Shown here: positions 1 to 64,000 of the stretch, one piece after another
How the letters are laid out: the number at the start of each line of letters is the position of its first letter
Position numbering within the stretch: the first letter of the stretch is position 1
From: Liolophura sinensis
Lineage: Eukaryota > Mollusca > Polyplacophora > Chitonida > Chitonidae
Direction of reading: 5' to 3'
Length of the DNA stretch: 64,000 nucleotides
NCBI RefSeq assembly: GCF_032854445.1
Contig: NC_088295.1
Location: 56,091,249-56,155,248 of the forward strand
Notes under the pieces: generated by a model
The model's input: the letters and a program-made list of their open reading frames with translations, nothing else
Databases searched by the model: none
What the model was told of the DNA's origin: nothing
Position numbers and translations under genes: made by a program

Positions 1-2861
1 TAAATAAATAAATGAAATTGTTCTGATCTTTCTATTGTCAAATGTGTATGCATTTACCAAGCCGTGCTTTACATGCTTTAAATCTATATTTTATCCTCAG
101 CTCAATAGCTTCACAGTGAGTTTTACAACTGTTATAATAAAATTAATATATTTGACCCAAGTTCTTACTTGTCCTTAAACGACAGCTGAACGATTTCTTT
201 ATTATAAAGCACATTATCTACTCAAAGTCTTTCATGATATTTGTTCAGCTGTAAATTCAATTATGTAGATATCTCAATATTTATACACCTCTCTTGATTT
301 TGTTATTCGACAAAAATGTCTTTTTCATATCTGTCTTGTAAGTAGGTCCATGTGGCAGTTACTGGATTGAAATAAATACATTGAAGTTCAAAAATCTATT
401 TGTGACCAATTGGGTACTAACTAATACTTCTGAGTTTTCTTCCCATTAGGAGTTCTGTAGGAGTGCGCCCTGACTGAGAAGTGGCTCTGTGTGTTAGAAT
501 GGCTACGGTTTTTCATGATTTTTCTAACGATAGTATTACACATGTGACTCAATGTGATATCCAGGAAAACGGAAAATTAAAGTTTTAGGAGCATGCTGTC
601 GGTTACGTGGCTTGTGGAAAAATCATTTAACACTTGTTTATTTATTTATTTGATTGGTGTTTTTACACCGTACTCAGGAATATTTCACTTATACGACGGC
701 GGCCAGCATTATGGTGAGAGAAACCGAGCAGAAATATTTATTTTATTTAAGAATTTGTCACTTGTACGATGATTGCGATTTTTCTGGACGGAAGTACCAA
801 CGGAGGGAACCTTTTAATTAAGACAAGAACCTATAATTAATAAATAACTGTTCCTTGTTCTGGTTTAAGAGTGCAGCTTTCGCTTTCATTTTAACGTCGG
901 TGTATGAGATGACCGATGCTCTGCTTGAGAGTTGTCTCACTATACACTAGGAGTTTCCTGCATTTTAAAAGATTAAAAGATAGAACATATCGAAGTTCAT
1001 TTTTTTTATTTAATAGCCGTGTATGGCTGTATTCAAGAATATTTTAATATCAAGGCGGTCTGAGTTATGGGAGGAGAAAACCGGATTTCCCATGGGAAAC
1101 CCATAATTTCCATAACGTACATGAGCTGCATACATTCTTTTAGGTTAATTTTAATAATTCACTTTTGGTGTAATGAAATAATAATAATAATAATGAAAAA
1201 CATTATGTAATCCATCAACCTAAAAGTTCCCTTCTGCTTCCAGTTCGATATTTGGCTAAACAAAAACTGAAATTATAGTTAAACTGTAATCAAAGATGCC
1301 ATTCTGCCTCAAAGGTGGATAAAACATACAAATTACATAAAGATCTGTTGAAAGAGTCCGAAAAGTTAGTTGTAAATATGTTCTTCAATATGTTTTTCGA
1401 TTTTTCTTTATAGAGGAAAAGACATTTGAAAATAGCTTTTGTGTGATGGCTATTTGGGACCACCCCTTGGTGTATATTATCCTTGCGTAACAATGAAATG
1501 AAAAATATATTTGACTTTAATTTGGCCTTTTCAGCTATCAAATGTATTCGATTTGGATTTTGATCATTAGTATTTTGAATATATTCGTAAGAAATATCAT
1601 AATTGAGATTAAATGCATATCTTTGGATATAAATAATAAATTTATGTTCAAATAAATTTATTAGACTTGCAACACATCCGTATGTAGAATATTATTATGC
1701 AAATACTGTATGTACAAAGATATTCCAAATACATATCATACAAAATATTTTCAAACATCTTGTACTAAAAAAATGAAAAAAAAAATGGAGAGAAATTTTG
1801 AAGACTATATCTTCAACAAACTTTCCGCACTTTTCATTCGATGACAGTGGCATCATTTTTGTTTTCTTTTCTTAAAGTAAACACAGCCTGACACTATATA
1901 TATTGTAAACACCAACCACACAGTTATACAGGTCATCAATCAGTTATAAGCTGGAGTGTCCATAGTTATACCCCAAACCAACACATTGATCAAGCACAAG
2001 ATCAATTAACATAGGTAAGTATTGGCTGGAACACATACTTCTTTAATCTGGCACAAAGACGTTGGCACTCAAAGTGGATTTGCCATATACTACACTTTCG
2101 CTGATGTATCGCCCATAAATAACATGTGTTCTGATGTATTAGGCTTGGTATTGAGTGTGGTGGGAGATGACACAACTTTCAGAATACCAACTGCCATATT
2201 AAACCACGGTATTTTAATACCCAATCATCCATGTATCATCTGCAAATACTGGGAAGGCTCCCCTATTTATACTCCAAAGGCCTATGGTCACGTGACCTAA
2301 GCTTAACCGATCGGCCAGATTTAGAGAACTAATTTCCCAGACAAAAATGCAGGAAACCGTAACTATAGTACCATTTATGACAAGAACTTTTGCACTTATG
2401 TGATAGCGCTTTTCTTGAAGTTTAAAAGTACCAAATATTTACACTGAATAAGGAAAACTGACAAAATCTCTCAATGGATCGAACAGTTTGGGGTATGGCT
2501 TTCCCCACTTCCACATCACCCAGTGTCAAGTGCAGACCGTAGTAAGACTTCTTTCGATCAGTATGACCAAAGCACCTCATATTTACCTTAGGAAAGAAAC
2601 ATAAACACAGATGAATGTCCCACTACTCCCGAATCCAAACACTGTGCTGGGAGCGTAGGGAAATATCACGCAAAAATAGTCCTCAAACATTCCCCTGCAG
2701 ACATCAAAAATTGCTCTTAACAAAGTGAAAAATTATACTTAGTAATTCAACCAGAATATTTTTCAACAGTTCAGAACATGCTAAAACAACTAGTAACCTG
2801 AAGAATGAGCTGAGTTAATAACCGTATATTAACATACACTCGCTCGTTGTAAACAAACAAA
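1..2861. other. intergenic DNA, no gene recognised
   Basis: AT-rich sequence with a TAA microsatellite near 1180 and pieces of SINE family 1. The few reading frames of 80-90 codons (for example 2022-2300 +) lack recognisable domains or a splice context, and I do not call them genes. Confidence 0.5.
635..735 (-). mobile_element. SINE family 1, 5'-truncated copy
   Basis: On the minus strand the copy ends in the family tail (ACACCAATCAAATAAATAAA type; seen on plus as TTTATTTATTTATTTGATTGG). The conserved block with 'cttatacgacggcggccagcattatgg' follows on the plus strand. The tRNA-like head is missing. Confidence 0.7.
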
Positions 2862-2960
2862 ATGGCCGCCACGGGTGAGAAGAGAGAGGAGCCCACACAG
2901 ATTTTTACACAGTATATACAGGGTGTCAGGTCCTATAGAAGAGGTAACATGTCACTTTAG
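2862..2960 (+). CDS. candidate short ORF or first exon, unknown
   Basis: The start AAACAAA-ATGGCCGCCACGG resembles a typical metazoan 5' end. It opens a 32-codon frame (MAATGEKREEPTQIF...) with TAG at 2958. A GTAACA donor-like site lies in frame at about 2944, so this could be the first coding exon of a gene whose later exons I cannot find. The protein is not recognised. It may be chance. Confidence 0.2.
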   Translation: MAATGEKREEPTQIFTQYIQGVRSYRRGNMSL

Positions 2961-3171
2961 TTCTGGGGAAGCCTTAGAATATTGTCCTTCAATGCACTGA
3001 GGAATAAATTAAGCAAAGACAAGCTGAATAGTTTGTCAGAGTCCCACACGTGAAATGTACGGGTACAACGAGTACGTTCGAAGATTTGTAAAGTGAATTA
3101 CAGATGTGATAGCTACAAAAATATTGCGCTGTTGTTACACATAGCATTACCTCTTACAATATACATAGAAA

Positions 3172-3255
3172 AAAATGAGTGAGTGAGTGAGTGCTTGGGG
3201 TTTAACGTCATACTTAAAAATTTTTCAGTCATATGACGATAAAGGAAGGATTCTT
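3172..3255 (-). mobile_element. SINE family 2, 3' fragment
   Basis: A GAGT tandem tail followed by 'gcttggggtttaacgtcata' and 'ttttcagtcatatgacgat' matches the 3' end of the full family 2 copies at 17893-18244 and 54232-54595. On the minus strand it reads towards the (CACT)n tail. Confidence 0.75.
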
Positions 3256-3309
3256 ATAGTGTATAGACAAATATCGGTGTATTAAATTGGATTTTGCAGT
3301 TATTTTAAG

Positions 3310-3975
3310 AGTTAAACTGATGCATATTGAACAACACATTTATGAGCAGAAACTGAGAAAGGCTGCCCGTGTCACAATGCGTACTTGTTGGACAGGATAT
3401 TGCAGTAACCTGTCAGGGTGAGCTGACATGAAAACCGCCTCGGAAGAGGCATTGCTTGAAGAAAGGTATTGTAATATTGCATTATTTTTCCTAAGCAAAG
3501 TCAGATTTATTTCGAAAATATCTTCCCAAAATCTGAATGAAAGGGTTTGTTATCAGTCAGAGGGTCCTTTGTTATACAGCCAGCTAGGCCAAATGCTTAC
3601 ACCTATGCAGGATGAGGACGAGCAGGACTGCTAAAACACGACGCGTCGTGTCTACGAACATCGCCCTGATCGAGCGCCAAACTAAGAGAAACATCGGTCC
3701 TTTGAACACGGGACAGAGCTGATACTCTTTGATTGGGTATCAGGCGTTTTTGTTCGTATTTTCTCATTGTCACACTCTTTAATACCGATGGTTTGGGAGA
3801 GCTCTTAGGTTTTGTGACGTCACTCTAGATAGCTAGGCTAGGTACTGACTATTGCTTGCTACTTATTTTGTTGACAAGCGGTGTAGAATTTTAAAAATAT
3901 TATTAGAATATTTTTGGAATACCATTTTATTAATGAATTCAGCTTTAATGGTTGACTTTATGTTCACTTTAAGAA
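3310..3975. repeat. dispersed repeat, first copy
   Basis: This stretch is a diverged copy of 34555-35023. The shared order is 'gttaaactgatgca', 'gcagtaacctgtcagg', 'aaaaccgcctcgg', 'tacagccagctaggcc', 'gtctacgaacatcgc' and 'gactttatgttcacttt'. The first copy has about 200 extra bases around 3690-3890. No transposase frame is visible, so the element type is unknown. Confidence 0.6.
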
Positions 3976-3989
3976 TACCTGCGCCAGAA

Positions 3990-4340
3990 AATGTATCCAG
4001 TCCCATTCTTCGATGTCACACGAAATATCCTGCACGCGTCATTGATGTCATGGAACGTATCCAGCAGCTTTCAACAGAGTCACACGAAGTACCGAGTACC
4101 TCTTTTACATTCTACCGAGTTACATAAGGTATTCAACACTTCCCTACAGTATCATATAAGGTATCCAGCAAATTCTACAATGTCACATAGAGTATCCAAC
4201 ACTTCCCTACAGTGTCATATAAGATGTCCACCACATTCTACAATGTCACATAAGGTGTCAGGAAAGGTGTACACTAACTTTGTACTGTGTGATACAAGGT
4301 CTCTATCACAGTCTACAGTATTAGACACCTTGCTCAGAGC
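3990..4340. repeat. minisatellite, about 31-32 bp unit
   Basis: Repeated units of the type 'gtatccaacacttccctacagtgtcatata' alternate with 'gtatccagcaaattctacaatgtcacata'. Frames stay open through it because the unit lacks stops in some phases. It is not protein coding on this evidence. Confidence 0.7.
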
Positions 4341-4479
4341 TACCCTTCACGTTCACTTATAAAAGTTTAACACACAAAATGCGGTGGATCTGATTCATTT
4401 TCTTTTGTACTGTGTATATACTTAGATGTATGACAACCCTTATTTCTTTATTTGGGTAATTATTACTTAAGGATGTGCA

Positions 4480-4930
4480 ATGTCAGACGAGGTATTGGCC
4501 ACTTTTCTACAGGGTCAGACAAGGCCAGCACATTCCAGTCTGCCAGACAAATTATCCAGCACTTTTGTGCAGCGTCAAACGAGACCATGCCCAGCACTTT
4601 CTTAATGTGTCAGATAAGGTTCTGGTACGAAGGTTCTACAGTGTTCCCAAGGTGTTCAGCATCTTTCTACAGAGTCAGATAAGGTTCTGGTACCACGGTT
4701 CTACAGTCCCCAAGGTGTTCAGCATCTTTCTACAGAATCAGACAAGGTTCTGCTACCACGGTTCTAGAATGCCCCAAGGTGTTCAGCATCTTTCTACAGA
4801 GTCAGACAATGTTCTGCTACCACGGTTCTACAGTGCCCCAAGGTGTTCAACAACTTTCTACCGATTCAGAAAAGGTGTCTGGTGCCTTTGTACAACGTCA
4901 GACAAGATTTGTTCAGCCCCCTCTGCTTTT
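4480..4930. repeat. minisatellite, about 63 bp unit
   Basis: Units of about 63 bp read 'ggttctacagtgccccaagg' then 'tgttcagcatctttctacag' then 'agtcagacaaggttctgcta'. The unit looks like a dimer of the 31-32 bp unit in the block just upstream, so the two arrays are probably related. The 174-codon frame across it is a product of the repetition. Confidence 0.7.
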
Positions 4931-5509
4931 TTCAAATGCTTCCGTTTTCTTCTCACCTTAATCCCCCCACAGCCATGCCGTGTACAAAACTTTTCTTGAC
5001 CAGGTATTTTCAGCTCCACGTGTTCATCGTTTTAATCAGAAATGGTTAAAAAATTAAAATAACAAATAAAATGCATAAAATTACACTTTGTGTTTTAAAG
5101 TATTAAACGTTGACTATCATTTCCGATTTGGTGACTTCTGTTTGAATGTAATTAAGATTCAGCCTTGGAGCATGTCTGAAAACGATATCCTGTACATAAT
5201 ACGTACGAGTAAACGGCAACGCTCATAACCTCGATAATGTCCTGTGAAATACGTAATTGCTATGCATAATAACATAGAATTACACGTTGCAGACTTACAT
5301 GTGTAATTATGTGTAATAAGTGGGTCAATATGTTAGGAACTAAGCCTAAAGTATAGTTACATCAGTTTTGTATGATTCCGGAAGTCCTGTTGTGAGTCCT
5401 CGGTTTGACATAAGTCACTCTGTGTACTATAGTTGAGCACTGTAGTTTAGATACTTCACGAGCAGCAAGCGCGTCATCTCCCTAAGGGGAAGCCCTAACC
5501 GGAAAAGTC

Positions 5510-5591
5510 ATGGAGTTCACGAGGTATACACAGGCCTGGCTTATTGTCGCCTTCATCGTTAGCACAGAGCTGACATACGCGCAAATTTCAG
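5510..5591 (+). CDS. gene 1 exon 1, signal peptide
   Basis: ATG at 5510 opens 27 codons with a hydrophobic core (AWLIVAFIVSTELTYA), followed by the donor G|GTAAAG in phase 1. Length and phase match the first exons of the other receptor genes. Confidence 0.7.
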
Positions 5592-8500
5592 GTAAAGCTT
5601 TTACATACCAGAAAAGGAAAGATAAGAAAGGTGCCAGGTTTGTGTCTGTCCTGTAGGTTGTAGTACTGGGGGTTACGAATCCAACCGCCGCTGGGTAGCG
5701 GCTATAAGTCAGGAAGCTATTAGGTATGGCAAAAGTCCGCAGTTTGCTAAGGGGCACTACGGTTCTCGCCACTCATATAATCTTGACAATGATCAAATAA
5801 GTGAAAGATTCTTAAAAGTAGACAACAAATAATATAGCTTATTTATTTTGGAAGTCAGGAGAGCCCAGGTCAACAAAAACTGCTTGGCGTTCAGTACTGA
5901 GAGGTTAGAGCAAGGAAGCAGGACCTGTTGGCCAGGTCTGGGTATTGTGTCTGGGTGGGGTGTCATGTCTGGTGTCTTCGGCATGACAATTCATTGGCGG
6001 CAGCACTTTGGCGCCCTGACATAAGAAGACACCCTAATGACTCCTCCTTGTCACATAACTGAAAAATTGTGAAGCATGATGTTGAACCCCAATCATTCAT
6101 TCATTCACTCACACATATACACAAGTGAATTCTGTTCAAATTTATGTACAACAACTGTGTAATTATTGAACAATATGAACAGTGTTTGAGTACCCTAGAG
6201 TAGATTTTTTATATGTGAGTATAGTGTTTGAATGCTCTCTAGCAGTTATTTTATATACGAATAGTGATTGACTACCGTATAGCAGATATTTTATATATGA
6301 GTATGGTGTTTGACTACCCTATAGCAGATATTTTATATGACTATGGTGTTTGACTACCCTATAGCAGATATTTATATATGAGTATGGTGTTTGACTACCC
6401 TATAGCAGATATTTTATATGACTATGGTGTTTGACTACTCTATAGCAGACATTTATAAATGAGTATGGTGTTTGACTACTCTATAGCAGACATTTTATAT
6501 GAGTATGGTGTTTGACTACCCTATAGCAGATATTTATATATGAGTATGATGTTTGACTACTCTATAGCAGATATTTATATATGAGTATGGTGTTTGACTA
6601 CCCTATAGCAGATATTTATATATGAGTATGGTGTTTGACTACCCTATAGCAGGCATTTTATATGACTATGGTGTTGACTACCCTATAGCAGATATTTTAT
6701 ATGACTATGGTGTTGACTACCCTATAACAGATATTTTATATATGAGTATGGTGTTAGACTACCCTATAGCTGATATTTTATATATGAGTATGGTGTTTGA
6801 CTACCCTATAGCAGACATTTTATACATGAGTATGGTGTTTGACTACCCTCTAGCAGACATTTTATATCACTATGGTGTTTGACTACCCTATAGCAGACAT
6901 TTCATATACGAATAATGATTGACTACTCTGTAGCAGACATTTTATATTCGAATAGTGATTGATTACCTTATAGCAGACATTTCATATATGAGTATGGTGT
7001 TAGACTACCCTATAGCTGATATTTTATATATGAGTATGGTGTTTGACTACCCTATAACAGATATTTATATATGAGTATTATGTTTGACTACCCTATAGCA
7101 GGACATTTTATATGACTATGGTGTTTGACTACCCTATAGCAGACATTTTATATATGAGTATGGTGTTAGACTACCCTATAGCTGATATTTTATATATGAG
7201 TATGGTGTTAGACTACCCAATAGCTGATATTTTATACATGAGTATGTGTGTTTGACTACCGTATAGCAGACATTTTATATCACTATGGTGTTTGACTACC
7301 CTATAGCAGACATTTTATATACGAATAAATGATTGACTACTCTGTAGCAGACATTTTATATTCGAATAGTGATTGATTACCTTATAGCAGACATTTCATA
7401 TATGAGTAGGTGTTAGACTACCCTATAGCTGATATTTTATATATGAGTATGGTGTTAGACTACCCTATAGCTGATATTTTATATATGAGTATGGTGTTAG
7501 ACTACCCTATAGCTGATATTTTATACATGAGTATGGTGTTTGACTACCGTATAGCAGACATTTTATATCACTATGGTGTTTGACTACCCTATAGCAGGAC
7601 ATTTTATATACGAATAATGATTGATACTCTGTAGCAGACATTTTATATTCGAATAGTGATTGATTACCCTATAGCAGACATTTCATATATGAGTATGGTG
7701 TTTGACTACCCTATAGCAGACATTTCATATATGAGTGTGGTGGTTTGACTACCCTATAGCAGACATTTCATATATGAGTATGGTGTTTGACTACCCTATA
7801 GCAGACATTTCATATATGAGTGTGGTGTTTGACTACCCTATAGCAGACCATTTCATATATGAGTGTGGTGTTTGACTACACCATAGCAGACATTTTATAT
7901 ATGAATAGTGTTTGACTACCCTATAGCAGATATTTCATATTACGAATAGTGTTTCACTACCGTATAGCAGACATTTTATATACGAATTGTGTATGACAAC
8001 TCTATGGCAAATACTTTATATTTAAGTATAGTGTTTGACTACCCATATCAGATATTTTAAACATGAGTACAGTGACTGACAACCATGTGGACATTTTACC
8101 TTTGACTATAGTGTTGACTACCCTATATAAGGCATTTTATATATGAATATTGATTGACTATACCCAAGCAGATATTTCACACAAATAGTGTTTCATTACT
8201 CTAGTAAATATTTCAGGTAAATACTTTCTGTATTTATTTATTTATTTGATTGGTGTTTTACGCCGTATTCAAGAATATTTCTCTTATACTTCAAGACCAG
8301 CATTATGGTAGGTGGAAACAGGGCAGAGCCCGCGGGAAACCACGACCATCGGCATGTTGCAGACAGACCTTCCCACGTACGGCCGGAGAGGAAGCCAGCA
8401 TGAACTGGACTTGAACTCTACAGCGACCGCCTTGGTGAAAGGCTCCTGGGTCATTACGCTGCGCTAGCGCGCTAACCAACTGAGCCACAGAGGCCCCTAA

Positions 8501-11500
8501 ATACTTTCTGACTAAAGTAGAGGTGGATTTACTTGGCTGAACTTCAAAGCCGGACAGGTATTTTAACGGAGATGCCTTTTACTATATGGCCTGACAAACA
8601 CGCAGTGCTGCCGACATTTGCTCCATCGTTGTGATAAAGTGTGATGTTGAATCCCGTTGATAAACCCGCAACTTATATGTCAGAGCTTTGTCAAGAACCT
8701 GCGGAAAACGTAAAATCATAATCAGATAAATCAATCAATCAGTCAATCTTTATGTTTTGTATTCAGGTCTGGTAGGCCATTGTATCTCTGGTCGGAGGTG
8801 TCCTGGGAATGGCACAAGTATTGCATTGAGCCGGCCGGTTTCAAACCTTTGTGAAACGGACTTCACACGTATTCAAACATGGGCAACAGCAAAGCCGCGA
8901 TGACCTTGGTGACCTCCTATTCGGGTAGATGGCAAGTGGAGGTGTGGTCATGCTGACAGACCCAACTGATGCCCGTGTCGAGTTTTAAGACTCATACATG
9001 AGTGTAGAAAACGTTGGTACTAGTGCTTATAGACTTTCAACTATAAGTTTATGACGCCCTAGCAATAACTTGACGAAGCAGGCTATTATAAGGTGTGTGT
9101 TCCATACATAAATGAATAAAGGGAGATAATCACGAAGATGAGTTAGCTAAAGCCACGCGTGTGACAGGTTAATAAAAGTTTATAATTTTCAGAATAAGAT
9201 TAAATAAATAATACTGAAAAAAACAGTTAATGTGAAATTCCATACAACACCATACAAACATTATTTTCAAGTACCTTTTCTCTTTAAGCAAAATCGGAAA
9301 AAATATTGAAGACCGAATGTACGAATAACTTTTCGTACTCTTTCATCTGAACTTTATGACATTTTTATGTTTTCTCCACCTTTAAGCCATAAGCTTTCAT
9401 TCTGTGACTGATGAAAAAGAGTTGTCCATGAACCCCATTCCAGCAGTTCTGAACAAGCCATGGATTGCAATCTTAAAGCTAATGTTACATAACAATGTCA
9501 CTGTGTTTGAGGTCATCTGTTATTCTTCTCCCGCGGTACACAGGATCCGAGATAAGGGGGCTTTTAATGTGCGTTGCCGTTTGCTTGAGAGAGTGAACAT
9601 TTCATCCATGCTACACTCAGCTTTAGACATGCATATTTTATTTGATAGGGAAATGAGTAACGCAAACGGTATTCAAAAAACGGGGGTCAAAAACTAATAA
9701 GTGAGTTTTGAATTGGAACTCTTTTGTCGTCAAAGGTAAAGACTGTCGTACTCTGTCATCTGGCTGGTTCCCTCCGCCTGACGTTAGATGGTGTTAATCT
9801 CTTCAGCCGACGGGGTAGACACAGGATAAATTAACCTGATGTCACAATCAAGGTACGCAGAGCAAGTCAGGGAACCAAACTACTGTATCATGATGTGTGG
9901 AAAGTGTTGTTGACATTATTTACCAATACCCGGCCTCACCGTGTTCCAGAAGCATAAATGATACCTCTTCCTTTAGGGAACTTCTCAAGCTCAACAACTG
10001 TCAGGTTGTTGCAATATGCAGTACATACTTCTCCCGGTGGATGTGATTGCTCCAGTAACACTGATTTATCCGACACACATGCACCATTTAAATAATCGGT
10101 AGGCGCTGCTCTGTTTTATGTGCATTTCAGACTCATTGCCAACAATACCTCCGGCAACAACAACGGCAACATTACCAGTGAGGACGACCGAAGCAACAAC
10201 TGTGGAGACTGAAGATGTTACGGCACGATCTCGGAAAGGCAACACGACCGTCACTGATTCACAATCTGGGGAAGACTGCAGAGGTCAGTTTCGCAACACG
10301 AAATTTAATGGTAGCTTATAAGGGAAATATAGGTTTGACTTTTGCATTGTTCACTGTTGGGGGACGAGCCCTTGTCTTCAAACAGTGATTGCGCAAGTCG
10401 TTAATGAAAAATGAACGTATTTTGCTTTAGCAAGGTGCTAACTGTCCTACTGGAACCTTATCAATCTCTATATTTTCTACTGCCATTTGGAACTGAATGG
10501 ATATTTATTACCCTGTGATGCATACAATATAGTTTGAATTTATTTTAAATTATTTATAAATATAGGGTGATTTCCATAAAATGTTCTTTTTGTCTTTGTC
10601 ATCACGGATCAAACAATAAATTTTCGCTTTGCCCAATGCGTCTTTTTATATACACGAACCTAAACTTCTTTTACTGACAGTTGATCAAAAGGATTGGGTG
10701 CAAGTTCAACAACTTATAAATCTCTTTGTTGACGAAATACATATTTGTATTGTATTAATATAGCAGAAATAAATGAGGCGGGAAGAAGCCACTAGCAAAG
10801 TATAGACGGTTGGAAAAATAGCGGAACGAAAAGGTGACGTAGTTCAACTGGCTGCACTTATGTCTCAGCTTTGTATGGATAATGTTTGTTTTACTTGGAC
10901 CAGTCAAGAAGAACTTGTGTGGTTAAGTAATGGCGCTAGATCGTAATTTCATTTTGAAGTTATTTAGAGTTGGAGTATTTCCAATCTCTAGATCTAGATT
11001 GTTCGATCTAGATGATTTGCGCATGAAAAAATGAATTACGAGAGATATTTCGTCGAATTCGGAGAAACATGTAATTGTAATAATTTATGAGATTATAGTC
11101 TGAGAAATTACGGTGACAAGATCATTAATATGGAAGGAAGCCATACCCGTATGAATTTTATACATAGAAGTTAATTTAATATTTTCCCTTCTTTTAGCTA
11201 ATGATTCCCTCCCCTTACATGTGTAAAGTGCATCTCATAATACGTCAAGTGGGGGGGGGAGAGGGGGGAGGGGTACCAGTACTAATCCGTCTTGCAGCAA
11301 GCTGATTCATCATTGGTCCTCCATGCCATACTAGTGAGGGTATTTCATTAAAGGCCTGACAAATTAAACAGAGATTTGTCCCAAGCATTATCTACTTCTC
11401 TATCTGTTATCTATCTAATATACACATTGCATAATTCCAGTTCTTGTGGACACTGAATCTGCAATGTGTTCCATATGGGTTATCTTTTTACAATTCTTTT

Positions 11501-14282
11501 GGAAATATAATCCCAAATTTTTATGTTTATCGTAGGTCTCAGTCTTCTGTTTGAAATTAGTAGGAGTATAGTTTTTTTTTAGAGCGTTAAAGTTACAATG
11601 GCATTTATTCGACCAGCCAAAAGAGAATTCACATCATTATCCATGACTGCTTCAATAGTCAAAATGTTGTCCAGATATATAAGCTACAGATACACATCAT
11701 GGTGGTTGATAGGCTAGTAGTCTCAGGTGGGTAGATGGTATCTCTCTGTCTTGTGTTTATCAGGCTAAAGAATCAGTAGATGTGTCAGACTATGAAACAT
11801 GTATAAGGCACTCGCTTAGATAGCAAAATCGCTGGCTGGCTGTGAGTGTCTGGGGCTGGTTTCATGAAGTACACGTAGGATTAAGTAGCCCTTTGCTAAG
11901 TGGCGTTTATATCTCTACAACATGTAGTGTCATGGTAGTTAAAGGCTTACTGAGCTAACCGCATTTCACGAAACCGACCCCAGCCCCTTTATCGATGATA
12001 TCGTATGTTTGCTATCAGTCTTCGGCTGTGGTTTGTCTTTGGCGAAGGGTGACGGTTAACTTCCGGTACTCTGGTTCCCTTTATCTATGGATTCCCCTCT
12101 GATGGCCATGATGTAGACCTTAGTAGAAAATAAATAAGTAAATAAATAAAAATATATTATTTACTTAATTTAAAATTAATAAACGAATATGTATAATATA
12201 TTAAATGTTCCTCTCCGGCCGTACGTGGGAAGGTTTGTCAACAACATGCGGATGGTTATGGGTTTCCCCCGGGCTCTGCCCGGTTTCCTCCCACAATAAT
12301 GCTAGCCGCCTTCGTATAAGTGAAATATTCTTGAATACGGCGTAAAACACCAATCAAATAAATAAATCAAATAATATATTAAATGCATTTAATAAATAAA
12401 ATAGGTCGAGATTGAGTCTATCAGAACATGATATCATGAGGCTGATAAAGGTTTAGCACAAATCTGAGCTAATGGAGTTTCAGACGAGTTATGAAAAGAT
12501 CCTAAAGATTTATGCGATTTAGTTTAAATGGTTTAAGGAGTAAACCCTTCTTGTATATCATCTCTACGCAAAGGTCTGATGGCTTGTTAAGATAATTATC
12601 CACACAATTATGTACATTAACCTTTTATATGTTTGACTTTTATACGTTAATAAGACCGAACTTAACCTTTATCTCTTCTAAGGAGACTATACTCCCGCTG
12701 CTCCAGTGCACCAATTAAGGATTCAGTTAAACTCTTGTGAGCTACCGGTAATATTTAATGCTTTCATGTATTGTTCAGTAAAGTAATCATAGCAGTTGTT
12801 TGTAAATCTGGCCTGGCTCAAGTCAATTGGATGCTTTACAGGTGAATGGTAGTCAAGTAAAATTACACGTGGTGTATTTCTGATCTAGGGAATACTGTTA
12901 TCGTCGAAGTGGTGGTTGCAGGAGTTATCATTTGTGTTGCCATGGTGATCGGAGCGGTGTTGTACTATAAAAGAAGGTAATCATTCTTAATCATTCCGTT
13001 ACCATAATTCAGAAAGATAACCACACCACTGAGTATCCAGTTTTGGTCCTTGTACTTCTGTTTCTTTGTGAAAAACGTTGCAAACTTCCTCAGTCTCAGG
13101 CATTCAAGGGTAACTTTCAAAGCCGTGATAATCACTGTAATAATAACTTTCAATGTTGGGATATCCACGGGTGATTTTCAGTGGTGTGGTCTTTATGGGT
13201 GACTTTCAGTGGTGTGATATCCACGGATGACTTCCAATGTTTTTATACGCACGGGTGACTTTCAGTGCTATGATATCCACAGGTGATATATCGACGGGTG
13301 ACTTTCAATGCCACTAATGACTAACATTGTTGTGATATCAACGGGTGATTTTCAGTGCAGTGATGTCCAGTGCTGACGTTAAAGCTGTGATATTTATGAG
13401 TGACATTCAGTGCTGTGATATCGACGAATAACTTTCAAATGCTTTACCAGTATAAAATTAGTATGTAACTACCAAAATTGCCTATCTTTAGTGACACGTA
13501 ACTACACAAGCTTTACACAGCCATATGTTGGAAATCCATATTATTTTATAGAAAATGGTTTTTCTTTTCTTGGTTTCGACAACAAGAACTCATTGTAGCC
13601 AAACTTCTGGAGTTTTACATCATGATTTATTAATTTATTTATTTGATTGGTATTCTTATGCCGTACTCAAGAATATTTTGCAAATACTACGGCGGAATAT
13701 CATGAATTGGAAAAAGTTCGGAATGAATATTCCTTGCAACAATGTAGAAGTCAAACATAGCAAGATGAACATCTTGTGGACTTATGTGTCACATACAAAG
13801 TGAAATTTTGATAGTAAATACGACAGGCTTTACAGAAAGATGAATATTGGTGACAAAAGAAACACACTATAGATATTGACAACTTCACCTAGAGCCAACA
13901 ACCTAACAATTTTACCATTTAAATTCCACATTTTCTCTGCGCCCAAAAGGATAGTATATTCTCATCTAAGCTATATCTGCTGTTGTCTTTTATTTTTATT
14001 GTTCTCTTTTACTTTAGACCTACGCAAACATCAGGAGTAATTTTTGAAAATGACACGGAAATACCGTCAATCAGCTATTCCGATAAGACACAAACCACGA
14101 ATACGCCGCTGTACGCCAATGTTGACGTTCCGATTCCGCAAGGACAGCGCGTGGAAAAAGAGAGCAACCTGAGGGAAGAGGACGTTGATTACCTCACTCT
14201 TGGCTCATCACAGAGTCCTCATTACCAGGTTCCTCAGGCTCTCGAGCGCGGAGAACACAGCTACAGCAAACTACGTTACTGA
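5510..14282 (+). CDS. gene 1: putative type I membrane receptor with ITIM-like tail
   Basis: Multi-exon model: signal peptide 5510-5591; Cys-containing ectodomain exon from 8767 (end uncertain); possible 20-residue exon 9977-10036; Ser/Thr stalk 10131-10283; TM 12889-12976; tail 14018-14282. Junctions are phase 1 up to the TM exon and phase 2 after it, as in genes A, B and C. The tail has six tyrosines, including a textbook ITIM (VDYLTL) and TPLYANV, which fits a YxN SH2-binding site. It ends YSKLRY-stop, close to YSQMRY-stop in gene C, and both tails begin RPTQ, so the two are paralogues. The ectodomain is the problem: its frame meets TGA at 8901 unless an upstream splice site is used. The gene may therefore be a variant or partly decayed. 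An inhibitory role is inferred from the motif only. Confidence 0.65.
6030..6115 (+). mobile_element. SINE family 2, 3' fragment
   Basis: 'aactgaaaaattgtgaagcatgatgttgaaccccaatcattcattc' is the family 2 tail with a CATT tandem end. The 5' part is absent. Confidence 0.55.
6180..8217. repeat. AT-rich minisatellite, about 40 bp unit, about 50 copies
   Basis: Roughly 2 kb of units like 'gagtatggtgtttgactacc' + 'ctatagcagatattttatat', lying inside intron 1 of gene 1. Subtypes recur (a 'gactatggtgtt' form, an 'acgaataatgattgactac' form, a 'tagctgatatttt' form), and the same runs of subtypes appear around 6750-7000, 7150-7400 and 7430-7680. This suggests higher-order duplication. Reading frames in it are by-products. 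Confidence 0.9.
8231..8497 (-). mobile_element. SINE family 1, full-length copy with target-site duplication
   Basis: On the minus strand it starts with a tRNA-like head (GGGGCCTCTGTGGCTCAGTT, then GGTTAGCGCGCTAGCGCAGCG), has a B-box-like GAGTTCAAGTCC, and ends with ATTCTTGAATACGGCGTAAA and an AAATA tail. It is flanked by the 13-bp direct repeat TAAATACTTTCTG at 8218-8230 and 8498-8510. It inserted at the edge of the 40-bp minisatellite, in intron 1 of gene 1. Confidence 0.92.
8767..8900 (+). CDS. gene 1 ectodomain exon, possibly decayed
   Basis: After a good acceptor (tttgtattcag) the phase-1 frame reads LVGHCISGRRCPGNGTSIAL and continues through a third cysteine (SNLCETDF). The CPxGN core and the next cysteine 16 residues on match the gene C ectodomain exon (CPKGN, then 15 residues to Cys). 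The frame stops at TGA 8901-8903. Resemblance to gene C continues weakly in the other frames (AMTL against SMTL), which suggests a frameshift. A weak in-frame donor at 8869 (GTATTC) would keep the gene open with a shortened domain. Confidence 0.45.
9977..10036 (+). CDS. gene 1, possible 20-residue linker exon
   Basis: The acceptor cctttag is followed by 60 nt that stay open phase 1 to phase 1 (NFSSSTTVRLLQYAVHTSP), then a weak donor G|GTGGAT. It occupies the same place as the 13-residue exon of gene C. It has no homologue that I can see and may not be used. Confidence 0.3.
10131..10283 (+). CDS. gene 1 stalk exon, Thr-rich
   Basis: Acceptor gcatttcag, 153 nt, donor G|GTCAGT, phase 1 to 1. 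The peptide is dominated by Thr, Pro and Ser (PTIPPATTTATLPVRTTEAT) and ends in an acidic, Cys-containing segment. This is typical of an O-glycosylated membrane-proximal stalk. Confidence 0.7.
10284..12888. other. gene 1 intron between stalk and TM exons
   Basis: AT-rich, with a G-rich run at about 11250-11276 and a SINE family 1 fragment at 12205-12375. No further exon is recognised. Confidence 0.5.
12205..12375 (+). mobile_element. SINE family 1, 5'-truncated copy
   Basis: It begins at 'ctctccggccgtacgtggga', continues through 'gggctctgcccggtttcctc' and 'aagtgaaatattcttgaata', and ends 'cggcgtaaaacaccaatcaa' plus an ATAAATAAAT tail. The tRNA-like head is missing. Confidence 0.85.
12889..12976 (+). 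CDS. gene 1 transmembrane exon
   Basis: Acceptor gatctag, 88 nt, donor AG|GTAATC, phase 1 to 2. It codes a single hydrophobic helix (VVVAGVIICVAMVIGAVLYY) followed by the stop-transfer KRR. Length and phases equal those of the TM exons of genes B and C. Confidence 0.8.
13140..13440. repeat. degenerate minisatellite, about 28 bp unit
   Basis: Units like 'gtgatatccacgggtgactt' + 'tcagtgct' are repeated about ten times, with drift and indels, in the last intron of gene 1. Confidence 0.6.
13624..13692 (-). mobile_element. SINE family 1, 3' fragment
   Basis: 'ttatttatttgattggtatt' followed by 'gccgtactcaagaatatttt' is the tail of family 1 in reverse orientation. Confidence 0.6.
14018..14282 (+). 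CDS. gene 1 cytoplasmic tail exon with ITIM
   Basis: Acceptor tttactttag, phase 2, 88 codons to TGA 14280-14282. Tyrosine sites in order: SISYSD, TPLYANV, VDYLTL (14184-14201, matches I/V/L/S-x-Y-x-x-L/V/I), PHYQVP and HSYSKL, with a C-terminal tyrosine. The remainder is hydrophilic and probably unstructured. ITIMs usually recruit SH2 phosphatases such as SHP-type enzymes; that this one does so is inference. Confidence 0.8.
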
Positions 14283-15448
14283 TCTGAATCAGTCTGTGTT
14301 GACTGACGTAACTGACGTGACGTCACGTCCAGTGCAAGACGTAGAAACCAGATGAAGGTTACCACAGAGTACCTCACAGTACGAGGGTATTCTATATCGC
14401 TGTTGTAAACCACATGTGTACCTAAATGCATGCATATTTAGCTATTTCAAATGCCAGTGTTGACTGTATAACTTACTGAACTTAAATGGAACCCAAATAA
14501 TGCTGTCACACACGTATTAACTCCTTAAGTTGCCAAGTGTACCAGTAATCCATATGGGATCTTTTATAAATGTTGCGGTGGCCATGTTTTCCTTCGGCAA
14601 CACCATTAGCCAGGTGACTAGATATGTACAGTATTTTAGCAATCTTTTGACATTTTGCTGCGATGTAATGTTCTCGTTTATGCTCAGTAACATAATGTAA
14701 TTTTTGTTGCTGTTTTTTTAGCATATTTCATTGCATTTCACGCAGATAAAGTTAGGTACTACTTGTATAAACTTTTCGTAGGAGCACTATTTTTAGGAAG
14801 TTGCGCGGCCCTTCGTATAGCGGAAACATTCAAACAGGCCATCCAGTGCTTCCTATCCAAGTAGGTTTATTACATTGTGCTACAGCACTGAAATACCTTT
14901 TTAACTGTCTGTATATCATATTAAATAACCATAGTTACTATTTTGATCTTGTATTAATTATTGAATTGTCAGAGCATTCAGTATTTTAGGATGATCTTTT
15001 GCTATGGATTGATGTACTTTTGAGTGGAAATGTGAAGTTAATCAAAAGGTGCAACCTTATGTTATCAGGTTACTTTGATCCTTGTGAAAAAGGTCGCTTT
15101 GCACCGAAGGAAGATCCACTCGATGTCATCTCTTATTCCTAGAATTTGTCATTGTTTACATAAGTAGTCTTGCGTTGCCAAGTTCGTCACTTTAGCACCA
15201 AACGTTGACTGGTTGATCGCCATCACGTGACCTGATTTGCATGCCTATAAATACTGGCCGAGATGCGTATTTGGCAGATAGAATCAGAATGACTTCCCAT
15301 TAACATCTTGGGATAACAACGATAAAGGTGCTCACATTGTATATGCCATATTGGATTTTACTCGATATATATATAATACGGAATATGCAGTATTGCATTT
15401 ACATGTATATATGGAATTACAATAGTTAACAGTTAACAGTATATAACA

Positions 15449-15516
<68 letters not shown>

Positions 15517-15689
15517 GACAGGAGCTCTGGTTTATAAAAGTCGTAGTGGAAGCTTAAAGCTTAAGGCTGTTTAAATATACAGTGTCAAGAAAGTTTCCCA
15601 CCTGTTTCTACGTTGTTAGTTTTAACGTATGTGCCCAACAGCTTTTCGGTTACACCGACAAGTGCTAATTCCGAAATTTTTGGGGAAGA
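14283..15689. other. 3' flank of gene 1 and intergenic DNA
   Basis: No gene is recognised. It contains the (TA)n tract at about 15446-15512. No canonical AATAAA lies close to the gene 1 stop codon. Confidence 0.4.
15446..15512. repeat. (TA)n microsatellite
   Basis: About 33 uninterrupted TA units. Confidence 0.95.
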
Positions 15690-16002
15690 GATCAGATGAT
15701 CTATGGAAAATGCTTATGCAGGCCTCTCGGAATTTCTTAAATCGCCACGGATTAAGCGGATTAAGACCGCTGTTTAGATAACCTATCCACAAAACTACAG
15801 ATTACGAATTCATCCTTAGTGAAAAGTTAAGACCGAAGGTCAGAATGGAATATGGAGTCCAGAAACACAGACACACGATATAGAGAATAAGAATGGTTTT
15901 GAAAGTTCTTGTCTTAAAGCTCATGTCGACAATCGGTTTACCTGGAAGACTTACACCTGGTGACCCAAGATTAATCGCTTGAGTCACGCTCATTCTACTC
16001 AT
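15690..16002 (-). pseudogene. class A GPCR relic, TM6-TM7 only
   Basis: The frame reads KTRTFKTILILYIVCLCFWT then PYSI, a TM6 with the CFWTP signature of rhodopsin-class receptors. After an in-frame TAA it continues, still in frame, with LWIGYLNSGLNP and RFKKFREACISIF, the typical TM7 end and helix 8. The NPxxY motif is broken: NPL is followed by NPW, as if two codons were lost. TM1-TM5 are not seen upstream on the minus strand. The fragment is unrelated to the receptor cluster. Confidence 0.75.
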
Positions 16003-16544
16003 TCTCTGTACTCTCAGTGTTACACAGTACTCATGCGCAGTGCTGTACCCTATAACCTAGTCCACTGATTCACTGTTGAAACGTAATGTTCTTCACAAGG
16101 CGTGAAATAAGTCAGAGTCCGAACTATATATAGACAGTGTTACACTGTGATCATGCTACCTATGCGTCATGTATAGGCTGTAGTTGTGACTAAAACAGGT
16201 TCACAAAGAACTCTAGTTTTCTATGTAAACGTAAAATGGATGAGTAGTAAATTTTGTTGTGTTGAATGCTCGCCTTCTTGTAATGTTGGCATGCGTCGTG
16301 CAGCTTAATTGGCGTTTTATTGGAGTTTTGAGTCACGAATGTAAAGTTATTCGGATGTAGCAACTCATTTATGGACGCCTAACCTAATATTATGGTTACT
16401 ATAATGGCATATATATACAGACGTGAGGCATTTGTACAAGCTATACATGTACAAACCACCTGAAGCGTTTCCGAAAATTGTAGTTTTACAATCAGGTATA
16501 TATTTAGGGAGAATCTGGGGGTACTCTCTAAACTGAATCATGGA

Positions 16545-16665
16545 CAGGCCTCCATGCCCAAGTGGTTAGTGTGCCTGCGCGGCGCAATGACCCTCCTCTC
16601 CTCATGAGATCGCTATGAGTTCAAGTCCAGCTCGTGCTAGCTTCCTCTCCGGTCGTACATAGGGT
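16545..16665 (+). mobile_element. SINE family 1, 3'-truncated copy
   Basis: The tRNA-like head 'aggcctccatgcccaagtgg' + 'ttagtgtgcctgcgcggcgc' and B-box-like 'gagttcaagtccagctcgtg' are present. The copy breaks off shortly after 'ctctccggtcgtacata'. Confidence 0.75.
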
Positions 16666-16734
16666 ACAACGCTCTGTTTTTTTCTACCAACCTCCATCTT
16701 GTCAGTGGCACATGCACGTTCATCACGTTTAAAG

Positions 16735-16995
16735 AGGCGGGAGTTAGCAAGTCAGCGCGGTGCAATGACACAAGAGCCTGTCACCAATCCGGTCACTGTG
16801 AGTTCAAGTCCGTCTCATGCTGATTGCCTTTCCGGCCATACGTGGGTAGGTCTCTCAGCAGCCTGCGAATCGTCGTGGGTTTCCCTCGGGTTCTATCCGG
16901 TTTCATACAACCATAATGCTGTCAGCTGTCGTAAAAAGTGAAATATTTTTGAGTACGGCGTATAACACAAATCGAATGCATAAATCAAATGAATC
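16735..16995 (+). mobile_element. SINE family 1, near-complete diverged copy
   Basis: It runs from a degraded head ('gttagcaagtcagcgcggtg') through 'gagttcaagtccgtctcatg', 'tttccggccatacgtgggta' and 'tttttgagtacggcgtataa' to the AAATCAAAT tail. Confidence 0.8.
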
Positions 16996-17066
16996 AAAAC
17001 CATATGGTCACGGGTATATTAGTCGTTGTTTAATAAGTCAAATAATAAACACTACACAATATCAGT

Positions 17067-17333
17067 TCAGGACAATGTCGTACAGCTGGATTCTTGGCTG
17101 TTGTCTGAGAAGGCCAGTCTATTCTAGGGGGTTTTAAACACCTCAGTGTAGGTGTGGTCTTTTTGGGTTATTCAGTACAGGGGCAATAGTAATATGAGCA
17201 CCGACGTTATCCAGGTTTGGGGCAGTAGTCATTGGAACGTCGTTGTTATCCAAGTTTGGGGTCGTAGACATAAGAACACCACTGTTAAAAATGTTCTGAG
17301 CCACCGGATCATCAGCAGCTCCTCTCATGTTTC
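17067..17333 (-). pseudogene. decayed copy of the gene A last tail exon
   Basis: On the minus strand, after a preserved acceptor (ctctacag), it is clearly homologous to 23662-23935: NMRGAADDP aligns with NTRGGAEN, the TPNLDN repeats align, and it ends near the same stop (TTGTCCTGA). A frameshift lies before the DHTYTEVF block. The first ITAM tyrosine codon is TAG (17124-17126) where gene A has TAC, and the second is TGT (Cys, 17082-17084) where A has TAT. Both tyrosines of the motif are therefore lost. Confidence 0.85.
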
Positions 17334-17855
17334 TGTAGAGCGAACACTACACTTATCACCACTAGATTTTTCTAGGGGGCCATCTTCATGGTTCATGCGA
17401 TGGAGCAAACGAGTCTCAGTTGGTTTATGTCAGTACACGTGCCACATTTTTAGCGCCATATGTTGACTTTTATACATAAAACACATAAGACGACATGAAT
17501 CAATGCGTCGAAAGAATCATTCGTATACCAGCCGTCAAAGGAGATGAACTTTCTGGGTTAGTAATCGCACGGCCATCTCCCAAAACGAACATTCTACGAT
17601 GAATTATTGCACATTTTTGCCTCACATAACTATCTTGGGGCAAAGAAATATGGAACACTAAGCTGTGGTTATATACTCTCAAGCAAATAAAAAAAAGACC
17701 CTTCTGAAGAATATGCAGTTCTATTACCGCCCTTACCTCTAGAAGATCAGGAAGGTTTAAACGCCCATGTGATCGGAACGGTGAATTGAGAGAAATTAAG
17801 ACTCGTATAAACAAGTTGTGCGAGTACTAGAGCACAAACTGACGAAATAACTTAC

Positions 17856-18351
17856 GTCTGATCTTGGAGATCATGTAGCGAGCTGTTGTAGTGCTTGGGG
17901 TTTAACGTCGTACTCAACAATTTTTCAGTCATATGACGACGAAGGAATCTTTAGGGTGCATGTACGTGTAATGTGCCTCCTTGTAGCAGGACGGATTTCC
18001 ACCGCTCTTTTATTTAGTGCTGCTTCACTGAGACGACTTACCGAAGGCAAGTAAGAAGCTCCGCCCGAGCCATTATACTGATACGGGTCAACCAGTCGTT
18101 GCACTATCCCCTTCATGCTGAACGCCAAGCGAGGAAGTTACAACTTCTTCTTTTAAAGTCTTAGGTGTGACTCGATCAAGGATTGATCCTGGATCTACCG
18201 GTCCCGGAGCGGACGCTCTACCAACTGTGCTATACGGGCCGGTGTGTTGTAGTAGGAATAGGCGGTCTCCTATAGAGGAGTCATGTTTGATACACTGCCT
18301 GCACAAGCAATGCCAGCCACATGTGCGAGTTTTGGCTTTTTGAATCTCCTC
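17856..18351 (-). pseudogene. decayed copy of gene A tail exon 1, split by a SINE
   Basis: It starts after the preserved acceptor tcaacttag with RRFKKPK, parallel to RRRLKKPN of gene A, and keeps SNMTP (A: PNMTPQ). TAG at 18270-18272 falls where A has a CAG codon. The AYSYYN site is followed at once by a full SINE insertion, after which the exon resumes up to a preserved donor (AGAC|GTAAG at 17856/17855). With 17067-17333 it forms the tail part of a dead A-like gene. I see no matching TM exon. Confidence 0.85.
17893..18244 (-). mobile_element. SINE family 2, full copy inserted in a pseudo-exon
   Basis: On the minus strand the head is tRNA-like (GGCCCGTATAGCACAGTTGG, then TAGAGCGTCCGCT), with GATCGAGTCAC as the B-box region. 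The body has 'acttgccttcggtaagtcgt' and the tail 'tgagtacgacgttaaacccc'. The target-site duplication TGTTGTAGT (plus strand) is at 17884-17892 and 18245-18253. It sits exactly in the tyrosine motif of the dead tail exon. Confidence 0.92.
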
Positions 18352-18359
18352 CTAAGTTG

Positions 18360-20381
18360 AGTGATGTTTAATCACAAGCGACGCATTTCAAAAATACACC
18401 CAACGATGAAGAATTTCAAAAACGTCATCGTGAACAACAACAACGAAACCAAAAGCAACAAAAACATCAGCAGCGTTTTCGTGTTATAGAGTTTCTGATT
18501 CGCCGCCAAACAAAATAGTTGACTGATCGGGGTGTCGATTCCGAATCCAGTACACTCTCATTCGGCCTTGATTTTCTGAACTGTTTTGCGCTGTTCCCTC
18601 TACCCACAGACTTTACCAAGGTCACATTATAGTCTATTTCTTTCAGAGAGTAGCCTATTTTCAGCTGTTCGTAAAATCAATCATACTCGCTACCAAACTT
18701 GCCTTCATTCAGTGACACACCCAACAACACAATCTCTACACATTCATATGTTTGAAGTTTACATTATTGCAAGGAAAATGAAGTTAGAGCACCGTTTCTA
18801 ATTCATAATGTTAAAGTCCATAAGCTCGGTTTCAACAAGAGCTCATTGCCTTGACTGACGTCATATTTATTCAAAAACCAGTGGCAACATGTTTTGACGG
18901 AGAGCGACACCAGTTACAAAAACGGCTATCGATTTTACCGCAAGCCCTGTTTCTAACACTGCCATATTAGAAATTGTTTACACGTGTTAGTATAATATAA
19001 CCTTAATAAATCAATTTAATTTTATCTGTTGTAGTATATGATCTCAGGGCAGTATGGATTTAAAGCTGGATATTAGGAAATTTTGTTATGAAATATAATG
19101 TAGTCTATTCGCTAGAGTGTAGTGTAGGTATCTGTTATTTTGTTCCCACCGCATGCTGGTGCACCCATTGTAAAACAAATTACTCTCTACGCCCATTCCT
19201 CAGCTGCCACTTGTTCTTGAATAACTATGACGTCACTCGAGGCAATGAATTTTTGGTGTCGAAACTGAGTTTATGCAGTTTAACATTATGAATTAGAAAA
19301 AATGCTCTGACTAGATTATCTTTGGAAGAATATGGACAGAATGGTTTTACTGGAATTTAGGCTTAAAGATAACAATTAATGGGGCGTGATTCCGAAAATG
19401 ATGGCCATAACTATTTTGATTTCGCTGATATTAGACCTACTAGATACTTGAGTGTGACTTTTATAAACACGAGAACAGCATGCTAATAAACTTATGTATG
19501 TATACTTGGGGTTTTACGTTGTACAATGACAGACAATGGCCGGGGTGTAGTCTTTGGTGAAGTTGAGGCTACAGGGTGGGTTACGGCTACAGCAAAGTCA
19601 TGACAAAACGGACATTAAACGTCAGGGATATTACAGCTGTTAAAAATTCTGATGCAGACCCCCCGGGAAAAATACCATTTTGCGCTTGTTATTCAACAGC
19701 TGTAAGACAGCGAATATGTCTGGAAACTAACTAGGCCTTGTAAATGTTGTAGCCCACTGTAGATTGCAGGTTCTCAAAGTCGCATTTTGGGTCAATCATG
19801 ATGTCCCAAATGTCCAGTCTTTTGTTTATGGCTTACATCGTGTGTTGAACGTACCGCTGTGGTAATCCTTATTGGGTTCTGGTCCAACAAAGATAAGGCT
19901 TTGACAAAGTAAGTCTCATGGCTTTGTTTAAATTCAGAGTCCTTTTATACACGACGCCTTTCAACAACAACATCCACAACATTTGCCCTTTCTGCAAACG
20001 TGTCTGAAATGGCTCTAGGCTTAAACTGGAAGAGCTAGGATGGTACAAGCTACTGACAAGCTAGTCGCCACGATGTGGCTGAAATTTTGCCGATGTGGCG
20101 TTAAGCCATAATCATCTACTCATTCACTCTACTGCTACAGGGAAGGTAGCTGTGTTTGTGTTAACTCACGAATCATGATAAGGACCATCATAATAAACGC
20201 ATGTACTATGACAAGGGATGCAGAAGACACTTATGTGATTTTGTCGATACATATAGTACTCAATGTTTAAGGTCGAGTGGACTTTGATCTCATACCTTAG
20301 CACTTATATCTCAAAGCACTTAGAAACCCGAAATTTAAAACTTGTAGAAGTAACATGAATTAAAGCCTCTTGTGTATCTTT

Positions 20382-20424
<43 letters not shown>

Positions 20425-20487
20425 TTATAAACACCTAAATATATATGATGAGTACCAAACTGGCCATGTCTCATGCCTGTTGATACT
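18360..20487. other. intergenic DNA upstream of the pseudogene tail
   Basis: 18360-18580 still resembles the gene A intron at 24560-24750 ('aacaacaacgaaaccaaaag' against 'caacaaaaccaaaaacaac'). Beyond that the similarity ends and no TM exon is visible. A SINE family 2 tail scrap lies near 19500. Confidence 0.4.
20383..20421. repeat. (TAA)n microsatellite
   Basis: About 13 ATA/TAA units in a row. Confidence 0.95.
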
Positions 20488-20600
20488 TCATGACTGGGCC
20501 GTGTTGTCAATCCTACTGATGACATTTCTCGTTGTACCAGTTTCTTCCGACGTTGTTATCGTTGTAACTTCTGTGACAGTAGAAACATTTGTTGGCGAAG
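20488..20600 (-). pseudogene. possible relic of a Ser/Thr-rich stalk exon
   Basis: The minus-strand frame reads SPTNVSTVTEVTTITTSEET and on to TGA at 20488, Thr/Ser-rich like the stalk exons of genes 1, A, B and C. It lies upstream of the dead A-like tail exons in the right order and strand. The acceptor is poor and TGA immediately precedes the frame. Low-complexity chance is a real alternative. Confidence 0.3.
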
Positions 20601-20619
20601 CTCATGCGCCTTAAAGATA

Positions 20620-23616
20620 GTGAAGGTGATGTGTTTACTTATTTACTTGAATCGTGCTTTACGGTGTACTCAAGAATGAGAGGACGAATCGAAAGGTGGC
20701 GATCGGGAACAGACCACCGACTCTTTTCCTGAATGAACCAGGCGAGGCCTTGGTGATGGTTCAAGTAAAATCAGTCTTTGTAGTTCAAAGCTACCTTTAG
20801 TAATTCTGACACCAAAACTAGAAAATTATATATTTATATTATATTTTATATTTTTGTATTAAATGTTTTGTGTATGGATTTGGGATCAGGAATTTTGAAA
20901 CAAATTATACCCAGTATAGTTTTAAGATATAGCGTTGATTCGTATTTTATGCGGATCTCCAGATTACCCTCAGAACAAAGAAAACATACAAATAATGTAA
21001 GCATCATATGAAAGACAATCACAATCATATCTTAATGTACCCTCGTATTTTTAAAGATTGTTTCCACTGAATTAAATGCAGTCAAATTCTGATGTAAGCT
21101 TTATGACCTATCTTGATAATATATCGTCGATGACGTCACACAGACTTCTTTATGGCCATAAGGCAGGTATTCACTTTTTCGTGATTCACATTACATGAGT
21201 CAACTAAGAAGAATTTCATCACGATCTTGACACTGACATGCAGAAAAAGTGTTGTGACGACATCAGCAACATTTATCAGTATGGTTTATTAAGTCTGTTT
21301 GCTTCAGTGAAATAAAAAATCGAAGCAAATAAGACAAAGTATTTTCAGATACAAATTTTAATGTTCTTACAGCGAATACTTTCTTGTTTTTTTAATGTTC
21401 TTATTCTTTTACCGTTTTCTTTTGGCTTTATAGCCAAACAACCGCAATGCCGATTGATTTTGTGCATTCAATTATTATTTCAGCGCACTTAAGAAAGCGT
21501 GTAACTTGACAGAGCACTGGGCTACCTGACTTAGGACAGAACAGTTTATGCCCATGCTGCAGGCTGTTATCAGAATATCTTTGTTAGCGTAACAAGATAC
21601 CGTTTTGTCCATAACATAATAATTAATTGCTTTAGAATAATTTTTATACCATCATCCAGAAGCATAATATAATATTGAATTTAAATGGATTAGTTTTTGG
21701 AGTGAAATGTTTGTCTTTTAAGAGAATTATATAGGTATATGTGACTGATTTTACGATGCTGAAAACACAACCGTCCGCGAGCTGAAAAAAATTGCTCAGA
21801 TAAAGGCGCATTGAAGATCACTTTTGCTTTAATTAGAACACTAGCTTTGTAACTCCAGGCGTTCACCAGGTTTCGTTTTCTTTCAGCTACATAGCCTAAC
21901 GGCCCATGAGTTGTAATAAGACTACCTTCTCCATTGCTTCGTTTTCTACACTGAGAGAAGGCGTGCTTCAGTGGTTCCACACTTATGACAGGGTAGGTGT
22001 TGGGTAGTGTGAAACTCTTCTGTGACCAGCAGTGTTGGATAGCCTATGACATATTCAGTCTACACATCATTAATAGGTTCATTTGCTGATTATACTTGTT
22101 TGTATGTCATGTCTGACAATATCACACATCCGGATACGACGTCCAACTGAGAATATAACTTGTCATGTATAGAAGGATGGTCCTCGAAATGGCTGGTTGA
22201 ATTGAACGCTACAAAGATAAAATCCTTAATGATACCCAAATCCAGATCGCCTTCGGAATTAGACCTCTAGTTTTGTTCATTACCCATAACACAAGCGGAA
22301 ACTCATAAAAACTCTATCTAACTATCGCATTTGGACATACCATGGCAAGAAAGACAAGAAATTGTCTACTAAAGTTGTATCAGACCCCACCTCTGACTGA
22401 ACGTAATGAAGTAATTCAAAAAGACACATGTTTCTTTCTTCGTTTTATTATTATCATTACTATAAGTTATATCATTGTTAGTAATGGTATAAGTATTATT
22501 TTATTATTTTATTATGTGTGTGTGTGCGAGTATTAAAGTAATGATAGAGATGATTGTGGCAATAGCTCTGATGATGATAATTATGGCGATAACGTTGATA
22601 ATAGAATTTTTGTTGCTGATTTTATGGTGGACACCATTCAACATCGTAATTACTGTCACTGTTTTATTGGTAAAATGATTATTACTGTTACCGTGATGGT
22701 TACCGTCATAATGATCGACAGCAGTCCCAGAGATTATTATTTAAATATTCTTGTCTTTTGTCTGTTATTTCACCAAGAATGGTGCAAAATATTGTGTCAA
22801 ATACAACTTATAAAACCCTCATTTTAAAATGACAGCTCAACTGGCATGTATGACAAATAGCTCTTAATAACTCAATCCCTAATCTTTCATAATGGACTTT
22901 CTCGACAGGCGAAACTGACGGCTATAGAGTGCTAGCTAAAACTTGCCAGTTGTAATATATATACGCTTGAACCAGATATTAGAATCCTCAAGTTTCGATA
23001 GACAGAAAAAATAAACATGTCTAACTGTAATGTAACACGGGTCAAACGCTGACCCGGTTAGCATCAGGCCAGTCCTAGACACAAAGTATTACTGACGGCG
23101 TCACAACAACCTGGTTAAGATCGGTTAGTACCCAGTGAAATCCGGCCTATTGTCAATTTACCTACGGTAGGTTTTTTCCCCAAATGTGCATGTAAACTTT
23201 AAAAAGCATCGACGTCCCCTCGGCATTATGGCTTAAGTAGAATTAGGTAAAATATACAGTAATGTTAGGTTAGGCTTTTATTCCAACCCTTCAGACAAAT
23301 GCTCAGAAGTAGAAGCATACTCGCCTCCTAGCATCATGGGTTCGGCAGAATTAGAAAAAAATACATAGTTGTCATCACATATTATAAAAATAACTGCAAA
23401 GAAACAATAATAAAAATGCGATGAGATAGAGCTTCAAGAACGCGTAGCACACCAGCTGATTCCAGGTTTATGCAGGTCAACAATATGCAAGAATAGAGCA
23501 CGGCAAATTCTCACTAGGAACAATAACTAAGAAACTTAAAACTTTAATCTGATTAGGCTGCCAAATTTACGAGATTCCAGTTGCTTCTCTTTTTCCTCAA
23601 ACTTCAATTATCCACT
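20620..23616. other. intergenic DNA
   Basis: AT-rich, with no exon, RNA gene or complete mobile element recognised. A degenerate SINE family 1 tail lies near 20640-20690. Confidence 0.4.
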
Positions 23617-23622
23617 TTTATT
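23617..23622 (-). terminator. polyadenylation signal of gene A
   Basis: AATAAA on the minus strand (TTTATT on plus), 40 nt downstream of the gene A stop codon. Confidence 0.5.
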
Positions 23623-23661
23623 TTCTAACAGATGACAACTTTCTTGCAGAAAAATATCAGG

Positions 23662-23935
23662 TCAGGACAATGACGTATAGTTGGATTCCTGACCGTTATC
23701 TGTATAGGTCAGCTTATTGTAGGGGTTTTCAAAAACCTCAATGTATTCGTGGTCTTCTTCAGGTGCCGTGTTGTAATATGTAGGCGAGAGCGTCTCGTCC
23801 TTCACATTATTATAGTCCGGGGTATCCAGGTTTGGGGATGTAGCGATAGGAATACCGGGGTTATCGAGGTTTGGGGGCACATTGTTGTGAAAACCGCGGT
23901 TTGCCACCGTATTTTCAGCACCTCCTCTTGTATTT
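23662..23935 (-). CDS. gene A tail exon 2, ITAM-like
   Basis: Acceptor acgtttaccag, phase 2, 91 codons to TGA 23662-23664. Two PPNLDN/SPNLDT repeats precede sites DYNNV, TYYNT, HEYIEV, NPYNKL, LTYTDN and NYTSL. YNKL to YTSL spans 23668-23721. The spacing of ten residues is wider than the classical 6-8 of ITAMs. Confidence 0.88.
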
Positions 23936-26900
23936 CTGGTAAACGTAAAAAATAGATTTTGCTCACCGGATACTAATTATCATCTCTAGATTTACTTGAA
24001 AAAAAAATTCAAAGCATGACTTCTTCATGGATAATGAGATAATAAGTACTTGAGTAATAATCTGTTATATTATTAGTGTCATACAGTGACTACAGGAAAG
24101 ACGTTAGACGAAATGTGTCACTCTGAACCAGTCACTACATGAGTAAAGACAAAAACTTGACTGTGATAGTTGGTATCTGCTCACATACGACCTTTACAAT
24201 ACGGGCATATTTTTACTTTATGATCTGCACCTAAGTCTTCAAACTGTTTTAAACTGGAGCATGCACATCCCTTGTCAGAACAGTTTATTGAAAGCAGAAG
24301 AGAAAATGAAAATGAAATGCATGCGATTGTAATGGTAAATTTAGAGGATAAATTAAGCAAGTGAGAACAAACTGTGACAGTATTGGAGTAAATGACTGAG
24401 TTACTTACGACTGATTTTTGTTGTCATGATTGGTCAGCGAGATATTGTAATATGAATGGGAACTCTCCTGTTGAGGAGTCATGTTTGGCTCACTTCCTGA
24501 ACCAGCAATGGGGGGAACTTCAGTGGTGTTTGGCTTTTTGAGTCTCCTCCTAATAAACAAGCACAAATAGCCGATTTGAAAACTTCACTCAGCGATGATC
24601 AACAAGTAGAACACAATAATCAACAAAACCAAAAACAACAACGCCCTCTTCCCACAGAACATCTGTTGCATATATAAAGAAATTTAATTATTGACTAGTG
24701 ATGTCATGTTTCCGAGTCCAGCTTGTTCTAATTCGTCTTTGACCTTCTGTAAGAATGTTAGTTAGGTACCCCCACCACCTGGTTCTGTCCGATTCCTTCC
24801 TGCAATAAAGCCTTCGCTTTTTCTACGGACTTAAAAGTGATATATTCTATTCTATATTCTAAGATGAAACTAAGCCAGTCCTTAAAAACAGGACTTTTTG
24901 TGGATGTCCATACACCATACACGTTGTATTTCTGTATATCAAGACAAAGTGGTGAAAGTGGAATTTGGTCTTTAAGCAATTGTTGGAGCGAGTTCCTCAA
25001 TGATGGCCAAAGCAGAAGATATTATTTTGATTACAAAATGTTAATTGTCTTTTTAACAAGAAGGCTGTGGACTGATTGAGAAATCTGCATATTGCTTGCA
25101 TGACACGAGAACAGAATACAAATGAAATTACCTCACAAGGACGACAGTGATGAAAATGGCAACAACAGTAAGGAAGGCAATAACACATCCGACAATGATT
25201 GGGGTGTTGCTTGTGGTTGAGGTTGAGGCTGCAGACAAACGGTCATGCCATTGGGGATATCAAACAAGAAAAAAATATTACAGCTATAACCAATAGCTTA
25301 TTTCTTTCAAAGTAAAACCTTTCGCGGTTATTCGAATATTTTATTTGATTGTTTACCTCCTGATTCAACAATGTCAGACAGTTATATGGGTGATGGAACC
25401 ACCGACCATTTGGCAATGTACTGACGAACATTCCCACTTGTGACGAAAACGTATGAACAACATATTGCTGGAGGACAAGTGGTCTTCAACGAAAATCCGC
25501 TTATTCTCGCCAAGGCCTCACAAACATTACATGCAAATTACCAGAAGTACGGCTCAAGAGCTTGGTGTTTGAAGTTGGCCCTAGTTTTCATGATATCTCT
25601 CTGTTCCCCAGTCGTTGTGAAGATATTCGTCAAAGTTTTCTTTAGTTTTATTTTGACTTTAAATGAACTGATTTGTTTTAAAACCCGCCTCATTTTTTAA
25701 CTCGTCTTGCTTAAGATCCAGAAAGATCCGTTCGTAATTTATGCAGATATAGGAGTAACAACCAGGCATGCAAAATGTCATGCACATTTTGATAATAGAA
25801 CACAGGATTTATCAAATTACAACTTTGAAAAGGATATATAGATATCAACAAAATGATACAGATAAAGTTTTAGAAGGATTGTATATAGTTGTATGTTTTC
25901 ATACAGTAACTAAATGTTGCATCATATCCCAAATTACATAATGAGTTATGCGAACACTGCACCTAAACGGCGCCATTGGTGTCAGACTATCTTAAAATTT
26001 ATGAAATATACTACTTATGTAAGGCTGAAATATTTTTAATGTGCTCAGTTTAGAAAGTTATACATTTTATCGACGAATTTTACCCCCATCTTTGAGTAAG
26101 ACATGGGTGGTCTTAGGGAAAGATTACATTGGTCGGTTAATATAGCTGTGTATAATGTTTATTAGAAACAGACATCGTTGAAATTAGATGTGTTGTATGA
26201 TTGACATCTACTAAGATGGCATTTATGTTGTTTTTGTTACATTTATTTATTTATTTGACCGTAATACTCAAGGGGTCAGTTTCATGGGTGGAGTAAACAG
26301 AAGTGGCTGTGCAAAACCAGTTATTAAGTGACCAATCTTGAGTGATTGCTATCACTGATAAAATAATTGCTTAGTCTAAAAGAACGTCAACACAATATAG
26401 TTTGTATCAAACTGCTGTGCACGTGATATTTTAATAGGGAACTTAATTACTGTTGGTCCAAGCTGTGCATGTACTTCGTGGGGGAAACAGTAAAACAGTA
26501 TACTGAGTACAAGAATAAATGGTCAATGGACCTAGTAGAACTGGTATATATACCCTATTTATCGTAGCCCTTCGAGTAAGTTTTACAGACCCCCAAAGGT
26601 GCAGCTGAGCAGTATGTAGGAATTATTGCATGACTGCAATAGATAATCTGCCAATGCTGCATGAAACTCAGTTTAAACGTCGGTAATGTCACTTTGTTTC
26701 TTTTTCGTTCAACTATGATAAAGGTCATACAATATGCTTACCCCAAATAAACCAGGTAAGTTTTAGCTCTCCACACAACTTACACAATCGAAATTTCAAT
26801 ACCAGAAGCGGAAATCTAACTTACCCTTTGTCTTTATCGAAGACAATTCTTCTGATCCTCTTGTCGAACCTGCTGAAATTGTTGATGTTGCAAGAAAAGG

Positions 26901-29900
26901 GCGAGTTCCTGACAACAAAAACAGTCGATATTAAAGTCGAAATTAAAGACGCAAGGAAGTTTACTAGATTATGAGAAAAAATATACCAAGCACCTTAAAT
27001 TCTCATTCGAAACGAACTATGGAAGCTAAGAATGGAAAGACGATGCTGCGTTACAGCCTGTACAGTGCAACCGGATCCTAAGAATATACTCAACGCGTGT
27101 CATCCGTCCATCATAAGCGCATCTTGATCCGTTGTGGGGTGAATCCTACCCGGATGACACGGCCCTGAAGGGCAGCCATGATGGGCGGCCATTGTGTGGA
27201 TGTTGGCACCATCCTGATCGCATCTCACGCGGATCTTGATTGACCGGTACATGTAGTCTCGTTTAGACCGTTTATGACACTTTAGCCTTTCCTACACGCT
27301 AGCTATAAACTTGACACGATGTATCTTTAGTTTGCTTACCCGCTAAGGCAGGTGTGGTAACGAGAAAACTATTAGTGAATGATCTTTCATTCTCTCATTC
27401 AAACCAGTAAAAGTGTGAGCTAGCCCAATGCATGACTTCCGAGATTTGCTTGCCCGTTTCTCGACGAAGTTTATTTGTGTCGGTGGCAGACATAGATATT
27501 GTTGCCTTTAGAGAAATAAGGATATGAAACAAAAGAGATCTCTGGGGCCAGTTGTTCCAAAGATTATTCAAAGTTAGGCTAATTAACCTGTAATTTGTAC
27601 ATGTACTCGCTCTCACTGCTTGTGGTGCCTTAGTGACAATAGGTCGTCGACGAAGCTCATGTGGTCGTATATGCAGCCTAACATTCGTTGAAGATCACTT
27701 GTCTTCCATCAGCATATGGCGCTCATCACATTTGGACAAGTTTGTTAGTAACTCGCCAAAGTTCAGTGGTTTATGTGGGGCTCTCCGGTTTCCTCCACCC
27801 ATAACACTGACTAAAAGCAATCGTAATAGTGAAAAAGTCTTGAGTATAACGTCAGGCAATAATGAAAGAATTAAATAAATAAAACATTAGTCTCGGTTTA
27901 TTTCTTTTGATTGTTGTTAAATGTCATACTCAGAAATGTTTTGTTATAGAATGGCTGCCCATTTTTTTGGTAAAAGAAACCGGAGGTCCCGGAATAAACC
28001 ACCTACCTTTGGCTAGGTACCTGATTCCTGATAGCGGCAGAATCGGCAAATTCCATGTCCTGGAATGAGCCTTGCTTTAGCTGCTGCTGGTAACTGGGAT
28101 GATCTAGTATTAAACGTTTTATGATCTGCAAGTTACGACTACACTGCCCCTATTTTACTGGGTCTTATTAGCGTACCATTTAGTTCCTCTTTTAAATGAG
28201 AGATATCACGAGTTGTATTTTCCAAAGAGTTTGTTATTTGGCGACATGGTCTCGTATGACGTCACGGTGGGTTGGTATGTCGTTCGAGAAAAAGAAAAGA
28301 AAGTTGCCACCTAAACGGGGAATACTACTTATGTAAGGCTGAAATATATTTAATATGTTCAGTTTAGAAAATTATACGTTTTATCGATGAAGTTTACCCC
28401 AATCTTTGAGTGAGACAGGGGTGGTCTTGCAGTATATTTACAGTGGTTGGCTGATATACCTGTGTGTAATGCTTATTAGAAATAGACATCGTTGAAATCC
28501 GATCTGTTTTATGATTGACATCTATTTGGAAGTCATTTATGACGTTTTCATTACCTTTATTTACTTATTCGACCGTAATACTCAAGAATCAGTTTCATAT
28601 GTGGAGGCCACCATAATGCTGGCCGCCGTCGTATAACTGAAATATTCTTGAGTACGGCGTAAAACACCAATCAAAAAAAATCATATCTGGAGGAAACAAG
28701 AGTGGTTGTGCAAAACCACAGTTATTAAGTGACCAATCTTGAGTGATTGCTATCACTGATAAAATAATTGGGCAAATTTGTTTCGAAAACTTAGTCTAAA
28801 AAAACGTTAACACAAAATAATCTGTATCAAACTGCTGTGCACGTAATATTTTAACAGGTAAATGCTGAGTATACTCAGTATATTGATTACAAGAAACAAT
28901 AATTAGTGGACCTAGTAGCATTGGTATATATACCCTATTTATTATAGCTTTTCGAGTAAGTTTTGCAGAGCCCTATAGCTGCAGCTGAGCAGTATGTAGG
29001 AATTATTGTATAACTGCATTAGATCTCTACCATTGCTGCACGAAACTCAGTTTTAAAAATCTGTAATATCCATTTGTTTCTTTTTCGTTCAACTATAATA
29101 AGGGCCATACAATAAGCTTACCCCAAATAAACCAAAGTTTTAGTTCTCCACATAAATGACAAAATGGATCTTTTAAGACCAGAAGCGGAAATCTAACTTA
29201 CTGGATGTCTTTATTAAGTACGATTCTTTTGATCCTCCTGGCGAACCTCCTGATGCTGTTGTTGTTACAAGATGGGGGCAAGTCCCTGGCAACAATAACA
29301 GTCAATAATTTACACAAAAATTAAATTAAAAAAAAAGAAGTAAAAAGAAATATGAATGGCGGCCCATGCGCGGATGTTGGCACCATCCCGATGGCATCTT
29401 ACGCGGATCTTGATTGGCCGGTACATGTAGTCTCGTTTAGGCTGTTTATGGCACTTTACCCTTTGCCTACACGCTGACTATAAACATGACACCATTTATC
29501 TTAGTTTGCTTACCTGGTAAGGCAGGCGTGGTGACAAGAAAACTATAAATGAATGATCTATCATTCACTTAACTCTCTCCCTCTCTCATTCAAACCAGCA
29601 AAAATTTGAGCTAGCCCAATGCATGACTTCCGACTTTTGCTTTCCCCTTTTTCAACGAAGTTTATTAGTGTCAATGGAAATGTAAAGTCGTTAACGCATT
29701 CCCGGACAACCGGAGATAATGTAAGTTCTCACCAAAAGCTGTACTAATATTATAAATTAGGCACCAGTGGTGCCTAAATTATCATTTAAAAGTTCTGTTA
29801 TATCTATACACTATATTTAGCTCTTAAAATGACTCATTATCTTGATTATGTATGAATTAGTAACCACGTTGGGAGCTAGACCGTTAGTGAATACTCTTTT

Positions 29901-32900
29901 TTTATTTCCAGAGAACAAGCAAGGTTGGTATCGAACAGTGCTGCATTATGTGCAAATGTTTATGTATACGCTTTAGTGCATGTCGTAAAACCCTACGCAG
30001 ATCACGGTCGGATCCTACAATCATCATACGCGGATCCTACGCCCATCATATGCGAATGGTACACCTATCTTGACTGTATGATCGAACAGTACTGTACATC
30101 TGAGTAGCCCAAAGTTCTTATATTAACACAAACGTGATATTTGATAACCCGAAAATGGAGAGATTCAAAGGTTTTATACTCTCCAGACACAGATTCTCCA
30201 GATGGTACATCTTATCTGGACCTACATTTGTACAAATATTAGAAGGGTTTCCCCTCTTGCAGACTTTACAACAAGAGGCATTCAATTTTGATACTGTAAA
30301 TTATCCTTACTTGGACTGCAATATAATGAAAGGTCCTGCATGTGGCGTGTACATATCTCGCCTGGAAGCATTTGTAAGATCTTGAGTGTTGTGTGAGGAT
30401 TTTAATCAACCTCACAAGTTATAACTGCAAAAACTAGTATATCACGGTTATTCCATTAAACGCCTTCACTCCAAGTTTCTTAAGTTTTACAATAAGTACT
30501 AATCTCTTGAACGTAAATATACAGAGAGCGTCCAGAATCACTATTAATTAATTTTCTATCCTGAAATATTAACCCGAAGCTAGAGATTGTATATTCATGG
30601 TGTTGAATCAGATCGCTACGTTGGATATATGAACAGTTGCAATCAAAGCGAAACTGAGATACTTATTTTGTTATCGACAACTGATAGTCTTGCATGGTAC
30701 ACGATTTGAATACTGATTTCACTCAGCCCCCTAGAACATATCTTGTGTCTGTGTTAAACTGTTGACTGCTTCTCTTTGGAAGATTCCGTCCTATCTCCGT
30801 ACTTTATATAATTTCTTAGATCTTTGGTAATTTGTGTTAAACGTCGTTTTAGAAATTGGTCATGCGATTATTGACCCCAACCGCTCCTATGAGTTGACGG
30901 CTGGTATACGAATGTCTGTTTCGACGCATAGATTACAATGGTAAAATACGTGTTCAAATCGTTCTACTGAACTTCAAAAGTAAAAATAGTCAAAAGTATT
31001 TTTGTATAAAAAATTTAGTCACAGGCCAAAATTAATGGCATTCGCCATTAAGAAGGTCATTTGCCGATGACACATACAGGGGATAAATCTTGGAATTCTC
31101 TAGGAGATACCATTTCCTTCAAACGAAAATGAAATCAGAAAAAAAACTGCCTGTAGTGGTTTTGAGATGTTTTGTTGTTTCTATGGGTAAATAAATTGAT
31201 ATATGGTTTATTTAACGACCTGACATTTCGTATTCCCCGGATATTATTTCCGGAATCAGCAACGCCGAATGAATTAGATGGGAGTGTCAGATGTTTCTTT
31301 CGTGCACCCTGAGTCGATAAAGGGACAGGGACAACAACTCAGTTAAAACAATACAGCGCAGTAACCAGAGGAGATATCTCCATGCCCCGTGAAAATATGT
31401 TCCTATCGCTCACTCATCATCAAAGTTTCCTGGCGATGCAAGAACAGCCAGAGCAGCTGTGCACTACACGAGCCGCCAATCTCAGCACTGAGATCTGTTC
31501 TGCCCGAAATTTGACTCTAAACCAGAGAGAGCAGAACAGGGGAAATAACCCAACAAACTAAAACTGTGTAGACCCGTCACATATAAAATTTAAATTAACA
31601 TCATTGCACTTTTAAACCCAATTCTTTTTTGAATGAAGAGGCTAAATTCCATCTGTTACATGTGATCATTTGTCAAGTATCAAAATGTCGTCGCTGCTCT
31701 ATAGTTTAACTCTCCATGCTGTAGGCCTTTGTATTGCAGCTGAAAATTATCTATTCGTATCTATTCATAATAACTCGGCGAAACAGTTATTTATTTAGCG
31801 TCAAAAGAATTTAAGGGATTACTGAAAATACTTACCGGAAGAAGTGCATGTGTATGTGATCGATCTCACGCTGCTGAATGTGGATATGTGACCGATACGT
31901 ACACACGGGTCAGTTACTAGTCCCGGACGAAGGGAATGGAGATCACACTCACTTACACCAGTACAGTTTCCCTGTAACTCATGGCGTTCATCGTTTGTAT
32001 TTCTAACCCAGCTACATCGGCTTGTGTTACGTCGGCAACATCGGTCAGGCACAGGGGCTGATACTTCATGAGGACAAAGTTTGTCAGTCGGATCCCACTG
32101 GTAAAACTTGACCTCTGATATACAAATCTGAGTCCCCTCGTCACACTCTAATTTGTTGTGTGTTTGACTGAAAACTGATGATCCATGACAGGCCTCGGAG
32201 AAAATGACTGAAAAATATAAACAAGAATTGTATATAAACATGATAATGTAAAAATATGTGATTCTACACACACAAAACATAAAGGAACAAATCAGGCAGG
32301 AAGAACAGAACAGTCTGTATAGCCTGTGTGAGTCAGATGGAAGCACCTTAAACTAGCTCATTAGTCAAACAGTTGCACGGCACCCGTCCAATCACCTTCA
32401 CGTGTATGTTTTCCAAATCGGTTGAGTTGGGGGAGGAGGTGGTAGTCCTATAATGTATGAGTGAAATAATTTTGAGTACGGCATAAAAGACCAGTCAAAA
32501 AAATAAATTCTACAGCACAGATATTGGTGTTATTACATCACACGGCAATCTGTACTACATTAACTGCTGATGTATTAATACATACTCTCACCATATAATG
32601 CTGGCAGCCGCCGTTTAAGTGAAATATTGTTAAGTGCGGCGTAAAACTCCCATAAATACATGTTATAACACAGCATGGTGTAACAGGTTTGTCAAGCGCA
32701 CTGATAAAGGGCGGTGTTTACGTCTGAGCCCTGTTTCATACACGTTATGGTCATCAGTGGAATTTTCTTCAGAACCACAATTAAACAAGTACTTAAATAT
32801 ACTACTCAACAAAGCCAGCTTTTGTTTTTTTTTGTTTGTTGGGATTTTTTTTGTTTTTGTTTTTTGTTTTGGTTTTCTTGACTCTTCAGTCGCGTAAGCT

Positions 32901-33708
32901 TGTATTTTATTTCCTTTAGCTATTTACAAAGTCTTTGATAACACGAGTTTTGTCTCTAGTCATAGTCTTTGGACGAACATGATGGACATGTCTAGGTGAA
33001 TACATACATGTAAAATACTGCTACATTTAGTATCCTTCTTTAGAACTCGCTTCATGTTAGCGTTCTGTATGTAGTGTTGTACGTCATATATACTTTTGTA
33101 AAGAGTGTCCTACTTAAATTCTAAAGCAATGTACCTGTATGCACACGGACTAGGTTTGGTAACGTCTACACAGTACAGATGCACTTACCTACGACTTGGC
33201 CGGTCCATATATGATTCGCGTAAGATCCTGTACATATTTATTACCACTCAGAGAAAATTCTATTGATTTGATTGGTAGAAGTGCCAAACGTACAGAACCG
33301 AATATGAAAGGGTACATCAGTTTTCATATACCCCTGCAATCGAGGCGTCAGGCTCGGATGTATCCCCAGAATCAAGGCGAAACGCGCAGATGTAAAATGT
33401 AAACAAAAAGGGAGACCTTGACTTTGAACTTTGAACAAACTTCGTCCGTTAATATTTTCATCGGATTTGCCTCGGAAAAATATTATCGACATCTGCCAAA
33501 TATCTACCCGTATACCCCGAAGGCCGTCATATGACAAATAATATATACACATGTATGTATATTGTGACACGCACCTTCTAAGACACTTACCTTCACCATC
33601 TCCGGAACATACTTGCAGTCCAGCTGTAAGAATCATGAGGAAGACTGGCATGTACATGGTCGGCTGCCCTCTAATAAGGCACATCTTTAAGTTTTCACAT
33701 CTGTTCAC
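23662..33708 (-). CDS. gene A: lectin-like receptor with ITAM-like tail
   Basis: Seven exons give an open frame of 389 residues: 33591-33708, 31836-32207, 29202-29285, 26825-26908, 25132-25228, 24409-24549 and 23662-23935. Order: signal peptide (1-39), Cys-rich domain (about 44-163) resembling the SUEL/rhamnose-binding lectin family, two tandem stalk modules (164-219), TM (about 230-251), RRRLKK stop-transfer, and a tail of about 138 residues with nine tyrosines. YNKL at 371-374 and YTSL at 385-388 form an ITAM-like pair with ten residues between. All junctions before the TM exon are phase 1; the last two are phase 2. This suggests a surface lectin that signals through SH2 proteins. Ligand and direction of signalling are unknown. 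The ectodomain is paralogous to gene B; the tail is not. Confidence 0.85.
24409..24549 (-). CDS. gene A tail exon 1
   Basis: Acceptor tttattag, 141 nt, donor GTAAGTAA, phase 2 to 2. It begins with the basic stop-transfer RRRLKKPN, is Ser/Pro-rich, and carries SHSYYNISL. A decayed copy lies at 17856-18351. Confidence 0.85.
25132..25228 (-). CDS. gene A transmembrane exon
   Basis: Acceptor gtttgtctgcag, 97 nt, donor AG|GTAATT, phase 1 to 2. A short TST-rich start is followed by one hydrophobic helix (IIVGCVIAFLTVVAIFITVV). It lies outside the block shared with gene B. Confidence 0.85.
26825..26908 (-). CDS. gene A stalk exon, second unit
   Basis: 84 nt, phase 1 to 1, acceptor tttgttgtcag, donor G|GTAAGT. 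The peptide TRPFLATSTISAGSTRGSEE is Ser/Thr-rich. Compared with the other two copies, the TCP cysteine is replaced by Arg. Confidence 0.75.
28560..28740 (-). mobile_element. SINE family 3 fragment carrying a nested SINE 1
   Basis: 'ttatttacttattcgaccgt' + 'aatactcaagaatcagtttc' is the 3' end of family 3 (compare 59365 onwards). It is interrupted by a short family 1 copy at about 28618-28671 and resumes with 'ggaaacaagagtggttgtgc'. Confidence 0.7.
28618..28671 (+). mobile_element. SINE family 1, short 3' copy nested in SINE family 3
   Basis: It runs from 'ataatgctggccgccgtcgt' to 'cggcgtaaaacaccaatcaa' and an A-run. Flanking direct repeats TCATATGTGGAGG and TCATATCTGGAGG (one mismatch) mark the target-site duplication. 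It is absent from the equivalent place in the gene B copy (59390-59420) and from the 26.2-kb copy. Confidence 0.75.
29202..29285 (-). CDS. gene A stalk exon, first unit
   Basis: 84 nt, phase 1 to 1, acceptor tattgttgccag, donor CA|GTAAGT. Peptide TCPHLVTTTASGGSPGGSKE. The TCP start with one cysteine matches the gene B stalk exon. Confidence 0.75.
31836..32207 (-). CDS. gene A lectin-like ectodomain exon
   Basis: 372 nt, phase 1 to 1, acceptor tatatttttcag, donor G|GTAAGT. After EACHGSSVF comes a Cys-rich domain with LECDEGTQICISEVKFYQ, DRCCRRNTSRC, NCTGVSECDL, TDPC and a final SVRSITYTC. The order C...CxG/V...C.L...DPC...ITYTC is that of SUEL-type (Gal_Lectin) domains. The WVRN-NCTG segment also gives N-glycosylation sequons (NTS, NCT). 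Confidence 0.82.
32450..32665 (+). mobile_element. two short SINE family 1 tail fragments
   Basis: 'ttttgagtacggcataaaag' near 32470 and 'aagtgaaatattgttaagtg' + 'cggcgtaaaactcccataaa' near 32615 are family 1 3' ends. Both are shared with the B copy (61920-61985 and 62160-62230), so they predate the A/B duplication. Confidence 0.65.
33591..33708 (-). CDS. gene A signal-peptide exon
   Basis: 118 nt, phase-1 donor G|GTAAGTGTC. Two possible starts, M1 and M9. The second gives a compact signal peptide (MYMPVFLMILTAGLQVCS as core) and aligns with the orphan exon at 36388-36481. The gene B exon is almost identical in sequence. Confidence 0.82.
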
Positions 33709-34554
33709 CCCGAGGAAAGATACAAGTCTTTGGAATGAACGTAAACAGCGACTGTATACGTATTAGCTAGGTATCTGAACACCTGCTTAATCCAAAAAAG
33801 AAAGAGTTTTACATGAAGAAGTGTTTTTCATCACCCCATTTTTCTCACTAGTATAACCTCACGTCAATGCAACTAAGTGCTAGAACACCCACGTCTTTCA
33901 TGTAAACAAACTGGCATATGTATGTAAGCCGGATGCTCTGAGGCTCTCTTTCCTATACACACTTTCCCCAAACCAGGAAGATCGACATCTAAGCGACACT
34001 ACGAGATTTAGTCAAGAGTCATGCAGCCCAGATAAGGAGGACAACGCCATGTTCTGAAAACTTTCTATAGACATCCCAGCCACATCTAGTCCGGAATATC
34101 GTAGTCTGAATCTGGCAGTGTCAACTGAATTTGGTGTCCTCTCCCAAATCCCGTTTACTCCTTCATTTATCCGCCAAATCTTGTCGGAATTTCGACCACA
34201 TCTCATATAATGGATTGGTTGTCGACTTAATCATGACTTAAAAGTGAACATACAGTCAGCCACTTTATATACATAGAAAGCATGATATAGGACACAGTTA
34301 TCCCAGAAAAATATGTAAAAATCTCTACGAAGTTTTGAAAGCCGAAAAGATGAAGTTCAGCAATAGGAAAATGACAGTGATAGACAAATGACTCTGAGCC
34401 GCCATGTTGCATGAGCCCTTATGGAGTGTGCCAATCACGAGCGCTGAAAGAGTCACACGATAAATGGATGTCACGTCAAAAAGCCTATTAGCTCTCTATT
34501 GTCAATGTACCTTCTTATAGTGGATTTATATCGGTTGGTTTTTTTGGTTGGTTT

Positions 34555-35023
34555 AAATGTTAAACTGATGCATTCTGGACCACACATATCTGAGCAGCTA
34601 ACCGAGAACAGCTGCCCGAGCAAAAATATGTACATGTTAGGCAGGATACTGCAGTAACTTGTCAGGATTATCGTGCCAGAAAACCGCCTCGGCAGAGTCA
34701 CTGCTTGCAGAAAAATATTTTGACTTTGCATTATCTACACAAAGTCAAATTTATTAAAATATATCTACCCAAAATCTGAGTGAAAGAGTCTGATATAAAT
34801 CAGAAGGTCCTGCTATGTTCGGTAAATTCCATGAAATTGGTACAGCCAGCTAGGCCCAATGTTTACACCCATGTAGGACAAGGACGAGCAGGACGGCTAA
34901 GGACGGCTAAAACACGACGCTTGTGTCCACGAACATCGCTCTAACCGAGCAATAGAACATTTCTGGAATACTACTTTATCAGTTAATTAGGCTTTAGTGA
35001 CTGACTTCATGTTCACCTAAAGA
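34555..35023. repeat. dispersed repeat, second copy
   Basis: Diverged copy of 3310-3975 with the same block order and about 200 bases missing in the middle. It adjoins a 179-codon minus-strand frame (34994-35533) that I cannot identify. Confidence 0.6.
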
Positions 35024-36387
35024 AGGGTATGTTCTCTGTGCGAAATAAATACCCTTTTGGTGTGTTAGTTTGTTTCTTTGATTGTTATTAACTCCATTGA
35101 CACTGAAAAAATTTCCTTTTATACGATGGCGTTCAGTTTTATGCAATGAGGAAACTACAGTGTCCGGTGACGTACTATCCAACATGTTAGCCACAGATGT
35201 GCTCACCATACTGAGGGAGGATAAGTGTTTTTCAAAACAGTTTAGTGCCACTAAGACCCAAAGCACAGTGAGGGCGTGGGAAATCTGTAAATTCCATGCT
35301 CCAACGATCAGTCTCGTTTTCTTCCTCCGTAACTGTTTTATTACGAACTTGAAGTTAGTGACGGACGTGTGACGTACGCTCACAATACACCATGTGCTTT
35401 CAGCGAAGGTTACACTATATGCAAACGGCTCAAAGAGCGCTTCCGACTTTGTCACCAAAGCCCAAAAATTGTGAGAGCAGGCAAATCTAATCATTTCCAT
35501 GCCCAAGCTTCGTAATTCAAGCGCCTTTAACAATTAGTGCTATAAAAAAGATGAAAACATGGTTGATAGCGCAATATTTAGAGGAATGTCCCGTTCTATG
35601 CTATTTCGTTTACCATCTATGATGCTCTAATTTCATATTACGGCTGTACAATATTTCGTTAATGTGCCAAGTGGCCAATAATACTTCGCATAAACTCTCA
35701 AAATGTATGGTGATGCACTGTGGGAACAGGAAGCCAATCTTTAATGTGACCCCCTGGAGCTGCTGTAACAAGAACAAACCTTCTCATTCTCTGTACAATC
35801 TCGTGAAACACTGTAACCCGTAGTCGTAGCGACTGGTAAACGGATGTTAGCCAAACATCTGTCAAGGTGTAGGTAGATTTATGAGTTTTCGCTGTGGTCT
35901 TCAAAGTTTATCCCAAATGTGTTCAGTCGGGTACGGAGAAGCCAGTTAATAATAAAAACAATGATGTTCAGCCATGGTGTTGAGGGGTGTCTAAGTTGCC
36001 ACTCTTTACGCATTTACATGAGCAGTTAGAATAAAACTCTAAAAGCGATACACTGAGAAGTGAAGAATTTTACTGAGTATAGATATCAGAGAAGAACGCG
36101 AATTTCCAAGTACTTGAGCCATTTTAGAGCGTCTTGTCTGGACATGCAATCACTATGTCGACATGGAAAAGACGGGTGTTTAGGTATTGGTTGAAGGACA
36201 AACGCCATTCTAGTTAAAATGTGGACATAAACTTGTCAGAGCTACAAACCATACCCACAAATGTTAAAATTCACACTCATTGTTTAAATCCCTATATACA
36301 TTTTTCGACGCGCAGATAACTTATAATATCTACAATGAAGAAAACCAATCTACAGGCTTTTGGCCACACACGTGTTAAAACACTTAC

Positions 36388-36481
36388 CTGCATCATCGGC
36401 GGAACATTCACATAGTTCCGCTCTGACAGCTACCAGGAAGATAGCCAGGTATGCGGGTCGTTGACCTGTGACTAGGAACAT
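36388..36481 (-). CDS. orphan or alternative signal-peptide exon
   Basis: ATG at 36481, 31 codons, donor G|GTAAGTG in phase 1. MFLVTGQRPAYLAIFLVAVR aligns with the gene A start (MCLIRGQPTMYMPVFLMILT). No Cys-rich exon follows before gene A at 33708. It could be an alternative first exon of gene A, with a splice onto 32207 staying in frame, or the remains of a lost paralogue. Confidence 0.65.
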
Positions 36482-36654
36482 CCCAACCTGTTACACAGGA
36501 CACTATGGACGACTGTCTTATAAGGTCTTATGTCAAAGATGTAAAGAATCAGTTAGAGATCAAACTAGGGAAGAAGATTCCCTGATTTCCCATTTTTATT
36601 CTGTAATTTTTCACAAATATATGTCTTTAAGGAGATCAGATGCAAGTCATGGCA

Positions 36655-36890
36655 TTGAGTGAGTGAGTGAGTGCTTGGACAATTTTTCAGCCATATGCCG
36701 ACGAAGGAATTCCACTGCTCTTTTAACTGGTACTGCTTCACTGTGACGACTTACCGAAGGCAAGTAAGGCGCCCCGCCCGACCCATTTTAGTGATACAGG
36801 TCACCCAGTCGTTGCACTATCCCCTTCATGCTGAAGGCCAAGCGAGGAAATTATAACTTCCTCTTTTAAGGCCTTAGGTGTGTCATGACA
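36655..36890 (-). mobile_element. SINE family 2, partial copy
   Basis: A GAGT tail, 'tttttcagccatatgccgac', 'acttaccgaaggcaagtaag' and 'gttgcactatccccttcatg' match family 2. The tRNA-like head is missing after about 36885. Confidence 0.8.
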
Positions 36891-37399
36891 TTCAGGACGA
36901 CAGGACAGGATACAGCACGATATGCATATACTCCTGTCCCCTTGTATATAAACCACAAACTTCCTCGTTTTACGGCAAATGTGTGGGCAATTACATTGAC
37001 TTCGTCGCTGGGGGGCCTTCACAAATTGTTTCATAAGTATGATCAAAAACGATGACAGGAAATTCTTTAAGTGAATCACGAGTGCATATCTGTTTCACTG
37101 TAAAGCGTTCACGTATATTAACTTGCATTTAAAATGCTAATTTAGCTGCTGGACAACTGTCACTGTATAATCCATTCTATCACAGAAGTTGATAACGCAA
37201 GTATGGAAGCCGGATAAAACCATCATTGTGCCATCGTATCACCGTTCCATCGCCGGCGTACTTAGTGTTAAATATCCCTTAGCTAAGGGCCTCAGTTTTC
37301 CCGTATTCCATCTCTAATCCCGATATGTTACACTTGATTGAACTGCTTATTTAAATGGTTATTGTATAACGTAATACTCTTAACGTTTTCAGTTCATGT

Positions 37400-37692
37400 A
37401 TAATAGCGAGTTTTATGAGTGGTGGACACCGGAGTGCCAGGGTACAATAAGCCACTGGCATTTCAGTATACATATATGCACACCATTTTGGTGGAAGACA
37501 AGTGGTCTTCAACAAGGGCATACTGTGCAAGCGTCCACAGGTGCGTCGTTATTGCCATTAATTAAGGCTACATACAAATCTTGGGTCAGGGGAATCCACA
37601 AATTCCTCTTCCAAGGTCAAGATTGAACCCGCATCTCGTGCATGTGTTTTGACAACGGATGGTCACACATCTTAACCACTCGGCCACGCCTT
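37400..37692 (-). mobile_element. SINE family 3 copy with tRNA-like head
   Basis: On the minus strand it begins GGCGTGGCCGAGTGGTTAAG, an A-box of tRNA-Leu/Ser type, and has GGGTTCAATCTTG as B-box. It continues with 'acaagtggtcttcaac' of the plus strand read in reverse. The same body recurs at 58570-58890 and 59365-59690. Confidence 0.75.
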
Positions 37693-37824
37693 ATGTTCCA
37701 AGCAAGTCGCAAGTTGCACTTTGATATTCATTACGGCGTGACCTTGAACTTGGTAGGTCATTAAAACCTAAGTATGGATTTCACAATTGCCCTAACATGA
37801 CAACACAGAAGATATCCTGTCATA

Positions 37825-37945
37825 AGTGGGAAGGTCGGCGGCATCCTGCGGATGGTCATGGGCTTCCCCCAGGATCTGGGTTTCCTCCCACCATAGGGCC
37901 TCTGGAGTAAGGTATAAAACATTAATCAAATAAATCAAATGAAAT
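37825..37945 (+). mobile_element. SINE family 1, partial diverged copy
   Basis: 'gtgggaaggtcggcggcatc', 'gggtttcctcccaccatagg' and 'taaaacattaatcaaataaa' mark a truncated family 1 element. Confidence 0.7.
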
Positions 37946-39044
37946 AAACCTGTAGACATTATTTCCTATTTCGGTATTATGCTACTAGTTTGTCCCAAAA
38001 TTGTTATGGACAAGGCAGGAATTAACAACAAAGATTTTAGACACGAATCATTTTAGTTGGGCAATGTTCCCGATAGTTTCCAGCACGGTGTAATTTATGA
38101 ATTGTTGTTGTTTGTGAGGGTGGCGGAACATGATTTGCTTACACTGTGGTGGTACATAAGAATGCCTTATTTCACTGCGGACTGTTTAAGGTAGTCAACC
38201 TATGAAACATGAGAAGGAGGAAAAACAAAACAATTTATATATTATCAAACCATTTTGCATGAATTTACTAGAAGAATAAAACAACTTTGACACCGAATAA
38301 AACACAGAAATATGTTCAGGCAGAGAATAAGAAAGGGAGACAACTTCCTCGACTGCACAGCTCTAGTTAACTACGAAACATAGAAATAACGATAAAAAGA
38401 GAAAAAGAAAAAAAAGAAAAAAAGCAATGCTAGTCTGGTGGTTTTCAACAAACAAGTATTGCGTAGGAACTAGATTACGGTTCAAACATATCAGATCACA
38501 CTTTGTTTAATATACATTACTTATTATAACGTTGTTGAAAAAGATTCACTTGTATATGATAGTTTGAACCGTGCTAAAACGTACCGGTATTATTCGTTCA
38601 TGCGTGTTTACAGGTGGCAAAAATCGCGCAGAGCTATAGGGAAACCACCACGCCTTCTCACGTTCGTTGAGAAATTGTTTGAAATAAGGCTGCGGGTACA
38701 CCAGAAATTACTTCTTTTGCGTATTTGCAGAACATCCAAAATCCTATCCACACAAAATTGTACCACCAGTTGTCACACTTTTACACTTTTAGATTCCTTC
38801 ATTTTCCAACTGGTTCATTTATTTCCTTTAATTTTAACTGAAAGCTATCAACTCGTGAAAACACGACTTGATTTGAAGAACACGAGGACGCGGGCCATTG
38901 TGTAATGCCCACAAAGTCTGACACATGCGCGATTTTTCTGGCCGAGATCCGAAAATAGTCCTCCTCCCAAAAGTTTGGGGATTTTTTGACGATGTGTTTG
39001 GAAAATTCTCAAGTAATTTCCATACTTTCTAGTCTCTCTTCAGG
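37946..39044. other. intergenic DNA
   Basis: No gene recognised. A 113-codon plus-strand frame at 38564-38905 has no recognisable domain. Confidence 0.35.
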
Positions 39045-39090
39045 ACTCTTCTGAGTCCGCTCGTCACACTCTAATTTGTTACTGAAAGTA
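39045..39090 (-). pseudogene. relic of a lectin-like ectodomain exon
   Basis: About 30 bases (CTGAGTCCGCTCGTCACACT then CTAATTTGTT on plus) are nearly identical to the gene A exon and encode NKLECDERTQ (A: NKLECDEGTQ). An acceptor-like ctactttcag precedes it. The rest of the exon has gone, with an unrelated frame following. Confidence 0.65.
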
Positions 39091-39539
39091 GATAAACAAT
39101 GGAATAAATACAGGTATAATACTAGACACACAACAGTGAAAAATAAATATGATGGAATAATTAAAAACAGGATAGTCAGGCTGCTTTCTTCATTGGTTAA
39201 GTACTTTTCAAAGATAATGTCCAACAGAAGGTTCTATGCCATGTTAAACCCTAGCAAAAAGATCCGGCTGGAAGGCATGAAGTCTTTTAAGGAATAACAG
39301 CGACAGCAAACTTGAGTGCAATGCTCTATAATTTACATGTGAAGAAATCGTATTTAATTCATCTATATTTTACACATTACTAAAGTACATTTTTACCTGT
39401 ATGGTATGTGGGGTATATGTCATACAAAAGACTACATAACAGAGGCTAAAACAAAAACAATGATGACACTGTAATATTTGGCCAAATATTATCGATCAAA
39501 TCTGGCCCCGTCTCAGTTTACATTCGACCTTATCAGTTT

Positions 39540-39885
39540 TCCCTGCCTCAAAGCTTTTGTTAGTTTACCGTGCCTCAGGCCTCTTCAGTTTACCATATCT
39601 CAGGCCTCTTGTCAGTTTATCTCAGGCCTCTTGTAGTTTACCGTACCTCATGCCTGATGTCAATTTCCCGTTAATCGGGCCTCTTGTAAGTTTACCGTGC
39701 CTAAGGCCTCTTCAGTTTACCATATATCAGACCTTTTGTCAGTTTAGAGTTCCTCATGTCTCTTGTCGGTTTACCGTGGCTCAGGCCTCTTGTAATTTTA
39801 CCGTACCGCAGGCCTCTTGTCAGTTTACCTTACCGCATGCCTCTTGTCAGTTTACCGTTCCGCAGGCCTCAGGTAAGGGTTTCAT
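39540..39885. repeat. minisatellite, about 25 bp unit
   Basis: Units like 'caggcctcttgtcagtttac' + 'cgtac' recur about 13 times. The 128-codon frame across it is a product of the repeat. Confidence 0.75.
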
Positions 39886-40230
39886 CCTAGCTTTCCTAGG
39901 TAAAATAGTAGGAAACTACACGCCCCCTAGTGCCATGACTTGAGAAGAACTGGGGAAAAATGCTGTTATGTTATTTGCAATATATTAGAACCAGTCCCAC
40001 AGCTGCAACCGTAGGGTTTGCGTAGGAAGTGTAATCTTTGAGCCAGGGAAAACACCAATCAGATATATAATGGATTCTGGGCACCCAGAGGAGACAGACA
40101 GCGAAGAGACATCCGTAAGTTCTCATCTTGAAACCAAGCTAACCTTTTCAGATTAGATCTATATACGAAATGGCGACCGACATATTTCTACAACTAAAAC
40201 ACAAGGCAAATCAGTAATCTATGGCTCGGT

Positions 40231-40553
40231 CTACATGTCAGACATGGTTAAGCACAGATCAAATGTCAAATGTGATTTATCAGTCCAAGAATACACATTG
40301 TACTGAAATGTACTGAACACTGAACAAAGACAGGAGGTTCCAAAGTAACGAGGACGCTTGATTATGAAGGCGACTATGTGAAATTCATATGTCGGAGCGA
40401 AATGTCCAAGAGATTGTTCTCGTTGTAATCTCCTCTTGTCACTGCTGAAGTTATATCAGACCAAATGTAATACCCGGCGCGTTGAATCTCAATGTAGATA
40501 ACACCAATTGTATAGTCCATTCCGTGTAGTGGCTGGTTGGACCTGAAATACAT
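40231..40553 (-). pseudogene. possible TNF-like domain fragment, frameshifted
   Basis: A 59-codon frame (40374-40553) contains YIEIQRAGYYIWSDIT, reminiscent of the G-Y-Y-x-x-S-x-I/V strand of TNF-family ligands, and then SLRHMNF. After a frameshift the minus strand continues IVAFIIKRPRYFGTSC, which would fit the next strands up to a conserved cysteine. No signal, TM or neighbouring exon was found. This is pattern recognition only and could be chance. Confidence 0.25.
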
Positions 40554-40574
40554 GATGGCGTTTAACAGTAGGCA

Positions 40575-40690
40575 TTATTTATATATTTATCTATATATTT
40601 GATTGGTATTTAACGCCACGATTGAAAAGCTTTCACTTATACGGTGGCGGGTGGTTGGAAGAAACGAACTTTCCCACGGCCATGTCACGC
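40575..40690 (-). mobile_element. SINE family 1, 3' fragment
   Basis: 'atatttgattggtatttaac' and 'cacttatacggtggcgggtg' match the reverse-oriented 3' half of family 1. Confidence 0.6.
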
Positions 40691-43290
40691 TTACACATGT
40701 ACACAATTTTGGCGGTATACAGGTGGGCATTAGCAAACATTAGACTGCGTTAAACACTCGCACTAGCTTTATTATCAACAAAAAATCATCACATTTGTTA
40801 AATTATAGGCGTGTACCAATGCAATAGAAGTTTCTGCCCAAAAACTTCCCCGGATTATGTTTCCCTTTTGTAGTACAAAAGTTTTAAACATAAGGGGATT
40901 TTGCTTGAAAAAAAAATTGTAAGAAAACATTGTTTGTGTAACGATAAACTACTTTGCCTTTAGTAATCTACACTGAAAATTAAACATCTTGAAAAGAGGA
41001 ATAGATGCAATATTTTCTCTGAGTATAAAAAACGAATTCCAAAGAACAATCGCCCGAAGTTGTTCCTAACGCAAAGAACTTTCACCATAGTCTAGGATAC
41101 CTTAATTTTCTCAACACTGCATGAGTTTTGTAACATAGTATCGCACATTCTGCCGCTTTTTTGTGCATTTGGTGTTTTTTTTTTCTACCCATTAATTTAA
41201 ACGGAATTTAGATTAGAAGAAAGTAAATATTGAGGAAACCGAGCTGCCATCGGATGGCCAAATTAAGCCATGGCTGCTGGAAAGCTCATCACGCTCTAAG
41301 CCGCATGTATCTCACGAGTACATCAGTGCTTTGGATGGCGGTTGAGGTAGATAGATCGATAGGTAGATAGATAGATAGATAGATATACTTTTTTATCGTT
41401 AGTTTACAAAACAAATAAACATTAGCTCTCAATGGCGCTATTATCAACGACCACCGGTATATTGTTTAAAGTTGATTTGCTGCATAGGAATGTATTTCGT
41501 TACAAAAGAGTACAATGTTAAAGCCAGGGATGTAAGAAACCTGGTTCAGATGTACACAATGCCTCCGTTTTAATACACGAATTATTCATTCAAGATCCAA
41601 CTCCTGGGCCATTGCATGGTAAGACACGTCAACCCTTACCTACCCGTTTCAGTTTTCATCATTATATGTGTAAAAAGTAAAATATATAATTTGATAACTA
41701 GGTAATCGAGGAAGTGTGTGTGTTCGTGACGTTGTATCAGCTTGCGTTGTCACGCGTTGTCGTCACCTTCTCTCTTTGAGTAGAGCGGATATGACATGCC
41801 AATAGACAGGTCATGACCGGTATGACACATGGCGGATCTCGCACTGGGACTGTAATCGCTGTTTACAATACAGCTTAATTTCGATGTCACAAATTGTCAA
41901 AATGATGTTTACAATGGTGGGCGATATATATGCTCGAGCTGCATTGTCCAAACCCATTTCTTTACAATATGACTCAAAAATGTATTAATCAATATAAATG
42001 ATTTAGTCGTAAAAGAGATCAAGGTATGCTAACTATATACATCGGTGGCGTAAAGGACCGTTTTTAGGAAAACAAGCAGGATGCAGCTGTAACGTAAACG
42101 ATCGTATTTGTCAAACTATCTATGTAGGGAAACAGCAATATAAAAAGGGAGGCTTAGCACAGTACGTCATATCCGGAATTTCCGACCATTGGTGGGAAAT
42201 ATGCATAAAATAGTGGGTTATTAAGGAATATAATGTAAGCCTCCAAAAACGACCATACTTGCAACAATGACTACATGGGTAAATATAATACAGATTCATT
42301 TGAATAAATACCAACAGCGGCAATGAATCAATCAGAAACAGGAGGGATGTTATAGCCTATAGCAGCAGTTCTTGTGACAGTTATTTTTTAAAATATTATT
42401 AGCGATATTCTCCATACTATCTCACCTACACAACGGCACTTAAATTTATGGACCGTGAAATCCACAGAGCCTGGCCAGATTCACAAAAATATAGCTGTGA
42501 AGCACACAAGCGAAGGAGATCTGGTTTTGAACCCGCTATGCCTTTGATGTGGAATGAAGAAATAATATATCTATATAAATTATAGTACTGCTAAGAAAGA
42601 CATATTTACTGAACATAATTTTTTTTTAAGTAAACATCCGGACGCGTTTCTGAACTGTTAAAGAAAGGTTTCAGACCGAAACTCTTATTTCTGTAGTGTG
42701 TATTTCTTGCGCAGTAAATCAGCTTCTAAGCAGATGTCAATAGAATACATGCCTACATGTAACACCGCACCAGTTCAGCGTAATCGGCGGAAATAGTAAC
42801 CCGGACTTAAGAACGGAAATGCCCGACAGGATGTCAACAGGATACGGGCATCCCCCTGATATAGATATTTTTGGCACACAGGAATCTTTTCACCATAGCT
42901 ATTTACGGGAGGGGGCGGGGGGGGGGGGGGGGGTGAGGAATAGAGCAAAAAATACAGCATCAGATGAAAAGTATATTAGTAAATATACTTCAATCTATCA
43001 AAAAGAAATAATAAGTAGACAAAACAATAAAATCGATGAAGATGAAGGAACTTGTGTACGACAGCGCATATAGAATTATTCTCCGTGATGTATCGAATCT
43101 TTACCAGCAAGACGACGGCACAATACAACGGTCTTATTGTTCTTTTTAGAAATAACACATACAATATTGTTATTAAAATATTTTAATATATTTATATATA
43201 TGAACCTTCTTGGAATGAAAAAGGATGTGACTACGTGTAGTAACCCGTGAACAGGAAGTAAGGTGCTACCCTGGAAAGGTCAGAACAACC
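40691..43290. other. intergenic DNA upstream of gene C
   Basis: No gene recognised. It holds a TAGA tetranucleotide tract at about 41350-41386 and a G-rich run at 42904-42934. Confidence 0.4.
42904..42934. repeat. poly-G run
   Basis: About 30 bases, almost all G. Such runs are prone to length error in sequencing and could form G-quadruplexes. Confidence 0.85.
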
Positions 43291-43363
43291 ATGGGCTTCA
43301 AGAGTTACATGTCGTTTTGGTTATCCCTCTACCTTACAAGCCAAGAACTGCCACATACCCAAG
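43291..43363 (+). CDS. gene C signal-peptide exon
   Basis: ATG at 43291 with ACAACC-ATGG context. 24 codons with a hydrophobic stretch (YMSFWLSLYLTS), then donor G|GTAAGA in phase 1. Confidence 0.72.
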
Positions 43364-46300
43364 GTAAGATCTTGTTCGGCCCGCTGGTTGAATCTGATTA
43401 GTTTTATTTTTCTACAGTCTGTAAAAAAATTGCCGTTAAACCCCGAAAAAGTGTGGGCTTATTTGCCATTTTGAAGGCCACACGGCCAGAAACCATTGCT
43501 GCTGTGAAATTGAAAACTGATCTGCAGATAGACCAACTGGTGCTCTGCATTTGTGTAGCATGCAATCATTTGGCTTCGAGGAATATTAAATTGCGTTTAA
43601 AGACTTGTGTTCAGGAACACGTTAGATCAGTTTTAACGGTAACAGTGTCTCGCTAGTAGGTGCCTATGACGGCAGCCTTACTAGGCTGTCTACCACGCCA
43701 ACGTTTTAATACACTATAGCTGTGTATTTAGAGGAGCCTTATGAACAAAATCTTATTTCTTGGCTACCCCGAGCTATGGTTACGTAGAAAACATCTACGT
43801 GTATATTCTAACTTTGTGGTAAATAATATTCTGCATGTGATTTACATTATCTTAACAAGTGTTTGTGATATAGAGCTAGTTAAAACCTATTCTTCTTGGG
43901 TGTTTACCTTGGCACGGGAATACGTGTAGCTGTAAGAAACTTAACAACTTTAAAATTATTATGCTCCAGATTTTTGTGTCACGCTTTCAGCTAAAACGAC
44001 CACAGTGCAATTCATAAAACAGTGACAGTAAAGACTTACATATATGGTCTAATTTTTTTGCCGAAAAAGGTGTACCTCTCATAAGAAGTGCACATCAGTC
44101 TAAAATCAGAAAAACGGTTGATTTCTCTTAAAGTTTTTAGAGTGGTTAATGAACTAAAGTACATAACAAGGTGTTCAGGTAAAGCAGAAATAATTAGTTT
44201 TCTATATTGCTACTCAGTGTTCATTTAATATGGCAAGATTGTAATGGTTAGTGAGATATTGTTGTAATTCTTGCTAGGCCTATATAACAGCAACTAAATA
44301 AAATGGTATCAGATTGGCAGCAGTTATATACAGATGTATTTCTTGACACACCAGCTGTGCTTCCTAACGATTGTTCATTGTTATGTCCCGAAATAGGTTT
44401 GTTGTGGAACAGACACTGAAAATTATAGACATTTGTATACCACCCGTCAACCATATGCACATGCGTCAAAATATAGACATTTGTATACCATCCGTCAATC
44501 ATTTGCACATGCGTCAAAATGTAGACATTTGTATACCATCCGTCAATCATTTGCACATGCGTCAAAATATAGACATTTGTATACCATCCGTCAATCATTT
44601 GCACATGCGTCAAAATATAGACAATCGTATACCACCGTCATCGCAAAAAATCCTACGGCCAATTCGCAAAATAACGTTCAACACAAATCACCTAAGAAAG
44701 TATATAAAGTACGAAATTAGAACAGATCCATACAAAGAGAAGGAGTCCAATGATTACCAAATGTTCTCGGCGAATAAATTAAATGATTATGCAGATTGTG
44801 TACATGTATCATGCCCGGTTATAAGTTGTGGGAGATGAAAATGTGTATCCCGGATGCGCTTTGAGTGCAACTATTCATTTCTCCAAAATGGCCCTCTACT
44901 TCAGCATTTAACACGCCGCAAGCTCCGGATTAAGCGGAATTAGACGCAGTTATCAAGTAAAGTGCCAGAGATTGTGGACAGTGACACAGATTCTTCACTC
45001 TTTGTCCTTAAAAAGCGTAACATTGCATGCATTCTAGTTCTCTATGACATCTACGCATGTATAGTTGAAGTAGATATTTGCAACACAGAACAAGTCTTCA
45101 AAAGAAAACTGAGAGATGTCCGTTCTTTACCTATTTTAATTTGCAATCACACTGTGTTTAATTCAACCAAAGATAATTTTTAAGAATAATGGTATTGCAG
45201 GCTTTCCTTTAACACTTATTTACGGCTTAGAAAGTTTTCACTTTGATAGCTTATATTTGCGAAGCTATATGACTCTTGTCTCTACTGTCTTTGCCGCGTT
45301 TATTCAGCTGTTTTTCTTTTTCATAATTTCTTATCTCTGCAGTGTTAGCGCTTTGGTTCAACGGGAGCCTATGAACTGAATAAGATCAAATGGAATCAAA
45401 TCAAGCCAAACCTTCTTCGTCTTAAACATCCTCCCAATAGTCAAATGATCTCACACATTTCTGTTCACAGGCAAAGACCCAATTTGTGTCTGGACAGGGG
45501 CAAGTGGACATTGCCCTAAAGGCAATCGAGTTCTTATTACATCCGTTATGTCAGGATTGTGTCCAAATCGTATCGATGAGCAAAGCATGACACTCGACCT
45601 GTGTACGCTTTCTGAAAGTTATGGTGTCTGTTGTTTGATATGTGGTGGTTCGGATGGAACACCAATAAAATTACCGTGTAAAAGATTGAATGGAAATTTC
45701 TGTCAAAAGGGTATGTATACGTGGAACCATTTTCCCCGGAATGAATGCATAATTGATGTTCAACGCCACATTATAAAAATATCAGTCACATCATGGCGAG
45801 AACCTGTCGGAACCAGAAGACAGCTTTTTATGGCAACAATTTAGTGTTTCCGAATTTAAGATGTATTAAAGCTGGTACTATATGTATTTACTTATTTATA
45901 CCATTGTTGGTTAATGCCATTCTCAAAAACTGACCCTCTGCAAGCTTGAATCCTTTTCACGGTGGCTTTGAGTTTGTCAGATAACTGGTGAAGGGCGATA
46001 AGGTAACCAGTTTCCCTATTGAACAAACAAAACAAGTGAACAACAATCAAATAAATGTATACATTATTTATTATTGTTTTACACTGAAATGAAAATTCGT
46101 TTTGTTTCATTACATGTATGAAGGAAGGAGGATGGACAAAATTCTCGCGGACAAAGGCCCCGCGGAAAAATTCCCCGCTGGACAGAAACCTCTTGATCAG
46201 TATTAAGAGTATTCAAAAATTAATAGTTTTCTTTTGAACTATAATATGCTCTGGTTTAAATTTCTAAATAATCAAAATTTTTAAAATACATCTTTTATAA

Positions 46301-49300
46301 TGAGTACATAAAATTACATGAGATGCCTGTAAACCGACTCAAAATGGATACCTTATGGCAGATGTGAGGTGATGCTGTGAATCGTAGCAGGCTATAACTT
46401 GTATGTAATACTGAAATATTTCAGCCTCACAATTTGAGTATAGTGGTTGATTAAACTTATATTTAACTTATATGTCACACTATATGAATTCCCGTCAACA
46501 AATATTTAACATCATGTTTGTTAGACTGTCGGATATTTTTTGTCGGTAAATGAAGACAACGGGGCTTTTGTCCGCCGGGGATTTTGTCCCGGATTCATGA
46601 CGGAACTGTTTCCTGGATTTATGTTTAGGTTTACGACAGCGATCAGGTTTGTTCTTGTGTCAGTGTCAGTTTTTTGTCTGTGCACTGTCAGGTTTGTGCA
46701 AGTATCAATGCCAGGTTTCTGCCTGTGTCAATGCCAGGTTTGTGTCTGTGCCAATGCCAGTTTTGTGCCGGTGCCAATGCCAGGTTTGTTCGTGTGTCAA
46801 TGCCAGGTTTGTGTCTGTATCAGTGTCAGGTTTTTGTCTGTATCAGTGTCAGGTTTGTGTTTGTGTCAATGCCAGGTTTGTGCCTGTGTTTGTGCCAGTT
46901 TTTTGCCTCTGTCAATGTCAGGTTTGTGCCTGTGTTAATGTCAGGTTTGTGCCTGTGTTAATGTCAGGTTTGTTCCTGTGCAAATATCTGGTTTGTGCCA
47001 GAGTCAATGTCAGTTTTGTGCCAGTGTCAATGTCAGGTTTTTACCTGTGTCAATGTCAGGTTTGTGCCTATGTCAATGCATGGTTTGTGCCTGTTTTAAT
47101 GTCAGGTTTGTTCCTGTGCAAATATCTGGTTTGTGCCAGTGTCAATGCCAGTTTTGTGCCAGTGTCAATGTCAGGTTTGTGCCTGTGTCAATGCCAGGTT
47201 TGTGCCTGTGTCAATGCTAGGTTTCTTCCTGTGTCAATGTCAGGCTTGTGCCTGTGTAAATGCTAGGTTTGTGCCTGTGTCACTGTCAGGTTTGTGCCAG
47301 TGTCAATGCCAGGTTTGTGTCTATGTCAATTCCAGTTTTGTGACTGTGTCAATGCGAGGTTTGTGTCTGTGTCAATGCCAGTTCTGTGACTGTGTCAATG
47401 TCAGGCTTGTGTCTGTGTCAGTGTCAGGCTTGCGACTGTGTCAATGTAAGGTTTCTGGCAGGTTTGTGACTGTGTCAATGCCAGGTTTGTGTCTGTGTTA
47501 TTCACTCGTCTGTGTCTATGTCAATGTTAGGTTTGCTCCTGTATTAACATCAGATTTGTGCCTGTATTAATGTCAGGTTTGTGCCTGTGTCAATGCCAGT
47601 TTTTTGCCCGTGCGAATGTCAGGTTTGTGTCTGTGTCAGTGTCAGGTTTGTGCCTTTGTGAATGTCAGGTTTGTGCCTGCATCACAGTCAGGTTTATGGG
47701 AGAAAGTTTGCAGTCTGACAAACGGGAACCCAGTTGGGCAGGTGGCCTTAGTCATTACAGCCGACTTTTTATAGAACTCATTTGACGAGTAGCTTACATC
47801 CGTCACACTGGGGACAGGAAATGCTATTGATTACGACGTAAAGTACCAAATAAATACACATATAAATGAATGATGGAATTAACTAAGTAATAGTTCAAAC
47901 TTGGTAAAAGAACAATTATGTGGTGTCTGTTTTTGTTGCAGTAAACTGTTCCTCTCATACGGCGCATGGACAGAAACCAGGTAAACTTCTTTCATATGTA
48001 GCTACCTCAGAGAGTGAATATTCTATGCAGTCTTTATTCTATACGTGGATTTCCCATGGACGTTGCCTGCCTCCCTTCCACCATGATGCTGACCGGCGCC
48101 ATATAAGTGAAACTTTCTTGAATACGGCGTAATACTTCTATCAAATGATTGAATAAAATTAATAACCCTAATTACCACTATATCGACCTGTAAATGCCTA
48201 CCTCTTGCACCCCTTGGCCTTCCACTGTTAACGGTGAACATGAATCTTGACCAACATTGGAGTAAAGTGTAAGTAAAATTTCTGATCTTTCTAAGTGCTA
48301 TCAAAACAAAACTGGGTAAATTTAATCATTTTTTTAGATGAAAAAGCGACGGCAAGAACATCTGTGATAGAGTTTCAAATGAGAACTAAAACGGCAACAC
48401 TTCCGGTGTTACCGGAAGTTACATCATCTTCCACGCTCACACTGACTCAGTCCTCAGGTGTAAGCACCACACTAATTTCTGCATCTTGTGAGAAAAGTAC
48501 AGGTAAGTTCTGTTTTACTAAGTCTTAAAGCTAATGTGGTCATCAGTATTTAGAAATCTAGCCGTGAGTTTTATTTATTTATTTGATTAAGTTTTAACGT
48601 AATACTCAAGCGTTTCCCCGTTCCTCGAGACAAGTTAGTTTTAGTGTAGGAGGAAAGCATGTAGCCATGCATACAGTAAACCACCTGCTAGTGACAAAAG
48701 TCACGTGATGTCTCGTTTACTTTATATAAGAACAATTAAGCGATCTGTGAACGCACGCGGCCGCTTATTGTTACCAATAAGGGTTCTCTCTTTGAAATTT
48801 GAAACCATATACATGTGGAATACTGTATATGTATAAAGAACAACAAGGTGGGAGTATTCTGGATGGCCTTCGCTCCTTCAGACTTCAAACAAAATAAAGC
48901 AGTTTCTATAATACATTCAGTCGTGGGATTACCTGTAATCGTCTACACAAGCATTAGCCGGCACATTCTTAGTTCCTCGTTGCATAACACAGACATTTCC
49001 TAAAACCATCTTTCCTCTGTATGCGAAGCTAGTTGTTGTAACATCAATTTTCCATGTGCCACTTGCGGGTAGACAGAGGAAAGGTAATTCTGTAAAATTT
49101 CAGTCTTACCTGAGGAAGAGCTGATAAAATTTTGACTACAAAATACACCATATGATAAACTGACTGACTGTTTTAATAATGTATATGCTTGGAGATGAAT
49201 ACAAGAATAGATTATTTCAGCTCTAAAAAGAAATGCCGTTCTTTATTCCTGCACATCATTCTAAATCGTCTGGGGGAGGGAGGTACTCTTTGGCCGAGTT

Positions 49301-52300
49301 GTTAGCGTGCTAGCGCAGCAGAATACCCAGGAGACTTTTAACAATACGATTGCAGTGAGTTCAAATCCTGCCAGAAGCTGGCCTCTTCTCCTGTTGTGGG
49401 TTTTCCTCAGGCTCTGCCCAGTTTTCCTCCCACCACAACGCTGAGTACCGCATAAAACTCCAACCAGAAAAAATAAATGAACAAAGAGTTAATAGATGGG
49501 ATTTAATTAACACATTGTGTGTTATGAAAAGTTAACCTCAAACAACAAACGCCCACCTCAGCTCTTCCCCTCATAGTTGTTTCACGGTATTCACAATGTA
49601 CATCACTGACCAACAGGATGATTTTTAACAAATTCTGATTTAGATGTGGCTGTAACAGTAATTACAGCGGGTGTGGTCACTTGTGTTGCCTTGGTTACTT
49701 GCCTTGTGTCGGTGTATATATGGAAGAGAAGGTAAGCAAACGTATTTTGTAAACCTTTTATCGCCCTTTTTCCTTAATCCGCTATCGGAATTTTGTGAAA
49801 AGAATGTGGTACAATGGATTTGAACCCTAATACGGAGACACTATGATGGCATTAATACAAATTCATTTTCCTTTGCGTATGGGATGACTTACAGGATTCC
49901 GCCATGCACGTATTTACAGCACTGGAAATTATTAAAGAAACCAGAAAAAATAGTTAATTTCTACAAAAATAGTGTAGTTAAATTGCTGTGATATTTCTGA
50001 AAGTTGACATACCTAGAATTTGCATATCCCAGAATAAATGAAAAAGTTATCATTGAGTTTGAGCTATGAATATATTCTGGGCCCGAGTACTGTCTGTTTT
50101 TTTTTTTTGGACAGAAGTGTATCAAGCCTTAGTCTCAAGTGAGTATCAACACTGATGTCAACGTCAATTCTGCACATATAACAGAAACGTTTTTTTTTTT
50201 AACTTATTCGGCTCTGTAAGAGAAATGTACAATTTAGAGTATTTTATTGTGTTATTTTCATATATGTGTGAAACTCTGACTGAAATATACATGCTATTTT
50301 CATTTCACTGACTCCATATATACCCCCTTGATTTCAATAATCCGGACATAAAGAAAGCACTTTAACAACTATTAGCACGCATTAACAAAACATGGAATAA
50401 ATTCAAGAAACACGTTAATTTGAATTGAATGGATGAATTATGGCCACATGTTTATTACTGAAAATTACATCAAACGACTGACGAGACCCTCACAAGGACG
50501 CTGAACATCAGCCTTACCATCACAGGATGAATCAGCCTCTATTTCATACAGCTTATTTAGTTCACCCCACGCAAAAACAAAGCGGGGATGTCAAATGCTC
50601 GCTCCTTGAGACATTCAAAGGTAGCCCATATCTCTTGCCAAATACACAGACGATACACCAAATGTCCGCTCCTTGATAAATTTGAAGGTAGACATGTCTC
50701 TGGTGAAATACATAGATGATACGTCAAACACGCGTTCCTTGAGAAATTCAATGGGTAGTCCATATCTCTAGAGAAATACATAGATGATACGCAATAAAGT
50801 CTCACTTGCACCTCCACGGCCTTGCCGCACTGTGACTGCATGTATTAAACACAGCTCGCGGGCAAGAACCACGCTACTCCTCAGAGACTGTGACGAGTGC
50901 CAGCTAAGTTGATATATGAAACAAATATTCACACAGCAACAGTACTTTGCTAAGAAAGAATTCAAAATACAAAGCATATGCGGCAATTTACTTCCCAAGG
51001 TCACCAATATGATGAAAGTACCAATAAAACTGTGGCAAATTTGTGCCCGAGAAGAAGTGTAGACAATCTAAAATCCGCTTAACGCTAGTAACGGACCAAA
51101 GCTATACAGGAATGCTTTCCCTGATAATTTACTTATATATGTTATAAATACAATGACAATAAATATAAGATAAACGGAACAATAATAACCTTAGTGCCCG
51201 CTTTATCACTGGGTGTGATGGAAGGGAGTTAAAATCAGAACGTTGATTAATGAACTAGCTCTTTACATCGGCCAGACTGTGAAAGGAAAGACCTCACGGC
51301 AGGGAGAGACAGCTGGACCAAGGGGGATAACTCTAACTACCCGTTTCACAATCACCACAGAGCTGGATACATCACCCAAGCCGATACACCACTAAAAATT
51401 CCTCCTATGTAATAATACTGTTTACCCTGTATAAATGATCAACAAGTTGAATAACATGGTCGCTGTGTGTTTATTGCAAATGTTGCATATAGACAAACAT
51501 GAGGGAGAAATGTTATTTGGTAGCTCTTTCAGACTAACCGTGCAAGATACAGTGGTGCATCCTGTGTCAGACTTGGCAAAAGTCCTCTGCGTTTATTCTT
51601 GTGGGCGTGGCTAACTATCCCATGAGCGAGTTTATGTCTCCCCTGTCGATCGGTTATTTTGTCTGAAACATCGTTTCAGTCCTTTTGCATTATTATAGCT
51701 GTAAGGCTCAGTTTATAGACACAAATAGAAAGGTATGGAAATTTCATTAGGTGTTGAAGTACCTTATTTAAGTTGAATAACTTATTTAATTAAACAATAG
51801 AGAAAAATATGTTTATATCTTATCAACTTAAACAGATGAAAGTAACAATATATATGCTACATTTTAAAAATTCATCGCCTTTTGGAGAGCTGTACAACTC
51901 AGTCATTGTTTTATTTGCTCTCTTTTAAACTTAGCAGACCAACACAAATGTCACGACGAAGTTTTCGGAAAGACGCCCCTAGCGTTTTGCCAAATAGCAA
52001 TTCTGGCCTGACGAATCCACCATTCCACGTTGATCTCCAGACTCGACAAGATCAGCCCGAGGGCCTGGAAGACAGAACGGAAATGTTGACTTATGATACT
52101 GCGGGTAGTTATCTGACGCCGATTTTCAGGCCGACTCGTCAGCCAGATTCTCAGTTTACAGGAATGGATCACGGGGCCGAACTCAGGTCTTTTAACACTG
52201 GTGAAGAGGATGATGGGTATTGTACGCCACTCTCCGACCAGAATCCGCTGTACGAGGTTCTCGGGGAACGAGAGACCGTGGCAGATGAACACCCCTACAG

Positions 52301-52316
52301 CCAAATGCGTTACTGA
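43291..52316 (+). CDS. gene C: Cys-rich type I receptor with Tyr-motif tail
   Basis: Six exons give an open frame of 328 residues: 43291-43363, 45471-45710, 47942-47980, 48338-48502, 49644-49731 and 51935-52316. Order: signal peptide (1-24), nine-cysteine domain (about 25-104) with a tenth cysteine in a 13-residue exon, Ser/Thr stalk (118-172), TM (173-201), and a tail of about 127 residues with six tyrosines. Ectodomain junctions are all phase 1; the TM exon runs phase 1 to 2. I do not recognise the Cys-rich fold. The tail start (RPTQ) and the C terminus (YSQMRY-stop) mark it as a paralogue of gene 1. NPLYEVL (NPxY) and YSQM (the YxxM class that binds PI3-kinase p85) suggest endocytic or activating signalling; this is inference. 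Confidence 0.82.
44410..44640. repeat. 48 bp tandem repeat, about 4.8 copies
   Basis: Near-perfect 48-bp units ('atagacatttgtataccatc' + 'cgtcaatcatttgcacatgc' + 'gtcaaaat') in intron 1 of gene C. Because 48 is divisible by 3, both strands stay open across the array. I do not take this as coding. Confidence 0.9.
45471..45710 (+). CDS. gene C Cys-rich ectodomain exon
   Basis: Acceptor tctgttcacag, 240 nt, donor G|GTATGT, phase 1 to 1. Nine cysteines, with CPKGN near the start and a CCLIC cluster. The spacing of the first cysteines resembles gene 1 (8767 onwards). No family is recognised. Confidence 0.8.
46640..47700. repeat. 24 bp minisatellite, more than 40 copies
   Basis: Units such as 'gtgtcaatgccaggtttgtg' + 'cctg', in an intron of gene C. 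The unit is a multiple of 3 without stops, so all three plus-strand frames stay open over long stretches and yield Cys/Val/Gln-rich pseudo-proteins of up to 205 codons. Confidence 0.92.
47942..47980 (+). CDS. gene C 13-residue exon
   Basis: Acceptor tttttgttgcag, 39 nt, donor G|GTAAAC, phase 1 to 1. It adds VNCSSHTAHGQKP, with the tenth ectodomain cysteine and an NCS sequon. Being small and symmetric, it could be skipped without a frame change. Confidence 0.6.
48045..48160 (+). mobile_element. SINE family 1, 3' fragment
   Basis: 'ccaccatgatgctgaccggc' + 'gccatataagtgaaactttc' + 'ttgaatacggcgtaatactt' mark a 5'-truncated family 1 copy in a gene C intron. Confidence 0.75.
48338..48502 (+). CDS. 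gene C stalk exon, Ser/Thr-rich
   Basis: Acceptor ttttttag, 165 nt, donor G|GTAAGT, phase 1 to 1. The peptide is rich in Thr and Ser (TATLPVLPEVTSSSTLTLTQ) with one cysteine near its end, comparable to gene 1 (TATLPV is shared). Confidence 0.75.
49275..49475 (+). mobile_element. SINE family 1, internally shortened copy
   Basis: Head 'tttggccgagttgttagcgt' + 'gctagcgcagcagaa', B-box-like 'gagttcaaatcctgcc', then 'ggctctgcccagttttcctc' and a 'cgcataaaactccaaccag' tail. Confidence 0.75.
49644..49731 (+). CDS. gene C transmembrane exon
   Basis: Acceptor ctgatttag, 88 nt, donor AG|GTAAGC, phase 1 to 2. Single helix (VITAGVVTCVALVTCLVSVY) followed by WKR. Confidence 0.8.
51935..52316 (+). CDS. 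gene C cytoplasmic tail exon
   Basis: Acceptor taaacttag, phase 2, 127 codons to TGA. It starts RPTQMSRRSFRK (basic) and holds LTYDTA, GSYLTPI, GYCTPL, NPLYEVL and HPYSQMRY-stop. A 117-codon minus-strand frame overlapping it is a shadow. Confidence 0.85.
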
Positions 52317-53036
52317 CTTTTACCACTGTAAAAGGACAATTGTATACATCAGTCCGGTTCTTCATGATAATTATTAACGTAGAATTACAGCCTGAAAAAT
52401 TTGAATGCGCGTACGTGTTGGAGACAATCTCCACACTTTCTGCAAGGACGCTAGGGGAGTATGCTGCCTCAGTGAAGCACTATGCCAAAGATAACAGGCA
52501 TGACACTACACTCACCTATGCAGTACACAAACATCTCATCGACAAGTATACTTGTTCTTGCCCTATTAAGCTTTGGTACAATTTCTGCGAAGTATTGCGT
52601 CCAAGAAACAGGCTCCATACTTAAATGTGACTCTAGCAACTCTCACATACGAGAATGAACTCAAAGATTACATTCCATGGTAAAGTGTACTATAGGAATA
52701 GCAGGCTACTCATAGCCTATTTACGTCACACTGAGCGTTAACCATTATAAATGGTGTTTTTGTTATCTGAATATAGGTATGGTGTAATTTTAGAATAAAT
52801 GCACGCAGTTGTGAATATAATACTAGAAAACAATGCGACAAGATAGAAGTGTGCTTAAAAGTGTCAATGTGGTCAAAATAAACATAGGATGTATACATTA
52901 GAATTCAACAATACAACACGAATAAATGCATTTTCCGATGCAGTTTTGCTAATTCCTCTGCCGTTTTATTGTAATAACAAATAGTACCAATATTGGATGT
53001 CTGTTGCAGCCATTCTCATATTAATTATATTTATAA
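52317..53036. other. 3' flank of gene C
   Basis: Probable 3' UTR followed by intergenic DNA. AATAAA at 52794-52799, 478 nt after the stop, is a candidate polyadenylation signal. Confidence 0.4.
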
Positions 53037-53283
53037 ATTTTTTTTTTATCTTATTGGTGTTTTAAGCCGTATTCAAGAGTATTTCACTTATACGATGGCG
53101 GCCAGCATTATCGTGGATGAGACAGAGCAGAACCCAGAGGAAAACCACGATCATCCGCAAGATGCTGCCAGACCTTCCCACGTACCTGCGGAGAGGTAGC
53201 CAGCATGAACTGCGCTTGAACTTACAGGCTCCTGGGTCATTCGCCGTGCTGACGTGCTACCCCACTCGGCCACGGAGGCCTGC
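53037..53283 (-). mobile_element. SINE family 1, near full-length copy
   Basis: On the minus strand it begins GCAGGCCTCCGTGGCCGAGT, has GTTCAAGCGCAGTTCATGCT, and ends AATACGGCTTAAAACACC plus an A-rich tail. Confidence 0.88.
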
Positions 53284-54231
53284 ATCTTAGTTTTATCTTA
53301 ATATCTCAAATTTATGCTATTTGTTATCTATAAGCATCAAACTGCACACGTACTTATATTATTATATCTCTTTCTTGTCATGCGTAATATAAATAACCAG
53401 ATGGGCCGCTGAGAGGTAATAATGGGTTGTAATTAAAATGATCATTTAACCGGACAGGACTTTGCAGCACAAGTAAAGATTTTCACTATGGGCTGATTAG
53501 TGATTTAGAATGTTGTGAGGAGACGGTTGTCGATGAATATACCTTGTCTAAAACTGTATCACCTAAAGCGAGAGTATCCCAAGGATCAGTTCCAAGACTC
53601 CTGCTGTTTGTAGTATAATTTGTCACATATATTTTATTTACGCTATACTGATACGTCCGCGTTGAGGTTAATGGGTGGAGGAAATCGGAGTGCTCGACGT
53701 AAGGTTCGAAAAGTAGCTGTTTCAGCAGCTCAAAGCCGGTGTCTAGGTTAGTTTACAAAATCGTTTTTAATTTGCATAAAACTTGCCCAATAACTTGATG
53801 ATATGAGATAACCCATATCAACACGGTTTGTTCACATTGTTGTTTGCCAACATAACCAAGACTATCTTGGTTTTTTAGAGAATTTTTATTTTAACAAATG
53901 TAAGCAAAATGGTACAAAATAGCCCAGCAGAAATACATCAGGTGGGAAGAAAGCTTTAAAGAGTATTTTGTTTAATGTGTCGACAAAAATTTATTACTAT
54001 TTGCATTTCGTTTAATGTAATTAAATCAAAAATTTTAGAAAATTGGTAAAATATAGATTTTAAAATGTCCATAATTATTATCTCCCTGATTATTCCAATT
54101 ATCGACTGATAATTTCAAAATGTTTAAACATTTCCCTAATAGTATACAAAAGCTGCAGGCATAATTATTTTGGATTCTGCTCGGCATAATTAAAAGTAGA
54201 CGTGTGAATGATGTGCACTTCTTCAAACGGT
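53284..54231. other. intergenic DNA
   Basis: AT-rich. I see no gene or element. Confidence 0.35.
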
Positions 54232-54595
54232 ACTGGCCCGGATAGCACAGTTGGTAGAGCGTCCGCTTCGGGGCCGGTAGATCTAGAATCAATCCTTGAT
54301 CGAGTCACACCTAAGACTTTATAAGAGGAAGTTGTAACTTCCTCGTTTGGCGTTCAGCATGAAAGGGATAGTGCAACGACTGGTTGTCCCGTATCAGTAT
54401 AATTGCTTGGGCGGGACGGCTTACTTGCCTTCGGTAAGTCGTCTCAGTGAAGCAGCACTAAATAAAAGAGCGGTAGAAATCCGTCCTGCAACAAGGAGGC
54501 ACGTTACACGTGCATGCACCCTAAGGATTCCTTCGTCGTCATATGACTGAAAAATTGTTGAGTACGACGTTCAACCCCAAGCACTCACTCACTCT
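54232..54595 (+). mobile_element. SINE family 2, full-length copy
   Basis: Head GGCCCGGATAGCACAGTTGG + TAGAGCGTCCGCT, body 'acttgccttcggtaagtcgt' and 'caaggaggcacgttacacgt', tail 'ttgagtacgacgttcaaccc' with a (CACT)n end. This is the reference copy for the family in this window. Confidence 0.92.
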
Positions 54596-55629
54596 TTAAA
54601 TGGCTGCTGAGAAGTTACGTACATGTACTTATATGTTCGATGTATAAAATCACTATGTTCCATCCACTAAAAATAATTTAACAAAACCCATTTAATCCGA
54701 TATTTTGCATGCATGTAGCCTGAATATGCATTGTCCTAACCCTTGGCTTTTGTTGTTGTTTCATTGAAATGACGATCACGACGAAAGAGTGACGTACGCT
54801 CACATATTATTCCTGGTACTGTTGTGGCAAACTGACGACTTTATCTGCGCAACACAAAGACCCATTAGATTTACACAAAATGCGATCGCTGTGGGTTCAA
54901 TTCTCGACTATCATCCTGTGTCATTGAGTGTACATGTGCTGAGGGCCTTCAGACAAACCCCATAAACGTCTACTCTTCGACATATTGACTTCAGGAGGTG
55001 TCAAAGGCGGATATATGACAGTCGATCTCCAGATTTTTGCTTTTCAAAACTTGGACACTCAGCATCCTAGTGTACACAAATGGCCGAGTGCCTCCTGTGG
55101 GCGTGTAACATTGTACACACTCATCTCCATGCTTTAAGCAATGTCATCAGGGTTTGAAATCCCCACGTGCTTCTACGAAACAAAGACTAGTTTTACTTTG
55201 CGTGTGTCTGAATTCCACAGTTTTACTCCGTTTGAAAATGTGAAATCTGGATATTTTTATGGAGGTGCATTTTAAAAATAAGCACAGGCTATTAAATCGG
55301 ATAGTTTATTTTTCTCCTTTGTTTCAGCCTTGGTTGTGCCATAACCTAAGGCATTACTAAGCTATAGGCATAACTCCTGTACGCAGACCAGTGAGGCCAG
55401 TATAGGGATTAACGTTCATAATATGACATGTGGAGGACTAACCATTCTACTGTTAGAGGGATAGGGCTTCGGTGGTTTGTATTGAACAATGTTTCGCCAA
55501 TCACACACGTGATCTTGGAATACATACCTGGAACGTTCGTTATTCGGTTGAAGATTGGTTTGTGAATGTCTGAATCGACGCTTCGATTGACAAGCGTACA
55601 AGAAAGTTTTGACACTCAGTGTCAGTTTA
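54596..55629. other. intergenic DNA
   Basis: No gene recognised. The 60-70-codon minus-strand frames at 55409-55615 overlap one another and have no domain. Confidence 0.35.
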
Positions 55630-55892
55630 AGTATATTTATTTATTTATTTGATTGGTGATTTTCCCCTTTCTAAAAAGTGTAGCTGTTGCCAGCATCAAG
55701 GTGGGGGAAATGAAAACCCGGCACTGCCAGGGGGAAACCGATGGCTATCTACAGGTTGCCGGTGGACCTTTCCACATACGACCGGAGAGGAAGCATGAGC
55801 TGGACATAATCTCACAGCGACCACTGGTTAGAAGCTACCGGGTAATTATGTTGCACCAACACGCTAATCACTAGGCCACGGAGACTCCTAAA
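55630..55892 (-). mobile_element. SINE family 1, near full-length copy
   Basis: The plus strand shows 'ttatttatttatttgattgg' at the left and 'ctaggccacggagactcc' (reverse of the tRNA-like head) at the right. It stands about where a gene A-type TM exon would be expected in the gene B copy. Confidence 0.85.
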
Positions 55893-56544
55893 ATAAGAGT
55901 ATGTGAACATGAATAACAGCAGTCATGTAGTGGAAATGCTGCGATCTGACTAAAACTTCTAAGTATCTCCTGCTTTCAGTCCACTTAAAATATGTAAGTT
56001 TATGTTTAGTCATCAAGTGCATAACAACAGGAAACGTGGTCCATATGAAATGTAAGATAAGCCTTTACATGCAAATTACCAGAAGTACGACCCAAAACCT
56101 TGGCGCATGAAGTTGGTAGTTTTTATATTACCTGCCTGTTTCCCAATGGATGTGAAGACATTCGTTATGGTTTTGTTTTGATAATAAATGAGCATATTTG
56201 TTTTAAAACACGCCTCATTTTTTACACGTCTTGCTTAAGTTCCAGAAACATCCCTTCGTAATTTATGGAGATATAGGAGAAATAACCAGGCATGTAAAAC
56301 GTCATGCACATTTTGATAATAGAACATAGAATTTATAAAATTACAACTGTGAGACAGGATATATACATATAAACAAAATGATGCACATAAAATTTGAGAA
56401 GGATAGTATATAGTCGTATGTTTTCATACAGTAACTAAATATTGCATAGTATCCCAAATTACATGATGAGTTAACCAACAATGCAACAGGTGAGTCAACT
56501 GTGGAGAGTTGAGATCCATGCTTGCAAACCTAGAGATACTTGGA

Positions 56545-56550
56545 TTTATT
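56545..56550 (-). terminator. candidate polyadenylation signal of gene B
   Basis: AATAAA on the minus strand, 431 nt downstream of the gene B stop. Other A-rich variants lie nearby. Confidence 0.3.
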
Positions 56551-56980
56551 TATGAGCTTTGTAGACGTATAAAAATTATTTAAAAGCAGTGAAATAATGT
56601 AGTATACACAAAGGACAAAACATTTTCCAAGAAATTAAAAGGATGGAGACTTGGTTTCTAAAAGTCTTAACTTCCAATCATCGAATTTGAGTTGGACTCT
56701 TTGGAAAATCTTCTTGATTAATAAACCACTTAATTGCAGGCCGGCTAATGTGTATAGGGCGAGCCCTCAAAAGCAAACGTGATAGGACAGAACGAATTGA
56801 ATAGGTAATATTCCAAAAGCCAATTGAATGCAGTAAGGAAAGTGTTTTCAGTCCTTGATGTACGTGGTCCAACTACAAACGTCAAACAGCCACTTTTCCT
56901 TTCATGGAACAGCTTTTGAACTACTTATACTGCCACTGTCGCAATCCCTTACGTTCACAAGTCACCACCTTGGCAGTTAG

Positions 56981-57515
56981 TCAAGCGTCCAGATCTTGTT
57001 TTGCCCGTGTGTTAGCCCTGTTCAGAACATCATAAGGATTAGCCTCGGTCTCAGTCCTGGCTGGAACTGCCCTGCCTCGATGCAACTGATTATACGTCAT
57101 GTCGACGTCAGCATTTCCCGTGACACCGCCAATAACGTCATTAGAACTGCTCTCACCGTAAGAATGTCTGACCACGTGATCGTAATCTCCATGCACTTTA
57201 AAATGTGCAGCTTCCCCTTGTACTCGGTCGTAGTCGCCATGGTGATTTGTTCTTGCGGCGGATCCAACCGAGAATGCAGCGTCTCCTGAAGTGTTGGCCG
57301 CTCTTCCGGTTTTGTTGACCTTGGAGTACAAGTCGCTGACATTCGTCTCTGCAGCACGATTCCAGGGTGTGCCATTGTCGTCTCTCTCAAGCTGGTACAG
57401 CGAGTATCGGGAGTTAATGTTGTCGTAACCAGCGTTGGGTCGGCTGACGATCTGTGCCTCCGTGACGTCATCATCACGGTTGTGTGTTTGAGGAATAGGG
57501 GGCTTCTGTGCGGAC
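56981..57515 (-). CDS. gene B cytoplasmic tail exon
   Basis: Acceptor tgttttggtcag, phase 2, 178 codons to TGA 56981-56983. Hydrophilic, with PxxP-like KPPIPQ near the start. The two near-repeats HGDYDRV and HGDYDHV are separated by 13 residues and look like an internal duplication. Confidence 0.85.
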
Positions 57516-60500
57516 CTGACCAAAACAAACAAACGAAATCCATGGGTGACTTTGGCATTTAAAAGTTTACAAACACTTATGTGCTGAGTTTTTCAGTGGC
57601 AAGGTGATATTGTCCAATGCAGACGATTCCGACCTTGAACAGAGACGGTAAATTCTTCCGCTGCTATTTCTCTCGAGGCATTGGTGACAACAAGTGGTCG
57701 AGGTTGCTCGTGTCAATGTCTTAGTCCGTGGAACACAGCTTGTCTTCATCCAATATAACCAAATTTCTACGTCACGGATGGGAAAGTTCGTCAGTAACTT
57801 GCCTAAGGTCGATGGGGAAAAATGGCATTATAATTATGACGAATTCATGTGTTAGGCCGCAAATTTTACTTTCCACTATAGTCCTTCAGACACCACAAAA
57901 AAGTTTTCAGCACAGAGGAATATAGGAGAAATTCACCAAGTGTTATAACTAGAATGTTTTGACCTGGATCAAAAATTGATCAAAAATTGATTAACGTTCC
58001 AATTTTGATGTTACCAAAATCTGGACGAATAATGGAATTACCGTCTTTTCCAGAGGAACACGAGTAGAACCCCGATCACAACACACACCACCAGTCCTCC
58101 GATAACCCCGCCCACAATAGCACCGGTATCTGGGGAGAAAGAGAAACTTGTAGGACAAACTTCTGAAAATCACTTCTACAGTCTTTGGGTAATATACGAG
58201 TCTTTACAACCGTACCTGTGAAGAAATCTGGTCAAGATAACGAGAATTCTACCATGGATAATACCAAGATTGGTAAACATTTCCACATTTGTACATGTTC
58301 TCGCTCTCACTGCTTATGGTGCCTTAGTGACAATAGGTCGTCGCCGAAGCTCGTGTGGTCGTATATGCAGTCTAACATTCGTTGAAGATCACTTGTCTTC
58401 CATCAACGTATGGCGTTCATCCTATTGAGACAAGTTTGTTTGCAACTCGCCAAATGTTAGTGGTTTATGCGGGGCTCTACGGTTTCCTCCACCCACAAAA
58501 CTGACTTAAAAGAATCGTAATATTCAAAAAGTCTTGAGTATTACGTTAGTCAAAAATGAAATAATGAAATAAATAAATACATAGGTCTGGGTTTATTCCT
58601 TTGATTACTGTTAAATGTCATACTCAAAAATGTTTTGTTTGAGAATGTATGTCAGTTTTATTGGTGGAAGATTCCAGAGGGCCCGGGATAAACCACCAAC
58701 CTTTGGCTAGGTACTAACAAACTATTCATCATGTGACCTATACAGACAGGCATATTGCATACCATAGTGATAGGAAACAAGTGGTCCTCAACAAGTCCTT
58801 GTCATCAAAACCCAACGATTCCTGATAGCGGGTGAATCGGCAAATTCCATGTCCAAGAATGAGCCTTGCTTTAGTGGCTGTTGGTAACTGTTTTATTACC
58901 AACAAGATGATCTATCATTAAACATTTTGCAATCTGCATGGTACGACTACACTGCTCCTATTTTATTTTGTCTTATTAGCGTACCATTTAGTTCCTCTTT
59001 TAAATTATAGATATCTCGAGTTGTACTTTCCAAAGAGAGGCCGTTATTTGGCAACGTGGTCTCGTATGACGTCATAGTGGGTTGGTATGTCGTTGCTGAA
59101 AAACAAAAGAAAGTTGTCACTGTACCTAAACGGGGCCTTTGGTGTCAAACTAACTTAAAAGTTATGAAAAATACTGCTTACTTAACCCTGAAAATTATAC
59201 GTTTTATTGACGAATTTTGCGTTGTCTTTGAGTAATACAAGGGTGATCTAGGAGTAAATTCGCACTGGTTGACTGACATAGCTGAGTATAAATTATTAGA
59301 AACAGACATCGTTGAAAGCAGATCTGGCATCCACTCGGATGGCATTGATGTTGTTTTCATCACATTTATTTATTTATTCGACCGTAATACTCAAGAGGTC
59401 AGTTTCATGGGTGGGGGAAGCAGGAGTGGCTGTGCAAAACCACCCACCCTGGTCATTTGACTGATTAACACTCCTAAATGTTACCTAGAGATATGTACAT
59501 CACATTGGATGGAAAACAAGTGGTCTTCAACCAACGTTAGGTTGTAGAAACGAGTGTCTTATTGTCACCAATCTCCCATGAACATTGAAAGCAGTGGAAT
59601 CTACAAATTCCCTGTTCAAGGCTAGATTTGAACACACAGTTGACAAGAGTGAAAAGCATGCTCCTTAATTAACCACTCGGCCAAAGAATGTTTCCCTTTG
59701 ACGCTACATGCAAGACGCTGGTTGGAGCGATTCAAATCGTTCTTACCAGCCTTGAGTGATTGCTGTCACGGATAGAATAATTTGGTTAAATTTGTCTCAA
59801 AAACTTAAGGTAAAAGGACGGTAACACAAAACATTCTATACCAAACTGCTGTGCACATGATATTTTAATAGGGAACTTAATTAATTTGGGTTCACGTTGT
59901 GCATGCAGTCTGTGGGCAAGACATTGACATCGTATACTGAGTACAAGAAACAATGGTCGATGGATTTTGTACTTTGATATTTATACCCTATTTATCATAG
60001 TATTTTGTGTTGGTCTTACAGAGCCCTGTAGGTGCAGCTGAGCAGTATGCAGGTATGCAGGAATTATTGCATAATTGCATTTTATCGTCTACCAATGCTA
60101 CAGGAAACTCAAGAATTTTAAGAATGTTCATTGTTTCGTTTTTATTCAGCTATAAAAAAAGCTATACAATATGCTTGCCCCAAATAAACCAAATAAGTTG
60201 TAGTTGTCCAAACAACAGAAAAAGTCTAAATTTCGATACCAGAAGCGGAAATCTAACTTACCGTTTGCCTTTGTTGAAGACGATTCTTCTGATCCTCCTG
60301 TCAAACCTACTGAGACTGTTGTTGTTGCAAGAGGAGGGCAAGTCCCTGACAACAATAACAGTCAATAATTTATACATAAAGGAAATTAAATCCGCACGGA
60401 AGTTTACTAGGTTATGAGAAAAAATTAATAGTTCAAAAATATGAAATTCTCACTGGAAACAACTGGAAAGAAGCTAAACGAAGAATGCAACAATTGTACC

Positions 60501-63224
60501 GAATCTCAGTAGCACAAAGTATTTGTTTACGACCAACGTGATATATCTTAATCCAATAGTTTTATAACGTTAAAAGTATATCACTTCCAACAATAAAAGT
60601 GAACAAGCGATACAACTTCCTGGCAACAATAACAATCAACAACTGACACGAAAAGGAAATTAAATATAGACGGAAGTTTACTAGGTTATGAGAAAAAGGA
60701 AAAAAACAAACATCTTAAATTCTCAATATAAATAAGCTAAATGACGATTCCCACGAAGGTCACAGTCACAATTTGTTGACTTCAGTCGCCCGAAGTACTT
60801 TATGTTACGCCCAACGTGATATTTCATAATCCAACCATGGCGAGATTCAATGCTTTTAAAACGTTGAAATACACATCCAGATCATTCTGCTGATGTCAAA
60901 AGTTTTGAGCACCTAAGTACCACTCGCCATTAATATGGACCTTTGTCGATGACACAAATCTTACAATGCTACCAGTAATAGAGAAGCAGCCGTTTCCTTC
61001 AAACGACGGCGGAAAGCAATGGTTTATTTTGGGGTATGTTGTTTTCGTGATATTTGGTCATTAATGCGTGTAATTAACTTGTTATGTGGTATACAAATGC
61101 AATCAACACCCTGGCACTGTTATACCTAATTCTGCTTTGGTGCCTTAGGAGTTCTCCAAATGTGCTACTTTTTAAGCACTTCCATGAACTGTTACAATAA
61201 TGTCCTGTTAGAGATAAGTTGAGTTTCACTGGTCATATGTGATGATTTGTCATCTATTACGATGTCGTTGTTGCTCCAGTTTTATTCCGCATTCTGAGCT
61301 GTTTGTAATGCAGCTTGTATGCATTGTATGATAATAACACAAGGGAAGCGACAAATTTTTTTTATCAACATAATTCATAGGCTTGCTGATTACACGTACC
61401 AGAAGAAGTGCACGTATACGTGATGGATCGCACGCTGCTCTGGGTAGACCCGGGCTGGGTGAGAATACATGGATACCCTATGAATTTCCAAACAGCAGAA
61501 TGAAGATCACACTTGCTTTGATCAGTGCAGTTTGTCTGTAACTCCTGACGGTCATCGTTTACATCTCTTACCCAGCTACATCGACTTGTGTTGCGCTGAC
61601 AACATCGGTCAGGCACATCCCTGGATATAAGATACGAACAAACTTGGTCGCTTGGATCATACTGGTAGTACCTGACCTCTGTTATACAGATCTCTTGCAA
61701 CTCGTCACACTCTAACATGTTGTGTGTCTGAGTAAATGTTGATGGTCCGTGACATGCGTCCGAGGTTTTCACTGAAAAAGATATAAACATAGGGTAAATC
61801 TAGGTATGATTCTATGCCAAAGAAAAACATATACGAACAAATCATGCAAGAATAGTGTGTATAGCCTGCATGAGGTGGCATCACCTTAACCTATATCTAA
61901 ATAGTCCAACAGGCATGGTCCTATAATATATGAGTGAAATATTTTTGATTACGGCATAAAACACCAGTCAAAAAATAAATTCCATAGCACATACATTGGT
62001 ATTATTACATCACACGACAATTTTTTTTAGGTTACGCAGGGATATTACATAACACGGCAATTTGTACTACATTAAATGGTGGGTGTTACATAACACGGCA
62101 ATTTGTACTACATTAAATAGTGGATGTTACATTGATGGTGTATTATTACATACCCTCACCATATAACGCCGGCAGCCGTCGTTTAAGGAAATATTCTTGA
62201 GTACCGCGGAAAACACCCATAAATACATATTAAAACACAGCGTGGTGTAACAGGTTCGTCACGCGCACAGATGAAGGGCGGTGTTTATCTCTCAGCCTTG
62301 TCCCATACTCGTTTTGGTCATCAATGGAATTTTCTTCAGAACCATTTAACTATTTAACAAAGTTAAACTCTCTGTTTTTTTTTTCTTTTTTGACTCTTCA
62401 GTCGCGTAAGCTTGTATTTCATTTCCTTTGACTATTTACAAAGTGTTTTATAACTTTTGTCACTGGTCATAGCCTTAGGACGGAACAGGGTGGACATGCC
62501 TAGGTGAATACATACATGTATAATATTGCTACATTTAGTATACTTCTTCAGAACTCGCTTCATGTTAGCGTTCTGTGTGTAGTGTTGTACGGCATATATA
62601 CGTTTGTAAAGAGTGCCCTACTTAAATTCTAAAACAATGTACCTGTATGCACACGGACTGGGTTTGGTAACGCCTACACAGTATAGTTACACTTACCTAC
62701 GACTTGGCCGATCCATTTATGATCAGCGTGAGATCGTGTACATATTTATCACCATTCAGAGAAAATTCTATTGATGTGATTTGTTAAAATGCCAAACAGA
62801 CAAAACCGAATATGAGTGGGTACATCGGTTTCATATACTCCCGCAATCAAGGCCTAAGGCGTGGATATATCCGCAGGGTCAAGGCAAAACGAGCAGATGC
62901 AAAATGCAAACAAAAAGGGAGACAACTTTGCACAAAATTCGTCCGTTAATTTTTTTATTCGCTTCGCCTCGGAAAAAATATTATCGACCTCAGCCAAATA
63001 TTTACCCGTGTACCCCCCCCACCCCTCCCCCCCAAAAGGCCGTCATATAACAAATAATATATACACATGTATGCATATTGTGTCACGCACCTTGTAAAAC
63101 ACTTACCTTCAACATCTACAGAACATACTTGCAGTCCAGCTGTCAGAATCGTCAGGAAGATTGGCATATACATGGACGGTTGCCCTCTAATACGACACAT
63201 TTTGAAGTTTTCACATCTGTTCAC
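56981..63224 (-). CDS. gene B: lectin-like receptor with multi-tyrosine tail
   Basis: Five exons give an open frame of 398 residues: 63107-63224, 61400-61771, 60262-60345, 58042-58129 and 56981-57515. Order: signal peptide (1-39), SUEL-like lectin domain (about 44-163), one stalk module (164-191), TM (about 195-217), WKRR, and a 178-residue tail with nine tyrosines. Exons 1-3 have the same lengths and phases as in gene A (118, 372, 84 nt) and close sequence, but the tail is unrelated to that of A. Most tyrosines sit in YxxV/L/I (YDNI, YSKV, YDRV, YDHV, YNQL, YDVL); YDNI also fits a YxN site. No strict ITIM or ITAM is present. The likely role is a surface lectin that recruits SH2 adaptors; ligand unknown. 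Confidence 0.85.
58042..58129 (-). CDS. gene B transmembrane exon
   Basis: Acceptor tttctccccag, 88 nt, donor CG|GTAATT, phase 1 to 2. Gly-rich helix (IVGGVIGGLVVCVVIGVLLV) then FLWKRR. The GGxxGG spacing could favour helix packing, as in dimerising receptors. Confidence 0.85.
58570..58890 (-). mobile_element. SINE family 3, partial copy
   Basis: 'aaaccaccaacctttggcta' and 'aaacaagtggtcctcaacaa' are the family 3 body. A shorter version is in gene A at 27890-28060, so this insertion predates the A/B duplication. Confidence 0.6.
59365..59690 (-). mobile_element. SINE family 3, near full-length copy
   Basis: The plus strand shows the tail 'tttatttatttattcgaccg' + 'taatactcaagaggtcagtt' and ends in 'aaccactcggccaaaga', the reverse of a tRNA-like A-box. 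Shortened copies are at 26245-26340 and 28560-28740 in gene A. Confidence 0.8.
60262..60345 (-). CDS. gene B stalk exon
   Basis: 84 nt, phase 1 to 1, acceptor ttattgttgtcag, donor CG|GTAAGT at the same place as in the two gene A units. Peptide TCPPLATTTVSVGLTGGSEE then SSSTKAN. Confidence 0.8.
61400..61771 (-). CDS. gene B lectin-like ectodomain exon
   Basis: 372 nt, phase 1 to 1, acceptor atatctttttcag, donor G|GTACGT. Same cysteine pattern as gene A: DACHG, MLECDELQEICITEV, DRCCQRNTSRCSWVRD, NCTDQSKCDL, GYPC and SVRSITYTC. The DPC triplet of the family is YPC here. Confidence 0.82.
61920..62230 (+). mobile_element. two short SINE family 1 tail fragments
   Basis: They lie at 61920-61985 and 62160-62230 in intron 1 of gene B, orthologous to those at 32450-32665. 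Between them is a short local duplication of 'cacggcaatttgtactacat'. Confidence 0.6.
63107..63224 (-). CDS. gene B signal-peptide exon
   Basis: 118 nt with a phase-1 donor G|GTAAGTGTT. The core MYMPIFLTILTAGLQVCS is nearly identical to gene A. Confidence 0.82.
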
Positions 63225-64000
63225 CCCCAGGAAAGATAGAAGTGTTTGGATTGAACGTAAACAGCGACTGTATACGTATTACCTATGAATCAGGACGACT
63301 GGCTGAACACCTGCGTGATCCAAAAAACAAAGAGTTATACATCAAGAAGGGTTTGTCATCACCCCATCTCCGTCAGAAGTATAATCACAGGTCCTCGTAA
63401 GACAACAGAAGACTCAGCTAAAAGTGCCTCCACCCTCCACCCTCTAGTGTATCACTGGCGACTGTGATCTGTGTAATTTCAGATCGTGGTCCCTGTGACA
63501 AATCCAGTCCCCCTCAGTGATCTGTTACTACTGCTTTTCAGGAGGTAGAGCTTAATAAAGAGTCTAGCATGTGAGTGCAGCTAAATGCTAGAACACCCAC
63601 GTCTTTTATCTACACAAACTCGCATATGTATGGAAGCCGGATGCTCCCAGGCTGTCTTTCCTATACACTTTCCCCAAACCAGGAAGATCGACATCTGTGC
63701 GACACTACGAGATTTAGTTAAGAGTCATGGAGTCCAAAGAATGAGGACAACGCCACATTGTAAAAACTTTCCATAGACATTCCAGCGACATTTAGTCCGA
63801 AATATCGTAGTCTGAATCTGGCATTGTCAACTGAATTTTGTGCCCTCTTCCAAATCCCGTTTACTCCTTCATTTATCCACCAAATCTTGTCGGAATTTCG
63901 ACCACATCTCGTATAATGGATTGGTTGTCGACTTAATCATGACTTTAAAGTGAACATAAAACATGGTTGAAAGCGCGACATTTAGAGGAATGACTCCTTC

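Follow-up and report, generated by a model that had tools for sequence, protein, structure and literature searches.

The genes in the stretch of chiton DNA analysed here (64,000 nucleotides from Liolophura japonica, hereafter the window) raise the question of what kind of membrane protein they encode and whether they belong to one family of recognition receptors. The original prediction had placed in the window an expanded innate-immune or allorecognition family of at least four genes (A–D) sharing one architecture: signal peptide, lectin-like Cys-rich module, Ser/Thr stalk, transmembrane helix and Tyr-rich tail. All four genes possess the transmembrane and tyrosine-tail exons, with four transmembrane exons and four tyrosine-bearing terminal exons at the expected positions, but the Cys-rich module is common to genes B and D only. 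We consider that these two genes probably represent a tandemly expanded, tyrosine-tailed family of diversifying surface-recognition receptors, for which an immune role may be proposed.

Gene models in the window

Genes B and D, both on the minus strand, are clean four-exon genes in the order signal peptide, Cys-rich exon (phase 1-1), transmembrane exon (1-2) and tail (2-stop), giving the phase pattern 0-1 / 1-1 / 1-2 / 2-stop with AG/GT flanking every internal boundary. The exons of gene B (33.7-23.7 kb) join into one open frame of 278 aa: a signal peptide exon (33591..33684; MCLIRGQPTMYMPVFLMILTAGLQVCSGDGE; phase out 1), homologous DNA of which occurs at 16 places in the array described below; a SUEL/RBL-like module of lectin group I with 11 cysteines (31836..32207, phase 1-1); an exon encoding a short Ser/Thr stretch and the transmembrane helix (25132..25228, phase 1-2); and a cytoplasmic tail of type B with the motifs YNNV, YIEV, YNKL and YTSL before the stop (23662..23935). 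Gene D (63.2-57.0 kb) likewise forms one open frame, of 362 aa, comprising a signal peptide exon (63107..63200, phase out 1), a SUEL/RBL-like module of lectin group II, also with 11 cysteines (61400..61771, phase 1-1), a transmembrane helix with a KRR stop-transfer sequence (58042..58129, phase 1-2) and a cytoplasmic tail of type D with nine tyrosines and six YxxPhi motifs, ending in a stop (56981..57515). The predicted Ser/Thr stalk was recovered in part, as candidate exons in A and C and about ten residues in B, but is lacking from the joined D exons; stalk exons between the lectin and transmembrane exons of B and D were omitted because the candidates were unlike each other. A decayed relic of tail B lies at 17070..17346 (minus strand), where two weak matches occur and one of them contains in-frame stops, and tRNA and Rfam scans across the window gave no matches.

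Genes A and C, on the plus strand, also close in frame, their stalk exons and the signal exon of C being best candidates only. Gene A consists of a signal peptide exon (5510..5591, phase out 1), a candidate Ser/Thr-rich exon (10131..10283, phase 1-1), a transmembrane exon (12889..12976, phase 1-2) and a type A tail with the C-terminal sequence HSYSKLRY (14018..14282), the sole genome match of which is itself. The Cys-rich module expected in this gene was not found, since no phase 1-1 exon with at least three cysteines was detected even at relaxed splice scores. Gene C comprises a candidate first exon with a weak signal peptide (41616..41676), whose sequence is the same in the single array copy it was compared with, a module with nine cysteines (45471..45710, phase 1-1; four genome matches), a candidate Ser/Thr-rich stalk exon (48338..48502, phase 1-1), a transmembrane exon (49644..49731, phase 1-2) and a type C tail ending HPYSQMRY (51938..52316). 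Its nine-cysteine module had been counted as the shared Cys-rich module but is unrelated to the lectin exons and not SUEL-like (hhalign probabilities of 0.7% and 0.8%, below 1% to either lectin profile). The tails of A and C seem to be related to each other (E 4e-6, single comparison).

Copies of the family in the genome

The window lies at one end of an array of ~395 kb that contains 17 lectin exons, all on the same strand, 16 of which have a paired signal exon. Across the genome there were 26 lectin-exon matches, 17 of which share one strand in the interval C1:56.12-56.51 Mb, and stops occurred in none of the 26; together with 14 copies of the long D-type tail, these numbers bear out the predicted expansion. 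All 16 array lectin exons tested retain their splice sites and frames (L017, an array lectin of 44% identity, was not projectable and was excluded from the splice, selection and nonsense counts), as do 12/16 signal exons, the remaining four being cut off by or lying outside the fetched loci, and 12/14 transmembrane exons. Conservation on this scale puts the phase-1 ectodomain junctions and phase 1-2 transmembrane exon of the original prediction beyond chance. Of the 16 genes, two seem incomplete: no transmembrane match lies near the tail that goes with L003, and the frame is broken in the tail that goes with L015. The tail count includes an orphan D-type tail (L060) that is frame-shifted and without a transmembrane exon. 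Lectin and tail types are reassorted among the copies: group I is paired with tail D in ten genes and with tail B in one, group II with tail D in three and group III with tail B in two.

A probable SUEL/RBL-related ectodomain

Judged from its sequence, the ectodomain of B and D is probably a divergent SUEL/RBL lectin, in agreement with the SUEL relationship first suggested. No match above the curated cut-off of PF02140 was recorded: the two window lectin exons had no match at E up to 10, and Pfam SUEL_Lectin weakly matched 14 of 25 family members (best E 5e-4); the 25 are those in the lectin alignment, from which the weakest lectin match (L026) was excluded. In hhalign the lectin family aligned with six SUEL domains over 70 columns (P 2.9e-5, probability 73.7%), and the eight cysteines of the RBL pattern (PMC2430599) have counterparts at C3, C18, C41, C53 (or C54/C61), C78, C84, C98 and C117 in 23-25 of the 25 members, with a predicted pairing into four disulphides. 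A genome search with the Pfam SUEL family listed five matches, none of them in the array, and running the chiton family profile against PDB sequences in hmmsearch gave 0 matches. AlphaFold models were poor (pLDDT 47.2 for the lectin, two window sequences tried; 38 for the C module, one sequence), and Foldseek of the poor lectin model against PDB found no match at E <= 0.001.

The rhamnose/galactose binding associated with SUEL-type lectins is not predicted for this family because the sugar-contact glutamate is absent from all 25 members. The RBL domain of Lat-1 requires a glutamate directly after the first cysteine, and receptor RBL domains often lack sugar-contact residues (PMC2430599); in the chiton family this position holds glutamate in 0/25 members and histidine in 22. 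As to the loop2 lysine of Lat-1 (Lys120), no lysine lies between C98 and C117 in the 17 array members, and an arginine invariant in 25/25 sits close by, in an uncertain part of the alignment.

Cytoplasmic tails

YxxPhi motifs are more frequent than in shuffled sequences in tail D (6 vs 1.26, P 0.0004) and tail B (4 vs 0.90, P 0.005), the excess being unclear in A (3 vs 1.08, P 0.07) and C (2 vs 0.91, P 0.22). The tyrosines are kept across copies: all eight aligned tyrosines of tail D are retained in 14/14 copies, and the tail has a pN/pS of 0.42. Within the same genes the tail dS (0.047) is lower than the lectin dS (0.146), so part of the sameness of the tails reflects homogenisation rather than constraint. 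The description of the tails as immunoreceptor-type holds in part. Tail B carries an ITAM-spaced pair, YNKL-x10-YTSL, in 3/3 copies, a spacing attained by 2% of tail-B shuffles, and the ITIM-like pattern [S/I/V/L]xYxx[L/I/V] occurs once each in A (VDYLTL) and B (SNYTSL), but neither is found in C or D. A regular-expression check for the strict ITAM (YxxL/I-x6-12-YxxL/I) matched none of A, C and D, tail D having only the looser YDRV-x12-YDHV. BLASTP gave no alignment between tails B and D, and they were not treated as homologues.

YxxPhi motifs whose +3 residue is V, I or L are just as much clathrin-adaptor signals, and the proteins could instead be scavenger or endocytic receptors in which these motifs serve as AP-2 sorting signals, with ligand clearance in place of SH2 signalling; tail D, with six such motifs and neither an ITIM nor a strict ITAM, fits this description. 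We regard it as unlikely, since internalisation needs fewer tyrosines than the nine spread over the 177-residue D tail, and since YSLY and YGES, which are not YxxPhi motifs, are also invariant in 14/14 copies.

Selection on the lectin exon

Selection tests covered the 11 group-I exons first and then 16. By codon model the group-I lectin exons are under positive selection: for the 11 exons, omega under M0 was 1.24 and M2a was favoured over M1a with 26.5% of sites at omega 3.5 (2dlnL 25.2, exceeding 25/25 null simulations, maximum 10.3), although the test presumes a single tree and gene conversion in the array, where flanks are mosaic, can inflate 2dlnL. This accords with the rapid ectodomain evolution expected of a recognition receptor. 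Simple pairwise counts place pN/pS near 1 and not clearly higher, at 0.91 for the ten genes that pair a group-I lectin with tail D (16/45 pairs having dN>dS) and 1.33 over seven sister pairs (P 0.21). Of the selected sites, 8/15 fall in loop2, which makes up 20 of 120 positions (Fisher P 0.0005, with loop limits drawn when the selected sites had already been identified), and loop1 showed no enrichment under either limit tried (P 0.41; 0.55). Site posteriors are naive empirical Bayes values from our own implementation, and site positions were translated manually from columns of the alignment into L001 numbering.

Fast lectin evolution might also arise from sperm–egg coevolution in a broadcast spawner and not from pathogens, the receptors then acting in gamete recognition. 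Reproductive proteins likewise fit positive selection and tandem arrays, and sea-urchin eggs are where SUEL lectins were originally discovered (PMC2430599), but a signalling cell is indicated by the long multi-tyrosine tails kept in the copies and by tail B's ITAM-spaced pair, and we regard this explanation as improbable. We assign a similarly low probability to a neutral history, in which a minor RBL receptor gene multiplied in tandem by unequal crossing over, under relaxed constraint on the ectodomain and with no adaptive diversification. In its favour, overall pN, pS and intron divergence are close (0.096, 0.128 and 0.104; 45 pairs, with the exon-versus-intron comparison made on 12 chosen pairs), and the C-type neighbours within the array are decaying, with stops, fragments and one copy without a gene body; against it, the 16 lectin exons contain no stop where neutral evolution would predict about 17 nonsense changes, the cysteines are conserved, and M2a is preferred over M1a with null simulations. 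It is very unlikely that some of the array was created in assembly, with near-identical units being unmerged haplotypes: introns are 99-100% alike over about 0.8-2 kb in L012/L013/L014 and the published assembly rests on 14x HiFi reads at 1.24% heterozygosity (PMC11068029), but group-I units differ by ~9-13% at the median and lie in order along one 96-Mb scaffold, and at least a dozen distinct lectin sequences are left.

Discussion

The recognition-receptor reading is the one we develop here. A family of about sixteen copies in which the outer domain changes fast and the tyrosine tail is nearly constant fits the usual appearance of recognition receptors that face conflict with pathogens or with other individuals. 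Its members would be small type-I surface receptors with a signal peptide, one disulphide-rich domain derived from SUEL/RBL, a transmembrane helix and a long YxxPhi tail. The structured loop2 of the RBL-like domain may provide a variable recognition surface for a rapidly changing ligand, more likely a protein or complex glycan than rhamnose or galactose. In surveillance cells, haemocytes for example, engagement of the ligand would cluster the receptors; Src-type kinases would then phosphorylate the conserved tyrosines of the tail, from which SH2 proteins would relay the signal. With its ITAM-spaced pair, tail B would fit an activating branch, and tail D may serve a different one. Tandem duplication, together with positive selection acting on the lectin exon and the reshuffling of lectins and tails via phase-1 introns, could generate new specificities. 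We infer surface expression, phosphorylation, ligand, cell type, the division of labour between the tails and the immune role from sequence features.

The KIR and Ly49 paired NK-receptor clusters combine tandem arrays, fast ectodomain evolution, tyrosine-based signalling and exon reassortment; their ectodomains are unrelated to the RBL-like domain of the chiton, and canonical ITIM or DAP12-coupled signalling is a feature of the KIR/Ly49 side. More tentatively, the array might be a mollusc-grown counterpart of an NK-type cluster, with an RBL fold, a hypervariable loop2, swappable phase-1 exons, at least two signalling tails (B and D) and haplotype-variable content, serving to discriminate self or pathogens by integrating different signals.

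Chitons are solitary animals. Botryllus fester/FcoR (FF/FcoR) and Hydractinia Alr are likewise described as multigene families of receptors at the cell surface, with gene pairs lying side by side and with tails of the YxxI/L/V, hemITAM or ITIM type (PMC12065747), but the ectodomains of fester/FcoR are Ig and Sushi (PMC12065747), whereas that of the chiton family, known from one assembly, is RBL-derived. Among molluscs, oyster CgSiglec-1 is a recognition protein described as homologous to Siglecs, which are termed ITIM-bearing; it has two Ig domains, and the available part of its description mentions no RBL domain or array (PMC5877582). Latrophilin (ADGRL) and the single-pass EVA-1/C21orf63 also carry a SUEL/RBL-type ectodomain on a membrane protein, EVA-1 having two RBL domains and acting as a Slit co-receptor in C. 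elegans (PMC2430599). Unlike these, and unlike latrophilin in not being a GPCR, the chiton family combines one divergent domain with extra cysteines, a long multi-tyrosine tail and a positively selected tandem array. Among the matches listed for open PMC papers (titles and abstract starts), there was no mollusc SUEL/RBL receptor array or tyrosine-tailed RBL receptor, and 'lectin' and 'immun' do not occur in the main text of PMC11068029.

Tyrosine-tailed recognition families have been described in chordates and cnidarians with other ectodomains (PMC12065747). If the reading proposed here is true, the RBL-based mollusc family would represent a further fold recruited to this design. It would also be a tractable system, one whose sequence directly exposes the variable surface (loop2), the tail that stays constant and the phase-1 exons that act as the shuffling unit.

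Gene models and genomic organisation

Genes B and D, both on the minus strand, show AG/GT at every internal boundary and share the exon phases 0-1, 1-1, 1-2 and 2-stop. The signal exon (33684-33591), the Cys-rich SUEL/RBL-like ectodomain exon, referred to here as the lectin exon (32207-31836), the transmembrane (TM) exon (25228-25132) and the tail exon (23935-23662) of gene B join into an open frame of 278 residues, and the corresponding exons of gene D (63200-63107, 61771-61400, 58129-58042 and 57515-56981) into one of 362 residues. Between window positions 31.7-34.3 and 61.2-64.0 kb, the B and D upstream DNA is 80-90% identical, and the lectin exon region only 68%. On the plus strand, gene C comprises a candidate signal exon (41616-41676), a nine-cysteine exon (45471-45710), a candidate stalk exon (48338-48502), a TM exon (49644-49731) and a tail (51938-52316); gene A comprises a signal exon (5510-5591), a candidate stalk exon (10131-10283), a TM exon (12889-12976) and a tail (14018-14282), and no exon with at least three cysteines was found in it. 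The tails of A and C are related to each other, those of B and D unrelated. The original prediction of an architecture common to all genes holds for layout and phases, while the ectodomain is common to B and D only.

Two minisatellites are intronic in plus-strand models (6182-8150, 48 copies of a 42-base unit; 46643-47695, 45 copies of a 23-base unit). A short dispersed repeat at 8190-8420, on both strands, has 5,207 first-look genome candidates, of which 40 were scored; among the matches listed, further copies lie near 0.65, 12.3, 16.8, 28.6, 32.5, 37.9, 40.6, 48.1 and 53.1 kb, and translated pieces of a second dispersed repeat (18.0-18.35, 36.7-37.1 and 54.2-54.6 kb) are 72-94% alike. A decayed type-B tail copy occupies 17070-17346 on the minus strand, with in-frame stops in one of its two matches.

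Genome searches, whose counts for large families are lower bounds, gave at least 26 matches to the B lectin exon, none with a stop: 17 on the minus strand at 56.12-56.51 Mb, a further five at 56.88-56.90 Mb and the remaining four at other sites on contigs C1 (which carries the window at 56,091,249-56,155,248) and C10. The predicted expansion of a receptor family is thus borne out, in an array larger than had been claimed. Sixteen signal exons lie approximately 0.5-3 kb upstream of 16 array lectins. Tail D has 14 long copies and tail B three (one split across two frames) plus decayed matches; tail C occurs at 14 places on the opposite strand, several fragmentary or with stops, and tail A matched only itself. 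The C Cys module has only four genome matches, and a C-type unit that was examined, L069, lacks the greater part of the C gene body. The tail positions, the C-tail stops and fragments and the few Cys-module matches indicate an array of minus-strand D/B-type genes facing plus-strand C-type genes, the latter partly decaying.

When the window models were projected onto the array copies, all 16 lectin exons that allowed it (L017 did not) kept intact splice sites and frame. So did 12 of 16 signal exons, the other four being truncated by, or lying beyond, the fetched loci, and 12 of the 14 TM exons (L060 and L067 fail). Twelve of 14 tails kept their frame with no stop, including one with an in-frame deletion; the exceptions are L060, which is frame-shifted, and L061, which runs to the edge of the fetched stretch.

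Of the members outside the array, the one on C10 combines a lectin exon with a Ser/Thr-rich TM frame and a short segment that matches tail B at 39% identity, the match being interrupted by a stop; the one at C1:48.3 Mb is followed by a TM-like frame. Five lectin exons on both strands at C1:56,880,705-56,903,939 (L018-L022) are 42-44% identical to that of B; no convincing TM exon was seen in the stretches examined around them, and they are possibly secreted relatives. Elsewhere in the genome, contig C8 carries eight haemocyanin beta-sandwich domain matches, in keeping with a molluscan source.

Identity of the ectodomain

A Pfam scan of each of 25 lectin exons supported the predicted SUEL-type identity weakly, with SUEL_Lectin matches at E up to 10 in 14/25 (best 5e-4), and for neither of the window's own exons (B, D). 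A profile of the 25 exons, compared with six SUEL domains (one from the Liolophura genome, the other five cut from four PDB chains), gave P 2.9e-5 and a probability of 73.7%. PMC2430599 describes an eight-cysteine pattern for RBL domains; these cysteines have counterparts in 23-25 of the 25 members, alongside three further cysteines. Judged by sequence, the ectodomain is RBL-derived. Structure prediction was of too poor a quality to be of use.

The same paper gives the residue after the first cysteine as a glutamate required for sugar, and reports that E42D or K120R in the latrophilin domain Lat-1 is already enough to cut or abolish binding. At this position the 25 members have His (22), Cys (1), Tyr (1) or Phe (1), and Glu in none, so rhamnose or galactose binding, as originally proposed, is not predicted. 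Non-carbohydrate ligands have been argued for receptor RBL domains (PMC2430599).

Selection on the lectin exons

For 11 group-I lectin exons (grouped by identity and flanks, see below), M0 omega was 1.24 and M2a was preferred over M1a (2dlnL 25.2; omega 3.5 at 26.5% of sites); the maximum in 25 data sets simulated under M1a was 10.3. All 16 array exons gave 32.5, and a star tree 40.1, although so coarse a check may raise the statistic in its own right. Fifteen sites had a posterior >0.8, eight of them in the 20 positions of loop2 (P 0.0005), with loop limits set by alignment to Lat-1 after the selected sites were known; loop1 was not enriched (three sites in 22 positions, P 0.55; 2/11 in a narrower loop1, P 0.41). 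Approximately 17 nonsense changes would be expected in the 16 exons if unconstrained, and none was observed.

Neutral expansion is nevertheless kept as a rival explanation. Counter to positive selection, pairwise pN/pS stays near 1 (0.91 in ten group-I genes, with dN>dS in 16/45 pairs; 1.33 in seven sister pairs, P 0.21), and pN and intron divergence are similar (0.096 and 0.104). Among 12 chosen pairs, exon divergence exceeded that of the 3' flank at P <0.01 in two, L012/L013 (7/360 versus 0/801) and L004/L006, and was lower in one, L006/L009, whose flank aligns poorly; the remaining nine were not significant at 0.05, L002/L005 leaning to the flank.

Cytoplasmic tails and lectin/tail combinations

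Each lectin was paired with the nearest same-strand tail downstream of it, and the lectins were grouped by identity and flanks. Group I then goes with tail D in ten cases and with tail B in one (gene B); three group-II lectins have tail D, and two group-III lectins have tail B. In L013 and L014 a group-I-like upstream region (84-89%) is joined to a group-II lectin. These mixed pairs and chimaeras fit recombination in phase-1 introns. Tail B carries an ITAM-spaced pair, YNKL-x10-YTSL, in 3/3 copies (reached by 2% of tail-B shuffles), and tail D a looser YDRV-x12-YDHV (5% of shuffles); the same lectin types are therefore backed by at least two kinds of tail. No ITAM-spaced pair was found in tails A, C or D. 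ITIM-like matches number one each in A and B and none in C or D.

Tail D had a pN/pS of 0.42 and an M0 omega of 0.67, and M2a was not significant (5.2); 111/143 columns are invariant and all eight aligned tyrosines are kept in 14/14. Within these genes dS is three times as high in the lectin as in the tail, so homogenisation contributes to this sameness. YxxPhi motifs exceed the shuffled expectation in tails D (6 versus 1.26, P 0.0004) and B (4 versus 0.90, P 0.005), with 3 versus 1.08 in A (P 0.07) and 2 versus 0.91 in C (P 0.22). The tails, above all that of D, may serve SH2 signalling or clathrin sorting, and an endocytic receptor is accordingly retained as a rival, as is a gamete-recognition receptor.

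Proposed function

On balance we lean towards a diversifying recognition receptor that signals; an immune role specifically is held with less confidence. A B/D-type protein would be a surface receptor with the loop2 face as its variable part; ligand would cluster the receptor, a kinase would act on the conserved tail tyrosines, and SH2 proteins would then be engaged. Judged by titles and abstract starts, none of the papers listed in a limited search of the open PMC literature describes a comparable array of RBL receptors. The receptor cluster is real, and in arrangement and mode of evolution its RBL receptors resemble tyrosine-tailed recognition arrays, from which they differ in their RBL ectodomain.
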